DNA of 64,000 bases from Isoetes taiwanensis (taxonomy: Eukaryota; Streptophyta; Lycopodiopsida; Isoetales; Isoetaceae): assembly GCA_021234155.1 (NCBI GenBank), contig JAJEKV010000238.1:186001-250000 (forward strand), written 5' to 3'. Shown piece by piece: positions 1 to 64,000 of this stretch. The notes beneath the pieces were generated by a model. The model ran no database searches, was not told the origin of the DNA, and was given only the letters and a program-made list of their open reading frames with translations. The position numbers were made by a program, and so were the translations under genes. How positions within the stretch are numbered: position 1 is the stretch's first letter; each line of letters begins with the position of its first letter.

Positions 1-428
1 TCCTGCTTGGGCCCCTATTGAAACTTTAGTTTTTCATCAAAAATGAGGAATTCGAGAATGAGGGCTCTAGCAGAACAATTTCTTAAATATAAAGGCCCTT
101 CTTTTTCATTTGAATACACCGAATCTTAGATAAGAAGGCAGATGTGTCTTCCAGTTGTGAGTAGTTCTAGAATGCGATGTATATATAGAACTCGCACTAT
201 GCATGGAACAAAATTTCAAGATTTTTAGTTCCAGTTGTTTGCATCTAGTGCATTCGTAATTGAACTAACCAAAAATTGCATTAAGCAACCTGTAATACCA
301 ATATAGTAATTAGTGCTTTCTGTGCGACTCACATAGACACCACAAGAGCAGCAAACCCGGCCTTCTGAGACTATAGAGATAGTCCATGTGTATATCATGG
401 TCACGTCCCGATCAGAGCTCGGGACCAC

Positions 429-527
429 ACTCTTTAGGAAGAAACTAGAGACATCAAGGACATCAAGGACTAGAGCCAAGAACTCTTTAGGAAGAAACTA
501 GAGACATCAAGGACTACAGCCAAGAAT
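429..527 (+). repeat. Two-copy tandem duplication
   Basis: The unit beginning ACTCTTTAGGAAGAAACTAG and ending AGCCAAGAA occurs twice in a row. The first copy has an extra ATCAAGGAC, itself a 9-bp internal duplication. Confidence 0.85.
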
Positions 528-1159
528 GATCGTGGCCAAGAAGGCGGCCAACGACAATGTCTAAATTTTGGATGATACCAAATAAGGAGTGGCTTGAGAG
601 ATTCCAACATTCTACATCGTTGTGGTCCCTTAACGCCCCGGTTCTCGGGTTTACACGGTCAGATTTAATCTGGACCGTTGGCTTCACAGCTGTTACCAGC
701 TAATAACGAGTCTGTGTCTCAAAATTTAGGCAGATTTCCTGTAACACCCTTGGATAATCGATTCAAAATGGCATAACACCCTAGGGCTTTCTTTTCGCCC
801 TGTTCCGGCAAAGCTCCAGAGAAGGTCGATGGCTCTGTAAGGAATAAACCCAAAAAGAGAGGAAAGGCGTAAAAAGCTCCTGCGCAGGAAAGATGCGCAT
901 GTGGAAACCCTTTCCCGGTGAAGCTGCTTTAACAAAGCTCCACCATAGCTCGGAATCTCTGGAGCTCCACCATAGCTCGGCTCTCTGCAGAAAAACCTTG
1001 TGGCAGATTCATGCATCACTTTTTTCACAGTCATACTCACCGGAATGGGGCCTGCCGAAGCATATTGCCGGAATGCCAGGAAAGTCTTGGGAATGCCGCA
1101 ACGAGGCAGAACAGGTATGTGAAAACCCTCAACTGGGGAGCAGCGATAGCGACCGCCTC

Positions 1160-1260
1160 GGCGTTTACCTCAAAAATTTTGGGCCATGGTTAAAATGGCT
1201 CGGTGTGCGCACACCCGAGCCATTTTGGCCATGGCCCGAAAATTTTTTTTCGGTAACGCC
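1160..1260. repeat. Long imperfect palindrome (fold-back)
   Basis: The left arm contains AAAATTTTGGGCCATGG, TAAAATGGCTCGG and TGTG. The right arm contains the complement in reverse order: CACACCCGAGCCATTTT, GGCCATGGCCC and AAAATTTT. The arms are about 45 bases each with only a few central bases unpaired, and the symmetry continues weakly outward (GGCGTTTACC against GGTAACGCC). A second small hairpin (TAACGCCC..GGGCGTTA) follows at 1253-1281. It lies about 200 bp upstream of the kinase start codon and could be a MITE remnant or a hairpin in the leader. Confidence 0.8.
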
Positions 1261-1440
1261 CTCAGGCCAGGGCGTTATCTACACCATATTAATGGAATGT
1301 GTCATTTTTTGAAAACAGACTGCCTTTACAAAGAACAAGTCTGTGCCTTTGAAATGCCTGGATCTCTTACAACAAAGTTGAATATTGGCCCTCTTGTTTT
1401 CTCCAATTCCGGCTGCAGTGCTCTCTAGAGTGCAGCAGCA

Positions 1441-3969
1441 ATGGACTATATTTTTGGCCTCTTGATTTTATCTGCCACTATTGGAAAAGCAATCTCTGCG
1501 CCGCATATCCAGTATTATCCCACAGGATACGAGGCAGTTAACAAGGGCGTTCTCTATGATCTAGGCAATGGATTCCAAGGTCGATACTCGTTCATCCATT
1601 CCAATGCAACTGGGTTGAACGTTGCTTATGGTCTTTGGTTTGTGAATGCAACAAATGAAGAGTACTATCTTTGCCTGCTTGAGTTCAGAAACATATCTAC
1701 GGCCACCACTTTCAATCCTGCACCTGCCCAAATTGTGTGGTGTGCCAACACTGACGGCCACATACACGCACCTGTAAGCTCAGGAGCCACTTTAACGTTC
1801 CAAACAGATGGAAATTTGGTTCTGAAAGACACCCAAGGCGTCTCTGTTTTCGAAACCGGAACTGCAGGACAAGGGGTTAGTTACCTTGGTATACATTATT
1901 GGGTTAATCTCTTGTTAGTTGCAGCTGATGGCACTGTTATTTGGAAGAGTCATGAATCCCCCGTCAATACTTTAGTACCAGATCAGGACTTTACAAACGA
2001 AATGAGGTTGACTAGCTGGTCGAGTTCTACAAATAACTCACAAGGACCTTACAGCATGGTGATGGAAAGTGGTGGAGTTGCCCTCTATTATGATAATTCC
2101 CCATACTGGGTATTCTCCAATAGTAGCCCAAACACCATACAATCTGTCAAAAATGCCAATACTCAGCTCTATGCATATCTATGCACGGATAATGGAATGA
2201 AAGCAGGATTGGTCTTAAGCTCAAATTATAGCAATCTTTATTATACCACAGGTGAAACAACAGCAGATTGTTCTCTTTTTCTTAATGGAAGCGCAAGCCC
2301 GCGTAAGATCTTTTACTTTGGTTCAACAGTACTTCAGAGCTACACAATCACAACATTTATGAAGCTGGAGCCTGATGGAAATCTCGGCGCATATTATTGG
2401 GATAATGACAAGTACAATTGGTCTAGGTTTTTTGTACTGTTCAATTCTTTATGCGACCTTCCAGGATCTTGTGGTGATTATGGTATTTGTAAAGATGAGA
2501 AATGTTCTTGTCCTCCTTCATTTGTAGTCAATAATTTAACCTTGGGATGTGAGTTAGGCAAGAAGACTACAGGTTTTCAGGATTTGCAAGATATAACATA
2601 CTTTTCCAACGAATACAGTGATCCAGATTTTGTAAGTCAGAATTCCTCAGCCTGCAAGATTTTGTGCGAGAAAAATACTTCCTGTGCAGCTGCATTTTAC
2701 AATCAAACAAGTTCTTATTGCTACTTAGCACAGCAGGTAAGGACAATGAAATGGACATCTGATCAGAATTGTGTGGCTTTCCTCAAGTTGGGAGCAACAT
2801 CAGCAGGTTCCATCTCAAAACCCTCCCACCACATTTCTGTTGGAATTATTATAGGCAGCATCCTTGCATCCGTGGTTGGAATTATCATTATTGTAGTGGC
2901 TATGGTGTTTAAGTTAAGTCAAGAAAATAATATGGAGTTAAAGTCACATGAAATTCCAGTCATGCAAGAGCATAGCCAACATGGTCATGTGGTTGGGCCA
3001 GTCAGATATTCATATTCTCAGATTGAAGAACTAACTTCAGGATTTAGTACATTGATTGGCAAGGGAGGATTTGCAAAAGTGTACAAAGGAGTTCTTCCAA
3101 ATTATGACGAAGTTGCCGTAAAGGTTCTAGATGCTGCTTGGTATGATGGAAAGGACTTCTTTGCAGAGATGTCTATCTTGGAAAAAATTCATCACGTCAA
3201 TCTGGTGGAGCTGATAGGATATTGTCTACAAGAGCCACACAGAATTTTGATTTATGATTACTTGCCTAATGGCTCTCTAGACAAATGGATTTTTGGACAT
3301 CTGTTAAGCTGGGACATAAGGTTTAAACTTGCATTAGGAATTGCACAAGGCATGGCATACTTGCATGAAGGATGCAAACACAGAATACTGCATTTGGATC
3401 TGAAGCCACAAAACATTCTTCTAGACTCAAACTTCATTCCTAAAGTGGCAGATTTTGGGTTGTCCAGATTCATGAACAAAGATCAGAGCATTATGATGAC
3501 GAATACATTAAGAGGCACTCCAGGATATATGGCTCCAGATTTGCTAGCAGAAGGCGGGGTTACTTACAAAGCAGATGTTTACAGCTACGGGGTGGTGGTT
3601 TTGGAAATTCTATATGGCCGAAAAAGTGGTGAGCTATATGACAAGTTGAAGAAGGTAGTCGTGTCTGAAAATGAAGATGATGAATCTCATATGCTGGATA
3701 TAGTCGACATATCCAATTTGACGCCAATTCAGAAAAAACAGGCAAGCAGAGCACTGCAAGTAACTTTGCTATGTCTAGAAACGGATCCTGCTTGTCGTCC
3801 ATCGATGACAGAAATAGTGCAAATGCTACAAGGTCTGATATCCATTCCTTCAATTCCACTGACTGAAAGAAGACTGTTTAGTTGGGGTGTTATGAGCTCT
3901 TCGAATACAAGCAAAACGAATGCATCTAGCCGCAGCGCCTTCATCTCGAGTGAGCAATCGACACAATAA
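1441..3969 (+). CDS. G-type lectin S-receptor-like serine/threonine kinase (SD2-5-like)
   Basis: Single-exon gene of 842 residues, the usual size for the family. Order of parts: signal peptide (about 1-20); mannose-binding B-lectin region (about 35-190, with QTDGNLVL at 121-128); EGF-like Cys cluster (about 338-360); PAN/apple-like Cys region (about 395-450); transmembrane helix (about 466-490); kinase domain (about 535-805). The kinase has the glycine loop GKGGFAKV (540-547), Lys561 in VAVK, HLDLKPQN with catalytic Asp653, and DFG at 671-673. It is a non-RD kinase, as Leu replaces the Arg before Asp653. The usual APE motif reads APD (698-700). It likely sits in the plasma membrane and senses an extracellular, possibly carbohydrate or microbial, signal; this role is inferred from the family. 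The start is the first ATG before a clear signal peptide. It is the only clearly intact host gene here. Confidence 0.95.
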   Translation: MDYIFGLLILSATIGKAISAPHIQYYPTGYEAVNKGVLYDLGNGFQGRYSFIHSNATGLNVAYGLWFVNATNEEYYLCLLEFRNISTATTFNPAPAQIVWCANTDGHIHAPVSSGATLTFQTDGNLVLKDTQGVSVFETGTAGQGVSYLGIHYWVNLLLVAADGTVIWKSHESPVNTLVPDQDFTNEMRLTSWSSSTNNSQGPYSMVMESGGVALYYDNSPYWVFSNSSPNTIQSVKNANTQLYAYLCTDNGMKAGLVLSSNYSNLYYTTGETTADCSLFLNGSASPRKIFYFGSTVLQSYTITTFMKLEPDGNLGAYYWDNDKYNWSRFFVLFNSLCDLPGSCGDYGICKDEKCSCPPSFVVNNLTLGCELGKKTTGFQDLQDITYFSNEYSDPDFVSQNSSACKILCEKNTSCAAAFYNQTSSYCYLAQQVRTMKWTSDQNCVAFLKLGATSAGSISKPSHHISVGIIIGSILASVVGIIIIVVAMVFKLSQENNMELKSHEIPVMQEHSQHGHVVGPVRYSYSQIEELTSGFSTLIGKGGFAKVYKGVLPNYDEVAVKVLDAAWYDGKDFFAEMSILEKIHHVNLVELIGYCLQEPHRILIYDYLPNGSLDKWIFGHLLSWDIRFKLALGIAQGMAYLHEGCKHRILHLDLKPQNILLDSNFIPKVADFGLSRFMNKDQSIMMTNTLRGTPGYMAPDLLAEGGVTYKADVYSYGVVVLEILYGRKSGELYDKLKKVVVSENEDDESHMLDIVDISNLTPIQKKQASRALQVTLLCLETDPACRPSMTEIVQMLQGLISIPSIPLTERRLFSWGVMSSSNTSKTNASSRSAFISSEQSTQ

Positions 3970-3988
3970 GGTCCAAGAAAGCTAAGTG

Positions 3989-3994
3989 AATAAA
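3989..3994 (+). terminator. Polyadenylation signal of the receptor kinase gene
   Basis: AATAAA lies 20 bases after the stop codon. TGTA-rich sequence (TAATATTGTATAATATTGTA, about 4050-4070) follows and could also act in 3' end formation. Confidence 0.45.
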
Positions 3995-4092
3995 AGGCAT
4001 GTATATTCTAGCCCCCTTATTGTGTTCTGTTGGATCGTGTTATTGTACTCTAATATTGTATAATATTGTATAGGATAATATTCAGTCCCGTG

Positions 4093-4364
4093 TATTTTTT
4101 GGGTTGCCCCTAAGGGGGCAAACCCTTGTTTATGTGGGTTTGTGGCATATTATAGGTATATGCCAGTATATGCTTGGAATATGCCTATGACTGCTCAAAA
4201 CCCGTTATTGGCTGTAAACTCTCGGTCGTTTTCGTTGTTGGGCAGCCACTCTTGAAACTGGCTAACCGGAGAGGCCTGCTCTGGGATTTAGTATCTGGCC
4301 TTCCCATCTTCCATCTGAAGCCTATCTGAAGGGGGAGGTTAGCAAGTCGATCATGTCATCTGTG
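4093..4364 (+). repeat. 272-bp dispersed direct repeat, copy 1
   Basis: This segment recurs at 7833-8103 in the same orientation with about seven differences by eye. It begins with a hairpin (GGGTTGCCCCTAAGGGGGCAAACCC). It has no poly(A), no TG..CA ends and no coding potential that I can recognise. Together the copies bracket the kinesin fragment. Confidence 0.9.
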
Positions 4365-4562
4365 GCCATAGCCGAAATGCCATAAAATTCTGTAATCAAG
4401 CATCCTAAATTGCTTTTTGATCTATTTGTTAGTCTAATGATAGCTCGTCGTTTGCAGGTCTGACAATATCGAACTTGTGGAAGCTTGTGTAATCTTTTGT
4501 GCTTGGAGTTTTATTTGTGAAGCCTGGCATCGAAAGATCATGATAATTATTGCCACAGTACA

Positions 4563-6554
4563 ATGAGACCTTCAGGGGCAAATGGAGTTAGTAGACCCAG
4601 GTCTGCAGGCCCAAGAAAAAGTAGCGCAGCTCCTAATGGAGGTAAGTTTGTCAGTGTAACCTCTTTCCTCTGACAACGTGATATTGGCTTTCCACATCGA
4701 TCAATTCCTTTCCTCTTTCAAGGAGTATCTGGTAGTAAAACTTTCATAAAAAACACTTGCATTTCTTAGATTTCTTCATAGACATCCTAGGCAGGTTTCT
4801 GACAGATCCAAATGGATCACAGATTTTGCTAGGCTACTGCACCTGCAATTGTAGATTATGTGCTCTCTTCAATCACCTTGACCAGTAAACTTTTGCACTT
4901 GGTCTAAATTTCCTTTTTATTTTTTTCTCACAAAATGCTGCATGGCAGTTGCTGGAAGGGTCAGAGTGGCAGTGAGATTGCGGCCTAGGAATGCAGAAGA
5001 GTTGGCAGTAGATGCAGATTTTGGGGATTGTGTTGAGCTTTTACCAGAGGTGAGTTTCAAATGATAATTTCTTAGCTGCATAATACTCCAGTTTCTTTTT
5101 ATCTTTACCTTTTTGTGCTTTACATGCAGATGAAACGGTGAAAACTGCGAAAAAATAACTGGGAATGTGACACCTATCAATTTGATGAGGTTCTTTCAGA
5201 CACTTCATCACAAAAGCGAGTATATGAACTTGTCGCCAAGTCTGTAGTTGAGGTTAGCAATGCATTTTCTTCCTATTTTTGCTGTAAGGACAATCTGAAT
5301 CATTTGATTGCCTTGTGCAGAGTGTCTTGGAGGGATATAATGGAACAGTTATGGCATATGGACAAACAGGTACTGGTAAAACTTACACATTAGGAAGAAT
5401 AGATGAGGAGGACAGTGCCAATAGATGTATCATGGTCCGAGCTATGGAGGACATAATAGCAGATATTAATCCAGAGTGTGATTCAGTGCAAGTGTGGAGC
5501 AATGTGTCTGCTGACAGTAATAAAGATACAAAGTTAAATGAGAACATTGATTTATTATTGATAGGGATACATAATTTCCAATATTCTTGCTTAAGTGTTT
5601 GCTTACCAGATTTGCTGGCTCAGCTCTACATGGAAACGTTTCAGAATCTTCTGGCGCCTGAAAAAGACAATGTACCAATTGCGGAAGATCTAAAGACAGG
5701 GGATATCTCAGTTCTTTTGTAGAACTACTCTTGATGGGAGAAACTAATCGTATTGCAGCTAACACCAAAATGAACAGAGAGTCTTCTCGAAGTCATGCAA
5801 TTTTGCTGGTTAGATTTTTGTTGGCAGCTTGCTTGTCCAGGATTATATGGTGTTCAAATATGAGGATTGAGCAAGGTTACTGAGAAGTAGTTTTTCCAAT
5901 GTTTCTAACTTACTAATGATATCCATGGGAGTCCATGTGGATTAATATATTGTCTGGCAATAGTAGTCTTAAGGGTATAAAGAAGTATGGAGATTATAAA
6001 GCCCTTGAGGTGATTGACTTTAGGTATTTTTACAGGTTCAATTAAAAAGGTGCAAAGCAGAAACAAGTCAAATTCAAGTTGAAAATCGTATCGGGATACC
6101 TAGAGGACAGAGAGCACCAACCATAGGAAAGAGCAAACTTCTTATAGTACTTGCAGGCTCAGAACGAGTTGACAAATCAGGTATGGACCATGTTTCAAGA
6201 GCTGGGATGTAGCTATGTAATGCATCTTATGCCTTAACATTGTGACCATCAAGGAGTGTCGCTTGATAATGTATTGGAGCAACCAATATTAGTTCATTGT
6301 TCTTTGGATGTTTATCCATGCATTCATGTATATAGCCACTATAGTTTTCTTTAAAAAACCGTTAATTTATCTTATCTTCCAGGCAGTGAAGGGCTTACTT
6401 TGGAGGAGGCAAAATTCATTAACCTGTCACTTACGGCACTTGGAAAGTGCATTAATGCATTTGCTGAAAATAGTCCGCATGTCCCTACTCGAGATTCAAA
6501 ATTGACTAGGTTGCTCAGGGATTCTTTTGGAAGTATTTTTAGGTTTAACTGGTA
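4563..6554 (+). pseudogene. Decayed ARK-type kinesin motor-domain fragment with introns
   Basis: Exons at 4563-4641, 4949-5049, 5130-5252, 5321-5491, about 5621-5808, 6036-6180 and 6383-6554 join in phase, mostly at GT..AG borders. They encode an N-terminal kinesin motor of the armadillo-repeat kinesin (ARK) type, whose intact members move on microtubules. Visible motifs are the P-loop GQTGTGKT, switch I NRESSRSH and [15 protein letters not shown]. Defects: a TGA in exon 3 (5139-5141); loss of the residues between GDIS and [10 protein letters not shown]; and loss of one codon in switch II, so that DLAGSE reads LAGSE. Homology stops after RDSFG. The end of the motor, the coiled coil and the armadillo repeats are absent. 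Retained introns show DNA-level copying, not retroposition. Confidence 0.85.
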
Positions 6555-6760
6555 AGAGGTCTGCAAGTTTCAAGTTGAATTGAATAGTTAGCTTCTAGCA
6601 AAAGGTCAATAAGCTTACCTTTATTAATACTCTTAATGGGACACATCTGTTTTACAGCGCCTCATCTGACGTAGCACAGATCCAGACTGTTACAATCTAA
6701 AAATCAAGCGCATGGCGCAACTCAACTACAAACTCGACTAACGTAAAATTCAAATGCTGG

Positions 6761-7183
6761 CACACATGACCATTGGCTAGCAGAAAAGTACATAAAATAT
6801 GATAAAATATGAGAAATGATGCACAATGCTTTAATATCAATTTTGGTCAGCATTATATCTTATTAATAATAGCTAGACATTGGCAAAATGTTCAACAATG
6901 TGCTTTGCAACTTTGCTCAAGCACGAACATCACATTATGGGATTGTTTCAAGTCACAATACCGTCTCCATCCCTCCCATTCTCAAATAGTCAACACATGA
7001 CCATTGGCTAGTATAAGAGTACATAAAATATGAGAAATGGTGCACAACACTTTAATACCAATTTTGCTAGACATTGGCAAAATGTCCAACAACACGCTTG
7101 GCAACTTTGCCCAGGCACCTACATCACATTATGGGATTGTTTAAAGTCACAATTCTGTCTCCATCCCCCCATTCTCAAATAAT
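6761..7183 (+). repeat. Diverged tandem duplication (about 230-bp unit)
   Basis: Both units start with ACATGACCATTGGCTAG and share GACATTGGCAAAATGT, ACATCACATTATGGGATTGTTT and CCATTCTCAAATA. The second unit is shorter. It lies between the kinesin fragment and copy 2 of the 272-bp repeat. Confidence 0.8.
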
Positions 7184-7373
7184 CAATTTTTATTCATATA
7201 TTGGGTTTGGGACACTCGACTTCATGATTTTCTATCCACATTCCCTAGTAGAAAGGCATCGCCATTCACTTACCCTCTTTGCACCACATTTGTTACTTGA
7301 GTAGCCAAATTCAAATAGCAAGTTCCACAATAGGGGCTGCTTAAACATAGTGAATATTGTCACTCTTGGTCCC

Positions 7374-7455
7374 AGCCACACACCAACACCATTGGATTGA
7401 AATAGTTGAGTGATAGCCACACACCAACACCATTGGATTGAAATAGTTGAGTGAT
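7374..7455 (+). repeat. Perfect 41-bp tandem duplication
   Basis: The unit beginning AGCCACACACCAACACCATT is repeated twice head to tail without a mismatch (7374-7414 and 7415-7455). Confidence 0.95.
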
Positions 7456-7832
7456 CAATTATGAAAAATAGAAACTTAAAAAATAGAACAGAATAGATTT
7501 TTTAAGGTCCACGAAGACGAAGAGGTCATGGGATCCAAGAATTGAGTAATCTTAACATAAAAAACTATGTCGAGATGTGGACATTTGGCCTCTTTGACCT
7601 TTGAAGGACTAAAGCTTCAATAACTTGAAAATACCATAATGTGCAAGTAAATGCATATTTCAATAATATTGTTAAAAGAAATTGCACGATTTTTAGAGAT
7701 GAATATTTGGCATCTTTGACCTTTAAAGGGCTAAAAGGTTCATTAACTTGAAATACTATAGTTTATCCTCACAAGTAAACGCAAAATTTGATAATATTAT
7801 TAATGCATTTTGAGCTCTTCTTTGCTAGAGCC

Positions 7833-8103
7833 TATTTTTGGGTTGCCCCTAAGGGGGCAAACCCTTGTTTATGTGGGTTTGTGGCATATTATAGGTATAT
7901 GCCAGTATATGCTTGGAATATGCCTATGACTGCTCCAAACCCGTTATTGGCTGTAAACTCTCGGTCGTTTTCGTTGTTGGGCAGCCACTCTTGAAACTGG
8001 CTAATCGGAAAGGCCTGCTCTAGGATTTAGTATCTGGCCTTCCCATCTTCCATCTGAAGCCTATCTGAAGGAGGAGGTTAGCAAGTCGATCATGTCATTT
8101 GTG
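7833..8103 (+). repeat. 272-bp dispersed direct repeat, copy 2
   Basis: Near-identical to 4093-4364 and in the same orientation. Its flanks differ from those of copy 1. Confidence 0.9.
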
Positions 8104-10472
8104 CATCCATATATTCTCAACACTGTTAGATATGAGGCAAAATTTGAGGCAAATAAGCATCCTGGGCGCTGCCTCAAATTATTCCCATTCCTCGTCATTG
8201 ACTTAACTTCCTTGACTTAATTCCCAAAAAGCCCTTCGTATTTTTAAAATTCCCAAAATGCCCTTAAATTTTAAATATTTTCCCAAATAGCCCCGTATAT
8301 TTTATAGTTCTGAAATTCGTGTGTTCTTTATTTCACAGGTTGCTAAACTCTTTAGCTGCATTTTGGAAGATAAAGGTAGTTCGTTGGCTACAGAGGATTT
8401 CGTTTCTAAATGTTCGGGGTTATGGTTTTGAATTGACTGTCAAATATGCCTTCGAACTATGATTTAAGCCACTTCACCCTCCGGCCATGGAGGGCAACCC
8501 TCCGTGCGCAGCACCTTGTTAATATTTCTTTGTTTTTTAATAGCTTCGTGGCACTTCCAACGTTCTCGAAACCAGATATATATACCATATTATAGTTGTT
8601 CTAGAAATCAGTTGGTTTTAGTTGGTATTCTACATTTATATACAAGTTTATTATTATTTAGGGCCTGCACATTTGGAGAAATATGTGATAAAAATTTGCG
8701 AAAAATACCCTGCAAAAACACACTCATGTGAAAGATTCTCCTAGATGCTATAGAGATTCCTTTATATTTTCAAAGATTATCCCAAGATTCCTCTATATTT
8801 CTCAAGATTCTATGTATATTCTCCTATATTCTCTTAGATTAGATGAAAATTCCTCAAGGTTCTTCAAGATTCCATTAAGATTCCTCTAGATTATAAAGAT
8901 TATTCCAAGGAAATCCATGGCCATGGATTGTTATGATGCATCTGTTGTTTTTCTACATTCATCCTTCAATGTATTTAGACGAAGTAATACGGGATTCTAA
9001 TCTATGAATTTGCCTCAATATAGACTTCTTTTATAAGTTCAATACATTCGTTCAATTGCACTTGCTTGTTTTCCACATTCTAATAGTTGAATACCAGAAT
9101 CTTATAATTTGAGTTCAATCTTTTGGTTAGAAGAAGCCAGCTAAGAAACATATGATGGAGTCCACAAAGGGAAGCGTTATAAGCGACTCATATATTGTCT
9201 AAGAAGGGACAGTATAAGGGACTAATATGTGTAAGTTATCTACTTATAGAGGCATTATCAAGAAATTACATATTGGCCAAAGAAATAGGTAACACACTAA
9301 ATCATTAGAAGATCCATTTAAACGTTAGAGACAGTGCTCTTACAATAAGTCGCTCATTGATTGCAGTCATCTTCAACTATGGTAAAGCTTCACATACTCC
9401 AAGAGACATGCCAACAACAACACTCTTGGAGCAAAGCTTTAAAAAAATTAACTGATAAAAACACTTGCAATATTTGGAGGATGGTCAAATATGGAAATTG
9501 AAAATTAAATACGTCTTTTCAATGTAAAACATGTATTTTCCAATATCCTATATTATAATGTTATGGCGTAATTCTTGGATTTGGATCCGCCCTAATATGG
9601 ATGGTGGGGATTGAGGAGTAAATAATCCGACGGCTAAAAGTGGCCCCTTCTCCTTTTTAAAAGAAGCCCCTATACGTTATTTTCGGACACTTTTATTCCT
9701 TTTTTAACCTAAATACCCTGGCGGCTCCTCTAAAAATCCCGCTTCCTCCAAAGTCCGGCATGCTGGGTCGATTTGCAGAAGCCAGATGGAGTCGGCTGGG
9801 GATCTGCAAGTGATCTGCCTGTGCTTTTCATGTATGCAACATTCTAGGCCATCACTGATTGATGCCATCTCTCACTGGAAGTGCGTTTCAACACCAACTC
9901 TTCAAGGTTTTATCCCCTCTTATTTGCTCTGAATTTAGTACACCCTATCGATCCTTCTTTGATTGATTAGAGTCCTTAGATGTTGGTGGTGCAGAATATC
10001 TGCAGTCAAGATTTGATGCAGCAGTACCACTGTTTAGTTTAGGGTTATGGCGCGTCGAAACAGGGACAAGAAGGGACAATGGCTAAAGCATGGCGCAAGT
10101 GGAGCTTCCAGCCCACATCCGGCTAATGCATCCGGCCACTGGAGCTTCTGTCGCCCACATCAAGCCAGACCTCTGTGCCCACATGGGCCTATCGAAGCTC
10201 TTTTTGAAGAGCTCTTCATCTTATCAGAGCGAGGCTCTGTGTTTGCAGGCTTTCAAATTGTTTAAGCTTGGTAGGACAAAGCTTGGTTAGGAACATTTGC
10301 ATTGGTTGTTACCAGAGATATATTTGGAAATGTTTATTGTAATTCCACAAAGAATCTGTTGTTTTCAATAAAGGATCTGCTTATTTGCTTTGGATTAGAT
10401 AGGGATTGAAATGTTTCTAGAGTACTGGAATATTTGGGAGCAGTATAGTCTTATTTCTTGCATGGTACTCAG
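8104..10472. other. Non-coding region with degenerate AT-rich repeats
   Basis: No gene is supported. Around 8730-8910 a degenerate motif like AAGATTCCTCTATATTT recurs many times. A GC hairpin GGAGGGCAACCCTCC lies near 8488-8504. From about 9590 to 10300 the composition becomes more GC-rich. An open frame at 10047-10262 (starting MARRNRDKKG) has no recognisable domain; it might be part of a first exon or leader, but I cannot show this. Confidence 0.4.
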
Positions 10473-10592
10473 GAGACCCAAGTTGCACAAGAACAAAATT
10501 CCTATTTGACTACATGTGTCCTACTTGCAAAAGACCATTCCGTCCATGTCAAGAATCATATGAGGGATGCCGCTCAGCTAATATTCAAACAG
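10473..10592 (+). CDS. Candidate internal exon of an unrecognised gene
   Basis: A 120-base segment lies between TACTCAG and GTAAGA, both good splice borders. It is exactly 40 codons and open in phase 0, reading ETQVAQEQNSYL through AAQLIFKQ. A second frame is also open and contains CPTCKRPF, so the frame is uncertain. I do not recognise the protein. No neighbouring exon can be tied to it with confidence, so it may be a gene relic. The call rests on splice-site shape and open phase only. Confidence 0.3.
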
Positions 10593-12270
10593 GTAAGATA
10601 GCATGCAAAGTTTGAGATGGTTTGTAGATTAAATGTTCACTTTCTAACGTTAAAGCACATCAGGCTTTGTCAGCATTTTAACATATTTAGCTTCATCGGA
10701 TAAGGAGTTTTAGCCCCACTTACAAATATTTACCTTCTACAACAACAACAAAACACAAATGTCTAGATGTCCCTGGTATATGCCAATTTCTGCAATGGAT
10801 TGCCCAATGTGACAGGGCATGTGCCTTGCAGTGTCAATTTGTTGTATTATATATAAAGATGTGTTAAACTTGCAATGTATTTGTCTAGATCTACATGTGT
10901 TCCATAACATAAGCAGATTAATACGTCTTTCTAAAGAACCTTTAAACATATATCAGCATTGCTCTGTGCCAGAAGTGTAATTCATATTTTTTCAAATGTG
11001 AATCCCCTTATGGAGTATATGCAAAAAATAGACATTATGTTGAATTGTTAAAAAAACAGACATTATGTTGAATATCATTTTCAATGATGTGCGTTGAGTT
11101 GTTTAAAGAATGCATATTTATGTTAAAAGCATGCTGATCTATATTTGACAACAGTTTTAAATGTACCCAATAAACAAAGCTCAAAGGGCCCTTCAGTCGT
11201 ATCAAGTAATCCAATATACAAAGCTCAAAGGGCCCTTTGGTAGTATCAAGTAATGCACATGCTGATCTATAAGAAAGACTCTAAGTTAATGTAACAAAGC
11301 TAGCATGACATGGAATATTATGCAAAAACAATGTCAAATGTAATTACTCCATATACAAATATACAATAGTTGTTTCAAAAAATTATCTTTGCATATACAA
11401 TAGTTGTTTCAAAGAACCATATAACATTTTTAAATGTTGATAAATCCAATAAACAAGCATGAAAAACTGTGGAGAACAACAGACCATAAATAACGTTAAA
11501 CTTTATTTTTCTCTCTTTCATGGATTTCTCAGGTCTTGCTTCTCCTTTATGTTTTTGGAAGTCCGTAGCCTTGCCCATTTGTACATAGATTCATAGGTGA
11601 AGGATACTACTAGACAATGTATAGTTTTGCTGCAATCTGGCATTATAATGTATGCTTTTGCTGCAATGTGGCATCGTATCTGCTTACACTGGCAAAAAAG
11701 CTTTATGCATGTAGGTGTTTCTGCCTTAACTTTGTTTTTATCTCTTTCATGGAATTCACAGGTCTTGCTTCTCCTATATGTACTTGGAAGTCCATAGCCT
11801 TGCCTATTTGTGCAAAGATTCATAGGTGAAGGATAGTACCAGACAATGTATAGTTTTGCTGCAATTTGGCATTATAATGCATGCTTTTACTGCAATGTGG
11901 CATCATATCTACTTACATCGGCAGAAAAGCTTTATGCATGTAGGTGTTTTTGCCTTATGCATGTAGGTTTTTCTATTTAAGATGCTATGAAACATCATTG
12001 ACATTACGCGGGTATGCGGGTTTATTCAAGCATTGATCTCAAGCATTGCTCTGACATAAAGGTGTAGCAGCATTGCTCATCTTCTAGAAAATGCGTGCTT
12101 CTTCAGAAAAACAAAAGTTGAAATGCTTTGGGACAATCAGATAATGAATTAAGCTAGGCAGAAAATGGCCGCTGAAATAGCTCAGAAAAGAAGTTGGGAC
12201 ACAAATTACAGATAGCATAAAATACGCTCCCACAAATAATTATATCCAACATTTACAGTTACCAAATTTT
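10593..12270. other. AT-rich non-coding region with small duplications
   Basis: No gene is supported. A 50-bp segment containing CAAAGCTCAAAGGGCCCTT is duplicated at 11170-11255. A larger tandem duplication lies at 11500-11957. Confidence 0.5.
11500..11957 (+). repeat. Two-copy tandem duplication, 229-bp period
   Basis: The two units share GGTCTTGCTTCTCCT, GATTCATAGGTGAAGGATA, CAATGTATAGTTTTGCTGCA and AAGCTTTATGCATGTAGG at a constant offset of 229 bases, with about 10% differences by eye. Confidence 0.85.
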
Positions 12271-12298
12271 GCCCAGCAACGCTGGGCATCGTAACTAG
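12271..12298 (+). mobile_element. Helitron-like 3' terminus (copy 1)
   Basis: The hairpin GCCCAGC-AAC-GCTGGGC (12271-12287) is followed 7 bases later by CTAG and then T. This is the known Helitron 3' end layout: hairpin about 11 bases before the end, CTRR terminus, insertion next to T. The preceding CAACATTTACAG recurs before the hairpin at 26264, so the two are relatives, not chance hairpins. The 5' end (TC) was not found, so the length is unknown. Confidence 0.6.
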
Positions 12299-15200
12299 TA
12301 CTTCATGGTTGAATCCATGCCACAAATTTTTTTGTCATGTAGCAGTGCCACATTGCACGGCATGATACCTTAAATATGTGTATTGTTTGTCCCTGCATGC
12401 GCAACACTACACAACTTTTAATTTTGTTTTATTTCCCACATACATGTTCATATGCTATCAATGGCTTCACCCTTTCCAAACATATGCAAATTCATACACA
12501 ACTAAAACATGATTAAGAGCAATAGACACACTCCATCATTACAAAGGGTCCAAAGGCACAACTTTCATGTTTAGTAAGATCTCGAGGAATGCAAAATGGG
12601 CGTATTAAGATAAACAATTACATATCCTTCCCAAAGAAACGGAAGATAATGTTCCGTGCATCGGAGCATGAAATTCTGTGTATGCTTCTACTTGGCGACT
12701 TCAATGACTGGCCAAATGTATGCCTTTGTGCAAAAAGAAAAGTATGCACACAGTAATTGCAGTTATCATTATAATACAATGCTCACAACCTGACAAACCA
12801 TAGAGCTAACCTCAAACTTGTAATGGGAATAAGGAAACAAAACATTCATATCTTTGTTTTTCCATCATCCAGATGTTTGAAGTACACATCATGGTATAAA
12901 GGGCTTAATTCTGCATATAAGGGAATTTCAATCACAAATCTAGTACCAAATGTCCATTTGAAAGAGGTTTTAGTCTTCGTCAAAATGATAGAAATGATGC
13001 TTTGGTCCTTTTTTGCCAACTATTTTTTTTTTTTTGAAGAACTGTGTCATCAATATATTAAAAGAATGGTAATGTTACAAAGCAAGTGACAACTATTACA
13101 TCTTACAATCCATAACAAATGTGTTTGAAAGATTAGGGGACCATCCCATTGCAAAATCGACCAATAAACAAGGTGAATTAGGCATACCACCTTATAAAAA
13201 CAACCTATTATGCAAGAAGTGTACAAACTCGAATACATTTATTTTGCTCTCCAACAAATTCATTCTATGACATGCCTCTAATCTGTGTACCCGAGGTAAT
13301 CAAACATCTAAGTTTAAAATCCATCATCAAACATCAGTTGTTACATGAATGAAATATCATTTGTTAATTTGTCCCATCCTTTGTAAAATGGTAAGGTTTG
13401 GACATTGTGTTCATGAACATGCAATGTAGGATATATGTGGGGATGTATAATATACGTGACAAACAAAACCTAGTAACTATCGCATGAACTTCAAAGGTTG
13501 ATTTGCATTGCAACTCATCATGAATTCAATTGTTACAATTTGGTGTATTATTACCATATAAGAAGAGGGAGAATTAGATTGCTTATTTATGTTGAAATCT
13601 GGCAGCCTGGTTTTGTGCTATTAAGACAAAACCAATGGTATTAAAAGTGCCTTGCATTACATATTCGGCCAATGGTATAAGAAATGTCTTCCAGCATGGC
13701 GACTAAAATTTGCTATACATGTTGAAGTTCTAATTCAGGGACAATTCACAGATGTGTTACATTCGCAACTATTGAGCCCATCTTCTGAGAGTACATATTC
13801 TTTCATTATGAATAACATTCAAAAGAGTGTTGAAATATTAAACGGTGCTCCAAAAATGTGGTTTATACCCCATGTTTCAAGTTCCTGATATAGAATGGAG
13901 AGACTTGATATTGGAGTGAAGTGTCAATGCTCTGTTAATGTATCAGAGGTTAACGCACAAGTATATGACATACAATAAAATTTGTATTTTATGAAAATGT
14001 ACTTGGAAAAAACCTCGTCCCAGTATCTTTAGGCTTGTTCTTATATATTCCAGTTCCTAAAGACCTGTCAGACATTTTCTGACATTATAATTTCAATATC
14101 CCTCCTATCTCGCCTGAGCACAATCAGGTAATTGCCTCAATTTATTGTTTCAAAACCTAAAAAATAGATAGAAGACTTATTGTAGGGTTGCAATATTATA
14201 TGAATTTACCAAGAAGCAAGAAAAAACTATAAAAGCAACCCACCCTAGGAATTTTATGTTTATACACCTCCTATATATCCACCAGACTGGTCATCAGTTT
14301 TGCAAATTTCAAATATTGTGCTTGCACGCAGATTTCCCCAACACCTACTGTACTCGAGATATTGATAGAACGAAGTCCACGGTTCTTGGAAACTCCCCAA
14401 TTGTAGAATGCAACTGCTTAATTCAAGTAGTGTATAAGATGCCATGATATGTTCAAAGGCTAATGACATGTATATTTTCCAAGATATAAGATGCTATGAT
14501 ATTTCAAAAAGCTTAAGGACGCAGAACAATATGCCAATGACAACGGTCCTTTCTATAGTGTTTTTTGAGAGAACATGAGCACATGGAACATGGAATGTGA
14601 CTTGGAACATGAGTTGCAACACGACCGAACATGAGTTGCAATAATGTGTTTGGTTTTGCTGGTTAATTCAAATAGTGTATAAGATGCCATGATATATTCG
14701 AAAGCTTAATGACATGTATATTTTCCAAAGTTATAAGATGTCATGATAGTTTAAAAAGCTTAAGGACACAAAATATCATACCGATGACAACGGTCCTTTG
14801 GATTCCTCGACTCATGCTCCATTGAGTCATCAAGGTGGGAGGTAACTATTGAGAGATAGTATTATGGGCTCTGTTACGAGTGTGCTGTGGTCTTCCAGCC
14901 TAAGGACTCACCTCTTGTGACGTTCCGCGTTAGCTATACTAAAACGTTAGCTAACTAAGCTAAATAATAACTAAATACCTAGCTAGTTATTGTTATACCT
15001 GAGGGCCTAATTGGCTTGATAAATTCATATCATATCATATCAATTTGACCAGTAAGATGAGGCCACCTGAGCAAACTCGATTGGCCCTGGCTACTTGCCT
15101 ATATGGGAGGCCATCAAGTGGGTCTCTATAACCCCAATTCTGCTACAAACTGTTTTGGGAGGATTTGGTGAAGGAGGAGCTATTTGGTCATCCCTAACTA

Positions 15201-15837
15201 GACTAGCTACATGGAGACCTTAAGAGATAATGGCTCTAGCCAAGACACAGGTTAGTACATAGATAGCTTGAGCTTTTAGCTAACCCTTGTATGTGTTGTT
15301 GTCTGGTTAATCTTTATTTCATGCTCTACTTGAGATTATAGATGCGTATATGTATGGTGATTGTTCTCCATCTGTTCCTCCTGGGTTGTGGGGATTAAAA
15401 AGGGGTAGAGACCTAAAGGCCATCTAGTGGTATGGATGCTCCTAGTTATAATCCCTTAAATCCCATTAAATGTGGTATGTGCACAAGCGCCCTAGCTGTG
15501 GATGCTATGCCAAGAATGAGCACCAGATAATGGGTACAATGGTGAAGTGGGGTGGAGCCTTGCTGATCGTGGCTACTGCGGCTCCTACAATGTGCTAGTT
15601 GCGGGCCGGGTATGGGTCTGACACCCCCTGGGTTGCAGGTCATGTCTCAAAGGATGGCCTTGGCTCGATAGGTGTGGTGAGATGACCTATGGATGTTGGG
15701 GGCTAAGTCGGGTATGGATGCATGGGCACTGGTGGTGCCACCATCCTCTAACGCACCCATGAAACCATTGTGCCCCGGAAAGGGACCCATTCCTGACCTG
15801 CCTCATCGAATCGAGGAGATGTAACCCAAAGTAGTCT
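12299..15837. other. AT-rich intergenic region
   Basis: No gene is supported. It contains a T-run at 13021-13035, a diverged duplication at 14421-14806 and a short ATATC array near 15025-15043. Sequence from about 14880 to 15837 is more GC-rich and may be remnants of older mobile DNA, but I cannot assign it. Confidence 0.5.
14421..14806 (+). repeat. Diverged tandem duplication, about 243-bp offset
   Basis: Both copies read AATTCAA, GTAGTGTATAAGATGCCATG (second with A for the first G), GACATGTATATTTTCCAA, AAAAAGCTTAAGGAC and GATGACAACGGTCCTTT. Confidence 0.8.
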
Positions 15838-16405
15838 TGTTTAGGGTATGAATTCGGAAGAATTTGGGGACAGTCCTCTGTGAGAACCCTTGTGTCCTAC
15901 AAACAACTTCTCAATAGAAAAGAAATATCATGTGGGTTTTGCAATGGACAAGGGAGAGATAGAGAGAGAGAATAATAAAGAACAATGCAACACAGATGTG
16001 AAAATACGGATCTTGAAATACCAATGAGGATACATGAAGGGCTCTGAAAGGAGTTGAGACAACACAAATGCCTGAACTTGTCTAAAGATCTAAGTCTACT
16101 TTTTTGGTGTGTATGCTACAATGGCCTCTGCCCAAGATAGCAAAGGGTCTACCATTTCTGGATCTTCGGTTACCTAATCCCGTGATCTCTACCATGACCC
16201 GTGGAATCATTATTTCCATAATGAGTGGTACTAATTGGCAGGCCGTGGATTCGCTATGCGGTGGATTCCCTATGCTGTGAACTCTCGTGGTCTCTTCTTC
16301 TTGGTTGGCATGGCCTTAGCTGTTGATGTGGATGCTTGAACTTTGTCCTTTGGATCTTTTCTATACCTTAGAAATAGTCCCGTGCTTTTGGGCCAGGGAC
16401 TAACA
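15838..16405 (-). repeat. 3' LTR of element C
   Basis: 568 bp, starting TGTTTAGGG and ending GGGACTAACA, with the TG..CA ends and the TGTT/AACA symmetry of the element A LTRs. Shared blocks include CCTCTGTGAG followed by ACCCTTG, and TACAATGGCCT. A polypurine tract (GATGGGGGGAAA on the minus strand) directly precedes it at 16406-16417. Confidence 0.8.
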
Positions 16406-18531
16406 TTTCCCCCCATCAAAGCACAGTCAGAGGAGAGAAAAACAAGTACCCTCTCTGAAGGAGGAAAATTTGCAAGATCAACTGCACGTCCTGGCGACTG
16501 TGAGATCGATCTTGATTATGGTACTCAGCGACCAGTTTTTGTCACTGTTGGAGTGCATCCGGTATGGTCCGTCCAAGAGCTAGTGTGGCATCAATGAGAA
16601 ATCCTATTCACACCATTTCTTTAGGGCTTGATGAGCAGCAACAGGCACAAATTGCATTCCATCAACAGAAGAGTCTCAAGTCCAAAGGCACTGACACTAG
16701 CATTAGGGTTGCAATGGAAAATTTGACGCTTCCTATTCAAGGAACTTGGTGCAACGGAGTGTAGCACAAAAGCCAGCTTGTCGATGAATAGATCGGTATC
16801 CTTCCATACATGTATTCGGACAAAGCATAGATCCCAACAAAGATCCACAGTGATGTGCATAGGAGTTCACTCAGCACGAGCAGCCAATGTTCGTGTCCAA
16901 AAAGAAGAATGTCAGTCAGTGGTCATGTACTCACGCTGTGGAGGTGCATGAGAGAAGCATAAGGACTAGGTCGTGGAGGAGGATGCATATGCTCATTTTG
17001 AGGCTGAGCACGGAACTCAGTTACCAATGCTAGATGCAACTATTTGCAGAGCATTTCCCAATTTTGAGGTGGCATCAATGTCTCGAAAGGAGACGGTTCT
17101 CAGTCTAGTGGAATAACTTTACTTTCCAAAATATGTACGGAAAGTATTCAGAGTACCAACATACTAGAGGAACGGCTGTGCATAGCCTATGCCATAATCC
17201 CGCTGTAGATGTGCTTGGGCACACGCAAGAGCTTCTTGTGCCTAGAGTGTGAGATTGGAATAGAACTAGGGCATATATTCGTTGAGAAGCGTGGTCGTGG
17301 CAGTTGGAAGAGAGAGGTAGTGGTTGTCTTTTTGAAGTAACAACACGGCTCCCTCATTTTTCATGAATGCCTCTGGATGGTCTTCGGAAAATCATCTCTG
17401 AGAATGAGCCAGATAACAATTATGCAGAACATAAGCCATTGGCTGAACTGTTAGAAAAATGAAGAACGGAAGATCTTCGACAGGAAGCAACTAAAATTTA
17501 GCCAGGGCATACAAGATGTCTCGTTCTTCAATGGCGAGTCCCGGCCAAAGACGGACAAAATCATTGATTGTAATAGCTCCTTCAACTGAGTCAGATGCAC
17601 TAGGCCATGGGCATCTTAGGTAGATTGCTCCGCTTGCTGGAGCTAGTGTTTCAAATCCTGGATTTGGTTCTTCTTCTCATCCCTTATACGCTTGAGTTCT
17701 TTAAGCTTTCGATGAGCGTGAGCGTTATGAGAGGGAGAGGCATCCATAGAAGAGAGTTGCAATTGGAGACCTCCAAGTTCTGTATCATCTATGATTTCTA
17801 GTTGACAGAGCCATGACTAAATCGTCTAACACAGTGATACATAGCTGTTGTTGCATGGTGATACTTTTCTGAGTTTTGATTTCTTCTTGAAGGCTATGAT
17901 AGAGTGCCAAGGTATCTTGAAGAAGTTGATCCTTACCTAAACCTGTAATGGAGTGTGGATTGCCTCCAACTGAGCCATGGTGTCCTGAGCCATTTTTAAT
18001 TCTTCACAAGCGGCCAAAAGAGTGTTGTGTTTCTCTTGAAGCTGCTCCTCAAGATGACTTTTTTGAGTGGTGAGATCCTAGAGAACATCAGAGATATCCT
18101 GGTCTTTAATACCATTCATTAGTTTTTCTTGGGATTCCTGTAACTGCAGAATACAGCCAGCTATCCGTTGCTCATACTCATAGAGAGCTTGTCGAGAAGG
18201 TTGTAGAGGCTAATGGTGGACTTCTTGCGAGATGGAAACTCGTGACTGCTAATGAGGATTCAGAGGGATTATTCTTTGCAGAGTGATGTGAGGAGAAGAT
18301 GGCAATGGGGGATTTCCTTCATGGAGAAGGATAGTGAGCTTCTCCTTGAAGGTTGACGTTCTGCTGCTGAGAGGTCTCATCTAGAAGATCTTGAATGGTT
18401 GTTATCTTGGAGGGAACCTTACTGGATGCCCGTGACATGGATGCCCATGACATGGATCTGCTTCCATAAGTGGATAAACTGCTAGGAACTGGAAGATTTT
18501 GGTTTATAAGTGCCTAAAAATGTGCACCAAT
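16406..18531 (-). pseudogene. Element C env-position ORF, C-terminal part (degraded)
   Basis: Minus-strand relic of the same large coiled-coil ORF seen at 30705-33632. The clearest match is 16621-16860, where NRKRQIFHCNPNASVSAFGL matches NRQRPIFYCNPNASVSAFGL of element A. At the upstream edge, the codons next to 18531 continue the frame that ends at 29682 on the far side of Sola 1: DSAI, then GAHF, stop, ALIN, against DSSVGAHLQAII in element A. Many stops and frameshifts are present. The function is unknown. Confidence 0.75.
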
Positions 18532-18736
18532 GGGTCCTCGCATGTTACGGTGTCTCATTTTTAGTGTCTTTTTGTCCACCCAAATTAGGACTATTTTTTA
18601 GTATTATGGGAAGAGGGAAATTCAAAATTAACGAGAATATTGGGGGGTGGTTGATTCCCCCTTTCTCGAGGGAGAGAGATCTCGTTTCTTTCTTTCCATC
18701 CATTTTTTGTTCAGGCTTCTTGTGATCTAATGACTA

Positions 18737-21700
18737 ATGACGAAGACAGGAGGCGGAAATGGCGTTTGCAGAAGCAGGCAAAGAGCAAGCAAGATGAGGC
18801 AACAATTGTCAAATGAAAATTTAGATTGGAGTATTGAGCACTCAAAAAAGCAATTGCAACATGCAGCCTCCATAATCACAAAAACATTTTTGGATTTGAC
18901 AGGTTCGATGTCTACAGACCAGAAGAAAGAAGTATGGCATCTAGTGAAGAACAGCAAAGTTATGCAGGTTGCAGTGTCTGATAAGGAAAAGATTATTCAC
19001 AATGAAGTTGTCGGTAGCATCCAAGAAACCATACAGCATGTGAAAGGAGTGGAGTCCAATGACAAATTAGCAGAAAAAAGAGCAGCATTAGTCATAGCAC
19101 TTGAGAAGGTCAGGCATGGCAGCAAAAGATTAGCTGCCAAGGCTTTAGGAATTCATCCAAGGAATTGTTCCAGAGATAAGAAGCACCGTGTTACAATTAG
19201 TAATAAAAACGCATTGTGGGCTCTTGGGGGAAGGAAGAAGAGAAAGGATTCCTTGAGCCAAGAAGTGATTGAAAAAGTTATGGATTATTGGACAAACTAC
19301 ACCAGACTTTCGCCTAACTTCAAGGACGTCAGATCTGGTAGAGGAAAATATCCTAAGCATCCAACACATTACCTTGATGTGAGCCAGGTATACTATCTGT
19401 AGATCAGTTTTTTACTAAGTCTTTTTTACGTTTACTAATACTAATATTTTTTATAAGTTTTCAAGTATTTTTTCTAATATGAATTGTGTCTGCTAATGGA
19501 ATTAATCTGCACGTTCTTCTCGTGCTAGCAAGTTTTAGTGCTATTGATGGTTGATAATGGATCATTTTTTGATATAGTGCTAAGGTTTCTCACCTTTATA
19601 ATGTTGGTGCCACTTTTAGTAATTGTGTTGATGTTAGTGCCACTGTTAGTGATTTTGTAAATGACAGTGCTAATATTACTAATTTCGTTAATGTTGGTGC
19701 CACTGTTAGTAATTTTGTCAATGTTAGCACTAAACTTAATCTCTAGTTAGTGAAGCACCACCATGGACGGGAGACCAGGTAACAGTTGGATCACTATGGA
19801 ACTCGGGTCTATACTGGCAGATCAAGGTGTGTAGAGGGAGCGAACAGACCACCCTCCTGGGTAGGCTTGTGGAAGCAGCATGAGATGGTGCAAGCCAAGT
19901 TAACGCACGGGATGAAGTAAGCTATCTCCATGCCCTCATCTGTAAGGAAGGGCCCTAGTTCCAGTGTAGTGTTTCCTCTATTTGATTTGGTTGTGACAAG
20001 CACCTGCGGTAGACTCTTATCTTGGGTTGTGTCTGACACCCAAATTGCAGGATGATTGAAGTGCTGCTAATGGACGGAAAAAATAAGAGAAGCCCCTTTA
20101 GTATGTTTTGTTAATGGGAAGAAGCAGAGGCCTATTGGCAGGCTCGCCATAGTACTAGAGACATCACAGAAGATGGAGAGCTTTTCTTATTCCAGTACTT
20201 TGTTAGTTAGCTCTTCACCATCCTCCTGTTTGGGTGTGGTGCCAATATTTCCTATCTAGCCTGTTGAGAGGCTTTGAAATAAGGTTGTATACCATACTTT
20301 ATTAATAAAATCAAAAATATCTTGCCTCCGAAAAAAAAAAAAAAAAAAAAAGCACCACCTACCACTATAGATTAGCAATGCTTTCATCCCAATGTCCTAG
20401 CACCGGTTAGTGGTTTGGTTTGCTAAGGGTTATGTTGTAATGCTAATGGAATCAGTAATTAGTTCTAAGTTGCTATTCATTAGCAGTTGTTTTTTCTAGT
20501 GGTATTAGCATTAGCATTTACCAAGTAGTTTCCTATTATTATTCTGCAGACAGAATTCTTCACTAGTTTCAAGCAAGACAATCCAGATGTTCAAATTAAG
20601 CAGAGAGCCTTCGAGAAATTAAAGCCTTACTTTGTTGTAAAGCTATCTGAATCCAATACCTGTTGTTGCGTCTATCATGAGAGGATGTCAATGCTGAGGG
20701 AAGGGGTGAAGAACATGAGGAAAAAGTCCATGGTGCATGTTGCAAATGGCACCTGTGAGTGCAAGATATGTGACCATACGGCAAGCCAAGTAGGGTGCAA
20801 TGCATCAAGACATGTTTGGCAGTCTAACAGTGACATGTGGAGAATCATGGTTTGCCCAAAGCCTGAAGATGAGGAATGGCACAATGAAGCATGCTTGTCA
20901 GGAACCTGCAGCAAATGTGGTGTGGACAAAATGGAAAGGTGTCCAAAAAAGAAACAAAGGACAGAACCTCAAAAGTCACTTGGGAGAACATAGACTACAT
21001 TGAAATTGGTAAGGATAAAAATGGCAAATCCAAAAAAAGAATTGAGCATCAATATTTACAGACTTCACCCAATGTTTTGATGGAAACCTTTAGATCTAAA
21101 GCAAAGGAGTTTGTGACACATAATTTCAGGTATAAATGGCAGCAAGCCACGTTTAGACAACTACTGAACAGGTTTGCTGATGATATTATTGTATCAGTGG
21201 TTGACTTTGCAGAGAATTACTCTTTCAAGGAGCAGAATGAAATCTAATCCAAGCATTGGCATAATGAGCAGATCACTATTCTTGTGCACCTCACATATAG
21301 AAGGGATCCTGAGACACAAGAAATGATCAAGGAAGAACATTTTTATATATCTGATGACAGAAAACATGATTCTTTGTTTGTGCAGCATTGCTTTCTCTTA
21401 CACAATCATTGGATGCAAGAGAAGGAAATCACTTTGAAAAAGCATTATATCTTCTCAGATGGTGCAGCCTCACAATTCAAAGGTAAAAAATCATTTTACT
21501 TTGATGCTAGATTCAAATCTTTAATAGGTTTAGATATGATGTGGAACTTTTGGTGCTCTGGCCATGGGAAGGGAGAACATGATGGTGCAGGAGCAGTAAT
21601 AAAGAGGGCTTTGAGAGCAGCACAGTTGAAGGGCAGCAAGATGACCAATGCACACGGGGTGGTGGAATGGCTAAAGCAGTACATGTCAACAGCAGCACCC

Positions 21701-22414
21701 ACAACATATAAAAAGAAGATTCAAACTGTAAGTAGAACTTTTTGGGAGGTTGAAATAAGACAAGTGGACAGAAAAAATCAATGGGAAGCACGTCCTATTG
21801 AAGGATCTAGAAACCTTCATTGTTTCCATGGGTGTTCAAATCACATGACATATTTACAGGTCAGAAACCTCTCTTGCTTTTGCACAGATTGTTTAGATTT
21901 GGATTGGGAATCTTGCCCCAATGCATCATATACTAAGAAGTTTGAACTAGTTGTGGTACAGCCCATCAAAGTTATTATTGAAGAAGAATTAGTACATGAT
22001 GAAGGAGAAGAAGCATATATTGGCAGCGCTGACTTATGTAGCATGCAAGTATCTATAGGTGATGTCTTTGCAGTGGTGGCTCCAAATAACAATCACGAGA
22101 ATGTGAAATTCTACCTTATCCTATGTACCAAAGCTAAGTACTTGGTGTTAGAAGACTTTGTAGATATGCAAGGGCAGAAGTTTGTGAAATGGGATGAGGT
22201 CATAGAAGGGACATACTATGAGAAGTTGGTGAATTGTAAATCCAGCTACAAGTTTTGTAGAGGAAATAAAGCAATTGTTTATGCCACTCAAGTTGCAAAG
22301 AACAAAGTCAGGTTGGTTCAAGCAAAGCACGTTGTTAAGCGGGGAGTGGTTTACACTCTAAGTGCCAAAGAAGAACAAGATATTCTAGAGAGGCTTCCCA
22401 CATTGTTGGAATAG
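18737..22414 (+). pseudogene. Sola-like DDD transposase 1, two exons, recently inactivated
   Basis: Exon 1 is 18737-19387 (217 codons, ends SQ before GTATAC). Exon 2 is 20550-22414 (starts TEFF after CTGCAG). The full product would be about 838 residues. Order: basic N-terminus; Cys/His-rich zinc-binding region (CECKICDH, then CSKCG); catalytic core; second Cys cluster; C-terminal domain. Likely catalytic acids are Asp in SVVDFAENY (21203-21205), Asp in FSDGAASQFK (21458-21460) and Asp in HGKGEHDGAG (21581-21583). It would cut and rejoin element ends. Two defects only: a one-base loss in an A run near 20945 and a TAA at 21245-21247. A retroposon sits in its intron. Transposase 2 at 49740 is a clear relative. 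Confidence 0.85.
19763..20351 (+). mobile_element. Poly(A)-tailed non-LTR retroposon (LINE 3' end or SINE)
   Basis: About 590 bp ending in a 21-base A run (20331-20351), with AATAAA shortly before. It is flanked by the 10-bp target duplication AAGCACCACC (19753-19762 and 20350-20359). This is the signature of L1-type retroposition. I find no clear reverse transcriptase in this short copy. It lies in the intron of transposase 1, so the host frame was not interrupted. Confidence 0.8.
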
Positions 22415-22589
22415 TGAGCAATTGTGTAAAGGGTACTGTATCAGTACTTTTATGAATATAAAGAAGTTTCCGTATTTTGCATTCTCATTTTTTATGCTTC
22501 AGTTACAGAATTTTGTACTCGAATGTTGAATGAATTCCAAATTTCAATCAATTTCAATTGTTGGTGTTTCATACTTTTTTAAATTGCTG

Positions 22590-22985
22590 GTATACAGACA
22601 GGACACTGAGGCCAATTTATAAGGTAAAACATCTAAGTACAAGGTATAACAAAACCAATTTACAAGGTAAAACATGTTAAGTACAACAGAATTAGAAAAA
22701 GGCACAAGGCACAAATTTACACAAGGCACAAGGTATAACAAAACCACAAATTTACAAAAGGTATAACAAAACCAATTGATTAAAACATGTAAGTACAAAA
22801 TCATAAGAGAAAGGCACAAGGCCATCATCCACATTAAAGAAGGCACTAAGGCCTGGATTACAGAAGGCACAAGGCCTAGATTACAGTCGGCACAAGGCCA
22901 TTACAATCAAAGGCGCTAAGGCCTGGATTAAACAAAAGGCACAAGGCCTGGATTAAACTGAAGGCACAAGGCCTATAGCATGTGT
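22590..22985 (+). repeat. Short tandem repeat block in Sola 1
   Basis: Two interrupted arrays: AAGGTATAACAAAACCAATTTA-like units (about 22600-22800), then AAGGCACAAGGCCTGGATTA-like units of roughly 25 bp (about 22808-22978). They lie between the 3' end of the transposase gene and the oppositely oriented acidic-protein gene. Confidence 0.75.
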
Positions 22986-23111
22986 TTTTCAAAAATTTAC
23001 AAAGGCATAAAAGGCCTGTTTCAAAAGAACTTGTAATCAAAAGAAGAAAAAAAAGAAGCAAAGATCTATAAACAAAAAAGGATCTTTAGGTCCTCAGAGT
23101 CTCCAGGTTCT

Positions 23112-23624
23112 TCAGGCCTCATCTGTAAGAAAAATTCAGAAAGTTAGGAAGCTGTAATATGTCAAAGAAAGCAAAAAATGAAAAGCAGACTTACTCTGAA
23201 GCCAATTCTGAAATTCAAAAAAATCTTCAGCTTCCTCCGGGTCCGGGTCTTCTTCTTCGCTGGTTCCTGAAAATTCGCTGGTTGCGTCATCTTCTGAATC
23301 AAAAGGCTGGAGCTCAAAAGAATCCACCTCTGAAGAATCTTTGTCAAAAGACAGGAGCTCAGAAGAATCCACCTCTGTGGATGTTTCAGAAGTGAAATCA
23401 GAGCTGGTGGAATCAGAGCAGGTATCCTGAGAAGGCTCGAGACTTTCTACAATCCAAGTTGGGCGAAAATCTTGGAGGTCTTCTGGTGGCTCTTCAAGCG
23501 GAATTAGCCAAGAACCTATAGCATACCTCGCGAAGAGCTCTGGCAAAGGAAGGGAAATCAATTCCCGGCGTTTGGTAGGGGCAGGGGCAGGGGAAGCAGA
23601 GCGGGAACGGCAGCGCTTCGGCAT
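23112..23624 (-). CDS. Small acidic Ser/Asp/Glu-rich protein of Sola 1, possibly nuclear
   Basis: The ATG at 23622-23624 starts MPKRCRSRSASPAP, a basic, Arg/Ser/Pro N-terminus resembling a nuclear signal. A short hydrophobic stretch (LPLPELFARYAIGSWLIPLE) follows, then a strongly acidic Ser-rich tail. A GTAAGT donor at 23194 and a TTTTTCTTACAG acceptor at about 23123 would give a two-exon gene ending at TGA 23112-23114 (about 146 residues); without splicing the frame runs to 23136. No family is recognised and no equivalent is seen in Sola 2. It lies between the transposase and the RING gene. Function unknown. Confidence 0.5.
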
Positions 23625-23949
23625 TCTGTTGGGAGAATTGGACGATGCTTCTCCCTCACGACCATATAAAGGTTGACATGAAATAAATTTTGGAGGCTAC
23701 GATTTTAGGATTTTTGTACCATTAGAATCTTAATCGTAATGATTTAGTAGGATACGAAGTGAAATGTAATTACCTTGAAATGACCATAATTTTATTTTTT
23801 AAAACATTAAAAAATATCTTATATTATAAAGTTTTAGCATATGTCATGAAGCAAACCCTAATTTGGATGGTTGACATCATCTGATTGCATCCGAAGACCG
23901 AGATTTATTGCATGAGTTCCCACCACCATAAGGCCATGCTCTAATGTCT
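23625..23949. other. AT-rich spacer upstream of the acidic-protein gene
   Basis: Non-coding. On the minus strand it is the promoter side of the acidic-protein gene. A TATA-like TTTATATGG (minus strand, about 23668) lies about 45 bases before its ATG. Confidence 0.3.
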
Positions 23950-26215
23950 GAAGAGGAAAGAGAAAAGGAAAAGGGAGGAGAAAAGGGCAAAGTGAAAGGC
24001 AAAAAGCATGGGTAAAAGGAAAAAAGAAATGGAAAAGAGCACGAAAAAGGGAAACGAAAAGAAAGGAAAAAAGGACACTATAAAAAGTAGAAGAGGGAAA
24101 GGGTAATGACAGGAGTAAAAGAGGAAAAAAAAAGGAATGAGGAAAAGGGTAGAGAGAAGGGAAGGAAAAAGGAGAAGGGAAAAGGAAAGAAAAAGAGAAA
24201 GGAAAAAAAGGGGGAAGAGGAGGGAGCGAAAAGGGACAGTGGGAAAGGGGAAGAGGAAAAAGGTGGGAAAGGAGGAAAAAGGAAGGGAAAAAGGACACGA
24301 AAAAAAAAAGGAAATAGAAAAAGGGAGGGAAGAAGGGATGGAAAGGGAAAAAGGAAAAAGGGAGGGGACGGGGAATAGGGAAAAGGGGCATGGGGAAAAG
24401 AGGAAGAGAGAAGAAGGAAAAGAGAAGCAGAAAAAAGGAAGAGAGAAACGAGGGAGGAAAGGGAAAAAGGGAAAAAGAAAAGAACAAAAGAGGTATGAAA
24501 GGGAAAGAAAAAGACTACGAGAAGAAGGGGAGAGGGAAAGGGTGGGCAAAGGGGAGGAACAAATGGCATTGTAGAAAGGGGAAGAGAAATAAAGGGAAGG
24601 GAAAAAAGAACATGAGAAAAAGAAAGGGAAAAAAGAAAAGAAAAGGAGGTGAAGAGAGGGAAATGGAAGGAAAAAAAGGCAAGAAAAAAAGCTGAAGAGA
24701 GAAAGGGTCTGAAGAAGAGGAAAAGGGAAGGGAAAAAGGCTATTGGTAAAAAATAAAGGAAAAGAAAAAGGGGAAGGGGGAAAGGGAAGCGAAGGGTATG
24801 GGATGGGAGAAAAGGAAAATAAAAAGGGTAAAAGAAAAAAGGGAATGTGAAAAGGAGAGGGGAAAAAAGAAAAGGGAAAAGCGAGGAGGGGGAAAATGAA
24901 AACAAGCAAACGTGAAAAAAGGGGGAAAAACAAATGGAAAAAAGGTAAAAGGGGGATAAAATCGAAAAATAGAAAGGGGATGTGAACGAAAAGGAAGAGC
25001 AAAATAGAAAAAGAAAAAGAGAAGGCACAAAGGGAAAAGGAGGGGGAGGTGGGAAAAGGTGAAAAAAGGGGAAAAGAGGAGCGGAAAACAGCATGGAAAA
25101 ATAGAAGAGAAAAGGGACATGGCAAAAAAGGGAAAGGGTGAGAGAAGGGGAAAATCAAAGGAAAACTGGACATATGGAAAGGGGAAAAGGTAGAACGGGC
25201 ATGGGAAAAGAGAAAGAGTGCATGGGGAAGAGGGTGTGATGAAAAGGGCAAAATGGCATAAAGGGCAAGAGTGCATGGGGAAGAGGGTGTGATGAAAAGG
25301 GAAAAATGGCATAAAGGGCAAGAGTGCATGGGGAAAAGGGTGACACAAAGGGAAAAATGGCATGGGAAAAGGAAAAGAGAAGGGAAAAAGAAAAAGGAAG
25401 GGAGAAGGATAATGGAAAAATGAAACAAAAAAAAGGGGAAACGGGAAAGGGCGAGGAAAGGGAGAAAGAAATGGAAAAAGGAAAACGGAAAGGGAAAATA
25501 AAAAGGGAAAGAAGAAAAGAAAGGAAAGATGGCACGGGAAAAAGGGAGAGAAAGGGTGAGGAAAGGAGGAAAAGGGAAGGAAAAATGAGCAAAAAAAAGG
25601 GGAAGAGGAAAAGAATGGGAAAAAAGAGAAGGAAAAAAAGGGGCATGGGAAAAGGCAAGCGGAATAGAAAAGCGAGAAAGGGGGAAAGTGCACGAGAAAA
25701 AGGAAAAGGGGAGGGAAGGGAAAAAAGGAAGGGGGAAAAGGGGAAGAGGGAAAGGGTGAGAATAGGGCAAAAGAGAAGGGAAAGAAGGCACGGGAAAAGG
25801 GAAGGAGAAAAGAAAAGGAGGAAAAGAGCACATAAGAAAAAAGAAAGAGGAAAGGGTGGGAGAAACGGAAAATGAAGAGAAAATAAGTACGGGAGGAAGT
25901 GGAAGAACAAAAGGGTGGGGAAAAGACAAGGCAAAGGCAAAGGCAAAGGCAAAGGCAAAGGCAAAGGGAAAGGGAAAGGGAAAGGGAAAGGGAAAGGGAA
26001 AGGGAGGGGGAAAGAAATGGGAAAAGTGGCATGGAAAAAGGAAAAGAAGGAAAGGTGGAGAAAGGAGGAAAATAGAAGGGAAAGAGGCCATCGAAAAAAG
26101 GAAGAGGAAAAGGGAAGAGAAGGAAACATGCAAGAGAAAAGACAAAGGGAAAATATGTGGAGAAAAAGAGGAAAAGTGAAATGCAGGATACAGGAAAAAG
26201 AAAAGAGAAAGGGAT
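23950..26215 (+). repeat. 2.3-kb nearly pure purine tract (AAGGG/AAAAGG-rich)
   Basis: Almost every base is A or G on the plus strand, in irregular AAAGGG, AAAAGG and GGAAAAAG units, with scattered C and T. It contains a 53-bp tandem unit (GAGTGCATGGGGAAGAGGGT.., copies starting 25216, 25269 and 25322) and a hexanucleotide array, GGCAAA about five times then GGGAAA about seven times (25929-26006). The long open frames here on both strands (Lys/Glu/Arg/Gly or Phe/Ser/Pro/Leu only) come from base bias and are not genes. Such mirror-symmetric tracts can form triplex DNA. Confidence 0.95.
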
Positions 26216-26263
26216 TGGGCTTTTCTCATTGTGACCCAAAACATTTACAGGCTCTTAACTTAT

Positions 26264-26291
26264 GCCCAGCAACGCTGGGTACCATTACTAG
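26264..26291 (+). mobile_element. Helitron-like 3' terminus (copy 2)
   Basis: GCCCAGC-AAC-GCTGGGT hairpin, 7-base spacer, then CTAG followed by T and an (AT)n run. CATTTACAG lies upstream, as in copy 1 at 12271. It sits directly after the purine tract, so that tract may be the 3' part of a Helitron inserted into Sola 1. No 5' end was located. Confidence 0.6.
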
Positions 26292-26763
26292 TATATATAT
26301 ATATATCTCTATCCTGAAATGGCCATTCTTTTTTGGACACCAATCATCTTATGTTGGCTTGGCACTTGTTTAGTAATTGTAATTGTAACTAGTTAGTGTG
26401 AATTGCTTGTTGACTTCAAAATTGTTGACTTACGCATCACCAAACATGTTGGTCAATGAAAGTCAAACATTTGCTTGGGGGTGATTCACACTTGTTGACT
26501 TGAAAATTGTTGACTTACTTCCACCACATCAGGTACTGCTTTGGCCTTTTTGAAAAGTTTGTACGGGAAATCCTCCGGCACAATAACCAAAAGCTTCTTT
26601 CCAACACACTAGCACTGTGCAGTGAAAACTATTAGAAAAATTATATCAGTACAACAGGTAGAAAGAAACACAGTAGAATCATCATAGTTTCTTAGTTATT
26701 GATTTGGATGGAGCTCGTTTGCTGGAGGAAACTTGCTTGGAATTATTCTTAGAAGGAGATTCT

Positions 26764-28365
26764 CAAACTGATGCCAAATCAGTTTCTTCCTCTGTGATTG
26801 TCTTCTCCACAATATCAGCACGTTTGTCCAAATTGGAAACATAATCATCTATATTCTTCAACACTGCTTCACATTCTTCATCTATTACTTGCACAGCATT
26901 ATCTTCAATTCTGTTAGAAATGTCAACTATAGAGTTTGAAATTTTCAAACTTGAGCCTGCATCATTTAAATTATCAAACTAAATAAGTACTTATAGAAAA
27001 AAAATCCAAAGTAGTTATACTTCACAAGAATAACTTACTTTCAGTCTTTTACAACTATTACTTTGTTCAGCATTGTCTCTCTTCAAGTTTGGGTTTGTGG
27101 AAGATAATAAAGTGCAATCTTCAATAGATTGCATAATTATATTAGGCTCCTCCAAGTCAGCAGGTGTGCTTAATGATGGATCTTGACTCTTTTCAATGGA
27201 CTGCACTGCACTATAATTGGGAGCAGATTCCATTGCAGATCTACATGGAAGTCCAATGGACCTGAACCAATTATGAGGCATCTAGCTCTCACAAGAGGGA
27301 CAAGTTGATCTCTTTGAGAAACATATGTAAGCGCAAATTGGATGAAAACTGTGCATGCAATGTGCAACAATGGCTGAGACACAAAGTGGGTCATAGGCAT
27401 ATGTACAGAAAGAACAACTTTGTAATCTTGCAAATGCTACGGTAGAGCATTTTGGATGTTCTAAAAATTAAAGGTTGAGTTGCAGTCCAGACATCTTATT
27501 TAGAGATGAAGCTATTTCTTTCAACTTCTCCAGCCTTGGTTGGAGTGTATGTTCTTCATCTTCTGCCTGTTTAAAAATAAAAAGAATGATGAAGCAGAAA
27601 GAAAAAGTATTGAGCACTATGTAATTGCAAAGGTCATTAGCAATTACCCCTTTGTGAATTTCCTCCATACTCTTGTATGCTGTTGTCGCCTCCAAAAGTT
27701 TATTTTCCTTGGAAAACAGCATTGACGACAAGAATGTAATGACACTGGAGTGCTCACACCTGGCCTTTGCTGCTTCAATTTGCTGTTTTGTAGCATCCAC
27801 CTCGTAACTGCACTTCTTCCACAACTTCCTTTTTTTCCTTCATTTCACTGGCTGCACTTTTAACTCTAACATTCAAGTCATCCTTCTGCTTATCTAACTC
27901 AGCGATCAAGAAGTTGATGACAGAATAGTCCACTACACAACCAACAACGTTTGTATGAGGAAATAAGGACTCATACTCATCTTCTTTCTCAAGCTTAGCT
28001 GTAACACTTTTCTTTATTTTAACCACAAATGACTGCCAGTTAATCTTTTGTCCTCTCACATGCAAAGTGAATGCCCGTGCAAAAAACTTCCCAATCTCTC
28101 CAACACAAACATCAGTTCTTTGGTAACATCTTCTGTAGATGTTCATAAACTGATCCACAAATAGTGGATTCATTCGACTAGACTTATAAATTTGCTTGGT
28201 ACCCACCAGTTTTACACATCCAAATATTTTGCTTATCTCATCTTCAGCCACATCTGGCTTTCTTACATCTGAAGAGGTCATGCCCTCACAAGGCAACACA
28301 GATGTGTCAAACATCCTCCTTGCTTCCTCTTCGTCTATGGTCACTTTAGGTTGAGTCTTCTATCT
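26764..28365 (-). pseudogene. Coiled-coil/RING protein of Sola 1 (partly decayed)
   Basis: Minus-strand gene with segments 27648-28365 (helical N-terminal region, coiled coil, a frameshift near 27820), 27039-27566 and 26764-26956, separated by GT..AG introns. The middle segment carries a RING-like zinc-binding pattern: CSFC, 14 residues, CMHSFHPIC, then CPSC. A Ser-rich tail with a basic CKRLK follows, and the last segment is a helical stretch. Two in-frame stops flank the RING (CTT TAA TTT and AGC TAG ATG); each is one C-to-T change from Gln. The 5' exon was not identified. RING proteins of this type are usually ubiquitin ligases; any role in transposition is inference. A counterpart lies at 54660-56373 in Sola 2. 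Confidence 0.65.
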
Positions 28366-29159
28366 CTACACCAGCTTTGAAATTATATATCAGTGGAAGT
28401 TCTTCATTGTGTCTGCAAAAAACTAAACCAATCCAAATCATAGCACTAAGTATCCTGAATAGTACTAACTTTAAGAGCTTAGCAATGAACTGCTACTTTT
28501 TCTAAATAATTACTAATTGTCATCAACACCAATTACCTTGAGCCTACTGTCTGCAAAATAGCAAATGCTTAGCATGTCATGCTAAATAGTAGCTAACTTT
28601 TTCTAACTTAGCACTGAACTTCATCTTCTTAGCAACCGCCGCTAATAACAATTTGAGCCTGCAAGTGTAGCATAAAATTTGCGTTGTTAATGTAACCTGC
28701 TACTTAGCAAATGTTGCCTGCAAACATAGAACGAAATCACTAAGTAACTCGTACATAGCACATACTAACTAGCAAGTACTGCCTGCGAAACATAGTACCA
28801 ATATAACATGTTAGCATAAATTGCTAACTGATTGTCTGCAAACATAGTACTAAATGCTTAACTCGTTAGCATCAACTACTGAACTTGTACGACCAAACAT
28901 TACTGCGGTGTATTTTTCGCTGATGCCAAGCACAAAAAATTCTAGCTTGAAATATCACACTAATAAAGAGATGAATCAAAGCAAGATGGAATGCAATCCT
29001 CCACACCTGCTATATTAACTTTTGTCCTCAATATAGAAGCATGAAATATAATAGAATGAAACCATTTCCACATTATTTACCATTCCCAAAGATTTGTCAA
29101 CAAAGATTAGATGCTTACCACTAAAAGAACTTTTCTTGAGTCTGAGAAATTGTTCAGAT
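28366..29159. other. 5' side of the RING gene, rich in GCTAA/TTAGC motifs
   Basis: Non-coding, with many short TTAGCA / GTACTAA motifs. The same style of sequence (TTAGTGCTAA) fills the first intron of transposase 1 (19430-19740). An unidentified first exon of the RING gene may lie here. Confidence 0.35.
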
Positions 29160-29480
29160 GAGCAATTTAATCCGAGCTCTTTACCAAGCGGGGTAATGGG
29201 ATCTCGATTGACTGGCAATCGATTGTTTAGAATGGTACAAATAACCGAATTCGATAATTACTGCTGTGGAAGCAGCACAGTCACAGCAATTTAATCCGGC
29301 CAGTTAACCAAGCAGGGAAATGGGATCTCAATTGGGGCTTTTGTTGAATCTAATGACTGGCAATTGATTTTTAGAATGGTACAAATAACGGATTTCGATA
29401 ATTACTGTTGTAGGAGCAGTACAGTCACAGCAATTTGATCCGGCCAGTTAACCAAGCAGAGTACGGGGATCTCGATGGGG
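29160..29480 (+). repeat. Subterminal repeats of Sola 1
   Basis: The block AGCAATTT-ATCCG...CCAAGC.G, with GGGATCTCGAT and GAATGGTACAAATAAC, occurs almost three times (starting 29161, 29285 and 29429). It lies 200-500 bases inside the right end of Sola 1, where transposase-binding repeats are often found. Confidence 0.8.
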
Positions 29481-29681
29481 AGTAGCTATCTTTCTGAATC
29501 TGATCCAAGAAACTCCAAGAAAGAAGGAAAGGAAGAAAGGTTCGACGGTTTAGGATCCCATGGGTGGGATTTAGTGCTAAAATAAAATTTAAAAATTCAA
29601 TTACACCCCGTTAATTAGCGCTATTAGTTAGGGCTAAAAATGGCGTCATTTATGCCACCCATAGCGTGCGAGGACCCCAAT

Positions 29682-30289
29682 TGCAGAATCAGGGCCAGAG
29701 CCCGGAGCTTTTCTCAAACGATCCAGTTCTTAAAACATGCGATGTATCAACAGTTGTAGCCAATCAATGGTCTGATCATATTGAATAACAGCTATGGCGG
29801 TGTTGAAAAAAGTATTTGTTGATGTGGGTATTTTGGCAAAATGGCCAAAGAACTTTCTCCGCAAAAACTTGACAAAAGACTCATGGTTCTTGGCAAAGGT
29901 AGTGAGCTTGGTGGAAGTAGCAGAGTAGGAGAGATCCACATACATCAAAGTCTTGTAAATCCGACCATCCCAAAGAATTTGGTGTGCTGACAGCGAAAGA
30001 CCTTGGAGACCAGTGCCAGATTGAGGAAAATTTGAGTTCCATCCACTGACGTTTGAAAACTCGTGGGAGTACTGACAAGATTGGCAACAAATTGCCGGAG
30101 TTGCCCAGGCTTGGGGATTGGAAATTCCTGATCAGCAAAATAATCTAGGCCTACCCTGACCACAACAACGTGATTTTGGCCTGGTAAAGGCACTGGAAGA
30201 GAGGTGCTGGAAAAACTTACCGTGGCCTCCATTGGTGTGATTACATGCAGAGTGTTGAATCGCGAAGAGGCAGCCATGGGCATCGACGG
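29682..30289 (-). pseudogene. Element C env-position ORF, N-terminal part
   Basis: Minus-strand relic matching residues 1-170 or so of the element A ORF. PKPGQLRQFVANLVS matches PNPTQLQQFVAHIVN, SVDGTQIFL matches MVDGTTILL, and NHESFVKFLRRKFFG matches PHDTFVKFLWRKLLG. Frames change several times. Element A is inserted at 30289, just before or within the start of this ORF; Sola 1 cuts it at 29682. Confidence 0.8.
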
Positions 30290-30876
30290 TGTTTGGGGTC
30301 TGGGTTCGGGAACTCCTGCAAAACAGCCCTCTGTGAGGACCCTTGGATCTAACAGGAGAATCTGGGAGCTATGTCACGCGGGATTTGCAAGAAAAACAAG
30401 GAAAAGGGAAAAGAAAACAAAAGAGAACAATGAGATCACAATAATGAGCTTCCTTGATGTCAATGAAGATACATGAGCTCTCGCAATCGAGAGAAAACTG
30501 AAGTGAAACAAGACTCAAAACTCATCTAAAACTCATGTGCTAGCTCTACTCATATATATAGTACAATGGCCTTTGGCCCAATATAGACACTCTGACTGAT
30601 TTCGGTGCCGACTCCTGGAAGAAGGCCTGATTTGCAGGAATGCTGGCGGTGCCTCTTGAAGTGCCTGAAACCACGCTGACGCTGACGCGGGCGGTGACGG
30701 GCCGTCACTTGTCTGAGCGCCTCCTCTTGACGCCAGGCATGGTCTTTGTCTGCGTGGTCTGCTTGGTCTTCTGCTGGGCCTTTGACGACTGACCTGTGCC
30801 TGACTGTAGATCCTTGGCCTTGACTTGGTCCGTCGTATGCATGAATAGTCCTGTACCAGGAGGCACAGGACTAACA
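30290..30876 (-). repeat. 3' LTR of element A
   Basis: 587 bp, from TGTTTGGGG to GGACTAACA, nearly identical to 47980-48565. A TATATATA motif lies at about 30542 (both LTRs), a plausible promoter TATA. The LTR also encodes the last 57 residues of the upstream ORF on the minus strand. Confidence 0.92.
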
Positions 30877-33632
30877 CTCCCCCCCACCAAACGACACTCA
30901 GAGTGAAGAAAAGGAGGAAGTGTTTCCGAGGGCGGGAAACCAGCAGTTTGAAAGTGATCCTCACGGGAATGAGGACGGGCGCCATTATGGTAATTGCCAA
31001 TGAGGTCCTGGCGTGTTTGAAGAGCATCAGGAGTGTTGAGCCCAAGGGCAGGATCTGCATCAATGAGGAATTTAGAGCGCACCATGCCTTCCAGGGCAGC
31101 ATGTGCTTCCGAAGGAACGAACTGGCACTCCATGAGAAGACAGGTCTGTAGACCGAAGGCACTGACGCTGGCATTCGGGTTGCAATAAAAGATGGGACGC
31201 TGCCGATTTAAGGAGCTTACCAGGATGCACTTGAGAGCAGCACAGAAGCCAGCTTGACAGATCCAATTTGCAGTGTGGTCCAGGGTGGCACCATCCTCCC
31301 AATCGGAGCGTCTGACAAAACGAGGATCCCACCGGAGATCCGTCGAGATCTGAGGGGGAGTCCACCCTGCGTGGCCATCCAGGACCTTGGTCCAAAAGGG
31401 AAGACGCCAGTCGGAGGTCAAAAATCTGGGGCATGGAGGGACACCCAGTGAAGCATATGGAGAGGGAGCCATGCCCATGGGCGTGGGCTGCTGAGCCTGT
31501 TCCCTGAATTCATGGACGAGGTCTGGATCAAGAGCTTTGCACCACTGGTTCCAAGCAGAAGCAGAGAGCTGAGTATAGACAGGAGGACTATCCCAACCTA
31601 TTGGTATTGTCTTGCTATCCAAAAGGGCACGCAGTTGATTGTAGCCGGCTAAGTGCTGCATATAAACTTGGGCAAACGGAAGATCCTCAAGATGCCCAAG
31701 ATTCTTCCGCACCTGTTCCAGTGTTTCAGCTTGCCATAGAGGTAAATGATGAGCAAGCTCTGGTATATACTCCTGATGAAGAGTGTGAGTCCGATCATGA
31801 TCTTTGAGATACGGGTTGTTATCCAATAACAACCAGTGAGCCTGTGAGTCGCCCTGAAAGTTTTGATGTGGCCCATCACGGAATTTGTCTTGTGTATCAG
31901 CCAGATAGAAGTCATGGAAGATGTACGCCATCGGCTGAACAACTCTAAAGGTGATCAAATCCGGGTCTTCACAGTGAATGAGGTCGAAGATTAAAAGGGC
32001 ACAGAGTAAACCTTTGTCTTCAACTGAGAGGTCTGGCCAAATCCGGAGAAAATCCTCACTGCGCATGTGGGCATCAACCTGACCATCTGCTGTGTACCAC
32101 TTCAAAAGAAAGAGGTGGCGGCGGGCAACCACATAATCTAGGTAACTGGAAGGAATAGCGAAATCCACAGACATGTGGAGAGATATATTAATGTAGCCCT
32201 CTTGTTTAGTTTGGGCCTCTTCGACAGATTGGACAGCTTGCTGGAGCTGATGTTCAAGATCGCGGATCTGGTTTTCCTTTTCTAACAGAAGACGTGACTG
32301 ATCACGGACCCGTTTCTGAGGAAGCGTGGCATGTGAAGAGGATTGCCCAGGAGTATGGAGTCGCGGCGTGGCAATCTCTGCATCATCAAGTATCTTTTGC
32401 TTCTTGGCCTCCGTGAGTTGATCCTGGAGAGGCGTGAGCTGACTGGTCAGCGTGGAAAGCTGAGCTTCTAAAGAGGCTATTTGAGCGTCACGCTCTGTAA
32501 AGGCATGGGCTTGAGTGGTGTAATTCCGAGAAAGCTTTGTATACAGCGTGTCAAGCTTAGCAATGTCTTTATCCTTGTCAACCAAGAGAGTTTCCCTTGC
32601 CTTGACCTGCTCCAACAATTCCTGAATGGTGGTTTGCAATTGAGCCTGCTGGTCAGCAAGCAGACTGTTCTGATCGTTGGCATTCTTTAGATCCTCACGG
32701 GCCTGTAAAAGAGCCTCGTGCTTTTCTTGAAGCTTGTCCTCCAGAGTGTGAACTTGCGTGGTAGCAGCTTGAAGGTCTCTGTGAACCGCGTCCGAGGTCT
32801 CCAGGGATGCTTGAACCCCATTCATGAGAATTTCCTGGGATTCTTGCAACTTGAGAGCAGCAGCTTGAACATCCTGCTGGTATTGATACAGAAGCTGGCG
32901 AGGATGTGGAGGTGCAGGGGCCTGCTGTTGCCGTGTTTGTGACGTTTGAGAGACATGATGAGAATCGGAGGGCATGGATTCTGTGGAGGAAGAAGAGACT
33001 GTGACATGTGTGGCATTGCATTGAACATGACCAGGAGAAGAAGGGCGTGAAGGTGCAGCCTGTTGGGTGTGAGGAAGGGAATGAAGGGACCGCTGAGTGG
33101 AGGCATGAGAAACAGAAGGTGACCCCGAGAGAGGAAGATAATGACGGATTATGGCTTGAAGATGAGCGCCCACCGAGGAATCAAAGCCAGAGGAAGGGGC
33201 AGCTCGAATACGATCTACTTCTTGAGGAAGTCGGAAGAACAGCAATCGGGGCCAATCCAGATGGTGAGTGGAGCTTGTGGCCGTGATGACAATATTGTAG
33301 AATGGTTTGTTGATATGGGTGTTTTTGATTGAATACCCAAGCAATTTGCGCCAGAGAAACTTGACAAAAGTATCATGGGGCTTGGCAATGTTTGTGAGAC
33401 GATGCATGTTAGCTTGATAAGGAACAGCGCCAAACTGAGTGACATCTATGTCCTGTAAGGTAGCCCAAGATAAAGAAGGTTTTTGCAAAGGAATATGGAA
33501 TACCTCAGAGATCAGGGGCTGAGTAAGCAAAATGGTGGTGCCATCGACCATGGTAGCATAGCCTTCCGGGCTGTTGACGATATGAGCAACAAACTGCTGC
33601 AATTGCGTTGGATTTGGTGCAGGAAGGTCCAT
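30705..33632 (-). CDS. Env-position coiled-coil ORF of element A, 975 aa, open
   Basis: Reads from ATG (33630-33632, MDLPAPNPTQ) to a stop inside the 3' LTR. Order: a conserved globular N-terminus (1-190); a Ser/Thr/Pro/Gln-rich linker; a long Gln/Leu-rich coiled coil (about 240-480); a globular region (about 480-880) containing NRQRPIFYCNPNASVSAFGL; and a C-terminus encoded by the LTR that ends in basic KRRRSDK. No membrane segment or signal peptide is seen, so it is not a classic envelope protein. The same ORF exists in element C, so it belongs to the family. It is the only long frame of element A without stops. Function unknown; a nuclear or particle-associated structural protein is possible. 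Confidence 0.75.
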   Translation of the reverse strand: MDLPAPNPTQLQQFVAHIVNSPEGYATMVDGTTILLTQPLISEVFHIPLQKPSLSWATLQDIDVTQFGAVPYQANMHRLTNIAKPHDTFVKFLWRKLLGYSIKNTHINKPFYNIVITATSSTHHLDWPRLLFFRLPQEVDRIRAAPSSGFDSSVGAHLQAIIRHYLPLSGSPSVSHASTQRSLHSLPHTQQAAPSRPSSPGHVQCNATHVTVSSSSTESMPSDSHHVSQTSQTRQQQAPAPPHPRQLLYQYQQDVQAAALKLQESQEILMNGVQASLETSDAVHRDLQAATTQVHTLEDKLQEKHEALLQAREDLKNANDQNSLLADQQAQLQTTIQELLEQVKARETLLVDKDKDIAKLDTLYTKLSRNYTTQAHAFTERDAQIASLEAQLSTLTSQLTPLQDQLTEAKKQKILDDAEIATPRLHTPGQSSSHATLPQKRVRDQSRLLLEKENQIRDLEHQLQQAVQSVEEAQTKQEGYINISLHMSVDFAIPSSYLDYVVARRHLFLLKWYTADGQVDAHMRSEDFLRIWPDLSVEDKGLLCALLIFDLIHCEDPDLITFRVVQPMAYIFHDFYLADTQDKFRDGPHQNFQGDSQAHWLLLDNNPYLKDHDRTHTLHQEYIPELAHHLPLWQAETLEQVRKNLGHLEDLPFAQVYMQHLAGYNQLRALLDSKTIPIGWDSPPVYTQLSASAWNQWCKALDPDLVHEFREQAQQPTPMGMAPSPYASLGVPPCPRFLTSDWRLPFWTKVLDGHAGWTPPQISTDLRWDPRFVRRSDWEDGATLDHTANWICQAGFCAALKCILVSSLNRQRPIFYCNPNASVSAFGLQTCLLMECQFVPSEAHAALEGMVRSKFLIDADPALGLNTPDALQTRQDLIGNYHNGARPHSREDHFQTAGFPPSETLPPFLHSECRLVGGSVSPVPPGTGLFMHTTDQVKAKDLQSGTGQSSKAQQKTKQTTQTKTMPGVKRRRSDK
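30877..30890 (-). promoter_or_regulatory. Polypurine tract of element A
   Basis: GGTGGGGGGGAG on the minus strand, directly before the 3' LTR. This is the standard plus-strand primer of LTR retroelements. Confidence 0.8.
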
Positions 33633-34290
33633 TTGTGAGAATTCAGAGCTCCCCGGCGCCCGCGACTTCACGATTTCGGGCCGACGAGGGCGCCGCGAAG
33701 GTGGGTGTCGAGAAGGTCACAGACTCAAAAAGAGCTGGATCCCTTGGAGCGTAAGCCCGAGGTGAGGAAATTTAAGTCGTACGCCATGGCAAAGAGCGGC
33801 AGAAAGGAACAGGAAGAACTGTCTTGAGAAGGCGGAGAGCGGAGAGCGGAAGACGAAGACGAAGATGGACGAAAAGGTGTTTAGGGCGCACAAGGGTTGA
33901 GCGAAGGGGCATGATGAGAATGAAACGGTGGCCGTTGATGATACCAGGTGGCGGTAGATGCGAAGGAGGCGATTGAGAGGCGAAAATTTGGCTATGTCCC
34001 CAAACAGTTAAGGGAGAAGGGATGAACGGTGGAGATGAAACGTGAATGAACGATCGGAGGTGACAGCTGGCGAAGGTACACATATTAATGTGCGACGGGC
34101 GTGAAAAGAAGGAATGTCATTTAATGCTGGCAACTCGAAGTGGGATATCATTAAAACGAAGGTGTCAGAAGGTACCATGGCTAGATATGCGGCGGGAGAA
34201 AAGATTCCTCATTTAGAAACAGCCTTGCATTGCAACCACGTCGGCGAGTTTTCTGATTGGACCACGTCGACAAGAGTCCCGTCGGTTGGA

Positions 34291-34299
34291 CTATAAAAG
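34291..34299 (+). promoter_or_regulatory. TATA box of the antisense mini-gene
   Basis: CTATAAAAG, a canonical plant TATA box, lies about 42 bases before the mini-gene ATG. Element C has CTATAAG (48998-49004) about 46 bases before its own copy. Confidence 0.65.
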
Positions 34300-34333
34300 A
34301 CGAGCAGTGGGCAGAGCGAAGACACCCTTTGCG

Positions 34334-34597
34334 ATGATGAGTATGGCAGCGGCCGGATTGAACGAAGATTGCACTATACCAACAAACTGCCAGGAGTGGA
34401 TTACGTGCAAAATGAACTGCTTGGACCTGTGGAAATGCCACAACCGTGGCATTGCAATGGACGGGTGGTGCAAGAGGATGGCTGAACATCCCGACCCCAT
34501 GACCAACGCCATGGAGGTGGTGGTCCATCTGCGCTGGGATCCGGAGCAGAACTACTACCACATCCTGCGCATCACCTCTGCTCCCAACCCGGAGTAG
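34334..34597 (+). CDS. Antisense mini-gene of element A, 87 aa
   Basis: Lies on the strand opposite gag-pol, between the integrase end and the env-position ORF. From MMSMAAAGLNEDC to RITSAPNPE, then TAG. Visible features: several Cys (DCTIPTNC, CKMNCLDLWKC), Trp-rich turns, and a C-terminal strand-like part (MEVVVHLRWDPEQNYYHILR). The element C copy (49046-49212 plus 56862-56931) preserves CxEWIT, GIxMDGW and HLxxxxxxxYHIL, with a similar TATA box. Conservation of box and frame argues for a real gene. Antisense ORFs after pol are known in some plant Tat-type elements such as Grande; whether this is related is unknown. It may make a small regulatory protein or an antisense RNA. Confidence 0.65.
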   Translation: MMSMAAAGLNEDCTIPTNCQEWITCKMNCLDLWKCHNRGIAMDGWCKRMAEHPDPMTNAMEVVVHLRWDPEQNYYHILRITSAPNPE

Positions 34598-34719
34598 AGG
34601 GGTTTTTAACTTAGGATTTTGTAAATAGGGCACTGCCTATAGAGCTCTGCTCATAGCGGAAGTAAGTGGGCAATGCTCACATTTTGTAATTTGCCTCTAG
34701 TAATATAAATATGCCTCGT

Positions 34720-36002
34720 TTAGTCACTATCTGTGGTGTCAGAACTTTGTGGTGCATCTTGTGTAGAACTTTCTGTAGCTGTTGTATGAAATTGCTTAAG
34801 GCGAAAGCCATTAACCAGAGTAGGTAACGGAGTGCCATCTAATTCTGCCAGCTTGAAAACGCTGGGTTGTACCACTTGAACAATTTGATAAGGACCAAGC
34901 CATCTGAACTTTAACTTGCCCGAAAAATTTTTGTAACGAGAATCATAAAGAAGAACCTGCTTTGAATGTTTTTGTCTTAAGACGTTTGTCATGCAATGAT
35001 TTCTGCAACTGTTGTCCATGAAGAACATGAATGTAAGCATCTCGCCGAAGTTCATCCAACTGTTCCAATTGATAAACCCTTTCCTTGAGTGCAGCAGGTG
35101 GATTATGTGCTGTAGCAAATTGAAAACGGAGAGTCGGAAGAATATATTCAAAAGGCATGAGAGCTTCTTGTCCATAAACTAGTTTGAAAGGAGTGTGGCC
35201 AGTAGCGATTTTGAAACTGGTGTTGTAAGCCCAAAGAACAGTAGGCAACTTATCTTGCCAATCTGTGCGAGAAGCGTCACAAATTTTCTTGAGAATAGTG
35301 ATGAGAGTTTTGTTGGTGCTTTCAGCCAAGCCATTTCCTTGAGGATAGTAAGGTGTACTCTTCCGGTGTTGGATGTGAAGATAGTCCGTCGGCTCCTTGA
35401 TGGTATGATTGACAAAATGCACGCCACGATCACTAACAAGTTCCGTGGGACAACCAAAACGCGTGATGATGTGCGTGTAAAGAACCTTGGCTGTGCTGGC
35501 AGCAGTGTTGTCTGGAAGTGCACAAGCTTCCGCCCATTTGGTAGCATAATCCGTGATGACCAGAATATAGCGGGCATGGGTGTGCCACGCCGGTGGGTCC
35601 ATGGGCCCCACAAAATCCATTCCTCATTTGCTGAAGGGATATGGCGTGGCGACCGGCGTCAAGGGAAGAGCGTCACGGGCCGTGGGCTTTCCCACACGCT
35701 GACAGACGTCACACGTGCGAGCATAAGCGTGGGCATCTTTGAAGAGCGTGGGCCAGAAGTATCCTGCCAGAAGTATTTTGCGTGCCGTGGCGTCACCACT
35801 AAAATGACCACCACCAAGCCCGTCGTGGGCTTGTCGAACAAACCTCATGAGGGAGGACACAACGTCGGAGGACCATGTCTTTACCGCGTTTGTATAGATG
35901 GCCTGCAACCATGGTGTAGTCACGGACTTCTCTGAGAAACTGACGGCGGCGTGAGCAAAGCTTGTCTGAAGAGAACAAGGCACCCAAAGATTTAACTATC
36001 AT
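34720..36002 (-). pseudogene. Element A integrase with GPY/F C-terminus
   Basis: Minus strand: the HHCC zinc-binding N-terminus (HDGLGGGHF, then CDVCQ) is followed by the catalytic core with Asp in VITDYATKW, Asp in VSDRGVHF and Glu in GLAESTNK (the D,D-35-E set). The C-terminal GPY/F module reads LKFRWLGPYQIVQV. It would insert the cDNA copy into the genome. Defects: a frameshift near 35860, TGA in place of Trp at 35621-35623 (FSK, stop, GMDF), and a frameshift near 34950. The N-terminal edge is separated from RNase H by the 36003-43455 insertion; element C runs through the same point uninterrupted. Confidence 0.9.
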
Positions 36003-38452
36003 AGATAACCACTACAAAACCACTATGATAGTGGTTTTCCATGCAAAAATAATTTTCCCTAATAAATCCACCTATTATAGTGGTTTTTAGAATAGACCTA
36101 TGGTTTTGCATGCTAGTTTATACTCTTATGTGGTTAATTGAGACTGATGAAGGTTTTTATCCAGGTCTTTGCTACGAGTTTGGCATGTCATAGTGGTTAA
36201 TTATGCAATTTGCAACATTGAGAGTAAGAAAGTAATGCTTAATAGTTTTTTTATACATGTAGATGGTTTTGGGAGTGGTTTTAACTGGCAATACTTCACT
36301 GTTCATATATATGGTTTAACAAAGTTCTTTTATTTGCGATTTTTCATTTGGATTCTTTAAGCAAGCACGGCTTGCCAAAATGTTAGTGGTTTTTGACTAG
36401 AAATACTATAATGTTTCTAGACATAGTTTAACAATGTCTTTTTATTTGAGGTTTTTCATCGTAATTTTTTAGGCTAACATGAGTTGCCAAATTGTTAGTG
36501 GCTTTTAACATGGTTTGGTGGTCCTGTTGAGAAAGAATGCTAGTGGTTTTTTGTTAAGGAAGACATGGTTAGTACATGGTTTTACATCTAATTTCCTAGG
36601 GTAATATGATTCTAAACTTCTTAATGGTTTTTTACATGGTTTTGTTGGTCGGTCTTTGTAATGTAGTAGCTAACATGGTATGGTCGAGTTTTTTTTTTAT
36701 GGTATTTTATAGTGGTATTATCCAATCTTAATGAGCATATTTCGGGGGTATTAAGTACACCATTCTCTCCCTACATACTAATATCAAGGATGTTGAGGGA
36801 AGAGAGTTATGAATCAACATGTTGTTCACATTGTCATTTGTTGTAGTTGAATTCATTGCTAATAATCATCACCTAAATGAGCAGTGTGTCTGAATATCAA
36901 CCACCGGTTCAATAGTAAAAATGCATTTAGGTCTGGTTGTGTCTGACTATGAACCATTGATTCAACGATAACAATACATAGGTGCTCAATAATGTTTGAC
37001 GTTCAGTCTGTCATTAAAAAGGTTTGAGATAATGATATACATTTTGCTCTGGAGGGGAAGGAAGCCATAAATAGTTTCTATGTGTGAAAATAATTCAAAC
37101 CAAATTTGCCTTTTTCAACAAGACCATCATGTTGAAGTAGTTATGAAATACTTGTACTTCACTGAGTGAACCACTTAGTTATGCCATAACACATTTATGG
37201 CCTTCGAGTCTAGGCATATTAAACAGCATATTCCCTCTCACACAATCTGGGCCAGAAAATTTTTTAAGAAACTGATGTGGGGTGCTGATTACCTTAACAT
37301 TTAGCTATTTTTCCATTGAGTGTGGTGTTAGATTGATTTATTTTACCCTGCAACATATGTACGCTGAGGGGCAAAAATTAAGTCTCAAAACCACATAATC
37401 AGTGTGAAGACATCAAACTGATTTTGTAGTTGTGGATTTGCATTCATTATCTTTGGGTATTATTATATTAAATGTTAAAGTTTGTTTCTTCTAGATCATT
37501 TGTGATATTGAGAAAGAAACAAATGAAAGTAATTTCGGGTTAAATAATATTTTAATTCAATGATGCAGTTCATTCTTAAAAGCATGTGGTTTATGCACAA
37601 TCACAGTTATCTCGATGGCATACAACATGATTGGAAATAGTCTAGACAAACATAGTCTGACTGGTCTGGTATGTGAAAATAGGCGAATAGAAAACTCAGT
37701 CATGGCATGTGAAAATAGGCGAATGACCTGAACCAGGCAATTTAAAAACATTCCGTGGCATATGAAAACAGGTGAATAAAAGAGTAACCTAAATCAGGCA
37801 ACTGAAAAAACATTCTTCCCTCCTTCTAGTGCATAGGCTTTCATCTCTGCCAAAATTTGCATTAAGAAGACTTGATAGTCGCATTTTAAAGTTGCTCCAT
37901 GTGCCTATTGCCTTTGCCATCGTTGTTAACAAAATTCTAGAATGGGACTCGCAGAAACCAACAAACCGCCCGATAGATAGGCTTCTCATTCATCTCAGCA
38001 GATTTTCTACAATGGTGGACAGTGAGTAGCCGCCACATGCGAACTACCCACGAAAAATAAAGGGAAATCCAATTATATCATTTGGACCCCAAAAAAAATA
38101 CAATGCTAATAGATGAGTGGCTGATGTACCTGCCGAAATCTTATACCGGGATTAAAAAACCCCGCCCTTTCGGGTTTTCGAGGAAAAACCCTAGTGATAA
38201 GCCTTCGGTAAGGGGCTTAGACAAACGTAAGGCATAGAATCGCTCCCAAAAAACCCCCGCATGGAGAAGTCGAACAGATGATGCCGCTTCGCCCACAGTA
38301 TCGCACATCACCAACACAACAAACGAGACAACACAAACATACCGAGAGAATAGCATCACCCGGCCGGTGAAAAAAACATCACCCGGTGGTGGAAAACATG
38401 ATAAACGAAACTTGTACAAAATACAATAAACAAAGAAGGGGGGGAGGGTGGG

Positions 38453-38982
38453 TTCAAAGAGAATAAGGTACTGCTGAGAGAAGAGGAAGCACCGATGAGA
38501 CGTGGATGCAGAAACGCGCCTGAAATAGCGAACTCCCAACCAAAACGGGCATGCGCCGCCCGCATGCATGCACGACATGCATGCTCGTCCCATTCTAGAA
38601 TGGCGATCCGATGTCCGGATCGATCGCGATTCTAGAATGGGACTCGCAGTAAAACCAACAAACCACCGACTACCGAGAACTTCCTTACAAACTAGGATCG
38701 AGGACGAAGGTCACAGGACGAGGCCAAAGGCCGGAAAAGGATAGCAAGAAAGAAACGCCAAATTGGCTAAACCAGACAGGAAGAAGCCCCTCCCCTGCCT
38801 GGAAATAATTCAAAGAGAATAAGGTACTGCTGAGAGAAGAGGAAGCGCCGATGAGACGTGGATGCAGAAACGCGCCTGAAATAGCGAACTCCCAACCAAA
38901 ACGGGCATGCGCCGCCCGCATGCATGCACGACATGCATGCTCGTCCCATTCTAGAATGGCGATCCGATGTCTCGGATCGATG
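38453..38982 (+). repeat. Near-identical 170-bp GC-rich direct repeats
   Basis: 38453-38624 and 38809-38982 match almost perfectly, from TTCAAAGAGAATAAGGTACT to GCGATCCGATGT. Each ends in GCATGCATGCACGACATGC, ATTCTAGAATGG and a GGATCGAT palindromic stretch. A related ATTCTAGAATGGGACTCGCAG occurs at 37938 and 38630. Sequence at 37850-37935 also resembles 38984-39070, suggesting a nested insertion with its target. Confidence 0.8.
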
Positions 38983-39475
38983 CGATTAAGGAGGCTTGAC
39001 AGTAATATTTTAATGTTGTTTCGTGCCTATCAACCTTTTCATTTTGCAACACCATGGTTGTTAGCATTATAGCCTTGATTAATATGTAAGCTTATGGCCC
39101 ACCGATTACATGTTGCATTTCGTTTGACAAGATATCTATTATGACTAATTCACAAGACTCTTATAATGGTACCAATATGTTTGGCTCTGAAATAGAAGGT
39201 AGATTAATGTGTCGGGAAAGTATCCTATATACTCAATAACTAAATCCTCGTTCAAAATGCATTATAACTCAGTTCGACCAGGGAGGGATCCTCCTACTTT
39301 CCCATTCCTCATAAACAAATGGCAGGATCAAGATGTTCTGGCAAGCATTCAGAGCTCACCAAGGACTCGCCAAGGTTAGATTATTTGTCCCAAAAGATAA
39401 TCTTAAGTTGCTTATATTTGTATAATCCTCGAGGCCCTATCGGTTTGTTAGAAGGTCCAATGATTTATTTAAATA

Positions 39476-39745
39476 ATGAAGTGGGTCGACTTTAAATCGT
39501 GCGCCCAACTACTGTCCCGTTGTGGCATTCATAGAGCCCTATTTGAGGGGAAGTTTGTCCATGCACTTCTTGTCCAAACTGAACATGATAATTCCACATT
39601 TTTGGAAAACGTTCTTGCTCAGATGTATGGCAATTGTGGATCTTTATTGGAAGCCGAGATGGTATTTGAAAGGATTTTGCACAGAAATACAATCACTTGG
39701 AATATTATGTTTGGAATATATATACGTTCTTGCAGTATCCAATAT
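39476..39745 (+). pseudogene. Fragment of a PLS-type PPR protein gene
   Basis: An open frame of about 90 codons matches pentatricopeptide repeat proteins of organelle RNA processing. CAQLLSRCG, EGKFVHALLVQT, FLENVLAQMYGNCGSLLEAE, VFERI and TWNIMFG follow the family pattern (xxLLxxC, GKxVHAxxxxT, NxLxxMYxKCG, AxxVFxxM, SWNxMI). It covers roughly two repeats, with no start or end of a real gene and no targeting peptide. It lies inside the 7.4-kb insertion and is best read as a captured piece of host DNA. Confidence 0.8.
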
Positions 39746-39979
39746 GCAACACTTGATCGATATAGTTGCTAAACACCCAAGTTTAACTGTCTGTTTTATC
39801 AAAAGACAGTCTATGAGTGCTAATGTACAACCAGATACGTACCCATATGGAGGAAATGCACATATTGCCTTATTGCTCAAATTTGCATTGCGGATAACAT
39901 TTTACAAAACATGGCCCCTATGGTTGTTCATGCTTTATTGCAAGCAACATTGGAATATTGACAACTAAGCATGACATAG

Positions 39980-42020
39980 TTTTCTAAGGAAGTCGCTTAA
40001 ACAAGGTACTTGGTTATTTTACAAAATCCTTTCTCTATATGTGCACACTTTCATTGGTTGCAATAGATACTTATTATTTAATAATATTGGGACTTGCATC
40101 TCGGTCAAAGTGGTCTCTCTATTTATCCTATCTTAACCTTACAAATATATACATGCAACTTGAATGCATGAGTGCCACTTGGCACTAAATTAAATGAGAT
40201 TGCATGAATTTGTTACTTTTTGTTGTTTTTCACACTTTTGTTGCATCTACTAAAAATGCATACGCCCATATATGGGCATCGCCATATATTGCTCTTGGGT
40301 GCCTATGGTTGGCTAGACGGATTTGGCACCTTGAAGGTATGTTTTGCAAGTGTAGTTGTAAATGTTTAATAATGGACATGGTGATTTTAAAGGGCATTTG
40401 GCAATAGCACATTATGTGCAACATGTTTATGTACACGAGGCATCTTTGCCCTAAATATTTGGTTCATCTTTTTGGAACCCTAAGCGGCCAAAACCATCTG
40501 CGAACCCTAAATCCGAAATTAGGGTCGGCCCAGCTCACAATGCGGCGCCCAGCTTATCTGCTACTATGCTACAGCTTTGCCATAGCCGATTTGCAAGAAG
40601 ATCTGAGCATGCTAAGCATATTCTGGCAATTCTAGATATTCCCCATTTGATACTTGATCTATCTGCTGGATCTATCTTTTGCAAGCCCATCTACCAAGAT
40701 CGTTCTTGGGCAGCAGAATATTACCATGGCGAGAGCTCCTTGAAGTGCTTTGGAGGATTGAAACAATGTGGAGAACCAAAGGGTCTGCAAATATGACAGC
40801 CACTAATGCTAAAGTGATCAAAATTCTTAAAGGAGTGCTCTGATATACATCAATGCATATTGAGAAGCTGTGGAATACGAATCTGTTGATGTCATCCTTC
40901 CTTTAACTGATTTAAGTTGCAAAGGGCAAAGGGCGATAAGCCATGGAATTCTCTAGCTTACCTGATGCCCCTTGTCTAGTTACCGATTAATTTACTAACT
41001 TTGACATGGTTGGGTGCAGGTAACCGGAGTTCCATTTCCCTTACTCCATTATTTCAGTTTATTGATGTCTTTGGAGCGTGCTGATTCAAGGACCAGACTT
41101 AAACGTTTGTACAAATGTTAGTCTAAATGTACTGCATAAACGGTATACTCCACTGCTTTTGTTTTTGGAATGCAAGTTATTTGAAAAAAGGCTGCTGATA
41201 CATACTCTGTCTACAAGCTATGCATTATATATGCTCTTGCTTTATATTCTAGCCCTCGGGAATAATGTCTACCTTCTTTAAAAACTAGTTTTTCGTAAAA
41301 AAATTGCATGTCTGTCCCTTTTTAAAGGTCGTTCTGCTGTAATCCTACATGTAGCAAAGGTTTAAAACTGCTTATGCATTTTTCAATATGTTACGTAATA
41401 TGTGAAGCACATAAGCAGTCATGGCATGATTGGCACATTGTTGTTTCGATGTGCTTAGACAAAATGAACATAAATGCATGTTGTATATCTGCTTGAACTT
41501 CATTTACTTCGATCTAGCATAGGAATAATCATTAAGGAAAGCTGTTAGCTATTTGTCATATGTTTTGTGTTATCTGCACTACCAGTGGCATTGAAAAGCA
41601 AGGATGCAATGGTTTCGGCCTGGAAAATGGTCTATTCTATACATTACATGGCAAAACTATATGCTCTTGAATACTGCATAATTGAATACAGCTTATTTCT
41701 GATATTAGAATCCTAAGTAGGCGTGGTTCCGTGGGGCTCCCCATTGATTGATAATGGGTCTGATAAGCCTTGGCCTCTGGGAGGTTAAGGCAAAACTGGC
41801 TATATATTCATGGACTTCGGATTACTGGTTTAACTGGTATGGGCCTCTGGAACCATTTGCCTACACAATTCCTCTTTTTGCATTTGATATGAAGGACAAC
41901 TATTACTCTACAAAGATAATCAGAGGACACTAATTCTTATAATCAGACAACACAAACGCTTTTAATGAAATGTAGTACTGCTTAAGAACTATTTCAAAAT
42001 GCTATGAAACCATCGAGGAG
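39980..42020. other. Interior of the 7.4-kb insertion without recognised genes
   Basis: No gene is supported. A more GC-rich, gene-like segment at 40455-40795 (open frames ending ..LKQCGEPKGLQI) has no recognisable domain and may be another captured host piece. Confidence 0.35.
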
Positions 42021-42029
42021 AAGCTTAAC

Positions 42030-42500
42030 TGCTTGGACGTGAAAAATAATCATGGTTAATAATCTTAACCACTAGGAGATCACTACATTTTAACTGCTTC
42101 TTGTAGTCTAATATTAAATGCTTGAATGTGAAAAACATGTATGCTTGATAGTCCTAAGCGCTAGGCATATGGACGCGAAAAACAATTATGGTTAATAATC
42201 TTAACCACTACGAGACCACTACATTTTAACTGCTTCTTTGTAGTCTAATCTTAAGTGCTTGGACGTGAAAAACATTTATGATAAATAGTCTTAACCACAT
42301 ATGAATAACATTTATGGTTAATGATCTTAACCAATAGGCATATGGACGTGAAAAATGTTTATAGTCAATAGTCTTAACCAGTAGTAGACTACTATATTTT
42401 AATGCTTGGACGTGAAAAACCTTTGTGGTTAATAGTCTTGACCACTAGGCCTATGGAATTGAAAACATTTATGGTTAAGAGTCTTGACCACTAGGCATAA
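42030..42500 (+). repeat. Subterminal direct-repeat array of the 7.4-kb insertion
   Basis: Roughly ten degenerate copies of a motif like TGGACGTGAAAAAC...TTATGGTTAATAGTCTTAACCACTAGG, with spacers containing GACCACTACATTTTAACTGC. Such arrays bind transposase in several DNA transposon groups. Confidence 0.8.
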
Positions 42501-43455
42501 ATGTCAAGAAACTATGTGGTCATAGAACACAAATGCATACATATATAATCAATAAGACTGCCCTTGTTTTCATTCATTAACCAAAAGTGCTTCAGATCAT
42601 AGAAAGGTAGTGATTTGTCATCATCACCATTGCTTGTATGATTGAAGAAATTATTAGGTCTTCAGTGAAAAGATCGCCATTCTTTCAATGCAGTAACTTA
42701 AGAAGCTTAACACTAGAAATTGTTTAGTGGTTTATCATTATTAACACGTACACTTTGAGTGGGAAGGTCGTCGTGCCTTTTATGCATTAATTGAAATGCT
42801 TTAGACTAGAAGCCATTAATGGATTACCAACTTTAATAAGTACTACAATACGTAAGAAACCATCCATAGTTCTTAATGGTTTTAGTCTATTAACTTGAAA
42901 TGCTTCAGACTACATAACATTACTAGTTTATTAATGATAACTATGAACCTGATGCATTACAAAACCATACACATTTTGAGCAAAACAATTATATCTAATT
43001 TTGATAAGCACAATAGTGCTTTAATAAAAAACCCTAAACACTTTGACTAATCAACTAATAGTGATTTATTGCTATTAACACAATTCAAACCGTGCAGGTT
43101 TACCATGAAAATTAGCCGGGCCAGTTTTCCACAATAACAAACCACAACAACTACCACATTATGAAATCACATGAATAGAGTACTACATTGAAACCACATC
43201 CACAACCATCATGTTATACCACATGGACAAACCGTACCCTAAAAACGATATAATGTACCACATCCACGTACCAACATATAATACCACTTTCACAAACAAT
43301 AGAAATAAGCCATTTACAATCATCATGATGTAATACCACCTTAACAAACCTTACAAGAAGACCAACTAGTTTAGCCACATATGGTTTTTAATGAAATTAA
43401 CCCCCAAACACCCATTAGTTTTGTAGAATGGTTTTCTAGTCACAACCATAGAAAA

Positions 43456-45505
43456 AACCACTGATCTTCGGGAGGAAGAGCACCAGTGAGAAGATATTGC
43501 GGAAAGTTGTGAAACCAATGGGGCGTGGCCGTGACCAGGAACAATTGAGCGTCTGGAAAGGCATCAGAAACACCCGTGGAGGGATCATCCGTGTGTATGC
43601 GTGAAAGATAATCAGGTACCACATGAGACTTGCCTGCCTTATGAACAATTTCGAAGGGAGCGAATTCTTGCAGAAGAAGGACCCAACGAGCAATTCTGCC
43701 CGTGGGCGTGGCTTTGTTGATCAAATAAAGAAGAGCTTGATGATCAACAAAGAACTTGATCTGGCTTCCCAGTTTAAGCCCAAGGCTTCATGTTCCGTGG
43801 CAGAGTAATTTCGCTCAACAGGATTGAGTTTCCGGCTGGCATAGCGGATTGGCTTGTCCGTGTGCTCATCATAGGCCTGAGAAAGAACAGCACCAATGGT
43901 AAATGCAGAGACGTCAACATGAACGTGGAAGGGCTTGTCCCATTGAGGAGGAACAAGTACTGGGGCCTGAGTAAGTAACAGCTTCTGAAAAGCAGCTTCC
44001 GCTTGGGGATTCCAAGCCCAAGTGGATTCATCACCCGTGAGTTTATGAATGGGGTCAGCTATAGCTGCAAGTCCAGGAATGAAGGTGGAATAATAATTAA
44101 CCTTACCCAGGAAAGAACGTGTCTCTTTGATATTAGATGGTGCTTGAGCCTTCAGTACACAACTGATTTTAGCGGGATCCATGGTGATGCCTTCTTTACT
44201 GACCACATGACCCAACAGAATGCCTGAGGTGACACAGAAAGTGCACTTCTCAGGATTGAGACTAATGCCAGATTCATCACATTTTTGAAAGACAAGCTCC
44301 AATTTTTTCAAGTGATCATCCATGGAGCTGTAGGCCGAAAAATCATCTTGAAAGATCTGAAGAAAAGGTTTATCCTTCATAAAGTCGTGAAAGACGGAAA
44401 GCATGATGCGCTGAAAGGTTGAAGGAGAGTTTGACAAACCAAAAGGGACCACCTTGTAAGCAAAAGTGCCCCACGGGGTGGTAAAGGTAGTTTTGAGTTG
44501 GTCTTCTTGCTTGATAGAGATTTGATTGTAGCCAGAAAAACCATCCATGAAAGAGTACATCTTATGACCAGCAACTTCTTCAAGAACCTGGTCAGTGAAG
44601 GGAAGCGGAAAGTGATCACGCTCCGTAGCTTGATTGAGTTTTCTGTAGTCCACGCAAACGCGGATCTTACCATTGTGTTTGAGAGCAATGACGATGGGGC
44701 TCACCCATTCAGAGTGTTTAACCTCATAAATCAGACCTGCAGCTAAGATTTTGTCAATTTCGGCCTTGACGCGGTCACGGTAGTTTGGGTTGAGCCGGTA
44801 CTGTCGTTGCTAGATGGGACGTGCATCAGGTTTGGTAGGAATGGTGAGTTCCCCCAACTCTTTTTTGATACCCCGAAGGTCTTTGTAGCTCCAAGCAAAA
44901 ATATGTTTGAACTTCTTGAACAGCGTCAAAGCGCGTGCTTTATAGGTGGAAGGAAGATTTGCAGCTAAGCGGACAGGTTGATTGTTACCAATGTCCACAC
45001 TTTCCACCGCTGGAGTTTGAATATGAGGAACAACCTCCGTGTCCTGAACCTGATGAGCAGGAGGCTGAAGCATGACGGGAGGAGCAGCATTTTGCGTAGT
45101 GAAGAAAAGAGGCTGCTGAGCGTCATCAAGCAAGGGTTGCTTCATGACGGCATGAACATCGACTGTCTCTGAAGAAGGAAGTGGATCCGAAAAATGATCA
45201 AGGCGTTGAATGCGATTGCAGGAAGCCAGGTAAGGGTCCAAGAGAGCCGCTACAGCCTGGTCCTGATCGAGCGTCATGTCACCCCAAGGATCAGCATACT
45301 CAAGGTAAGATGAGAGAGGCAGACCCGCTGGAGGAGCTTGAACATGATAAATATTTTGTGCTTCTTCAGAGTCAGTGTCAGAGATGGAAGGTTCAGCATT
45401 CTCGACAGAGATTAATTTGCCAGTTTCCAGATCCATTGTGGCATTGAGATGTCCATCAGTAATAACGAGTTGGTCCGTGGCCCAGTAATGAATACTCTTG
45501 GCCTG
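43456..45505 (-). pseudogene. Element A reverse transcriptase and RNase H
   Basis: Minus strand. A variable linker (44813-45505) leads into the RT: VSPIVIALKHNGKIRVCVDYRKLNQ, the fingers-palm region, then the catalytic box FQDD in FLQIFQDDFSAYS, where most gypsy elements have Y/F-[LIVM]-DD. The thumb (SFLGKVNYYSTFIPG) and RNase H (HVHVDVSAFTIGAVL, ATEHEALGL, VDHQALLYL) follow. It would copy the RNA genome into DNA. Defects: TAG at 44810-44812 just before the RT, and a frameshift near 43780 in RNase H. The reading ends at the 7.4-kb insertion (GALPPEDQW). The FQDD box is shared with element C, so it is a family trait and not damage. Confidence 0.9.
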
Positions 45506-47938
45506 TCAGAGAAAAGGTCTTCCAACCAGCATCTCATAATCACTAGGATCCTCTCCTGCTTTCCAAACTCCAAATTCCAAAGGGAATTTGAGATCACCAA
45601 TGCTGATATGGAGAAGAGGAGTGACGCCTTGAGGACGCGTGATATGGCCATTTGCCAACTTGATGTCATAAGGGGCACGGTATAATTGTTTGATGCCCAA
45701 CTACTTTCGGAGCTTATCAGTAATAAGATTGACAGCACTACCACCATCAATTTGAACATGATTGATGTGCTGATTGCCCACCGTGGCATGCACCGTGGGT
45801 GTTGAGGTCGCAACAGCGCCAACCAGAACCGTGGGGAGAGGTAACTGATCTTTGAGATCCGGACAGAGTTTCAAAATGGTGGCCCGGCTCAAGGGAATCT
45901 TGATCTTTACAAGTTCTTCCTGAAGTTCCAAAGGAACATGGGAAAAAGGGTCCGCAGGGTCCAGTGGAGCTGGAGTTTGTGGTAAGGAAGCGGAGGCTTC
46001 TTTGAGAAGCTCGACCTCAGCAGCAATATTTGGATATGGCTGAGAGCGTGCGCTGGTGGATGATGACGGCGCTGCCTGACGCTGCTGAGCCCGAGTGGTG
46101 GCGTGAACATTTGCCAAGGTTCTACCTTCCGCAGCCTGCATGAGTTTCAGAATACTTTGTCTCACTTTAGGCATGACGTGAGGCATGAGTTTGTCAAGAT
46201 CAGGCGCGAAGTGAACTTTTTTGTCATCTTCATGAGGGACTATTTCCACAGCAAAAGCAGGTTGCGTGTCATGAGGAATGATGGTCAAATGGCGTGAAGC
46301 CCGTGTGTGACGTGTGACTAGACCAACCCAATTGGACTGCTGGACGGGAGGGTTGAGAGCTTGATAAATCTCTTCTTGAGCTTGTTGATCCATAGGATTG
46401 GAGGTAGATGCAAATTGCTGAGGGCGCTGTTGTTGAGGCGGCCGTGGGGGCTTCCGCAAAACAGGACGGGGGCCTTGTTTACCGTTGGCCACCCACAGTT
46501 GATAAGCTGTGAGACGCACTGAAGCGGGTTGATTTGAACCTGGAAGTTGAACTTGAACTTGAGGAAGTTGAGGACACGCTGTGGTGGTGTGACCCCATTC
46601 ATGACAATGATAACATTGAGCTTTAGAAGGATCAAAGGGAGGACGGTTGCCTTGTCCCCGTGGCTGCTGAGATTGCTGCGTTTGTTGATACTGCTGCGGT
46701 TGTTGAGTTTGATATTGCTGAGGCGGATAGGACTGTTGTGGTTGAGGCGTGGTCTGGACTTGAAAAACCATCTTTTGCCTAAAAGGGGTAGGATGAGAAC
46801 GAGTGCATTCCTCCGTGGCGTGATTGCACATATTGCACCTTTTACAGTGAGGAGGTCCATTGGATGAGTTGCATTCATTCGCCAAATGGCCTTGATATTT
46901 GCAAAGATGACACCAAATCTGTGAGCATTGAGGATTTGTTTGCTGAGGCTGGACTGCATTCTGAGGAACCATGACGGGGGGCATGAAAGGAAGTTCCGTG
47001 AGAGCAACACCTCGAGAAGAAACATTGACCGAGTGATTGACTAATTCAATGGCCTGTTCCAGAGACTTGGGACGCAGGTATTCGGTCATTAGGCGAATGG
47101 CAGGAGGAAGGCCTTGCAGAAACCAGACGAGGATCTGGCATTGCGTGGGGTACTCCTGGAGTTTACTGACGAGAATGTGAAGACGATCCGCAAAGTCCCG
47201 AGCTGACTTCGTGGGCTCTTGCTGAAGGTCATTGAGTTGCTTGAGGAGTATCTGATCGTCGTCCGTGGTGCCATAATGAGACAGGAATGCGGTTTTCATT
47301 TCATGCCAACTTTGCTTCCAGTGGCTTTTGTTGGCCATTAACCACTGATGAGGGGCGCCTCTGAGCGTGGTCGAAAAGATATGAAATTTGAGTTGTGGTT
47401 GCGCATGACCATTCAGAATGGCCAAGGCTTCAAATTCCTCCATATGGGCTTGAGCACTCTGATCCAGAGGTTTGCCTTTAGTGTTGCCAAAAGTTGGATA
47501 AGTCAGCTTCAAATTATGAGTGGGAGAGGAAGGCGGAACGGATGCATAAACAGGTGGATTCGGTGGAGGATATGCAGAAGCATAGAGAGGTGGAACCGCC
47601 TGGGACTGAGAGCAAGGGGGTGGGACTGAAAAACCCGGTGGTCCATAGAAAGTAGCATCTGGTGGGGAAGGGCCTTGGGAGCCGTCCTCATTGGGCTGAA
47701 CAGGGGTATGTTATGGAGATTGCGGTTGTGAACAATGGCGACACACAGGGGGAGACCCTGGTCGAGAATGAGCACGAGGGGTAGGAGGTGCCGACTGAGC
47801 TCTGGAGCGGACACGGTCTCCCTCAATGTCATAAGCAGTATCATACATATCCCGAACAGCCTCGCGTCGTTGATGACGCTCCAGTCGAGCCGCCGTTTGG
47901 CAAAGAAGTTCTTCAGGAGTGAAACCTCGAGCAGACAT
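45506..47938 (-). pseudogene. Element A gag and aspartic protease
   Basis: Minus strand, from ATG at 47936-47938 (MSARGFTPEEL). Order: N-terminal Arg/Pro-rich region; capsid-like retrotransposon gag domain (AILNGHAQPQLKFHIFSTTL, APHQWL, FLSHYG, FADRL); Cys/His zinc knuckles (CHLCKYQGHLANEC, CKRCNMCNHATEEC, then CYHCHEWGHTTTAC); Gln-rich spacers; and protease around VQIDGGSAVNLI, with MLVGRPFL downstream. Gag packages the element RNA; the protease would cleave the polyprotein. The protease box is DGG where DSG/DTG is usual. Three in-frame stops: TAA at 47711-47713, TAG at 45701-45703 and TGA at 45506-45508. No frameshift was noticed here. Confidence 0.88.
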
Positions 47939-47962
47939 GATGGAAAGAAAAGAAAGACCAGA

Positions 47963-47978
47963 CGCGGTAGCGGCGACA
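47963..47978 (-). promoter_or_regulatory. Putative primer binding site of element A
   Basis: TGTCGCCGCTACCGCG on the minus strand begins one base inside the 5' LTR. It resembles the TGGCGCCGTT-type site of Athila/Tat elements with T for the third G. It could be a mutated site; the tRNA identity is not certain. Confidence 0.35.
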
Positions 47979-47979
47979 G

Positions 47980-48565
47980 TGTTTGGGGTCTGGGTTCGGG
48001 AACTCCTGCAAGACAGCCCTCTGTGAGGAACCTTGGATCTAACAGGAGAACCCGGGAGCTATGTCACGCGGGATTTGCAAGAAAAACAAGGAAAAGGGAA
48101 AAGAAAACAAAAGAGAACAATGAGATCACAATAATGAGCTTCCTTGATGTCAATGAAGATACATGAGCTCTCGCAATCGAGAGAAAACTGAAGTGAGACA
48201 AGACTCAAAACTCATCTAAAACTCATGTGCTAGCTCTACTCATATATATAGTACAATGGCCTTTGGCCCAATATAGACACTCTGACTGATTTCGGTGCCG
48301 ACTCCTGGAAGAAGGCCTGATTTGCAGGAATGCTGGCGGTGCCTCTTGAAGTGCCTGAAACCATGCTGACGCTGACGCGGGCGGTGACGGGCCGTCACTT
48401 GTCTGAGTGCCTCCTCTTGACGTCAGGCGTGGTCTTTGTCTGCGTGGATGCTTGGTCTTCTGCTGGGCCTTTAACGACTGACCTGTGCCTGACTGTAGAT
48501 CCTTGGCCTTGACTTGGTCCGTCGTATGCATGAATAGTCCTGTACCAGGAGGCACAGGACTAACA
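47980..48565 (-). repeat. 5' LTR of element A
   Basis: 586 bp, TGTTTGGGG..GGACTAACA, about 98% identical by eye to 30290-30876, with TATATATA at about 48243. GACGA follows at 48566 as half of the target duplication. Confidence 0.92.
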
Positions 48566-49045
48566 GACGAAAATCTTGAGGCAGTAAAGGAGATGAGGAG
48601 TCGAAGAACACGTGAAGAATAGGGGTATAGCAGTTCAGGTGTCATTTATATGAAGGGGCCATAGGGAGATCGGAGCCATTGAAAAAGACAGGTGGCGAAC
48701 ATCGCTGAAACAGGAAAGCGATCAAAAATTTGGTGAAGTCCCCAGTAAGGCACAAGAGAAGGAACATGTGATGGGACATCATCGTGAGGGACAGTTGCAT
48801 AATTAAGAATAGCAACTCACGGTAGAGTGTAGTTGTATTCGTCCCGTCCGTGCAATAATGGAAGGGTGCGATATTTACGGTCTGGTACAGTAAATTCCAA
48901 GAGGATCTTTTTGATGAAAAATCCATGATGGGTAAGGATGGGACATGTGGAATGACAACTAGGATGCCAGCTTGACAGAGTAACAAGCCGGTGGCCTCTA
49001 TAAGAACGGATCAAGACGAAAGAGAAGAATTAGCAGAAGAACACC
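48566..49045. other. Element C sequence between env-position ORF and antisense mini-gene
   Basis: Non-coding remnant of element C. Near its end is CTATAAG (48998-49004), the likely TATA box of the element C antisense mini-gene. Confidence 0.5.
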
Positions 49046-49212
49046 ATGGGCTTCGTGAACACTATGCTCAGCGATTGCCTTGAATGGATCACTTGGCGCA
49101 TGAATCATCTGGGTATATAGAAGCTAAAAAACTATGGAATTCCTATGGATGGCTGGCTGACGGGCCTGGCAGAGATGCCCGACCTCCATTCTGAATATGT
49201 GGATGTGGTGAT
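49046..49212 (+). pseudogene. Element C antisense mini-gene, 5' part
   Basis: ATG at 49046 opens a frame reading CLEWITWRMNHLGI, stop, then KNYGIPMDGW, AEMPDLHSEYVDVVI. It matches CQEWITCKMNCLDL, HNRGIAMDGW and AEHPDPMTNAMEVVV of the element A mini-gene. One TAG (49118-49120) interrupts it. Sola 2 is inserted directly after the VVI codons; the frame resumes at 56862. Confidence 0.75.
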
Positions 49213-49239
49213 GGGTGAAAGTATGCTGGTGGGTAGCAA

Positions 49240-49263
49240 AAGCATGCGTCCGGACGCATGCTT
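49240..49263. repeat. Perfect 24-bp palindrome in Sola 2 left end
   Basis: Half-site AAGCATGCGTCC followed by its exact complement. It starts right at the inner edge of the left inverted repeat and has no counterpart at the right end. More small GC hairpins follow (GGGTTTTAGCCC; GGGCGTAACTGCCC). Confidence 0.9.
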
Positions 49264-49739
49264 ATAGCAGGGTTTTAGCCCGCTATCAGCACCCCTGCTT
49301 TTGCTTAATCTGGGTGCTGATGGGCGTAACTGCCCGTCATTTCTTTTTACGCCCTTCATGTACTCGCACAACACCTCACGAACGAGCCGTTAGGAAAATG
49401 ATTGTGGGCTTTTGGCTGGATTTTGTAGCGAGTGGTGGTGTGGTAGCACGTTGCAAATTGGATTACCGTCATGGCCCATGAAATTTCTCCCTCCAATTCA
49501 CTTATCCTCCCTCTCGGGAATTTCATGGCTCCCCGATACCGGCCTCGAGGCAATCACACATTTAGCATTGGATTTTTGGCCCGATGAATCCCAATACTGA
49601 TGTTCCGTGATCTGTTGGATGTCAATGCAACTGAGGAAATATCACGTGAAGATCCGGTTTCCTCGCAATTTACAAGAAATTGGATGCAGCGAGAAAGAGA
49701 GAATACTGATTACGGAATAAGATGAAAAAGCAAATGGCT

Positions 49740-52700
49740 GAGCGGGAGGATCGAGCATGAGACTTGGGCAAGAAATAGCCAAGCAAGTAGTTGATTACTT
49801 CAATAAGCTCACCAAAAACATTCACCGAACTCAAGGCCGATGTGATGAAGAGGGTGGTTCATCACCACGAAATGGAAATCTCGAGAACACGGAATTTTGC
49901 CAAATCCAAAGGAGTGCAAGGCGTGGGTGCTGCTCAACAACTTGAAACAGACAATGGCAGCCACAAAGAGGCAAAGGAACCATGATGTTTGGAGAGCCGT
50001 AACCTCATTACACGGGTGATGGCTTCTTCCACAAAATTGAGATGCAATTCCACTATGGCGGGGTTGTTAGGTGCAACTAATTCTTGCTTTCATGCCTGCG
50101 GCTTCTTAGGTGCTTTTTAAGTGCTTTTAAGTGCTTGTATCTGCTGAGTGATGCTTTGGATGAGATATGTTCATTGATTAATGTGTGCAATATTTCTTAT
50201 GATAGGTTGCATGAGGTCAACAATTGCAACCTATTTGATTAAGAAAAATCGGAAGGCCGCCCTTGGAAATGGTCCGTGGTCTAGCTTCCAAAGGAGGTTG
50301 AGGTGCGATTCTCTCACCCCTGCTTGCAAGCAAAGCATAACAGAATTCTGGAAACAAAATAGCAGAGTCTCTCCTTGCAAGAAAGATGTTGTGAACACTG
50401 TTGGAGAGTCAAGCCCGAATTTCTTATCCCTTGCACCTTATGGAGGTCACACGGTATAAGTTTCCATACAAATTTTTCTTTGCTATTGTTGCATAAATAT
50501 TTCTAACCAAGCGGCCACCATTCAATTTGGAGCTATTTCAACAATACAAAAAGGCACATCCCCGAACACCCTGTTTGCTTAAAGGCTTTCGAGAAGTTGA
50601 AGCCTATTTATGTAAAGAAAGTATCAGAAAGGGAAACCTGTTGTTGCATATACCATATGAAGTTGGAGTATGCCAGGGTAGCCCTGAATGCATTAAGGTC
50701 AGCGAAAACTGGATTTCATGGTGAAGAGTGCAAGTGCACCTGCGAGGTCTGTGGACTGGTGAGGCGATGTCCGCCAGCCAATATATGTATGACTCAACCC
50801 GGTGAAAGCTCACGGAGGGTCGTGGGTTTGCAACAAGAGCGAGGGTGAAGAATGGCATAAACATGACTGCTTGATGCAGACATGTCAGAAGTGTGGCATA
50901 AAAACTCTTCCTATATGTCCAAGAGAGAGAGAGAATCATGAGTTCTTGCTTGAATGGAAGACGTTTGAAAAGGTAATACTCTCTTTATTGCATGCTGCAA
51001 CATGCTGATATGTGCTGTCATCCGCTGAAAACTGCTTTTGTGCTTTCAACTTGCGCTAATCTTCTGTTTTATGCTACAGACCTTGTTACAGATTCCAGTG
51101 GAGACAGAAGAGGCTGGTGGAGTTGCAGACTGCGTTACCAAGGAGGTGCCAGGTGGCAGCAGAAAGAAAAGAGCCAATGCCACCAAGAAGGGAAACAAAA
51201 GTAAGAAATCCAAGGTAGCTGGTGGGACACAGCCTGAAGCTGCAGCACAAGTTGAGAAGAAGGGAAACAAAAGTAAGAAATCCAAGCAAGCTGGTGGGAC
51301 ACAGACTGAAGCTGCAGCACAAGACGAGACCTCAAATGGCAAGGGGAAAAAAAAGAAAGGACCAAAGCCAGTCCTCAGATTGTCTTACAAGAGAACGGCA
51401 GTGAAGGATTTCATTTCATATCTGTGTTCCACATTGAAGATATTCGTGCCACACAATTACAGGGCTAGATGGCAGGCCATGCAATTCAGGAGTTGCCTGG
51501 ACAATATTCAAGATGGCATCATTGTTTCTGTAATTGATTTTTGCAGAGAATTACAAAGATAAAAATACAAAGGGAGGTTCAAAGCCAAAGATTGGCACAA
51601 TGACCAGATAACAATTCTCGGCCCACATCATTATAGGATGGACATCAGTTCTGGGATCAGAAAGCTATTGAAGGAAATCCATTTTTACTTGAGTGATGAC
51701 AAGCTTCATGACACTCTTTTTGTGTAGCACTGTCTTAGAAAGCACAATTCATGGCTTGTATCAAATGGTGTAGATTTCTCCAGGCATATAGTTTGGTCAG
51801 ATGGTTGTTCTAGCCAATTCAAATCTTCTATTTCCTACCAAGATATCACCATGAGCTAGGGAAGGAAATAGTATGGAATTTCATTGGGACAGCCCATGGT
51901 AAGGGAGAGCACGATAGGCAAGGGGCAGTCCTTAAAGGGGCATTCACTAGAGAGCAGCTCAAATATGATGGGGTGAGATTTAGGGGTGCTGCTAATGCAT
52001 GTGAATTCGCAAATCGCTGGAATGAAGGTACCAACAACGGGGACATCAAAAGGTATTATGCTTTCATCCGCCAGATTCGTTGAGTAGTGCCGCCTCAGAA
52101 ACTGCCAGAATAATGTCTTTGAATAGTGCTTTCATCCGCTTTAAGTCTTTGTCTCGTGAACTGGCCAGATCTTGGATGAGTAGTCCAGATATGATGTCTG
52201 TGAGATGCAATACTTGTTGTTTCCTTGCAGGTACTTCTGGGTAATTGGAAAGGATGATGTTGATAGGACAGACCCGCTGGACTGTGCCAGGGTGGAAGGG
52301 ACCAAGCAAATACACAGCATCCGAACATACTTGGCCAAATCAAGCACAAGGGTGGCTCGGAGAGGTTTAAGTTGTTTCGTGGTAACCGTTTGAAAGGAAA
52401 CCGGTCATCTTGTGTGAACAAGCAATGATTGAAGAATTGGAAATATGTTACACTAAAGCCGATAAGCTCCATGGTGAAGGTAATCAAGACTAAATCGATG
52501 AGGCATTTTTGAAGGTGATGGAGAATGGCTATCAGGAAACGTAGAGGAAGGTGATAACTTTGTTGTTGAAATGAAAGGTGGAAATCAGGAGAATGCAGAT
52601 TTCTATGTGGTCAAATGTGTTAAGTCGAGGCATATCCTTGACGTAATTGTCAAGGATAGCCGGGTCGAACCTTCAATGTGGATGAACATGTGTTGGCTGG

Positions 52701-52858
52701 TTTGTACTATCTTTGCCTTGACCCGGATGGTAGTTGGGAGCTACTTGAAGACAAAGGCCGACTTTCAATCTGATCATCACGTATCGGCTATCAAGTTTGA
52801 GATGAATCGATTCACGGCACCAACAGATTTTCCCTTGAACGGGCTACTCACCGGATGA
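49740..52858 (+). pseudogene. Sola-like DDD transposase 2 (heavily decayed)
   Basis: Relative of the transposase at 18737-22414, spread over several exons with GT..AG-like introns (for example about 50973-51078) and many stops and frameshifts. Matches in order: ITEFWKQNSRVSPCKKDVV; ETCCCIYHMKLEYAR; CTCEVCG and CQKCG zinc ligands; RARWQAMQFRSCL; Asp in SVIDFC (51536-51538); HFYLSDDKLHDTLFV, stop, HC; Asp in WSDGCSSQFK (51800-51802); Asp in HGKGEHDRQG (51913-51915); and a C-terminal part (DNFVVEMKGGNQENADFYVV). All three catalytic Asp codons survive. A Lys-rich insert with a 72-bp tandem duplication (51185-51328) is not present in copy 1. Confidence 0.8.
51185..51328 (+). repeat. 72-bp in-frame tandem duplication in transposase 2
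   Basis: Two 24-codon units reading KKGNKSKKSK.AGGTQ.EAAAQ. The insert is strongly basic and lies between the zinc-binding region and the catalytic core. Confidence 0.9.
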
Positions 52859-53259
52859 TCCTTTGACACCGCCATATGAAGGTTGAATATGCTTTGGCCT
52901 AGTTGTTTTATCATTGTAACAAATCTGTAGTTACTTGTGTACTTGTCTCAAATTTTGATCATTGTATTGGAGACAATGCCCCTGAGACAATGTTTGTAGT
53001 ATTGGTTTGAATTATTGGAGTATTTTAGTATTGGAAACAATGCTTGTAGTATTGGAGAGTAAGCTTGATATATATTACAGAAAATTGTACACTCAAGATT
53101 AGAACATCACTCAAGATCACTCAATACTGAAGATAAGACAAAGTAATCATACATATATATTACAAAAAAGTACTGTACAATGGTTACTTCATGAGTCATC
53201 GAAGTCTTCAGAGTCATGCTGGTCGCCAGGAAGGGTGCCCAGCAGCTGCCTTTGTACTT
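52859..53259. other. AT-rich spacer between transposase 2 and the FCP1-like relic
   Basis: Non-coding convergent intergenic stretch, presumably 3' untranslated sequence of both genes. I see no defined motif. Confidence 0.4.
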
Positions 53260-54085
53260 CTAATGGAGCATTGAGGATATAGTAACTGTCTCCTCTTCCA
53301 ACCATGCATCAGTGATGTCAACCTGTGAGATCGTTTCCTGTACAGTATGAGAAGACAAGTACTCCAAAGTTGGACACACAAACTTCTGCAAAAAGTTGTC
53401 CTCTTCTTGCCCCTTGAAAGGCATAATGGGAAGGGTTGTGTGTGCAGGGTTTAGAAACCCTTTGTGTAGGCTGTCATCAACCAAGAAAATCATACCATGA
53501 TTTTGAGGAAAATCCTCAAGTACAACCTTCAACTCCTTGAAAAAATCTGCTTTTTCTCGGGTCTTTTGGATGCTCGCATGCATAGCAATGCTCTTGACCA
53601 TAAACCTTCAAGAATCTGGTCCGCAAATCGGGAACAATGCATCCACCATATCCCTTGTATTCCGAAGTAGAGAAGCACTCCAAATAACAATATCAAACCT
53701 CTGCGAAGTGCCCACTCCACAAATTCATGATACCCCTCGTCCGCAAATGAGGTACTTATTTGCGGTTTCTTTTACAACATGCTTGGTTTGTGGTGGAGGC
53801 AAGATTTTCCCCGTTCATTCTCCTCTCATTTGTTATGCGCCAAGACACCATTTACGCCCAGCACCATCAACTTCCGTGCGGGTGTCCATCCTTGGGACGT
53901 TTGCAACCACCGTCGATGTGTGCCGCATCGTGCTTGTGCATCCGCAATGTGTGCTTTGGACTCACTGGGAAGTGCTATCGGGGATGTCTTTGGGCGGTCT
54001 TTGCCGCAACCTCTTTGGACTCGCTTTATCTTTGCTACGGATGATGGAGAGTGCTGATAGCCATAGTCGATACATCCTTATTAGT
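53260..54085 (-). pseudogene. FCP1/NIF-type HAD phosphatase domain relic in Sola 2
   Basis: Minus strand, in order: a basic N-terminal stretch; KLMVLGVNGVLAHNK (about 53840-53885), matching the first HAD motif of plant FCP1-like proteins (LLVLDxNGxL) but with Gly for the nucleophile Asp; GYHEFVEWALRR; FDIVIWSASLLRNTRDMVD (second motif); and FFKELKVVLEDFP, IFLVDDSLHKGFLNPAHT (third motif, LxDDSxxKxxxNPxHT), ending YLSSHTVQETI. Intact relatives remove phosphate from protein serine, for instance on the RNA polymerase II tail. Frameshifts near 53700 and stops break it. It lies between transposase and RING genes; no copy was found in Sola 1. It may be a captured host gene or an element gene. Confidence 0.7.
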
Positions 54086-54659
54086 ATCTCCCGCCCCCAA
54101 TGTATGGGTGTTTCCGGCTATCGGTAACCCTTGATTTGCCTTTGTCCTCGGTTTCTTCATTCACGACTGTCTTGTTCTCCGCATGCAAGGATGAGCTGCA
54201 ATTAACAACTGAAATTTGAAACACATTCGAAATATAACAGGATAACAGGCACCTTTTGTATGTTAGAGTTTGTCTTTGGCACTTCTTTATCTGTATTGTC
54301 TTCTTCATCGATTCACTAAGTATAACCATTGGCTGCCTTCTTTTTCTCGAGACAAGTTTTTACGAAAGCCTAAGTTGAATAATCCAAACCAAAATTTGCA
54401 CATTAAAGGTGGAATAAAACAGGGATCAAATATATTAATTGTTTGAACAAAAACCTTTTTGGTGATGGTTTAGGGTTGTCTTGCAAATTCAAGGTTTGCT
54501 TAAGTTCGAAATACATAAGGCAAAATTACATTAGCCATGTTTTTCTTTCCAAATGCTACTTCTATGGGGACGTCCTCATCAAGGTCATTTTTCGACTCAC
54601 CCTCACTTTCTTCTTCCACAACCTTCCCGGCCCTTGACCGTGTCAACTTTGTTCACTGC

Positions 54660-56373
54660 TTAACGACCGGTCACGAATCGATTGCCGACATCTTCGCCAT
54701 CGTTTTCCTTCCCTGCAGCAACAGTGTTAGAGGAGGCCTTTATAGAGGCAGCTGCAGAATTTGGAACTATACTATAATTGTTGGCACCATCAGTACTACT
54801 TGAATCTCCCTTGGATTCAGCATGCTTTGGTGTCTCAAAGACCTTGGTCGCCAAGTCCGCAGCAGTGTCAAGAGTCTTTGGTAGTTTGTTGTCCAATGTC
54901 TCAAAAGCACCTTTCGATCTTTGTCAATTCAAAATCAGAGCCTAAAAACAGGCATGTACCTTTTTTCCCATGTCTTGGATGTGGAGTGTGAAGCCTTGTG
55001 GACTTGTGCTTGGCTGATCCTGGGGTCCTTTTACTTTTTGGTGTGATTTGTTGTTTCCTTTTCCTGCTGCTACCAGGAGTTGTGGCTACATGCTCATCAA
55101 CATCAATTATCTTCTTCTCGGTTTTGTGAGCTGTTCCAGCATGCAACACTTCCTGCTTTATTGTATTAAGCTTACCTATTTCCTGCACTAAGCCAGTAGG
55201 AATGGTCTCTATGCACTCGAGGCAGCATCCTCTTTCCATGAGCAAACTGGTGCAGCTAACGCGATAATGATGTCCACATTTCATCCGCAGGCTGAGGGTG
55301 TAATCATCCTGGAATGCAAGACCACAGGTGGAGCATCTCTCCTCATCTCCAATTGGCAATCGGAATGGTATTGGAGTGATGCTGACCAGCTGATCATTTC
55401 TCTTGGTCATCTCCCTCAGCCTGGTGACATTCTGTAAGTGCTGCTGGGCTTTTGCAAGGAGGGACTCGTTGTTGGCAATCTCGGCGATTAGTGCGACCAC
55501 CTTTTCTACAATGGTTTGATCTATTGGCCCACCCCCATTTCAAGTAGGGACTTCAAAGATATATTACGCCATATCTTTCTCCCTCTCCAAAGAATGAATC
55601 TCTCAGAGACACTGCATTAGGATCCGCGGTGCTTGAAGGCGTGCAATATTATCCTTTATGGTCTTCAACTTCCCCTCGCGCGGTAGAAGAAGCTTCCCTT
55701 TGCCTCCAGTTATGCGGCCTGTTCCTTCTTTGACACTAGGTCATTCTCAGCGCAATTTTAGGGCTTCCTGCATATCTTGGATCATGCTTTCCGGACGGGA
55801 AATATTTTCCCCATAAGTCGAGAATCTTCTTTGGACACATTGAAGTACTCTGAATGACAACCTCCTTCTAATTTTGGCCAGATGCCGAGGCTGGGCTTTT
55901 TCTCGCAATGCTTTTAGTCTTTGTTATGCATTTGTGATTTCTTTGGGCTCTATTTTGTGTTCCATTGTAATACGCCGGTAAGCCGAGTTCACTCTTGACC
56001 TTGCTCGAATAGGCTACGCTTTTTCGCCCTGCTGCCCAATTGACCTTGAAATTTTCTGGATCCTGCTTGGCCCTCTTGCAGTTGTTGAATGCAAATAAAA
56101 AGAAACCGTCTTCCTTACTTCTCTGTTCTTCAACCCTTCTGGGTATATCTTGCTCAACAGCTCAATTAGAGCTTCTTCGTGCTCTGGCCTTATTTTGTCG
56201 ATGGATGTCTTGTTCGGAATGACACCATTGGTGTCCCAAACCTCATTATATTCTGCTGCAGATATCACATCCGTTCGAAATTGAGAGGGATGCACGCCCT
56301 CGTTTGATAGACCCGCGTAGGCATGGAAGTCCTCCTCAGTTCGGCAATCAGCCAGGTCGGGTCTTAGGGGCAC
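54660..56373 (-). pseudogene. Coiled-coil/RING protein of Sola 2 (decayed)
   Basis: Minus strand: an N-terminal segment (56014-56373, LSNEGVHPSQFRTDVISA...VRKTVSFYLH) resembling in layout the N-terminal segment of the Sola 1 protein; a helical stretch (LLAKAQQHLQNVTRLREMTK); a RING-like zinc-binding pattern CSTC, 14 residues, CGHHYRVSC, CCLEC (about 55215-55340); a Lys/Arg-rich region with SSRKRKQQITPKSKR (nuclear signal-like); and an acidic/Ser-rich tail (54660-54896). Spacing, strand and position after the transposase match 26764-28365. The exons between 55500 and 56014 are too decayed to read. A ubiquitin-ligase-like role is inferred from the domain only. Confidence 0.6.
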
Positions 56374-56857
56374 GTTCCTTCTGGGCTGAAAGAAATCAAG
56401 AAAAACAAATTAACAGGGCACCATAAGCCATCAAAATTAGATTTGCATTTTGCTTACCCTGCAAGATGGCATCCATTGGAATTGCCGGGCCGAGCCGGCG
56501 GATTAACAACCTTCTTCACCATAGTTTTTGGCGTTTGAGTTTTGGAATACTAAGCTTGGAGTGAATCCGGAAATTCTCGAGCTTCTTCTCCGCGGGCTAT
56601 TTGGCCGGAGTAGCAAAAGGTGGGGAGCACGGTTCGAAATTACAAATTCAAAGTTAAGCTACCCCCTTCGGTCCGCGGTCATTAGTTACGGTGGGCGGTA
56701 AGAAGGTTATGATTGAAACGGGTACGCCCTATGTGAAGTGACGGGCATAGCATAGGTTACACTTCAATTGGTGAAGGGTGGAAAAAATAGTATGAAGGGT
56801 GCTGGTGCTGGGTGCTGGGGTCGCGTTTTTTTGCTACCCACCAGCATACTTTCACCC
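56374..56857. other. Right subterminal region of Sola 2
   Basis: Non-coding, ending in the 28-bp inverted repeat (56830-56857). Direct GGGTGCTGG repeats (56797-56821) sit next to the terminal repeat. Confidence 0.5.
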
Positions 56858-56861
56858 TGAT

Positions 56862-56931
56862 CCATCTGCAACGGCATCACAGACGAGGGTATCACATCTT
56901 GTGGGCCTGCTTTGTGACCAATTTTAAATAA
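56862..56931 (+). pseudogene. Element C antisense mini-gene, 3' part
   Basis: Continues the frame broken at 49212 as HLQRHHRRGYHIL, ending at TAA 56929-56931. It matches HLRWDPEQNYYHIL of the element A copy. Confidence 0.7.
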
Positions 56932-57014
56932 GGATGGTCTAGATAGTACGTAGTGTGACAATATAGAGGAGAAATCCTCAATTTTGTATGTAATCTACTA
57001 CGTTTTCAATATAA

Positions 57015-59007
57015 CTAGGTTGGCTCCAATTTTGTATTTGTGTCTGCGGATAAATTGTCTGTCTTGTAGAAGGGTTTCAGATGAACTCCATTAACTAAGG
57101 ATGGAAGAGGAGTGCCATCCAACTCCCCCAGTTGAAATACTCCCAGATGAACTGCTTGTTTGATTTCATAGAGTCCTAACCAATGAAGTTGAAGTTTGAG
57201 TTTGGCAGGATGATTTTTGTATCTCGAATCATAAAGGAGGACTAAATTACCTTGAACTCTTCTGATCATGCCATGATTTCCTGATTTGATGTTCGGCCAG
57301 GACGCGGAGATAAGCATCTTGTCGAATTTCATCCAGTTGTTGAAATTGATAAACGCGCTCTTTAAGAGCAGCTGGAGGATTATGTGTGGTAGCTAACTAG
57401 AATTTAAGTCTTGGAAGGATATATTTGAAAGGCATCAAAGCTTCTTGACCATAGACAAGTTTGAAAGGAGTTTGCTCCAGCGATCTTGTATGTAGAATTG
57501 TATGCCCATAAAACTATCAGTAGTTTTTCATGCCAATCTTTTCTGGAAGCGTCAAGATTTTCTTTAGGATAGAGATGAGAGTTTTGTTGGTGCTTTCTGC
57601 AAGACTATTCCCTTGTGGATAGTACGGTGTACTTTTTCGGTGATGGTTACGAATAATCAGTGAGTTATTTGACGGTCACTGATAATTTCCATAGGACATC
57701 CAAAGCGAGTGATGATGTGCATGTAGAGAATCTTGGCCATGCTGGCTGCTGTGTTGTCTGGAAGTGTGCATAAGCTTCTGCCCACTTAGTAGCAGAATCC
57801 ATGAAGACGAGAATGTAGCATGCCTGACTGTGTATAGCAGGAGAATCCACGAGACCAATAAAATCCATTCCCCATTTATTGAAGGGAAGTGGCGTGTCAA
57901 CTAGGGTGAGCGGTAAGGCATCATGAGCCATCGGTATTGACAGACATCACAGTTACGTGCATGAGCATGAGCATCCTTGAAGAGCGTGGGCCAAAAATAG
58001 CCTGCCAGAAGGATTTTTCGTGTTGTCACCATTGAAATGTCCACCCCCAAGCGCTCATGATCTTGTTGGACGATGCGTGGAATTTCGTGGGAAAGAACAT
58101 ACCTTCAGAGAATCATATCTTTACCTCGTTTGTACAAGTGGCCTGCAACCATAGTATAATCACAGGCTTCACAAAGGAACTGCTGGTATTGAAGATGTTG
58201 GCATTATGGAAAAAGCATGGGGTCCGTGGGCGGGAGCGCTCCTATCAATAGATATTGCTAGTAATCATGGAACCAGTGAGGCGATGGCGGTAACAAAAAA
58301 TAGTTGGGCATCTGATAGAGTATCAGAAACACCTGATGATGGGTTGTCTGTATGAATGTGGGAGAGGTAGTTTGGAATATTATGAGACGTCCTTAGCTTA
58401 TGTATGATCTCAAAAGGAGTAAATTTCTGGAGGATGAGAACCCAACGTTATAATATGGTCCGTGGGCGTGGTTTTGTTGATCAAGGAGAGAAGAGTCTGA
58501 TGATCCACACAGAACTTTATTTTGCTACCCAGGAGATAATGGCGGAACTGTTGAACACAAAAGATGAGACCAAAAGCTTCACGCTATGTGGCAGCGTTCC
58601 GCAAGATTGAGCCTTCGACTGGTGAAACAAATGGACTTATCTCTATGAGGTCCATGTTCCTTAGAGAGAACAACACCAATTGCAAAGGCTGAGACGTCCA
58701 CATGAACACGAAAATGTTTGTCCGCATTGGGGTTCCACACCCAGTTTGCCTCACCACATGATCGAGAAGCACACCTGAAGTGATGCAGAAAGTGCACTTT
58801 TCAGAATTGAGGCCGATGCCAGACTCATCACATTTTTGAAGGACAAGCTCCAATTTGGAAAGGTTATCATCTTCCATGCTATGAGCGGAGAAGTCATCTT
58901 GAAAAACCTGAAGAAAGGCATTTTCCTTCATGAAATCTTGGAAGACTGAGAGCATGATGCGTTGAAGGTGGAAGATGAATTTTGAAAGACCAAAGGGGAT
59001 AACCTTA
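57015..59007 (-). pseudogene. Element C pol relic: RT, RNase H and integrase pieces
   Basis: Minus strand. RT palm with FLQVFQDDFSAHS (58584-58955; frame extends to the junction at 59007 with HKVIPFGLS). A deletion joins the RT region (GVLLDHVV) directly to RNase H (VWNPNADKHF, HVDVSAFAIGVVL). RNase H end (PHWFHDY) runs straight on to the integrase N-terminus (YTMVAGHLYKRGKDM). Integrase core pieces follow (57665-57931, GMDFIGLVD, YILVFMDSATKWAEAY), then GPY/F-like LHWLGLYEIKQAV (57015-57332). Frameshifts and stops are frequent. It supplies the uninterrupted comparison that proves the insertion in element A pol. Confidence 0.85.
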
Positions 59008-59319
59008 TGTCAACCTTTTAAAAACAGCCCTCCGACAGCCCAAGCGCTTCCTTCTTTCTTGAATCTTCTCTGGTTCTATCACTTAGATCTTCTGTGCCAC
59101 ACCAACAAAACTGCTATAACAGCCTTCTTCTGCACAAAAATGATCGTTCTTCCTTCTCTGGATGTAGCAGCAGACAATTCGCCTTCCATTAGTTAATCAC
59201 TAACGCTCACTATTACGATTCATCCTTTTATTGCTTCTATCTGGGCCACCACTTTTCCAAGTGCCCACACAAGGCCCATTGACTCCATGACAAGTGTACA
59301 GGCTGGATTTGATCTAACA
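59008..59319 (-). repeat. 3' LTR of a copia element
   Basis: 312 bp from TGTCAACC to GATCTAACA, next to a polypurine tract (CAGGCTGAGGGGGAGAA, minus strand, 59320-59336). The left edge abuts element C RT homology exactly, so the copia inserted into element C. The second LTR is missing. Confidence 0.7.
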
Positions 59320-59328
59320 TTCTCCCCC

Positions 59329-60236
59329 TCAGCCTGTACAACTCATGATTCCCATTTGCTCCCTTGCAACTAGTAGTTTTGGTTTAGTAAGAACCTTGGT
59401 TAAAACATTTGCTTCCTGCAATTTAGTAGGAATATATTTCACATCTATTTCTTCCTTTTCTACCTCATCTCGAATAAAATGGTGATGGACTTCTATATGC
59501 TTAGTTCGTGAATGACAAACTAGATTTTTGCTCATTACTATCCCGCTTTTGTTGTCACAATAAATTGTTGTAGCACCTGCACATGACTTCCCTAACTCCC
59601 TGAGCATTCTTCGTAACCAAATGATTTCCGATGCTACCAGAGAGACTGCCACATATTCTGCTTCTGCACTGGACTTTGCTACACGGTTGTTGCTTTTTGC
59701 TGGCCCATGATATTGCTGTGTCTCCAAGTTTGCAAAGATACCTAGATGTTGACTTTCTATCATCAATATCTCCTCCCCAATCCGCATCTGCATATCCAAC
59801 TAAATTATTCTCCACTCCTTGTAAAACGTAGTCGATGAGTTAAGGTACCTTTTAAATACCGAAGAATTCTTTTTGCGGCTATCCAGTGCTCCCTTCCAGA
59901 ATTATTCAAAAATCTGCTATGTAGATTAACAGCATAAGTGATATCTGGTCTTGTGCTATTTGCGGCATGCAACAAACTCCCAACCAACGACCTATAAGGT
60001 CTGGTTTTCATTTCTTTTTCCTCTTCAGGTGTTTTCGGAAACATCTTTCCTGATATTCTTGTTCCTGAAACTAATGGTGTTTTTGTTGCATTACAGTCAA
60101 GCGCATTTTGTTGATCTTTGAGTTTACACAGGTTCTGCCCGTCCATCAGCATTAATCTCAACATCCATGTAGTAGCAATAAAGCCTCCATAACTGGTAGC
60201 TGCAATATTCAGATTTCTCTTTTTGGCCATGTAGAT
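59329..60236 (-). pseudogene. Truncated Ty1/copia pol, RT end and RNase H
   Basis: Minus strand. The end of RT (YRSLVGSLLHAANSTRPDI, HWIAAKRILRYLKGT) is followed by copia RNase H: GYADADWGGDIDDRKSTS, KSSAEAEYVA, IYCDNKSG, RTKHIEVHHHFIRD and VKYIPT. This set is typical of plant copia elements. A frameshift near 59800 splits the two open frames. Everything upstream (gag, integrase, most of RT, 5' LTR) is lost at about 60236. Confidence 0.9.
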
Positions 60237-61054
60237 TTATTTGGGCCTACAATTATGGATCCAACATCTAATTATAGGTTTAGGCACTCTGGCATATGAA
60301 GCTCTTTTAGATTTAGAACTCATTGCACGAATGTTTCGTTAACAAAACCATTTTTTTGTCGCTGAATATGCATCATTTACAGGGCAGGCATTGGTGCAAA
60401 ATGTTGTTGGAGTCCTTAGAATCCTCTTCATAAATTAGGATCAATTTATTTTCTTTGAATCTATATCTACCTCTATACCCCATTTGTTCAGGTCTACTCA
60501 AGTGTCAAAATTCTTAAGTGTCTATGTGCACTCTTAATGCAAGAGAACAAGTTCTAGACTGCAAACAAGCGACAAGTTTTTAGACTGCGAACAAACGTGA
60601 TTACATTTGGAGATTCCCATTAGCCAAGAGCTACCATCACAATGTATTGAAACATTGAAGCAGATAATTAGCTATTCGATGGTCTGCAAGGAGTTGGTAG
60701 GCCAGATTTTAGCCCGATTTAATAGTGCAAGTTTAAACCTCCATCAGATGGAACATGATAACCTGTTGCATCAATTTTTAAAAGAGTGTTTTTTGTTCCA
60801 CTGTAGAGGCAATGTTTATCACATGCAGAAAATGGTATAAGAACTTAGAGTGCTCATTACAATTGTATGTTGCTACAGACATATACTGTAGCTACAACCC
60901 ATCAACTCCCTCTCTTACTGACATGCCTATTGCCCCATATCTGATAGGATCTTCATCAACAGCTTTGGCACCCTCTTCACAGCTCAAGCAAGTTCTAACT
61001 TCACTGCCACATGAGCCCATATGTTCTGTTATTTCCTTAGTTTGCTAATTTATC
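60237..61054. other. Region without recognised genes
   Basis: Open frames here (for example 60607-60837, starting MEIPISQELPSQ) show no domain I recognise and no linked splice sites. Nothing else is evident. Confidence 0.35.
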
Positions 61055-61725
61055 TTAAGCAAATTGAACATGCGGCTCCTCTGTGGGAAATGCCCCGTGC
61101 AGCTGCATAGGAAGACCAACAAAGCTCTTAATAATGGTATACTCAAACCCCTTTCTAGATGTACACTTATAAGTAGACAATACGTTTTTAAGCTGATTGT
61201 CTGCATAGGATTGATCAAACCCATTGTCAAAAGTTCTGTTGACCAAATTGGTAAATAATGTCTCTCTAGGTTTATCAATAGTAGTATGGATATTAATGGG
61301 ACTTTTCCTTTTTTTGACTGATAAAAATGTCTATCTATTTTTGAATCTCAGATCCGTATTAGCATTGCATGGTAGAAATTTAACACTGAAATATTAAAGA
61401 CGAAATAATATGAAGATGTATAAGAATGTCAACCATCGTCATCTCAATATGCAGCCGCAGATGTGTTTGTTGTATTATTGGGTCTGCCATTGCAGCATGA
61501 GTGTTAATAGTCTGTACCCCATTTAAGGCCTCTATACAATTGTCTACGTTACCATCGATCAATCTTTTAGAGCTTTTAATAGAAGGGTCATTTTTCAATC
61601 AATAAGATTCACCATCTGCTCCTTAAGTTGATATGTACACTAAGTATCGCGGGTTTGTGTACAAGCGTCTTCTGCACATAGGCTCCTCTGGTTCACCTAT
61701 GAAATAAGGAAGGATCCATGAAGAA
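61055..61725 (-). pseudogene. Probable last exons of an unrecognised gene
   Basis: Minus strand. The last exon (61055-about 61319) follows TTTTTATCAG and reads KKRKSPINIHTTIDKPRE, LFTNLVNRTFDNGF, CTSRKGFEYTIIKSFVGLP, GAFPTEEPHVQFA, then TAA; it is open throughout and has protein-like composition. An upstream segment (about 61430-61600) reads KNDPSIKSSKRLIDGNVDNC, IEALNGVQTINTHAAMADP. A further piece up to 61725 follows a TTATTTCATAG acceptor but contains stops. At least one frameshift (near 61600) suggests a pseudogene or partial gene. I do not recognise the family. Confidence 0.4.
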
Positions 61726-63330
61726 TTTAAATAAAGATCCATAAACAAGACATGAGGTAAGAGGTTGGAAATGAAACACAACTGTCCTAAAGGTGCCTTC
61801 TCCTTTATTTGGTCTTATTCATACCATTCTTGCCTTAACTAAACATTAACCTGCATTAGAACCTGTGCTTTTTAGGCCTAGGAATATGCATCACAATTCG
61901 TTGTATTCTTCTATCAATTTGACTCATTATAACTGCAAAAATAGGCAAAAGATGAGAAAGTAGATGGAAGTGTTGGAATACAAAGATTTGCTACTCTATA
62001 CAAACCATCTTAAGCTGTTATAAATCAAAATCTTCTAACTGAATGGGCAATCTTCAATCAATGAAATGCATTATTTGCATGGCTATTCAACACTTGAGAT
62101 GTTGCTCGACGTAAGCCAGGGCTTGGAATGCTCCCTATGTTAGGAAAAATTGAAGTCTTTCTTATTTTAGGATAAATATAATAGTTCACCTAAAAAATAT
62201 AGGCTAACCTTTTGGTGTTGCTCAAAGGAATGTCGTTTTGAAAAAAATAGGCTTGAAACAAAGGTTTTTGGCGCTTTCCTTGCAAAGGCTTTGGTGGTTT
62301 GTGTGTGTTTTGAGGGAGGGGATTTGTTATATGAGGGAATGCCCTCTAGCCTAAGAATTATTTATTCATGGAATCTCTAGTTATCCAATTCATATGTTTA
62401 GATTTATAGAAAGTAAATTCATGAGGCATTTAGTATGATGAAATTAGGGATCCGATGTGCCATTATTCATGTATTCGGAACTAAAATGATGAGATTAAGA
62501 ACTAAAATGATGACATTACGAAGCGTGGCATTATTATTCCATTTTATTCAAGTCAAGTTCAAAGGTCATCTATAAGAAACAAACAACATGTTACTTCAAA
62601 GATTCCACATACCATGTTGCTTGCTTACATACCATGTCTACAATGTGAGAACAAATAAAAGCCCCATTTACACTGCATTCACAAAGGAGGAAAACATAAT
62701 TGATGAATATGTTTTGGCCCTTTCATCGTAGCGCAAACGAATAAATGTGTCTAGACAAATGATATTTTTCCCACTTTGGTTCAAGTAATTCTTATCATTG
62801 TTCAAATAGCCAAAATCCTATTTCTATATGACCAACATGTCAAGAAATTATGGAATTATTACATGTATTGCTACTTTTTCAAATAATTCAAGGTAATTAT
62901 TTACAAATAGCCAAAATCCTATTTCTATATGACCAACATATTAAAAAATTGTAGAATTACACATATTGATACTTCTTCAAATGACTCAAGGTAATTATTC
63001 ACAAAACCCTTTCGCGGGAAGACCCTTTACCTAGCTATAGCTAATAGATATGAACAACTTCATATGTTGATTGATATGTAGAACACTTGCAGTGGCATCC
63101 ACATGGCATTCCAATGATAACCAACAACAGTAGGAACAATCAAAGTTCACAGTTGCTAAAGCTCACATATAAACAGAAACAATGTCCTGTAACATTTGTA
63201 CAGTTAACATCCAAGATTGCACAATGGTTCTTTATTTTTGAATCTTAAAGCCTTGCTCTATATTACACTTGCCCTCCGAAAGACACTCTAGCCAACACCG
63301 AAGCAACCACCTTCTCAAATCATTACTAAA
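61726..63330. other. AT-rich non-coding region
   Basis: No gene is supported. It includes a tandem duplication at 62803-63003. Confidence 0.5.
62803..63003 (+). repeat. Two-copy tandem duplication, about 101-bp period
   Basis: Both units contain AAATAGCCAAAATCCTATTT, CTATATGACCAACAT and CAAGGTAATTATT. Confidence 0.85.
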
Positions 63331-63358
63331 GCCCGGCAACACCGGGCACCATAACTAT
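63331..63358 (+). mobile_element. Helitron-like 3' terminus (copy 3, diverged)
   Basis: GCCCGG-CAACA-CCGGGC hairpin, the same 7-base spacer (ACCATAA), then CTAT where copies 1 and 2 have CTAG. The stem differs from copy 1 by a paired change (A-T to G-C), so pairing is kept. The upstream CATTTACAG is not evident. Likely a relative or degraded copy. Confidence 0.4.
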
Positions 63359-63365
63359 TCCTATT

Positions 63366-63722
63366 AGGCACGTTAGCTATGTGTACCAAATATATGTTCC
63401 TTAAGGTCACTTTGACGCTTGGAATTGTTTAATAGCACCACGTTAGCTATTTGTACCAAATATGTTCCTTGGGTCACTTTGGCGCTTGTAATTGTCTAAT
63501 AGCTCCATATTTTGTGTTACACCACTTTTGACTTGCCTAAGATAGTGGTGTATTGATCTGTAGTTGTTTTTGGGCTGCTTAAAACTGCGGAAAGCATGCC
63601 TTTTTAGTGAATCACTCCCCCAAACATAGGGGAAGTAGTCAGAGAAAGAAAAGGACTGTTGGAAACATGCCTCTTTATTGAATCACTTCCTTAAACATAG
63701 AGGAAGTCAAAGAAAGAGAAAT
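63366..63722 (+). repeat. Two adjacent diverged tandem duplications
   Basis: CACGTTAGCTAT.TGTACCAAATAT...GTCACTTTG.CGCTTG occurs twice (63370-63500). AACATGCCT / CTTTTTAGTGAATCACT..CC..AAACATAG.GGAAGT occurs twice (63596-63722). Confidence 0.75.
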
Positions 63723-64000
63723 GTTCGGGTTGAGCAGCCACGATAAATTCATGGGCAATTATAAAAATGCCCTAGTATTTTACTTAAATTATAAAAATAC
63801 CCTTGTATTTCCATGAATTATAGAAATGCCCTTCCGTGCGATTTGGTCCTTACCAGGAGCTTTTGCCAAAATCACTTAAGTTTATGATGTGGCAAAATCG
63901 TTTTTATATGAATGGAACGGAATGGCATGGCTTTTGAAAATAAACCCTTGCTCAAGACTATGGCTCTAGCGACATCTGCCATTCCCATACACGTCCTTCC
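63723..64000. other. Window end, no gene seen
   Basis: Contains degenerate repeats of TATAAAAATGCCCT-like sequence (63756-63835). No coding signal. Confidence 0.4.

Follow-up and report, generated by a model that had tools for sequence, protein, structure and literature searches.

Two decayed Sola-like elements with convergent transposase and RING genes

The window (the whole 64-kb stretch of DNA analyzed) contains two DNA transposons, each of which carries a transposase gene on the forward strand and, as the initial annotation had proposed, a RING-like gene convergent with it on the reverse strand. The features and the evidence by which they were delimited are as follows:

18532-29677, forward strand: element 1, Sola-like DNA transposon of 11.1 kb (inverted arms and identical 4-bp duplications)
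18737-22414, forward strand: transposase 1, T1 (tblastn matches at 18977-22411, ORFs, splice landmarks)
23139-23624, reverse strand: ORF between the two genes of element 1, 162 residues if begun at its ATG, within 186 open codons, and acidic in its C-terminal half
26763-28412, reverse strand: RING gene 1, RING1 (three-frame reading, splice landmarks, RING pattern)
27291-27416, reverse strand: RING-H2 of RING1 (C-x2-C-x15-C-x-H-x2-H-x2-C-x10-C-x2-C)
49213-56857, forward strand: element 2, Sola-like DNA transposon of 7.6 kb (inverted arms and identical 4-bp duplications)
50178-52843, forward strand: transposase 2, T2, heavily broken by several frame changes and stops (tblastn extent)
53263-54077, reverse strand: broken NLI-interacting-factor-like (FCP1/SCP-type) phosphatase gene in the matching slot of element 2 (Pfam PF03031, NIF)
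54660-56522, reverse strand: RING gene 2, RING2 (three-frame reading, landmarks)
55213-55335, reverse strand: RING of RING2 (pattern and three-frame reading)

Two elements had been recognized earlier at 26764-28365 and 54660-56373; both exist, but these spans are those of their RING genes and the elements themselves are larger. Element 2 is bounded by terminal inverted repeats (TIRs) at 49213-49251 and 56819-56857 (39 nt, 90% identity), the longest inverted pair of its search, and is flanked by a perfect TGAT duplication (49209-49212 and 56858-56861). The arms of element 1 (18532-18550/29659-29677; 19 nt, 84%) rank 17th of 37 inverted pairs, are by themselves unremarkable and were chosen by eye; its ends are credible because a perfect CAAT duplication lies on both sides (18528-18531 and 29678-29681), the ends of both elements share the first letters GGGT and the transposase lies inside. 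The RING gene is within the TIRs in both of the elements seen. Both elements are dead, with frame changes or in-frame stops in all four transposase and RING genes, and their observed/expected CpG ratios are 0.33 (element 1) and 0.57 (element 2) vs. 0.51 for the whole window. A lectin receptor kinase ORF and retrotransposon reverse transcriptase and gag are also found in the window; together with the green-plant relatives of the transposases, they mark it as probably of plant origin.

The transposases are deeply split members of one family

T1 and T2 belong to a single transposase family, which is also represented in Klebsormidium and Ceratodon. T1 is encoded by exons at ~18737-19387 and ~20550-22414, separated by an intron that holds a poly-A retroposon-like insert; its reading frame shifts once, near 20970-21000, and meets a TAA stop at 21245-21247, and all three conserved Asp motifs are kept. 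The best database match of T1 in the protein search has E=8.4e-136. In tblastn, all 66 database relatives match element 1 and 52 of the 66 match element 2, with every match lying on the forward strand and within the two elements. Three aspartates (D240, D323 and D364) are invariant in all 56 relatives, out of 66, that were aligned, and are predicted to include the catalytic acids, with any assignment to individual residues being putative. The model of one relative (P0002) displays an integrase/Mos1-like fold by VIA-align, which points to a DDD-type transposase with an RNase H-like fold; the signal from Foldseek alone is weak, and its best match to the transposase model, NurA (E=1.3e-4), has a TM of 0.12 or less. 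The transposase rows matched no Pfam family above its cut-off and nothing in NCBIfam, and scans with the transposase alignment of viral contigs (10 stretches fitting the pattern) and of prokaryotic genome contigs (76 stretches) yielded none that encodes a relative.

That the two transposases are diverged, as first noted, is borne out by their 41% identity over a 151-column core match and by their failure to pair in any of 200 bootstrap trees. The underlying 48-row tree comprises T1, T2 and 46 of the 66 relatives, among them P0009 trimmed of its first 560 residues, and places T1 and T2 at an unresolved fork from which five other groups also arise; their exact position is unsure because both are decayed and form long branches.

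The 4-bp duplications, the TIRs and the DDE fold fit Sola elements, and both transposons are called Sola-like on these grounds. In the available portions of the literature, Sola elements are described as having 4-bp duplications, TIRs and a DDD transposase, as being mostly 2-9 kb with some above 15 kb, and as occurring in the moss Physcomitrella (PMC10741241, PMC3627910), with a reported TIR range of 11-1124 bp (PMC10741241).

The RING genes

RING1 is read as an exon for the N-terminal (N) domain and a coil-like part (28412-27648), an exon that includes the RING (27566-27039), an intron (27038-26979) and a last exon (26978-26763); a further upstream exon, not found in this reading, is likely. 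Its reading frame shifts near 28350 and again near 27790, and is interrupted by TAA (27470-27468) and TAG (27284-27282). RING2 opens with an ATG exon (56522-56458), followed by an intron and an N-domain exon from ~56385; the exon with the RING and a basic tail reaches 54960, and the C-terminal exon ends at 54660. Its introns 2 (from 55567) and 3, of 47 and 49 nt, are putative, with short but plausible splice signals; the frame changes near 56110 in the N domain, and the coil-like part is broken. The 194 codons of the RING1 N-domain exon and the 212 codons of the RING2 RING exon would be stop-free with probabilities of ~1e-7 and ~6e-6, respectively, given base composition and one fixed frame, uncorrected for searching.

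The RING-like site claimed for both genes is complete in RING1, which keeps all eight zinc ligands in RING-H2 spacing, but RING2 keeps seven of eight, with Arg at site 5. Likewise, the basic tail claimed for both is found in RING2, where the 84 residues past the RING include 18 K/R and 7 D/E, and is absent from RING1 (8 K/R and 11 D/E). Against Pfam zf-RING_2, RING1 (E=0.0066, 17.1 bits) and RING2 (E=0.38, 11.5 bits) both fall below the gathering score of 27.3, so that the RING label is given by ligand pattern and not by Pfam membership; NCBIfam gave nothing for the RING rows. With site 5 left free, a six-frame reading of the window shows the pattern at two sites, namely RING1 and RING2, and in its strict form at RING1 only. 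A chance origin of the motifs is rejected, with the pattern absent from all 60 simulated 64-kb windows (first-order Markov).

Among solved structures, RING1 matches RNF4 in the PDB (E=0.0024), and the best 7 of its 30 matches (E=0.0024-0.0046) are E3 ligases or RING-box E3 subunits; the RING part of RING2 has matches of E≥0.33 only, and searches with the two N domains gave no convincing match (lowest E=0.83 and 0.073). A low-confidence model of the RING1 N domain from a two-row input (pLDDT 44.5, too poor for a fold search) is helical and predicts a long helix in the coil-like stretch. In a collection of 5.8 billion proteins, full-length RING1 (7996 candidates scored) had no match at E≤10 and its N domain (26 candidates) no relative, whereas transposase relatives are present in that same collection. 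The search depends on shared 5-residue words, and the absence of RING1 relatives is weak evidence because introns leave single exons in ORF-based records.

One ancestral RING gene or two captures

The initial annotation held that two independent captures were improbable and that the RING gene could be an element-encoded partner. Much of what we found agrees with this: position within the TIRs, orientation, exon plan, N-domain similarity and the deep split between the transposases are in its favor, and local comparisons of the N domains are against it. In both genes the order of parts is N-terminal domain, coil-like stretch, RING and C-terminal part, C2 and C3 are spaced by 15, and the last RING Cys is followed by the next splice site after 84 codons in RING1 and 84 codons plus one base in RING2. 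Other measures differ between RING1 and RING2: exon 4 (216 vs. 251 nt), first acceptor to EG motif (125 vs. 84 nt), acceptor to first RING Cys (150 vs. 185 nt), one further distance (640 vs. 734 nt), introns (81 vs. 47 nt and 60 vs. 49 nt) and, as read, the phase of intron 3.

The sequences themselves share 23% identity over 57 columns, and the two N-domain exons 18% in a MAFFT alignment. Globally aligned, the N domains score z 3.2-3.8, with 1-8 of 2000 shuffles as good across six settings, in a post hoc test for which the boundaries and the RING2 frame join were picked after an alignment had been seen and whose longer version also takes one frame join in RING1. From either side, 1 of 998 other fragments reached the global score; these were overlapping, non-independent pieces of the 66 transposase relatives and other window ORFs of at least 118 codons, leaving out, from the start, the three RING-gene ORFs and F/P-rich pieces (polypurine tract). 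When end gaps are free, 3-12 of 1000 shuffles do as well and the best alignment lies in another register. By local alignment the N domains do not match significantly (E=1.6 in BLASTP, with 251 of 2000 shuffles reaching the local score), and hhalign gives E=0.43 with a probability of 0.1%. The RING part with a few residues beyond aligns better (BLASTP E=0.005, 10 of 2000 shuffles; hhalign E=0.0032, probability 10%), at scores that two unrelated RINGs might also reach, and its flanks are dissimilar (before, 1289 of 2000 shuffles as good; after, 333 of 2000). From the weak N-domain similarity, the equal C2-C3 spacing and the similar exon plan, RING1 and RING2 look homologous.

The failure of the local tests and the unalignable stretches around the RING are also what one would expect if two unrelated host RING genes had been captured independently at the same place, their likeness being that of any two RINGs and the genes mere passengers. 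RING genes are numerous in plants, and the region may take up genes: between its transposase and RING gene, element 2 harbors the phosphatase gene, which scores above the PF03031 cut-off of 21.8 bits both in a hand-joined reading (E=3.5e-7, 30.5 bits) and in the uninterrupted ORF 53263-53607 (E=1.1e-6, 28.8 bits), its read-through having no meaningful match among solved structures (three Frizzled rows, E=0.03), and the ORF in the same slot of element 1 has no family match. Sola2 elements of amoebae likewise are reported to carry Fanzor1 genes (PMC3627910). Set against this are the shared orientation, place and similar exon plan of the RING genes and the global N-domain signal, and we consider two captures rather unlikely. 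The slot contents vary and the RING gene is shared, which suggests that the latter is the core partner and the former cargo, a distinction drawn from two elements.

If the RING gene is one by descent, it is older than the split between T1 and T2, unless it was captured once, in one element, and then spread between Sola lineages by recombination between elements. Such spread would account for a common RING gene despite the deep split between the transposases, and has a precedent in Fanzor-bearing Sola2 elements, in which, in the available text, one half is common and the other is not (PMC3627910). The divergence between RING1 and RING2 (23% over 57 columns), however, is no smaller than that between the transposases (41% over 151), as expected for joint descent. 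We consider this recombination scenario decidedly improbable. On the evidence of these two elements, both from one 64-kb window, we lean, with somewhat better than even confidence, toward both being fossils of one ancient two-protein Sola-like lineage, in which the RING gene was inherited with the element rather than captured twice. Both would descend from one ancestral two-gene element.

Predicted role of the RING protein

We posit that the ancestral element would have encoded a DDE/D transposase and, from the other end, a convergent RING protein acting as a trans-acting, presumably nuclear, partner. This protein would dimerize via its helices, its N-terminal domain could bind the transposase, the DNA of the element or a chromatin protein of the host, and its RING would be predicted to recruit a host E2. 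The putative substrate of ubiquitylation might be a host factor involved in silencing or, once strand transfer has taken place, the transposase itself. Proteins with RING fingers often attach ubiquitin to other proteins; a ubiquitin-ligase function is predicted for the RING proteins here from the motif itself, and ubiquitin transfer by the ancestor of RING1 is plausible.

Whatever the origin of the gene, its product could instead have been a structural component of the complex that carries out transposition, or a DNA-binding protein that counters silencing, in either case with a RING that binds zinc and does not transfer ubiquitin. RING1 lacks the Trp before C7 that is common in RING-H2 domains; on the other hand, it has all eight ligands in RING-H2 spacing, and its best structural matches are the E3 components listed above. 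Precedents for such a role are the two-gene layout of MuDR, with mudrA and mudrB (PMC3440606), and the anti-silencing second protein VANC (PMC6446971), as presented in the available parts of these sources. We regard a non-ligase role as a strong contender that falls somewhat short of an even chance.

More broadly, green-plant Sola-like transposons may ancestrally have encoded, next to the transposase, a dedicated RING-type ubiquitin ligase, predating the split between the Klebsormidium and moss elements, that removed a host silencing factor or dismantled the transposase complex; this we advance tentatively, as a possibility that we ourselves somewhat doubt. A partner gene inherited with the element makes a sharp prediction: Klebsormidium nitens and Ceratodon purpureus both have proteins of this transposase family in the database, and complete elements of the kind there should bear the RING gene past the transposase, ahead of the far TIR. 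Were the partner ubiquitin-ligase-like, ubiquitin transfer would join the tools by which mobile DNA handles its host or its own transposase.

Comparison with known systems

A literature search, mainly of titles and abstract openings and hence no proof of absence, found no Sola element named with a RING or ubiquitin gene. In the available portions of published Sola descriptions, the accessory gene is Fanzor1, carried by amoeba Sola2 elements, and no RING partner is mentioned, whereas here it is a RING gene (PMC10741241, PMC3627910). The arrangement resembles that of MuDR, in which a convergent second gene lies beside the transposase gene (PMC3440606), and of the VANDAL/Hiun elements, which pair a transposase gene with VANC; in the accessible text, mudrB is apparently needed for integration and VANC is anti-silencing (PMC6446971). 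Both differ in belonging to another transposase superfamily, in their 8-11-bp duplications and in partners for which those portions mention no RING (PMC3440606, PMC6446971). Helitrons display ubiquitin-pathway proteins on transposons, as deubiquitinases (VTD; OTU domains), but these remove ubiquitin rather than transfer it, and the elements are rolling-circle ones (PMC9741609, in the portion available). In Chapaev/Transib and the RAG1-RAG2 transposon, a RING is linked to a DDE transposase, and TransibSU has a second gene, there for a Kelch-PHD partner; in the parts of that source available, the RING of Chapaev/RAG1 lies within the transposase protein, whereas here it is a separate gene (PMC4411706). 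By analogy with MuDR, VANDAL, Chapaev/RAG1 and Helitrons, we favor a trans-acting nuclear partner, and such a protein would represent a parallel, reached by a separate route, to the RING of RAG1 and Chapaev.

Additional genes and sequence features of the window

Between its transposase and its RING gene, the second of the two Sola-like transposons (element 2) holds a broken phosphatase gene, and an ORF lies in the same slot of the first (element 1), for which a family match was looked for and none was found.

53263-54077, - strand: NLI-interacting-factor-like (FCP1/SCP-type) phosphatase gene, broken, inside element 2
23139-23624, - strand: ORF of element 1 with an acidic C-terminal half
23940-26240: purine-rich stretch of 2.3 kb within element 1
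49240-49263: palindrome of 24 bp without mismatches, at the inner border of element 2's left TIR
30705-33671, - strand: ORF of 988 codons adjoining element 1
1441-3969, + strand: uninterrupted 842-codon G-type lectin receptor kinase ORF
19763-20349: insert of about 590 bp within the transposase 1 intron

The + strand of the purine-rich stretch consists almost entirely of purines (GC skew 0.80 and AT skew 0.82, measured at 24001-26000), and its - strand reading is open for 767 codons. No self-match comparable to the left-end palindrome was reported at the right end of element 2.

Other ORFs and the intron insert

The 988-codon ORF had no match in a Pfam search; pieces resembling it, as judged by eye only, lie near 16273-16866 and 48226-48645. 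The receptor kinase ORF displays B_lectin, S-locus glycoprotein and kinase domains. The intron insert features a poly-A end and is flanked on both sides by AAGCACCACC (copies at 19753-19762 and 20350-20359); by likeness, it is retroposon-like.
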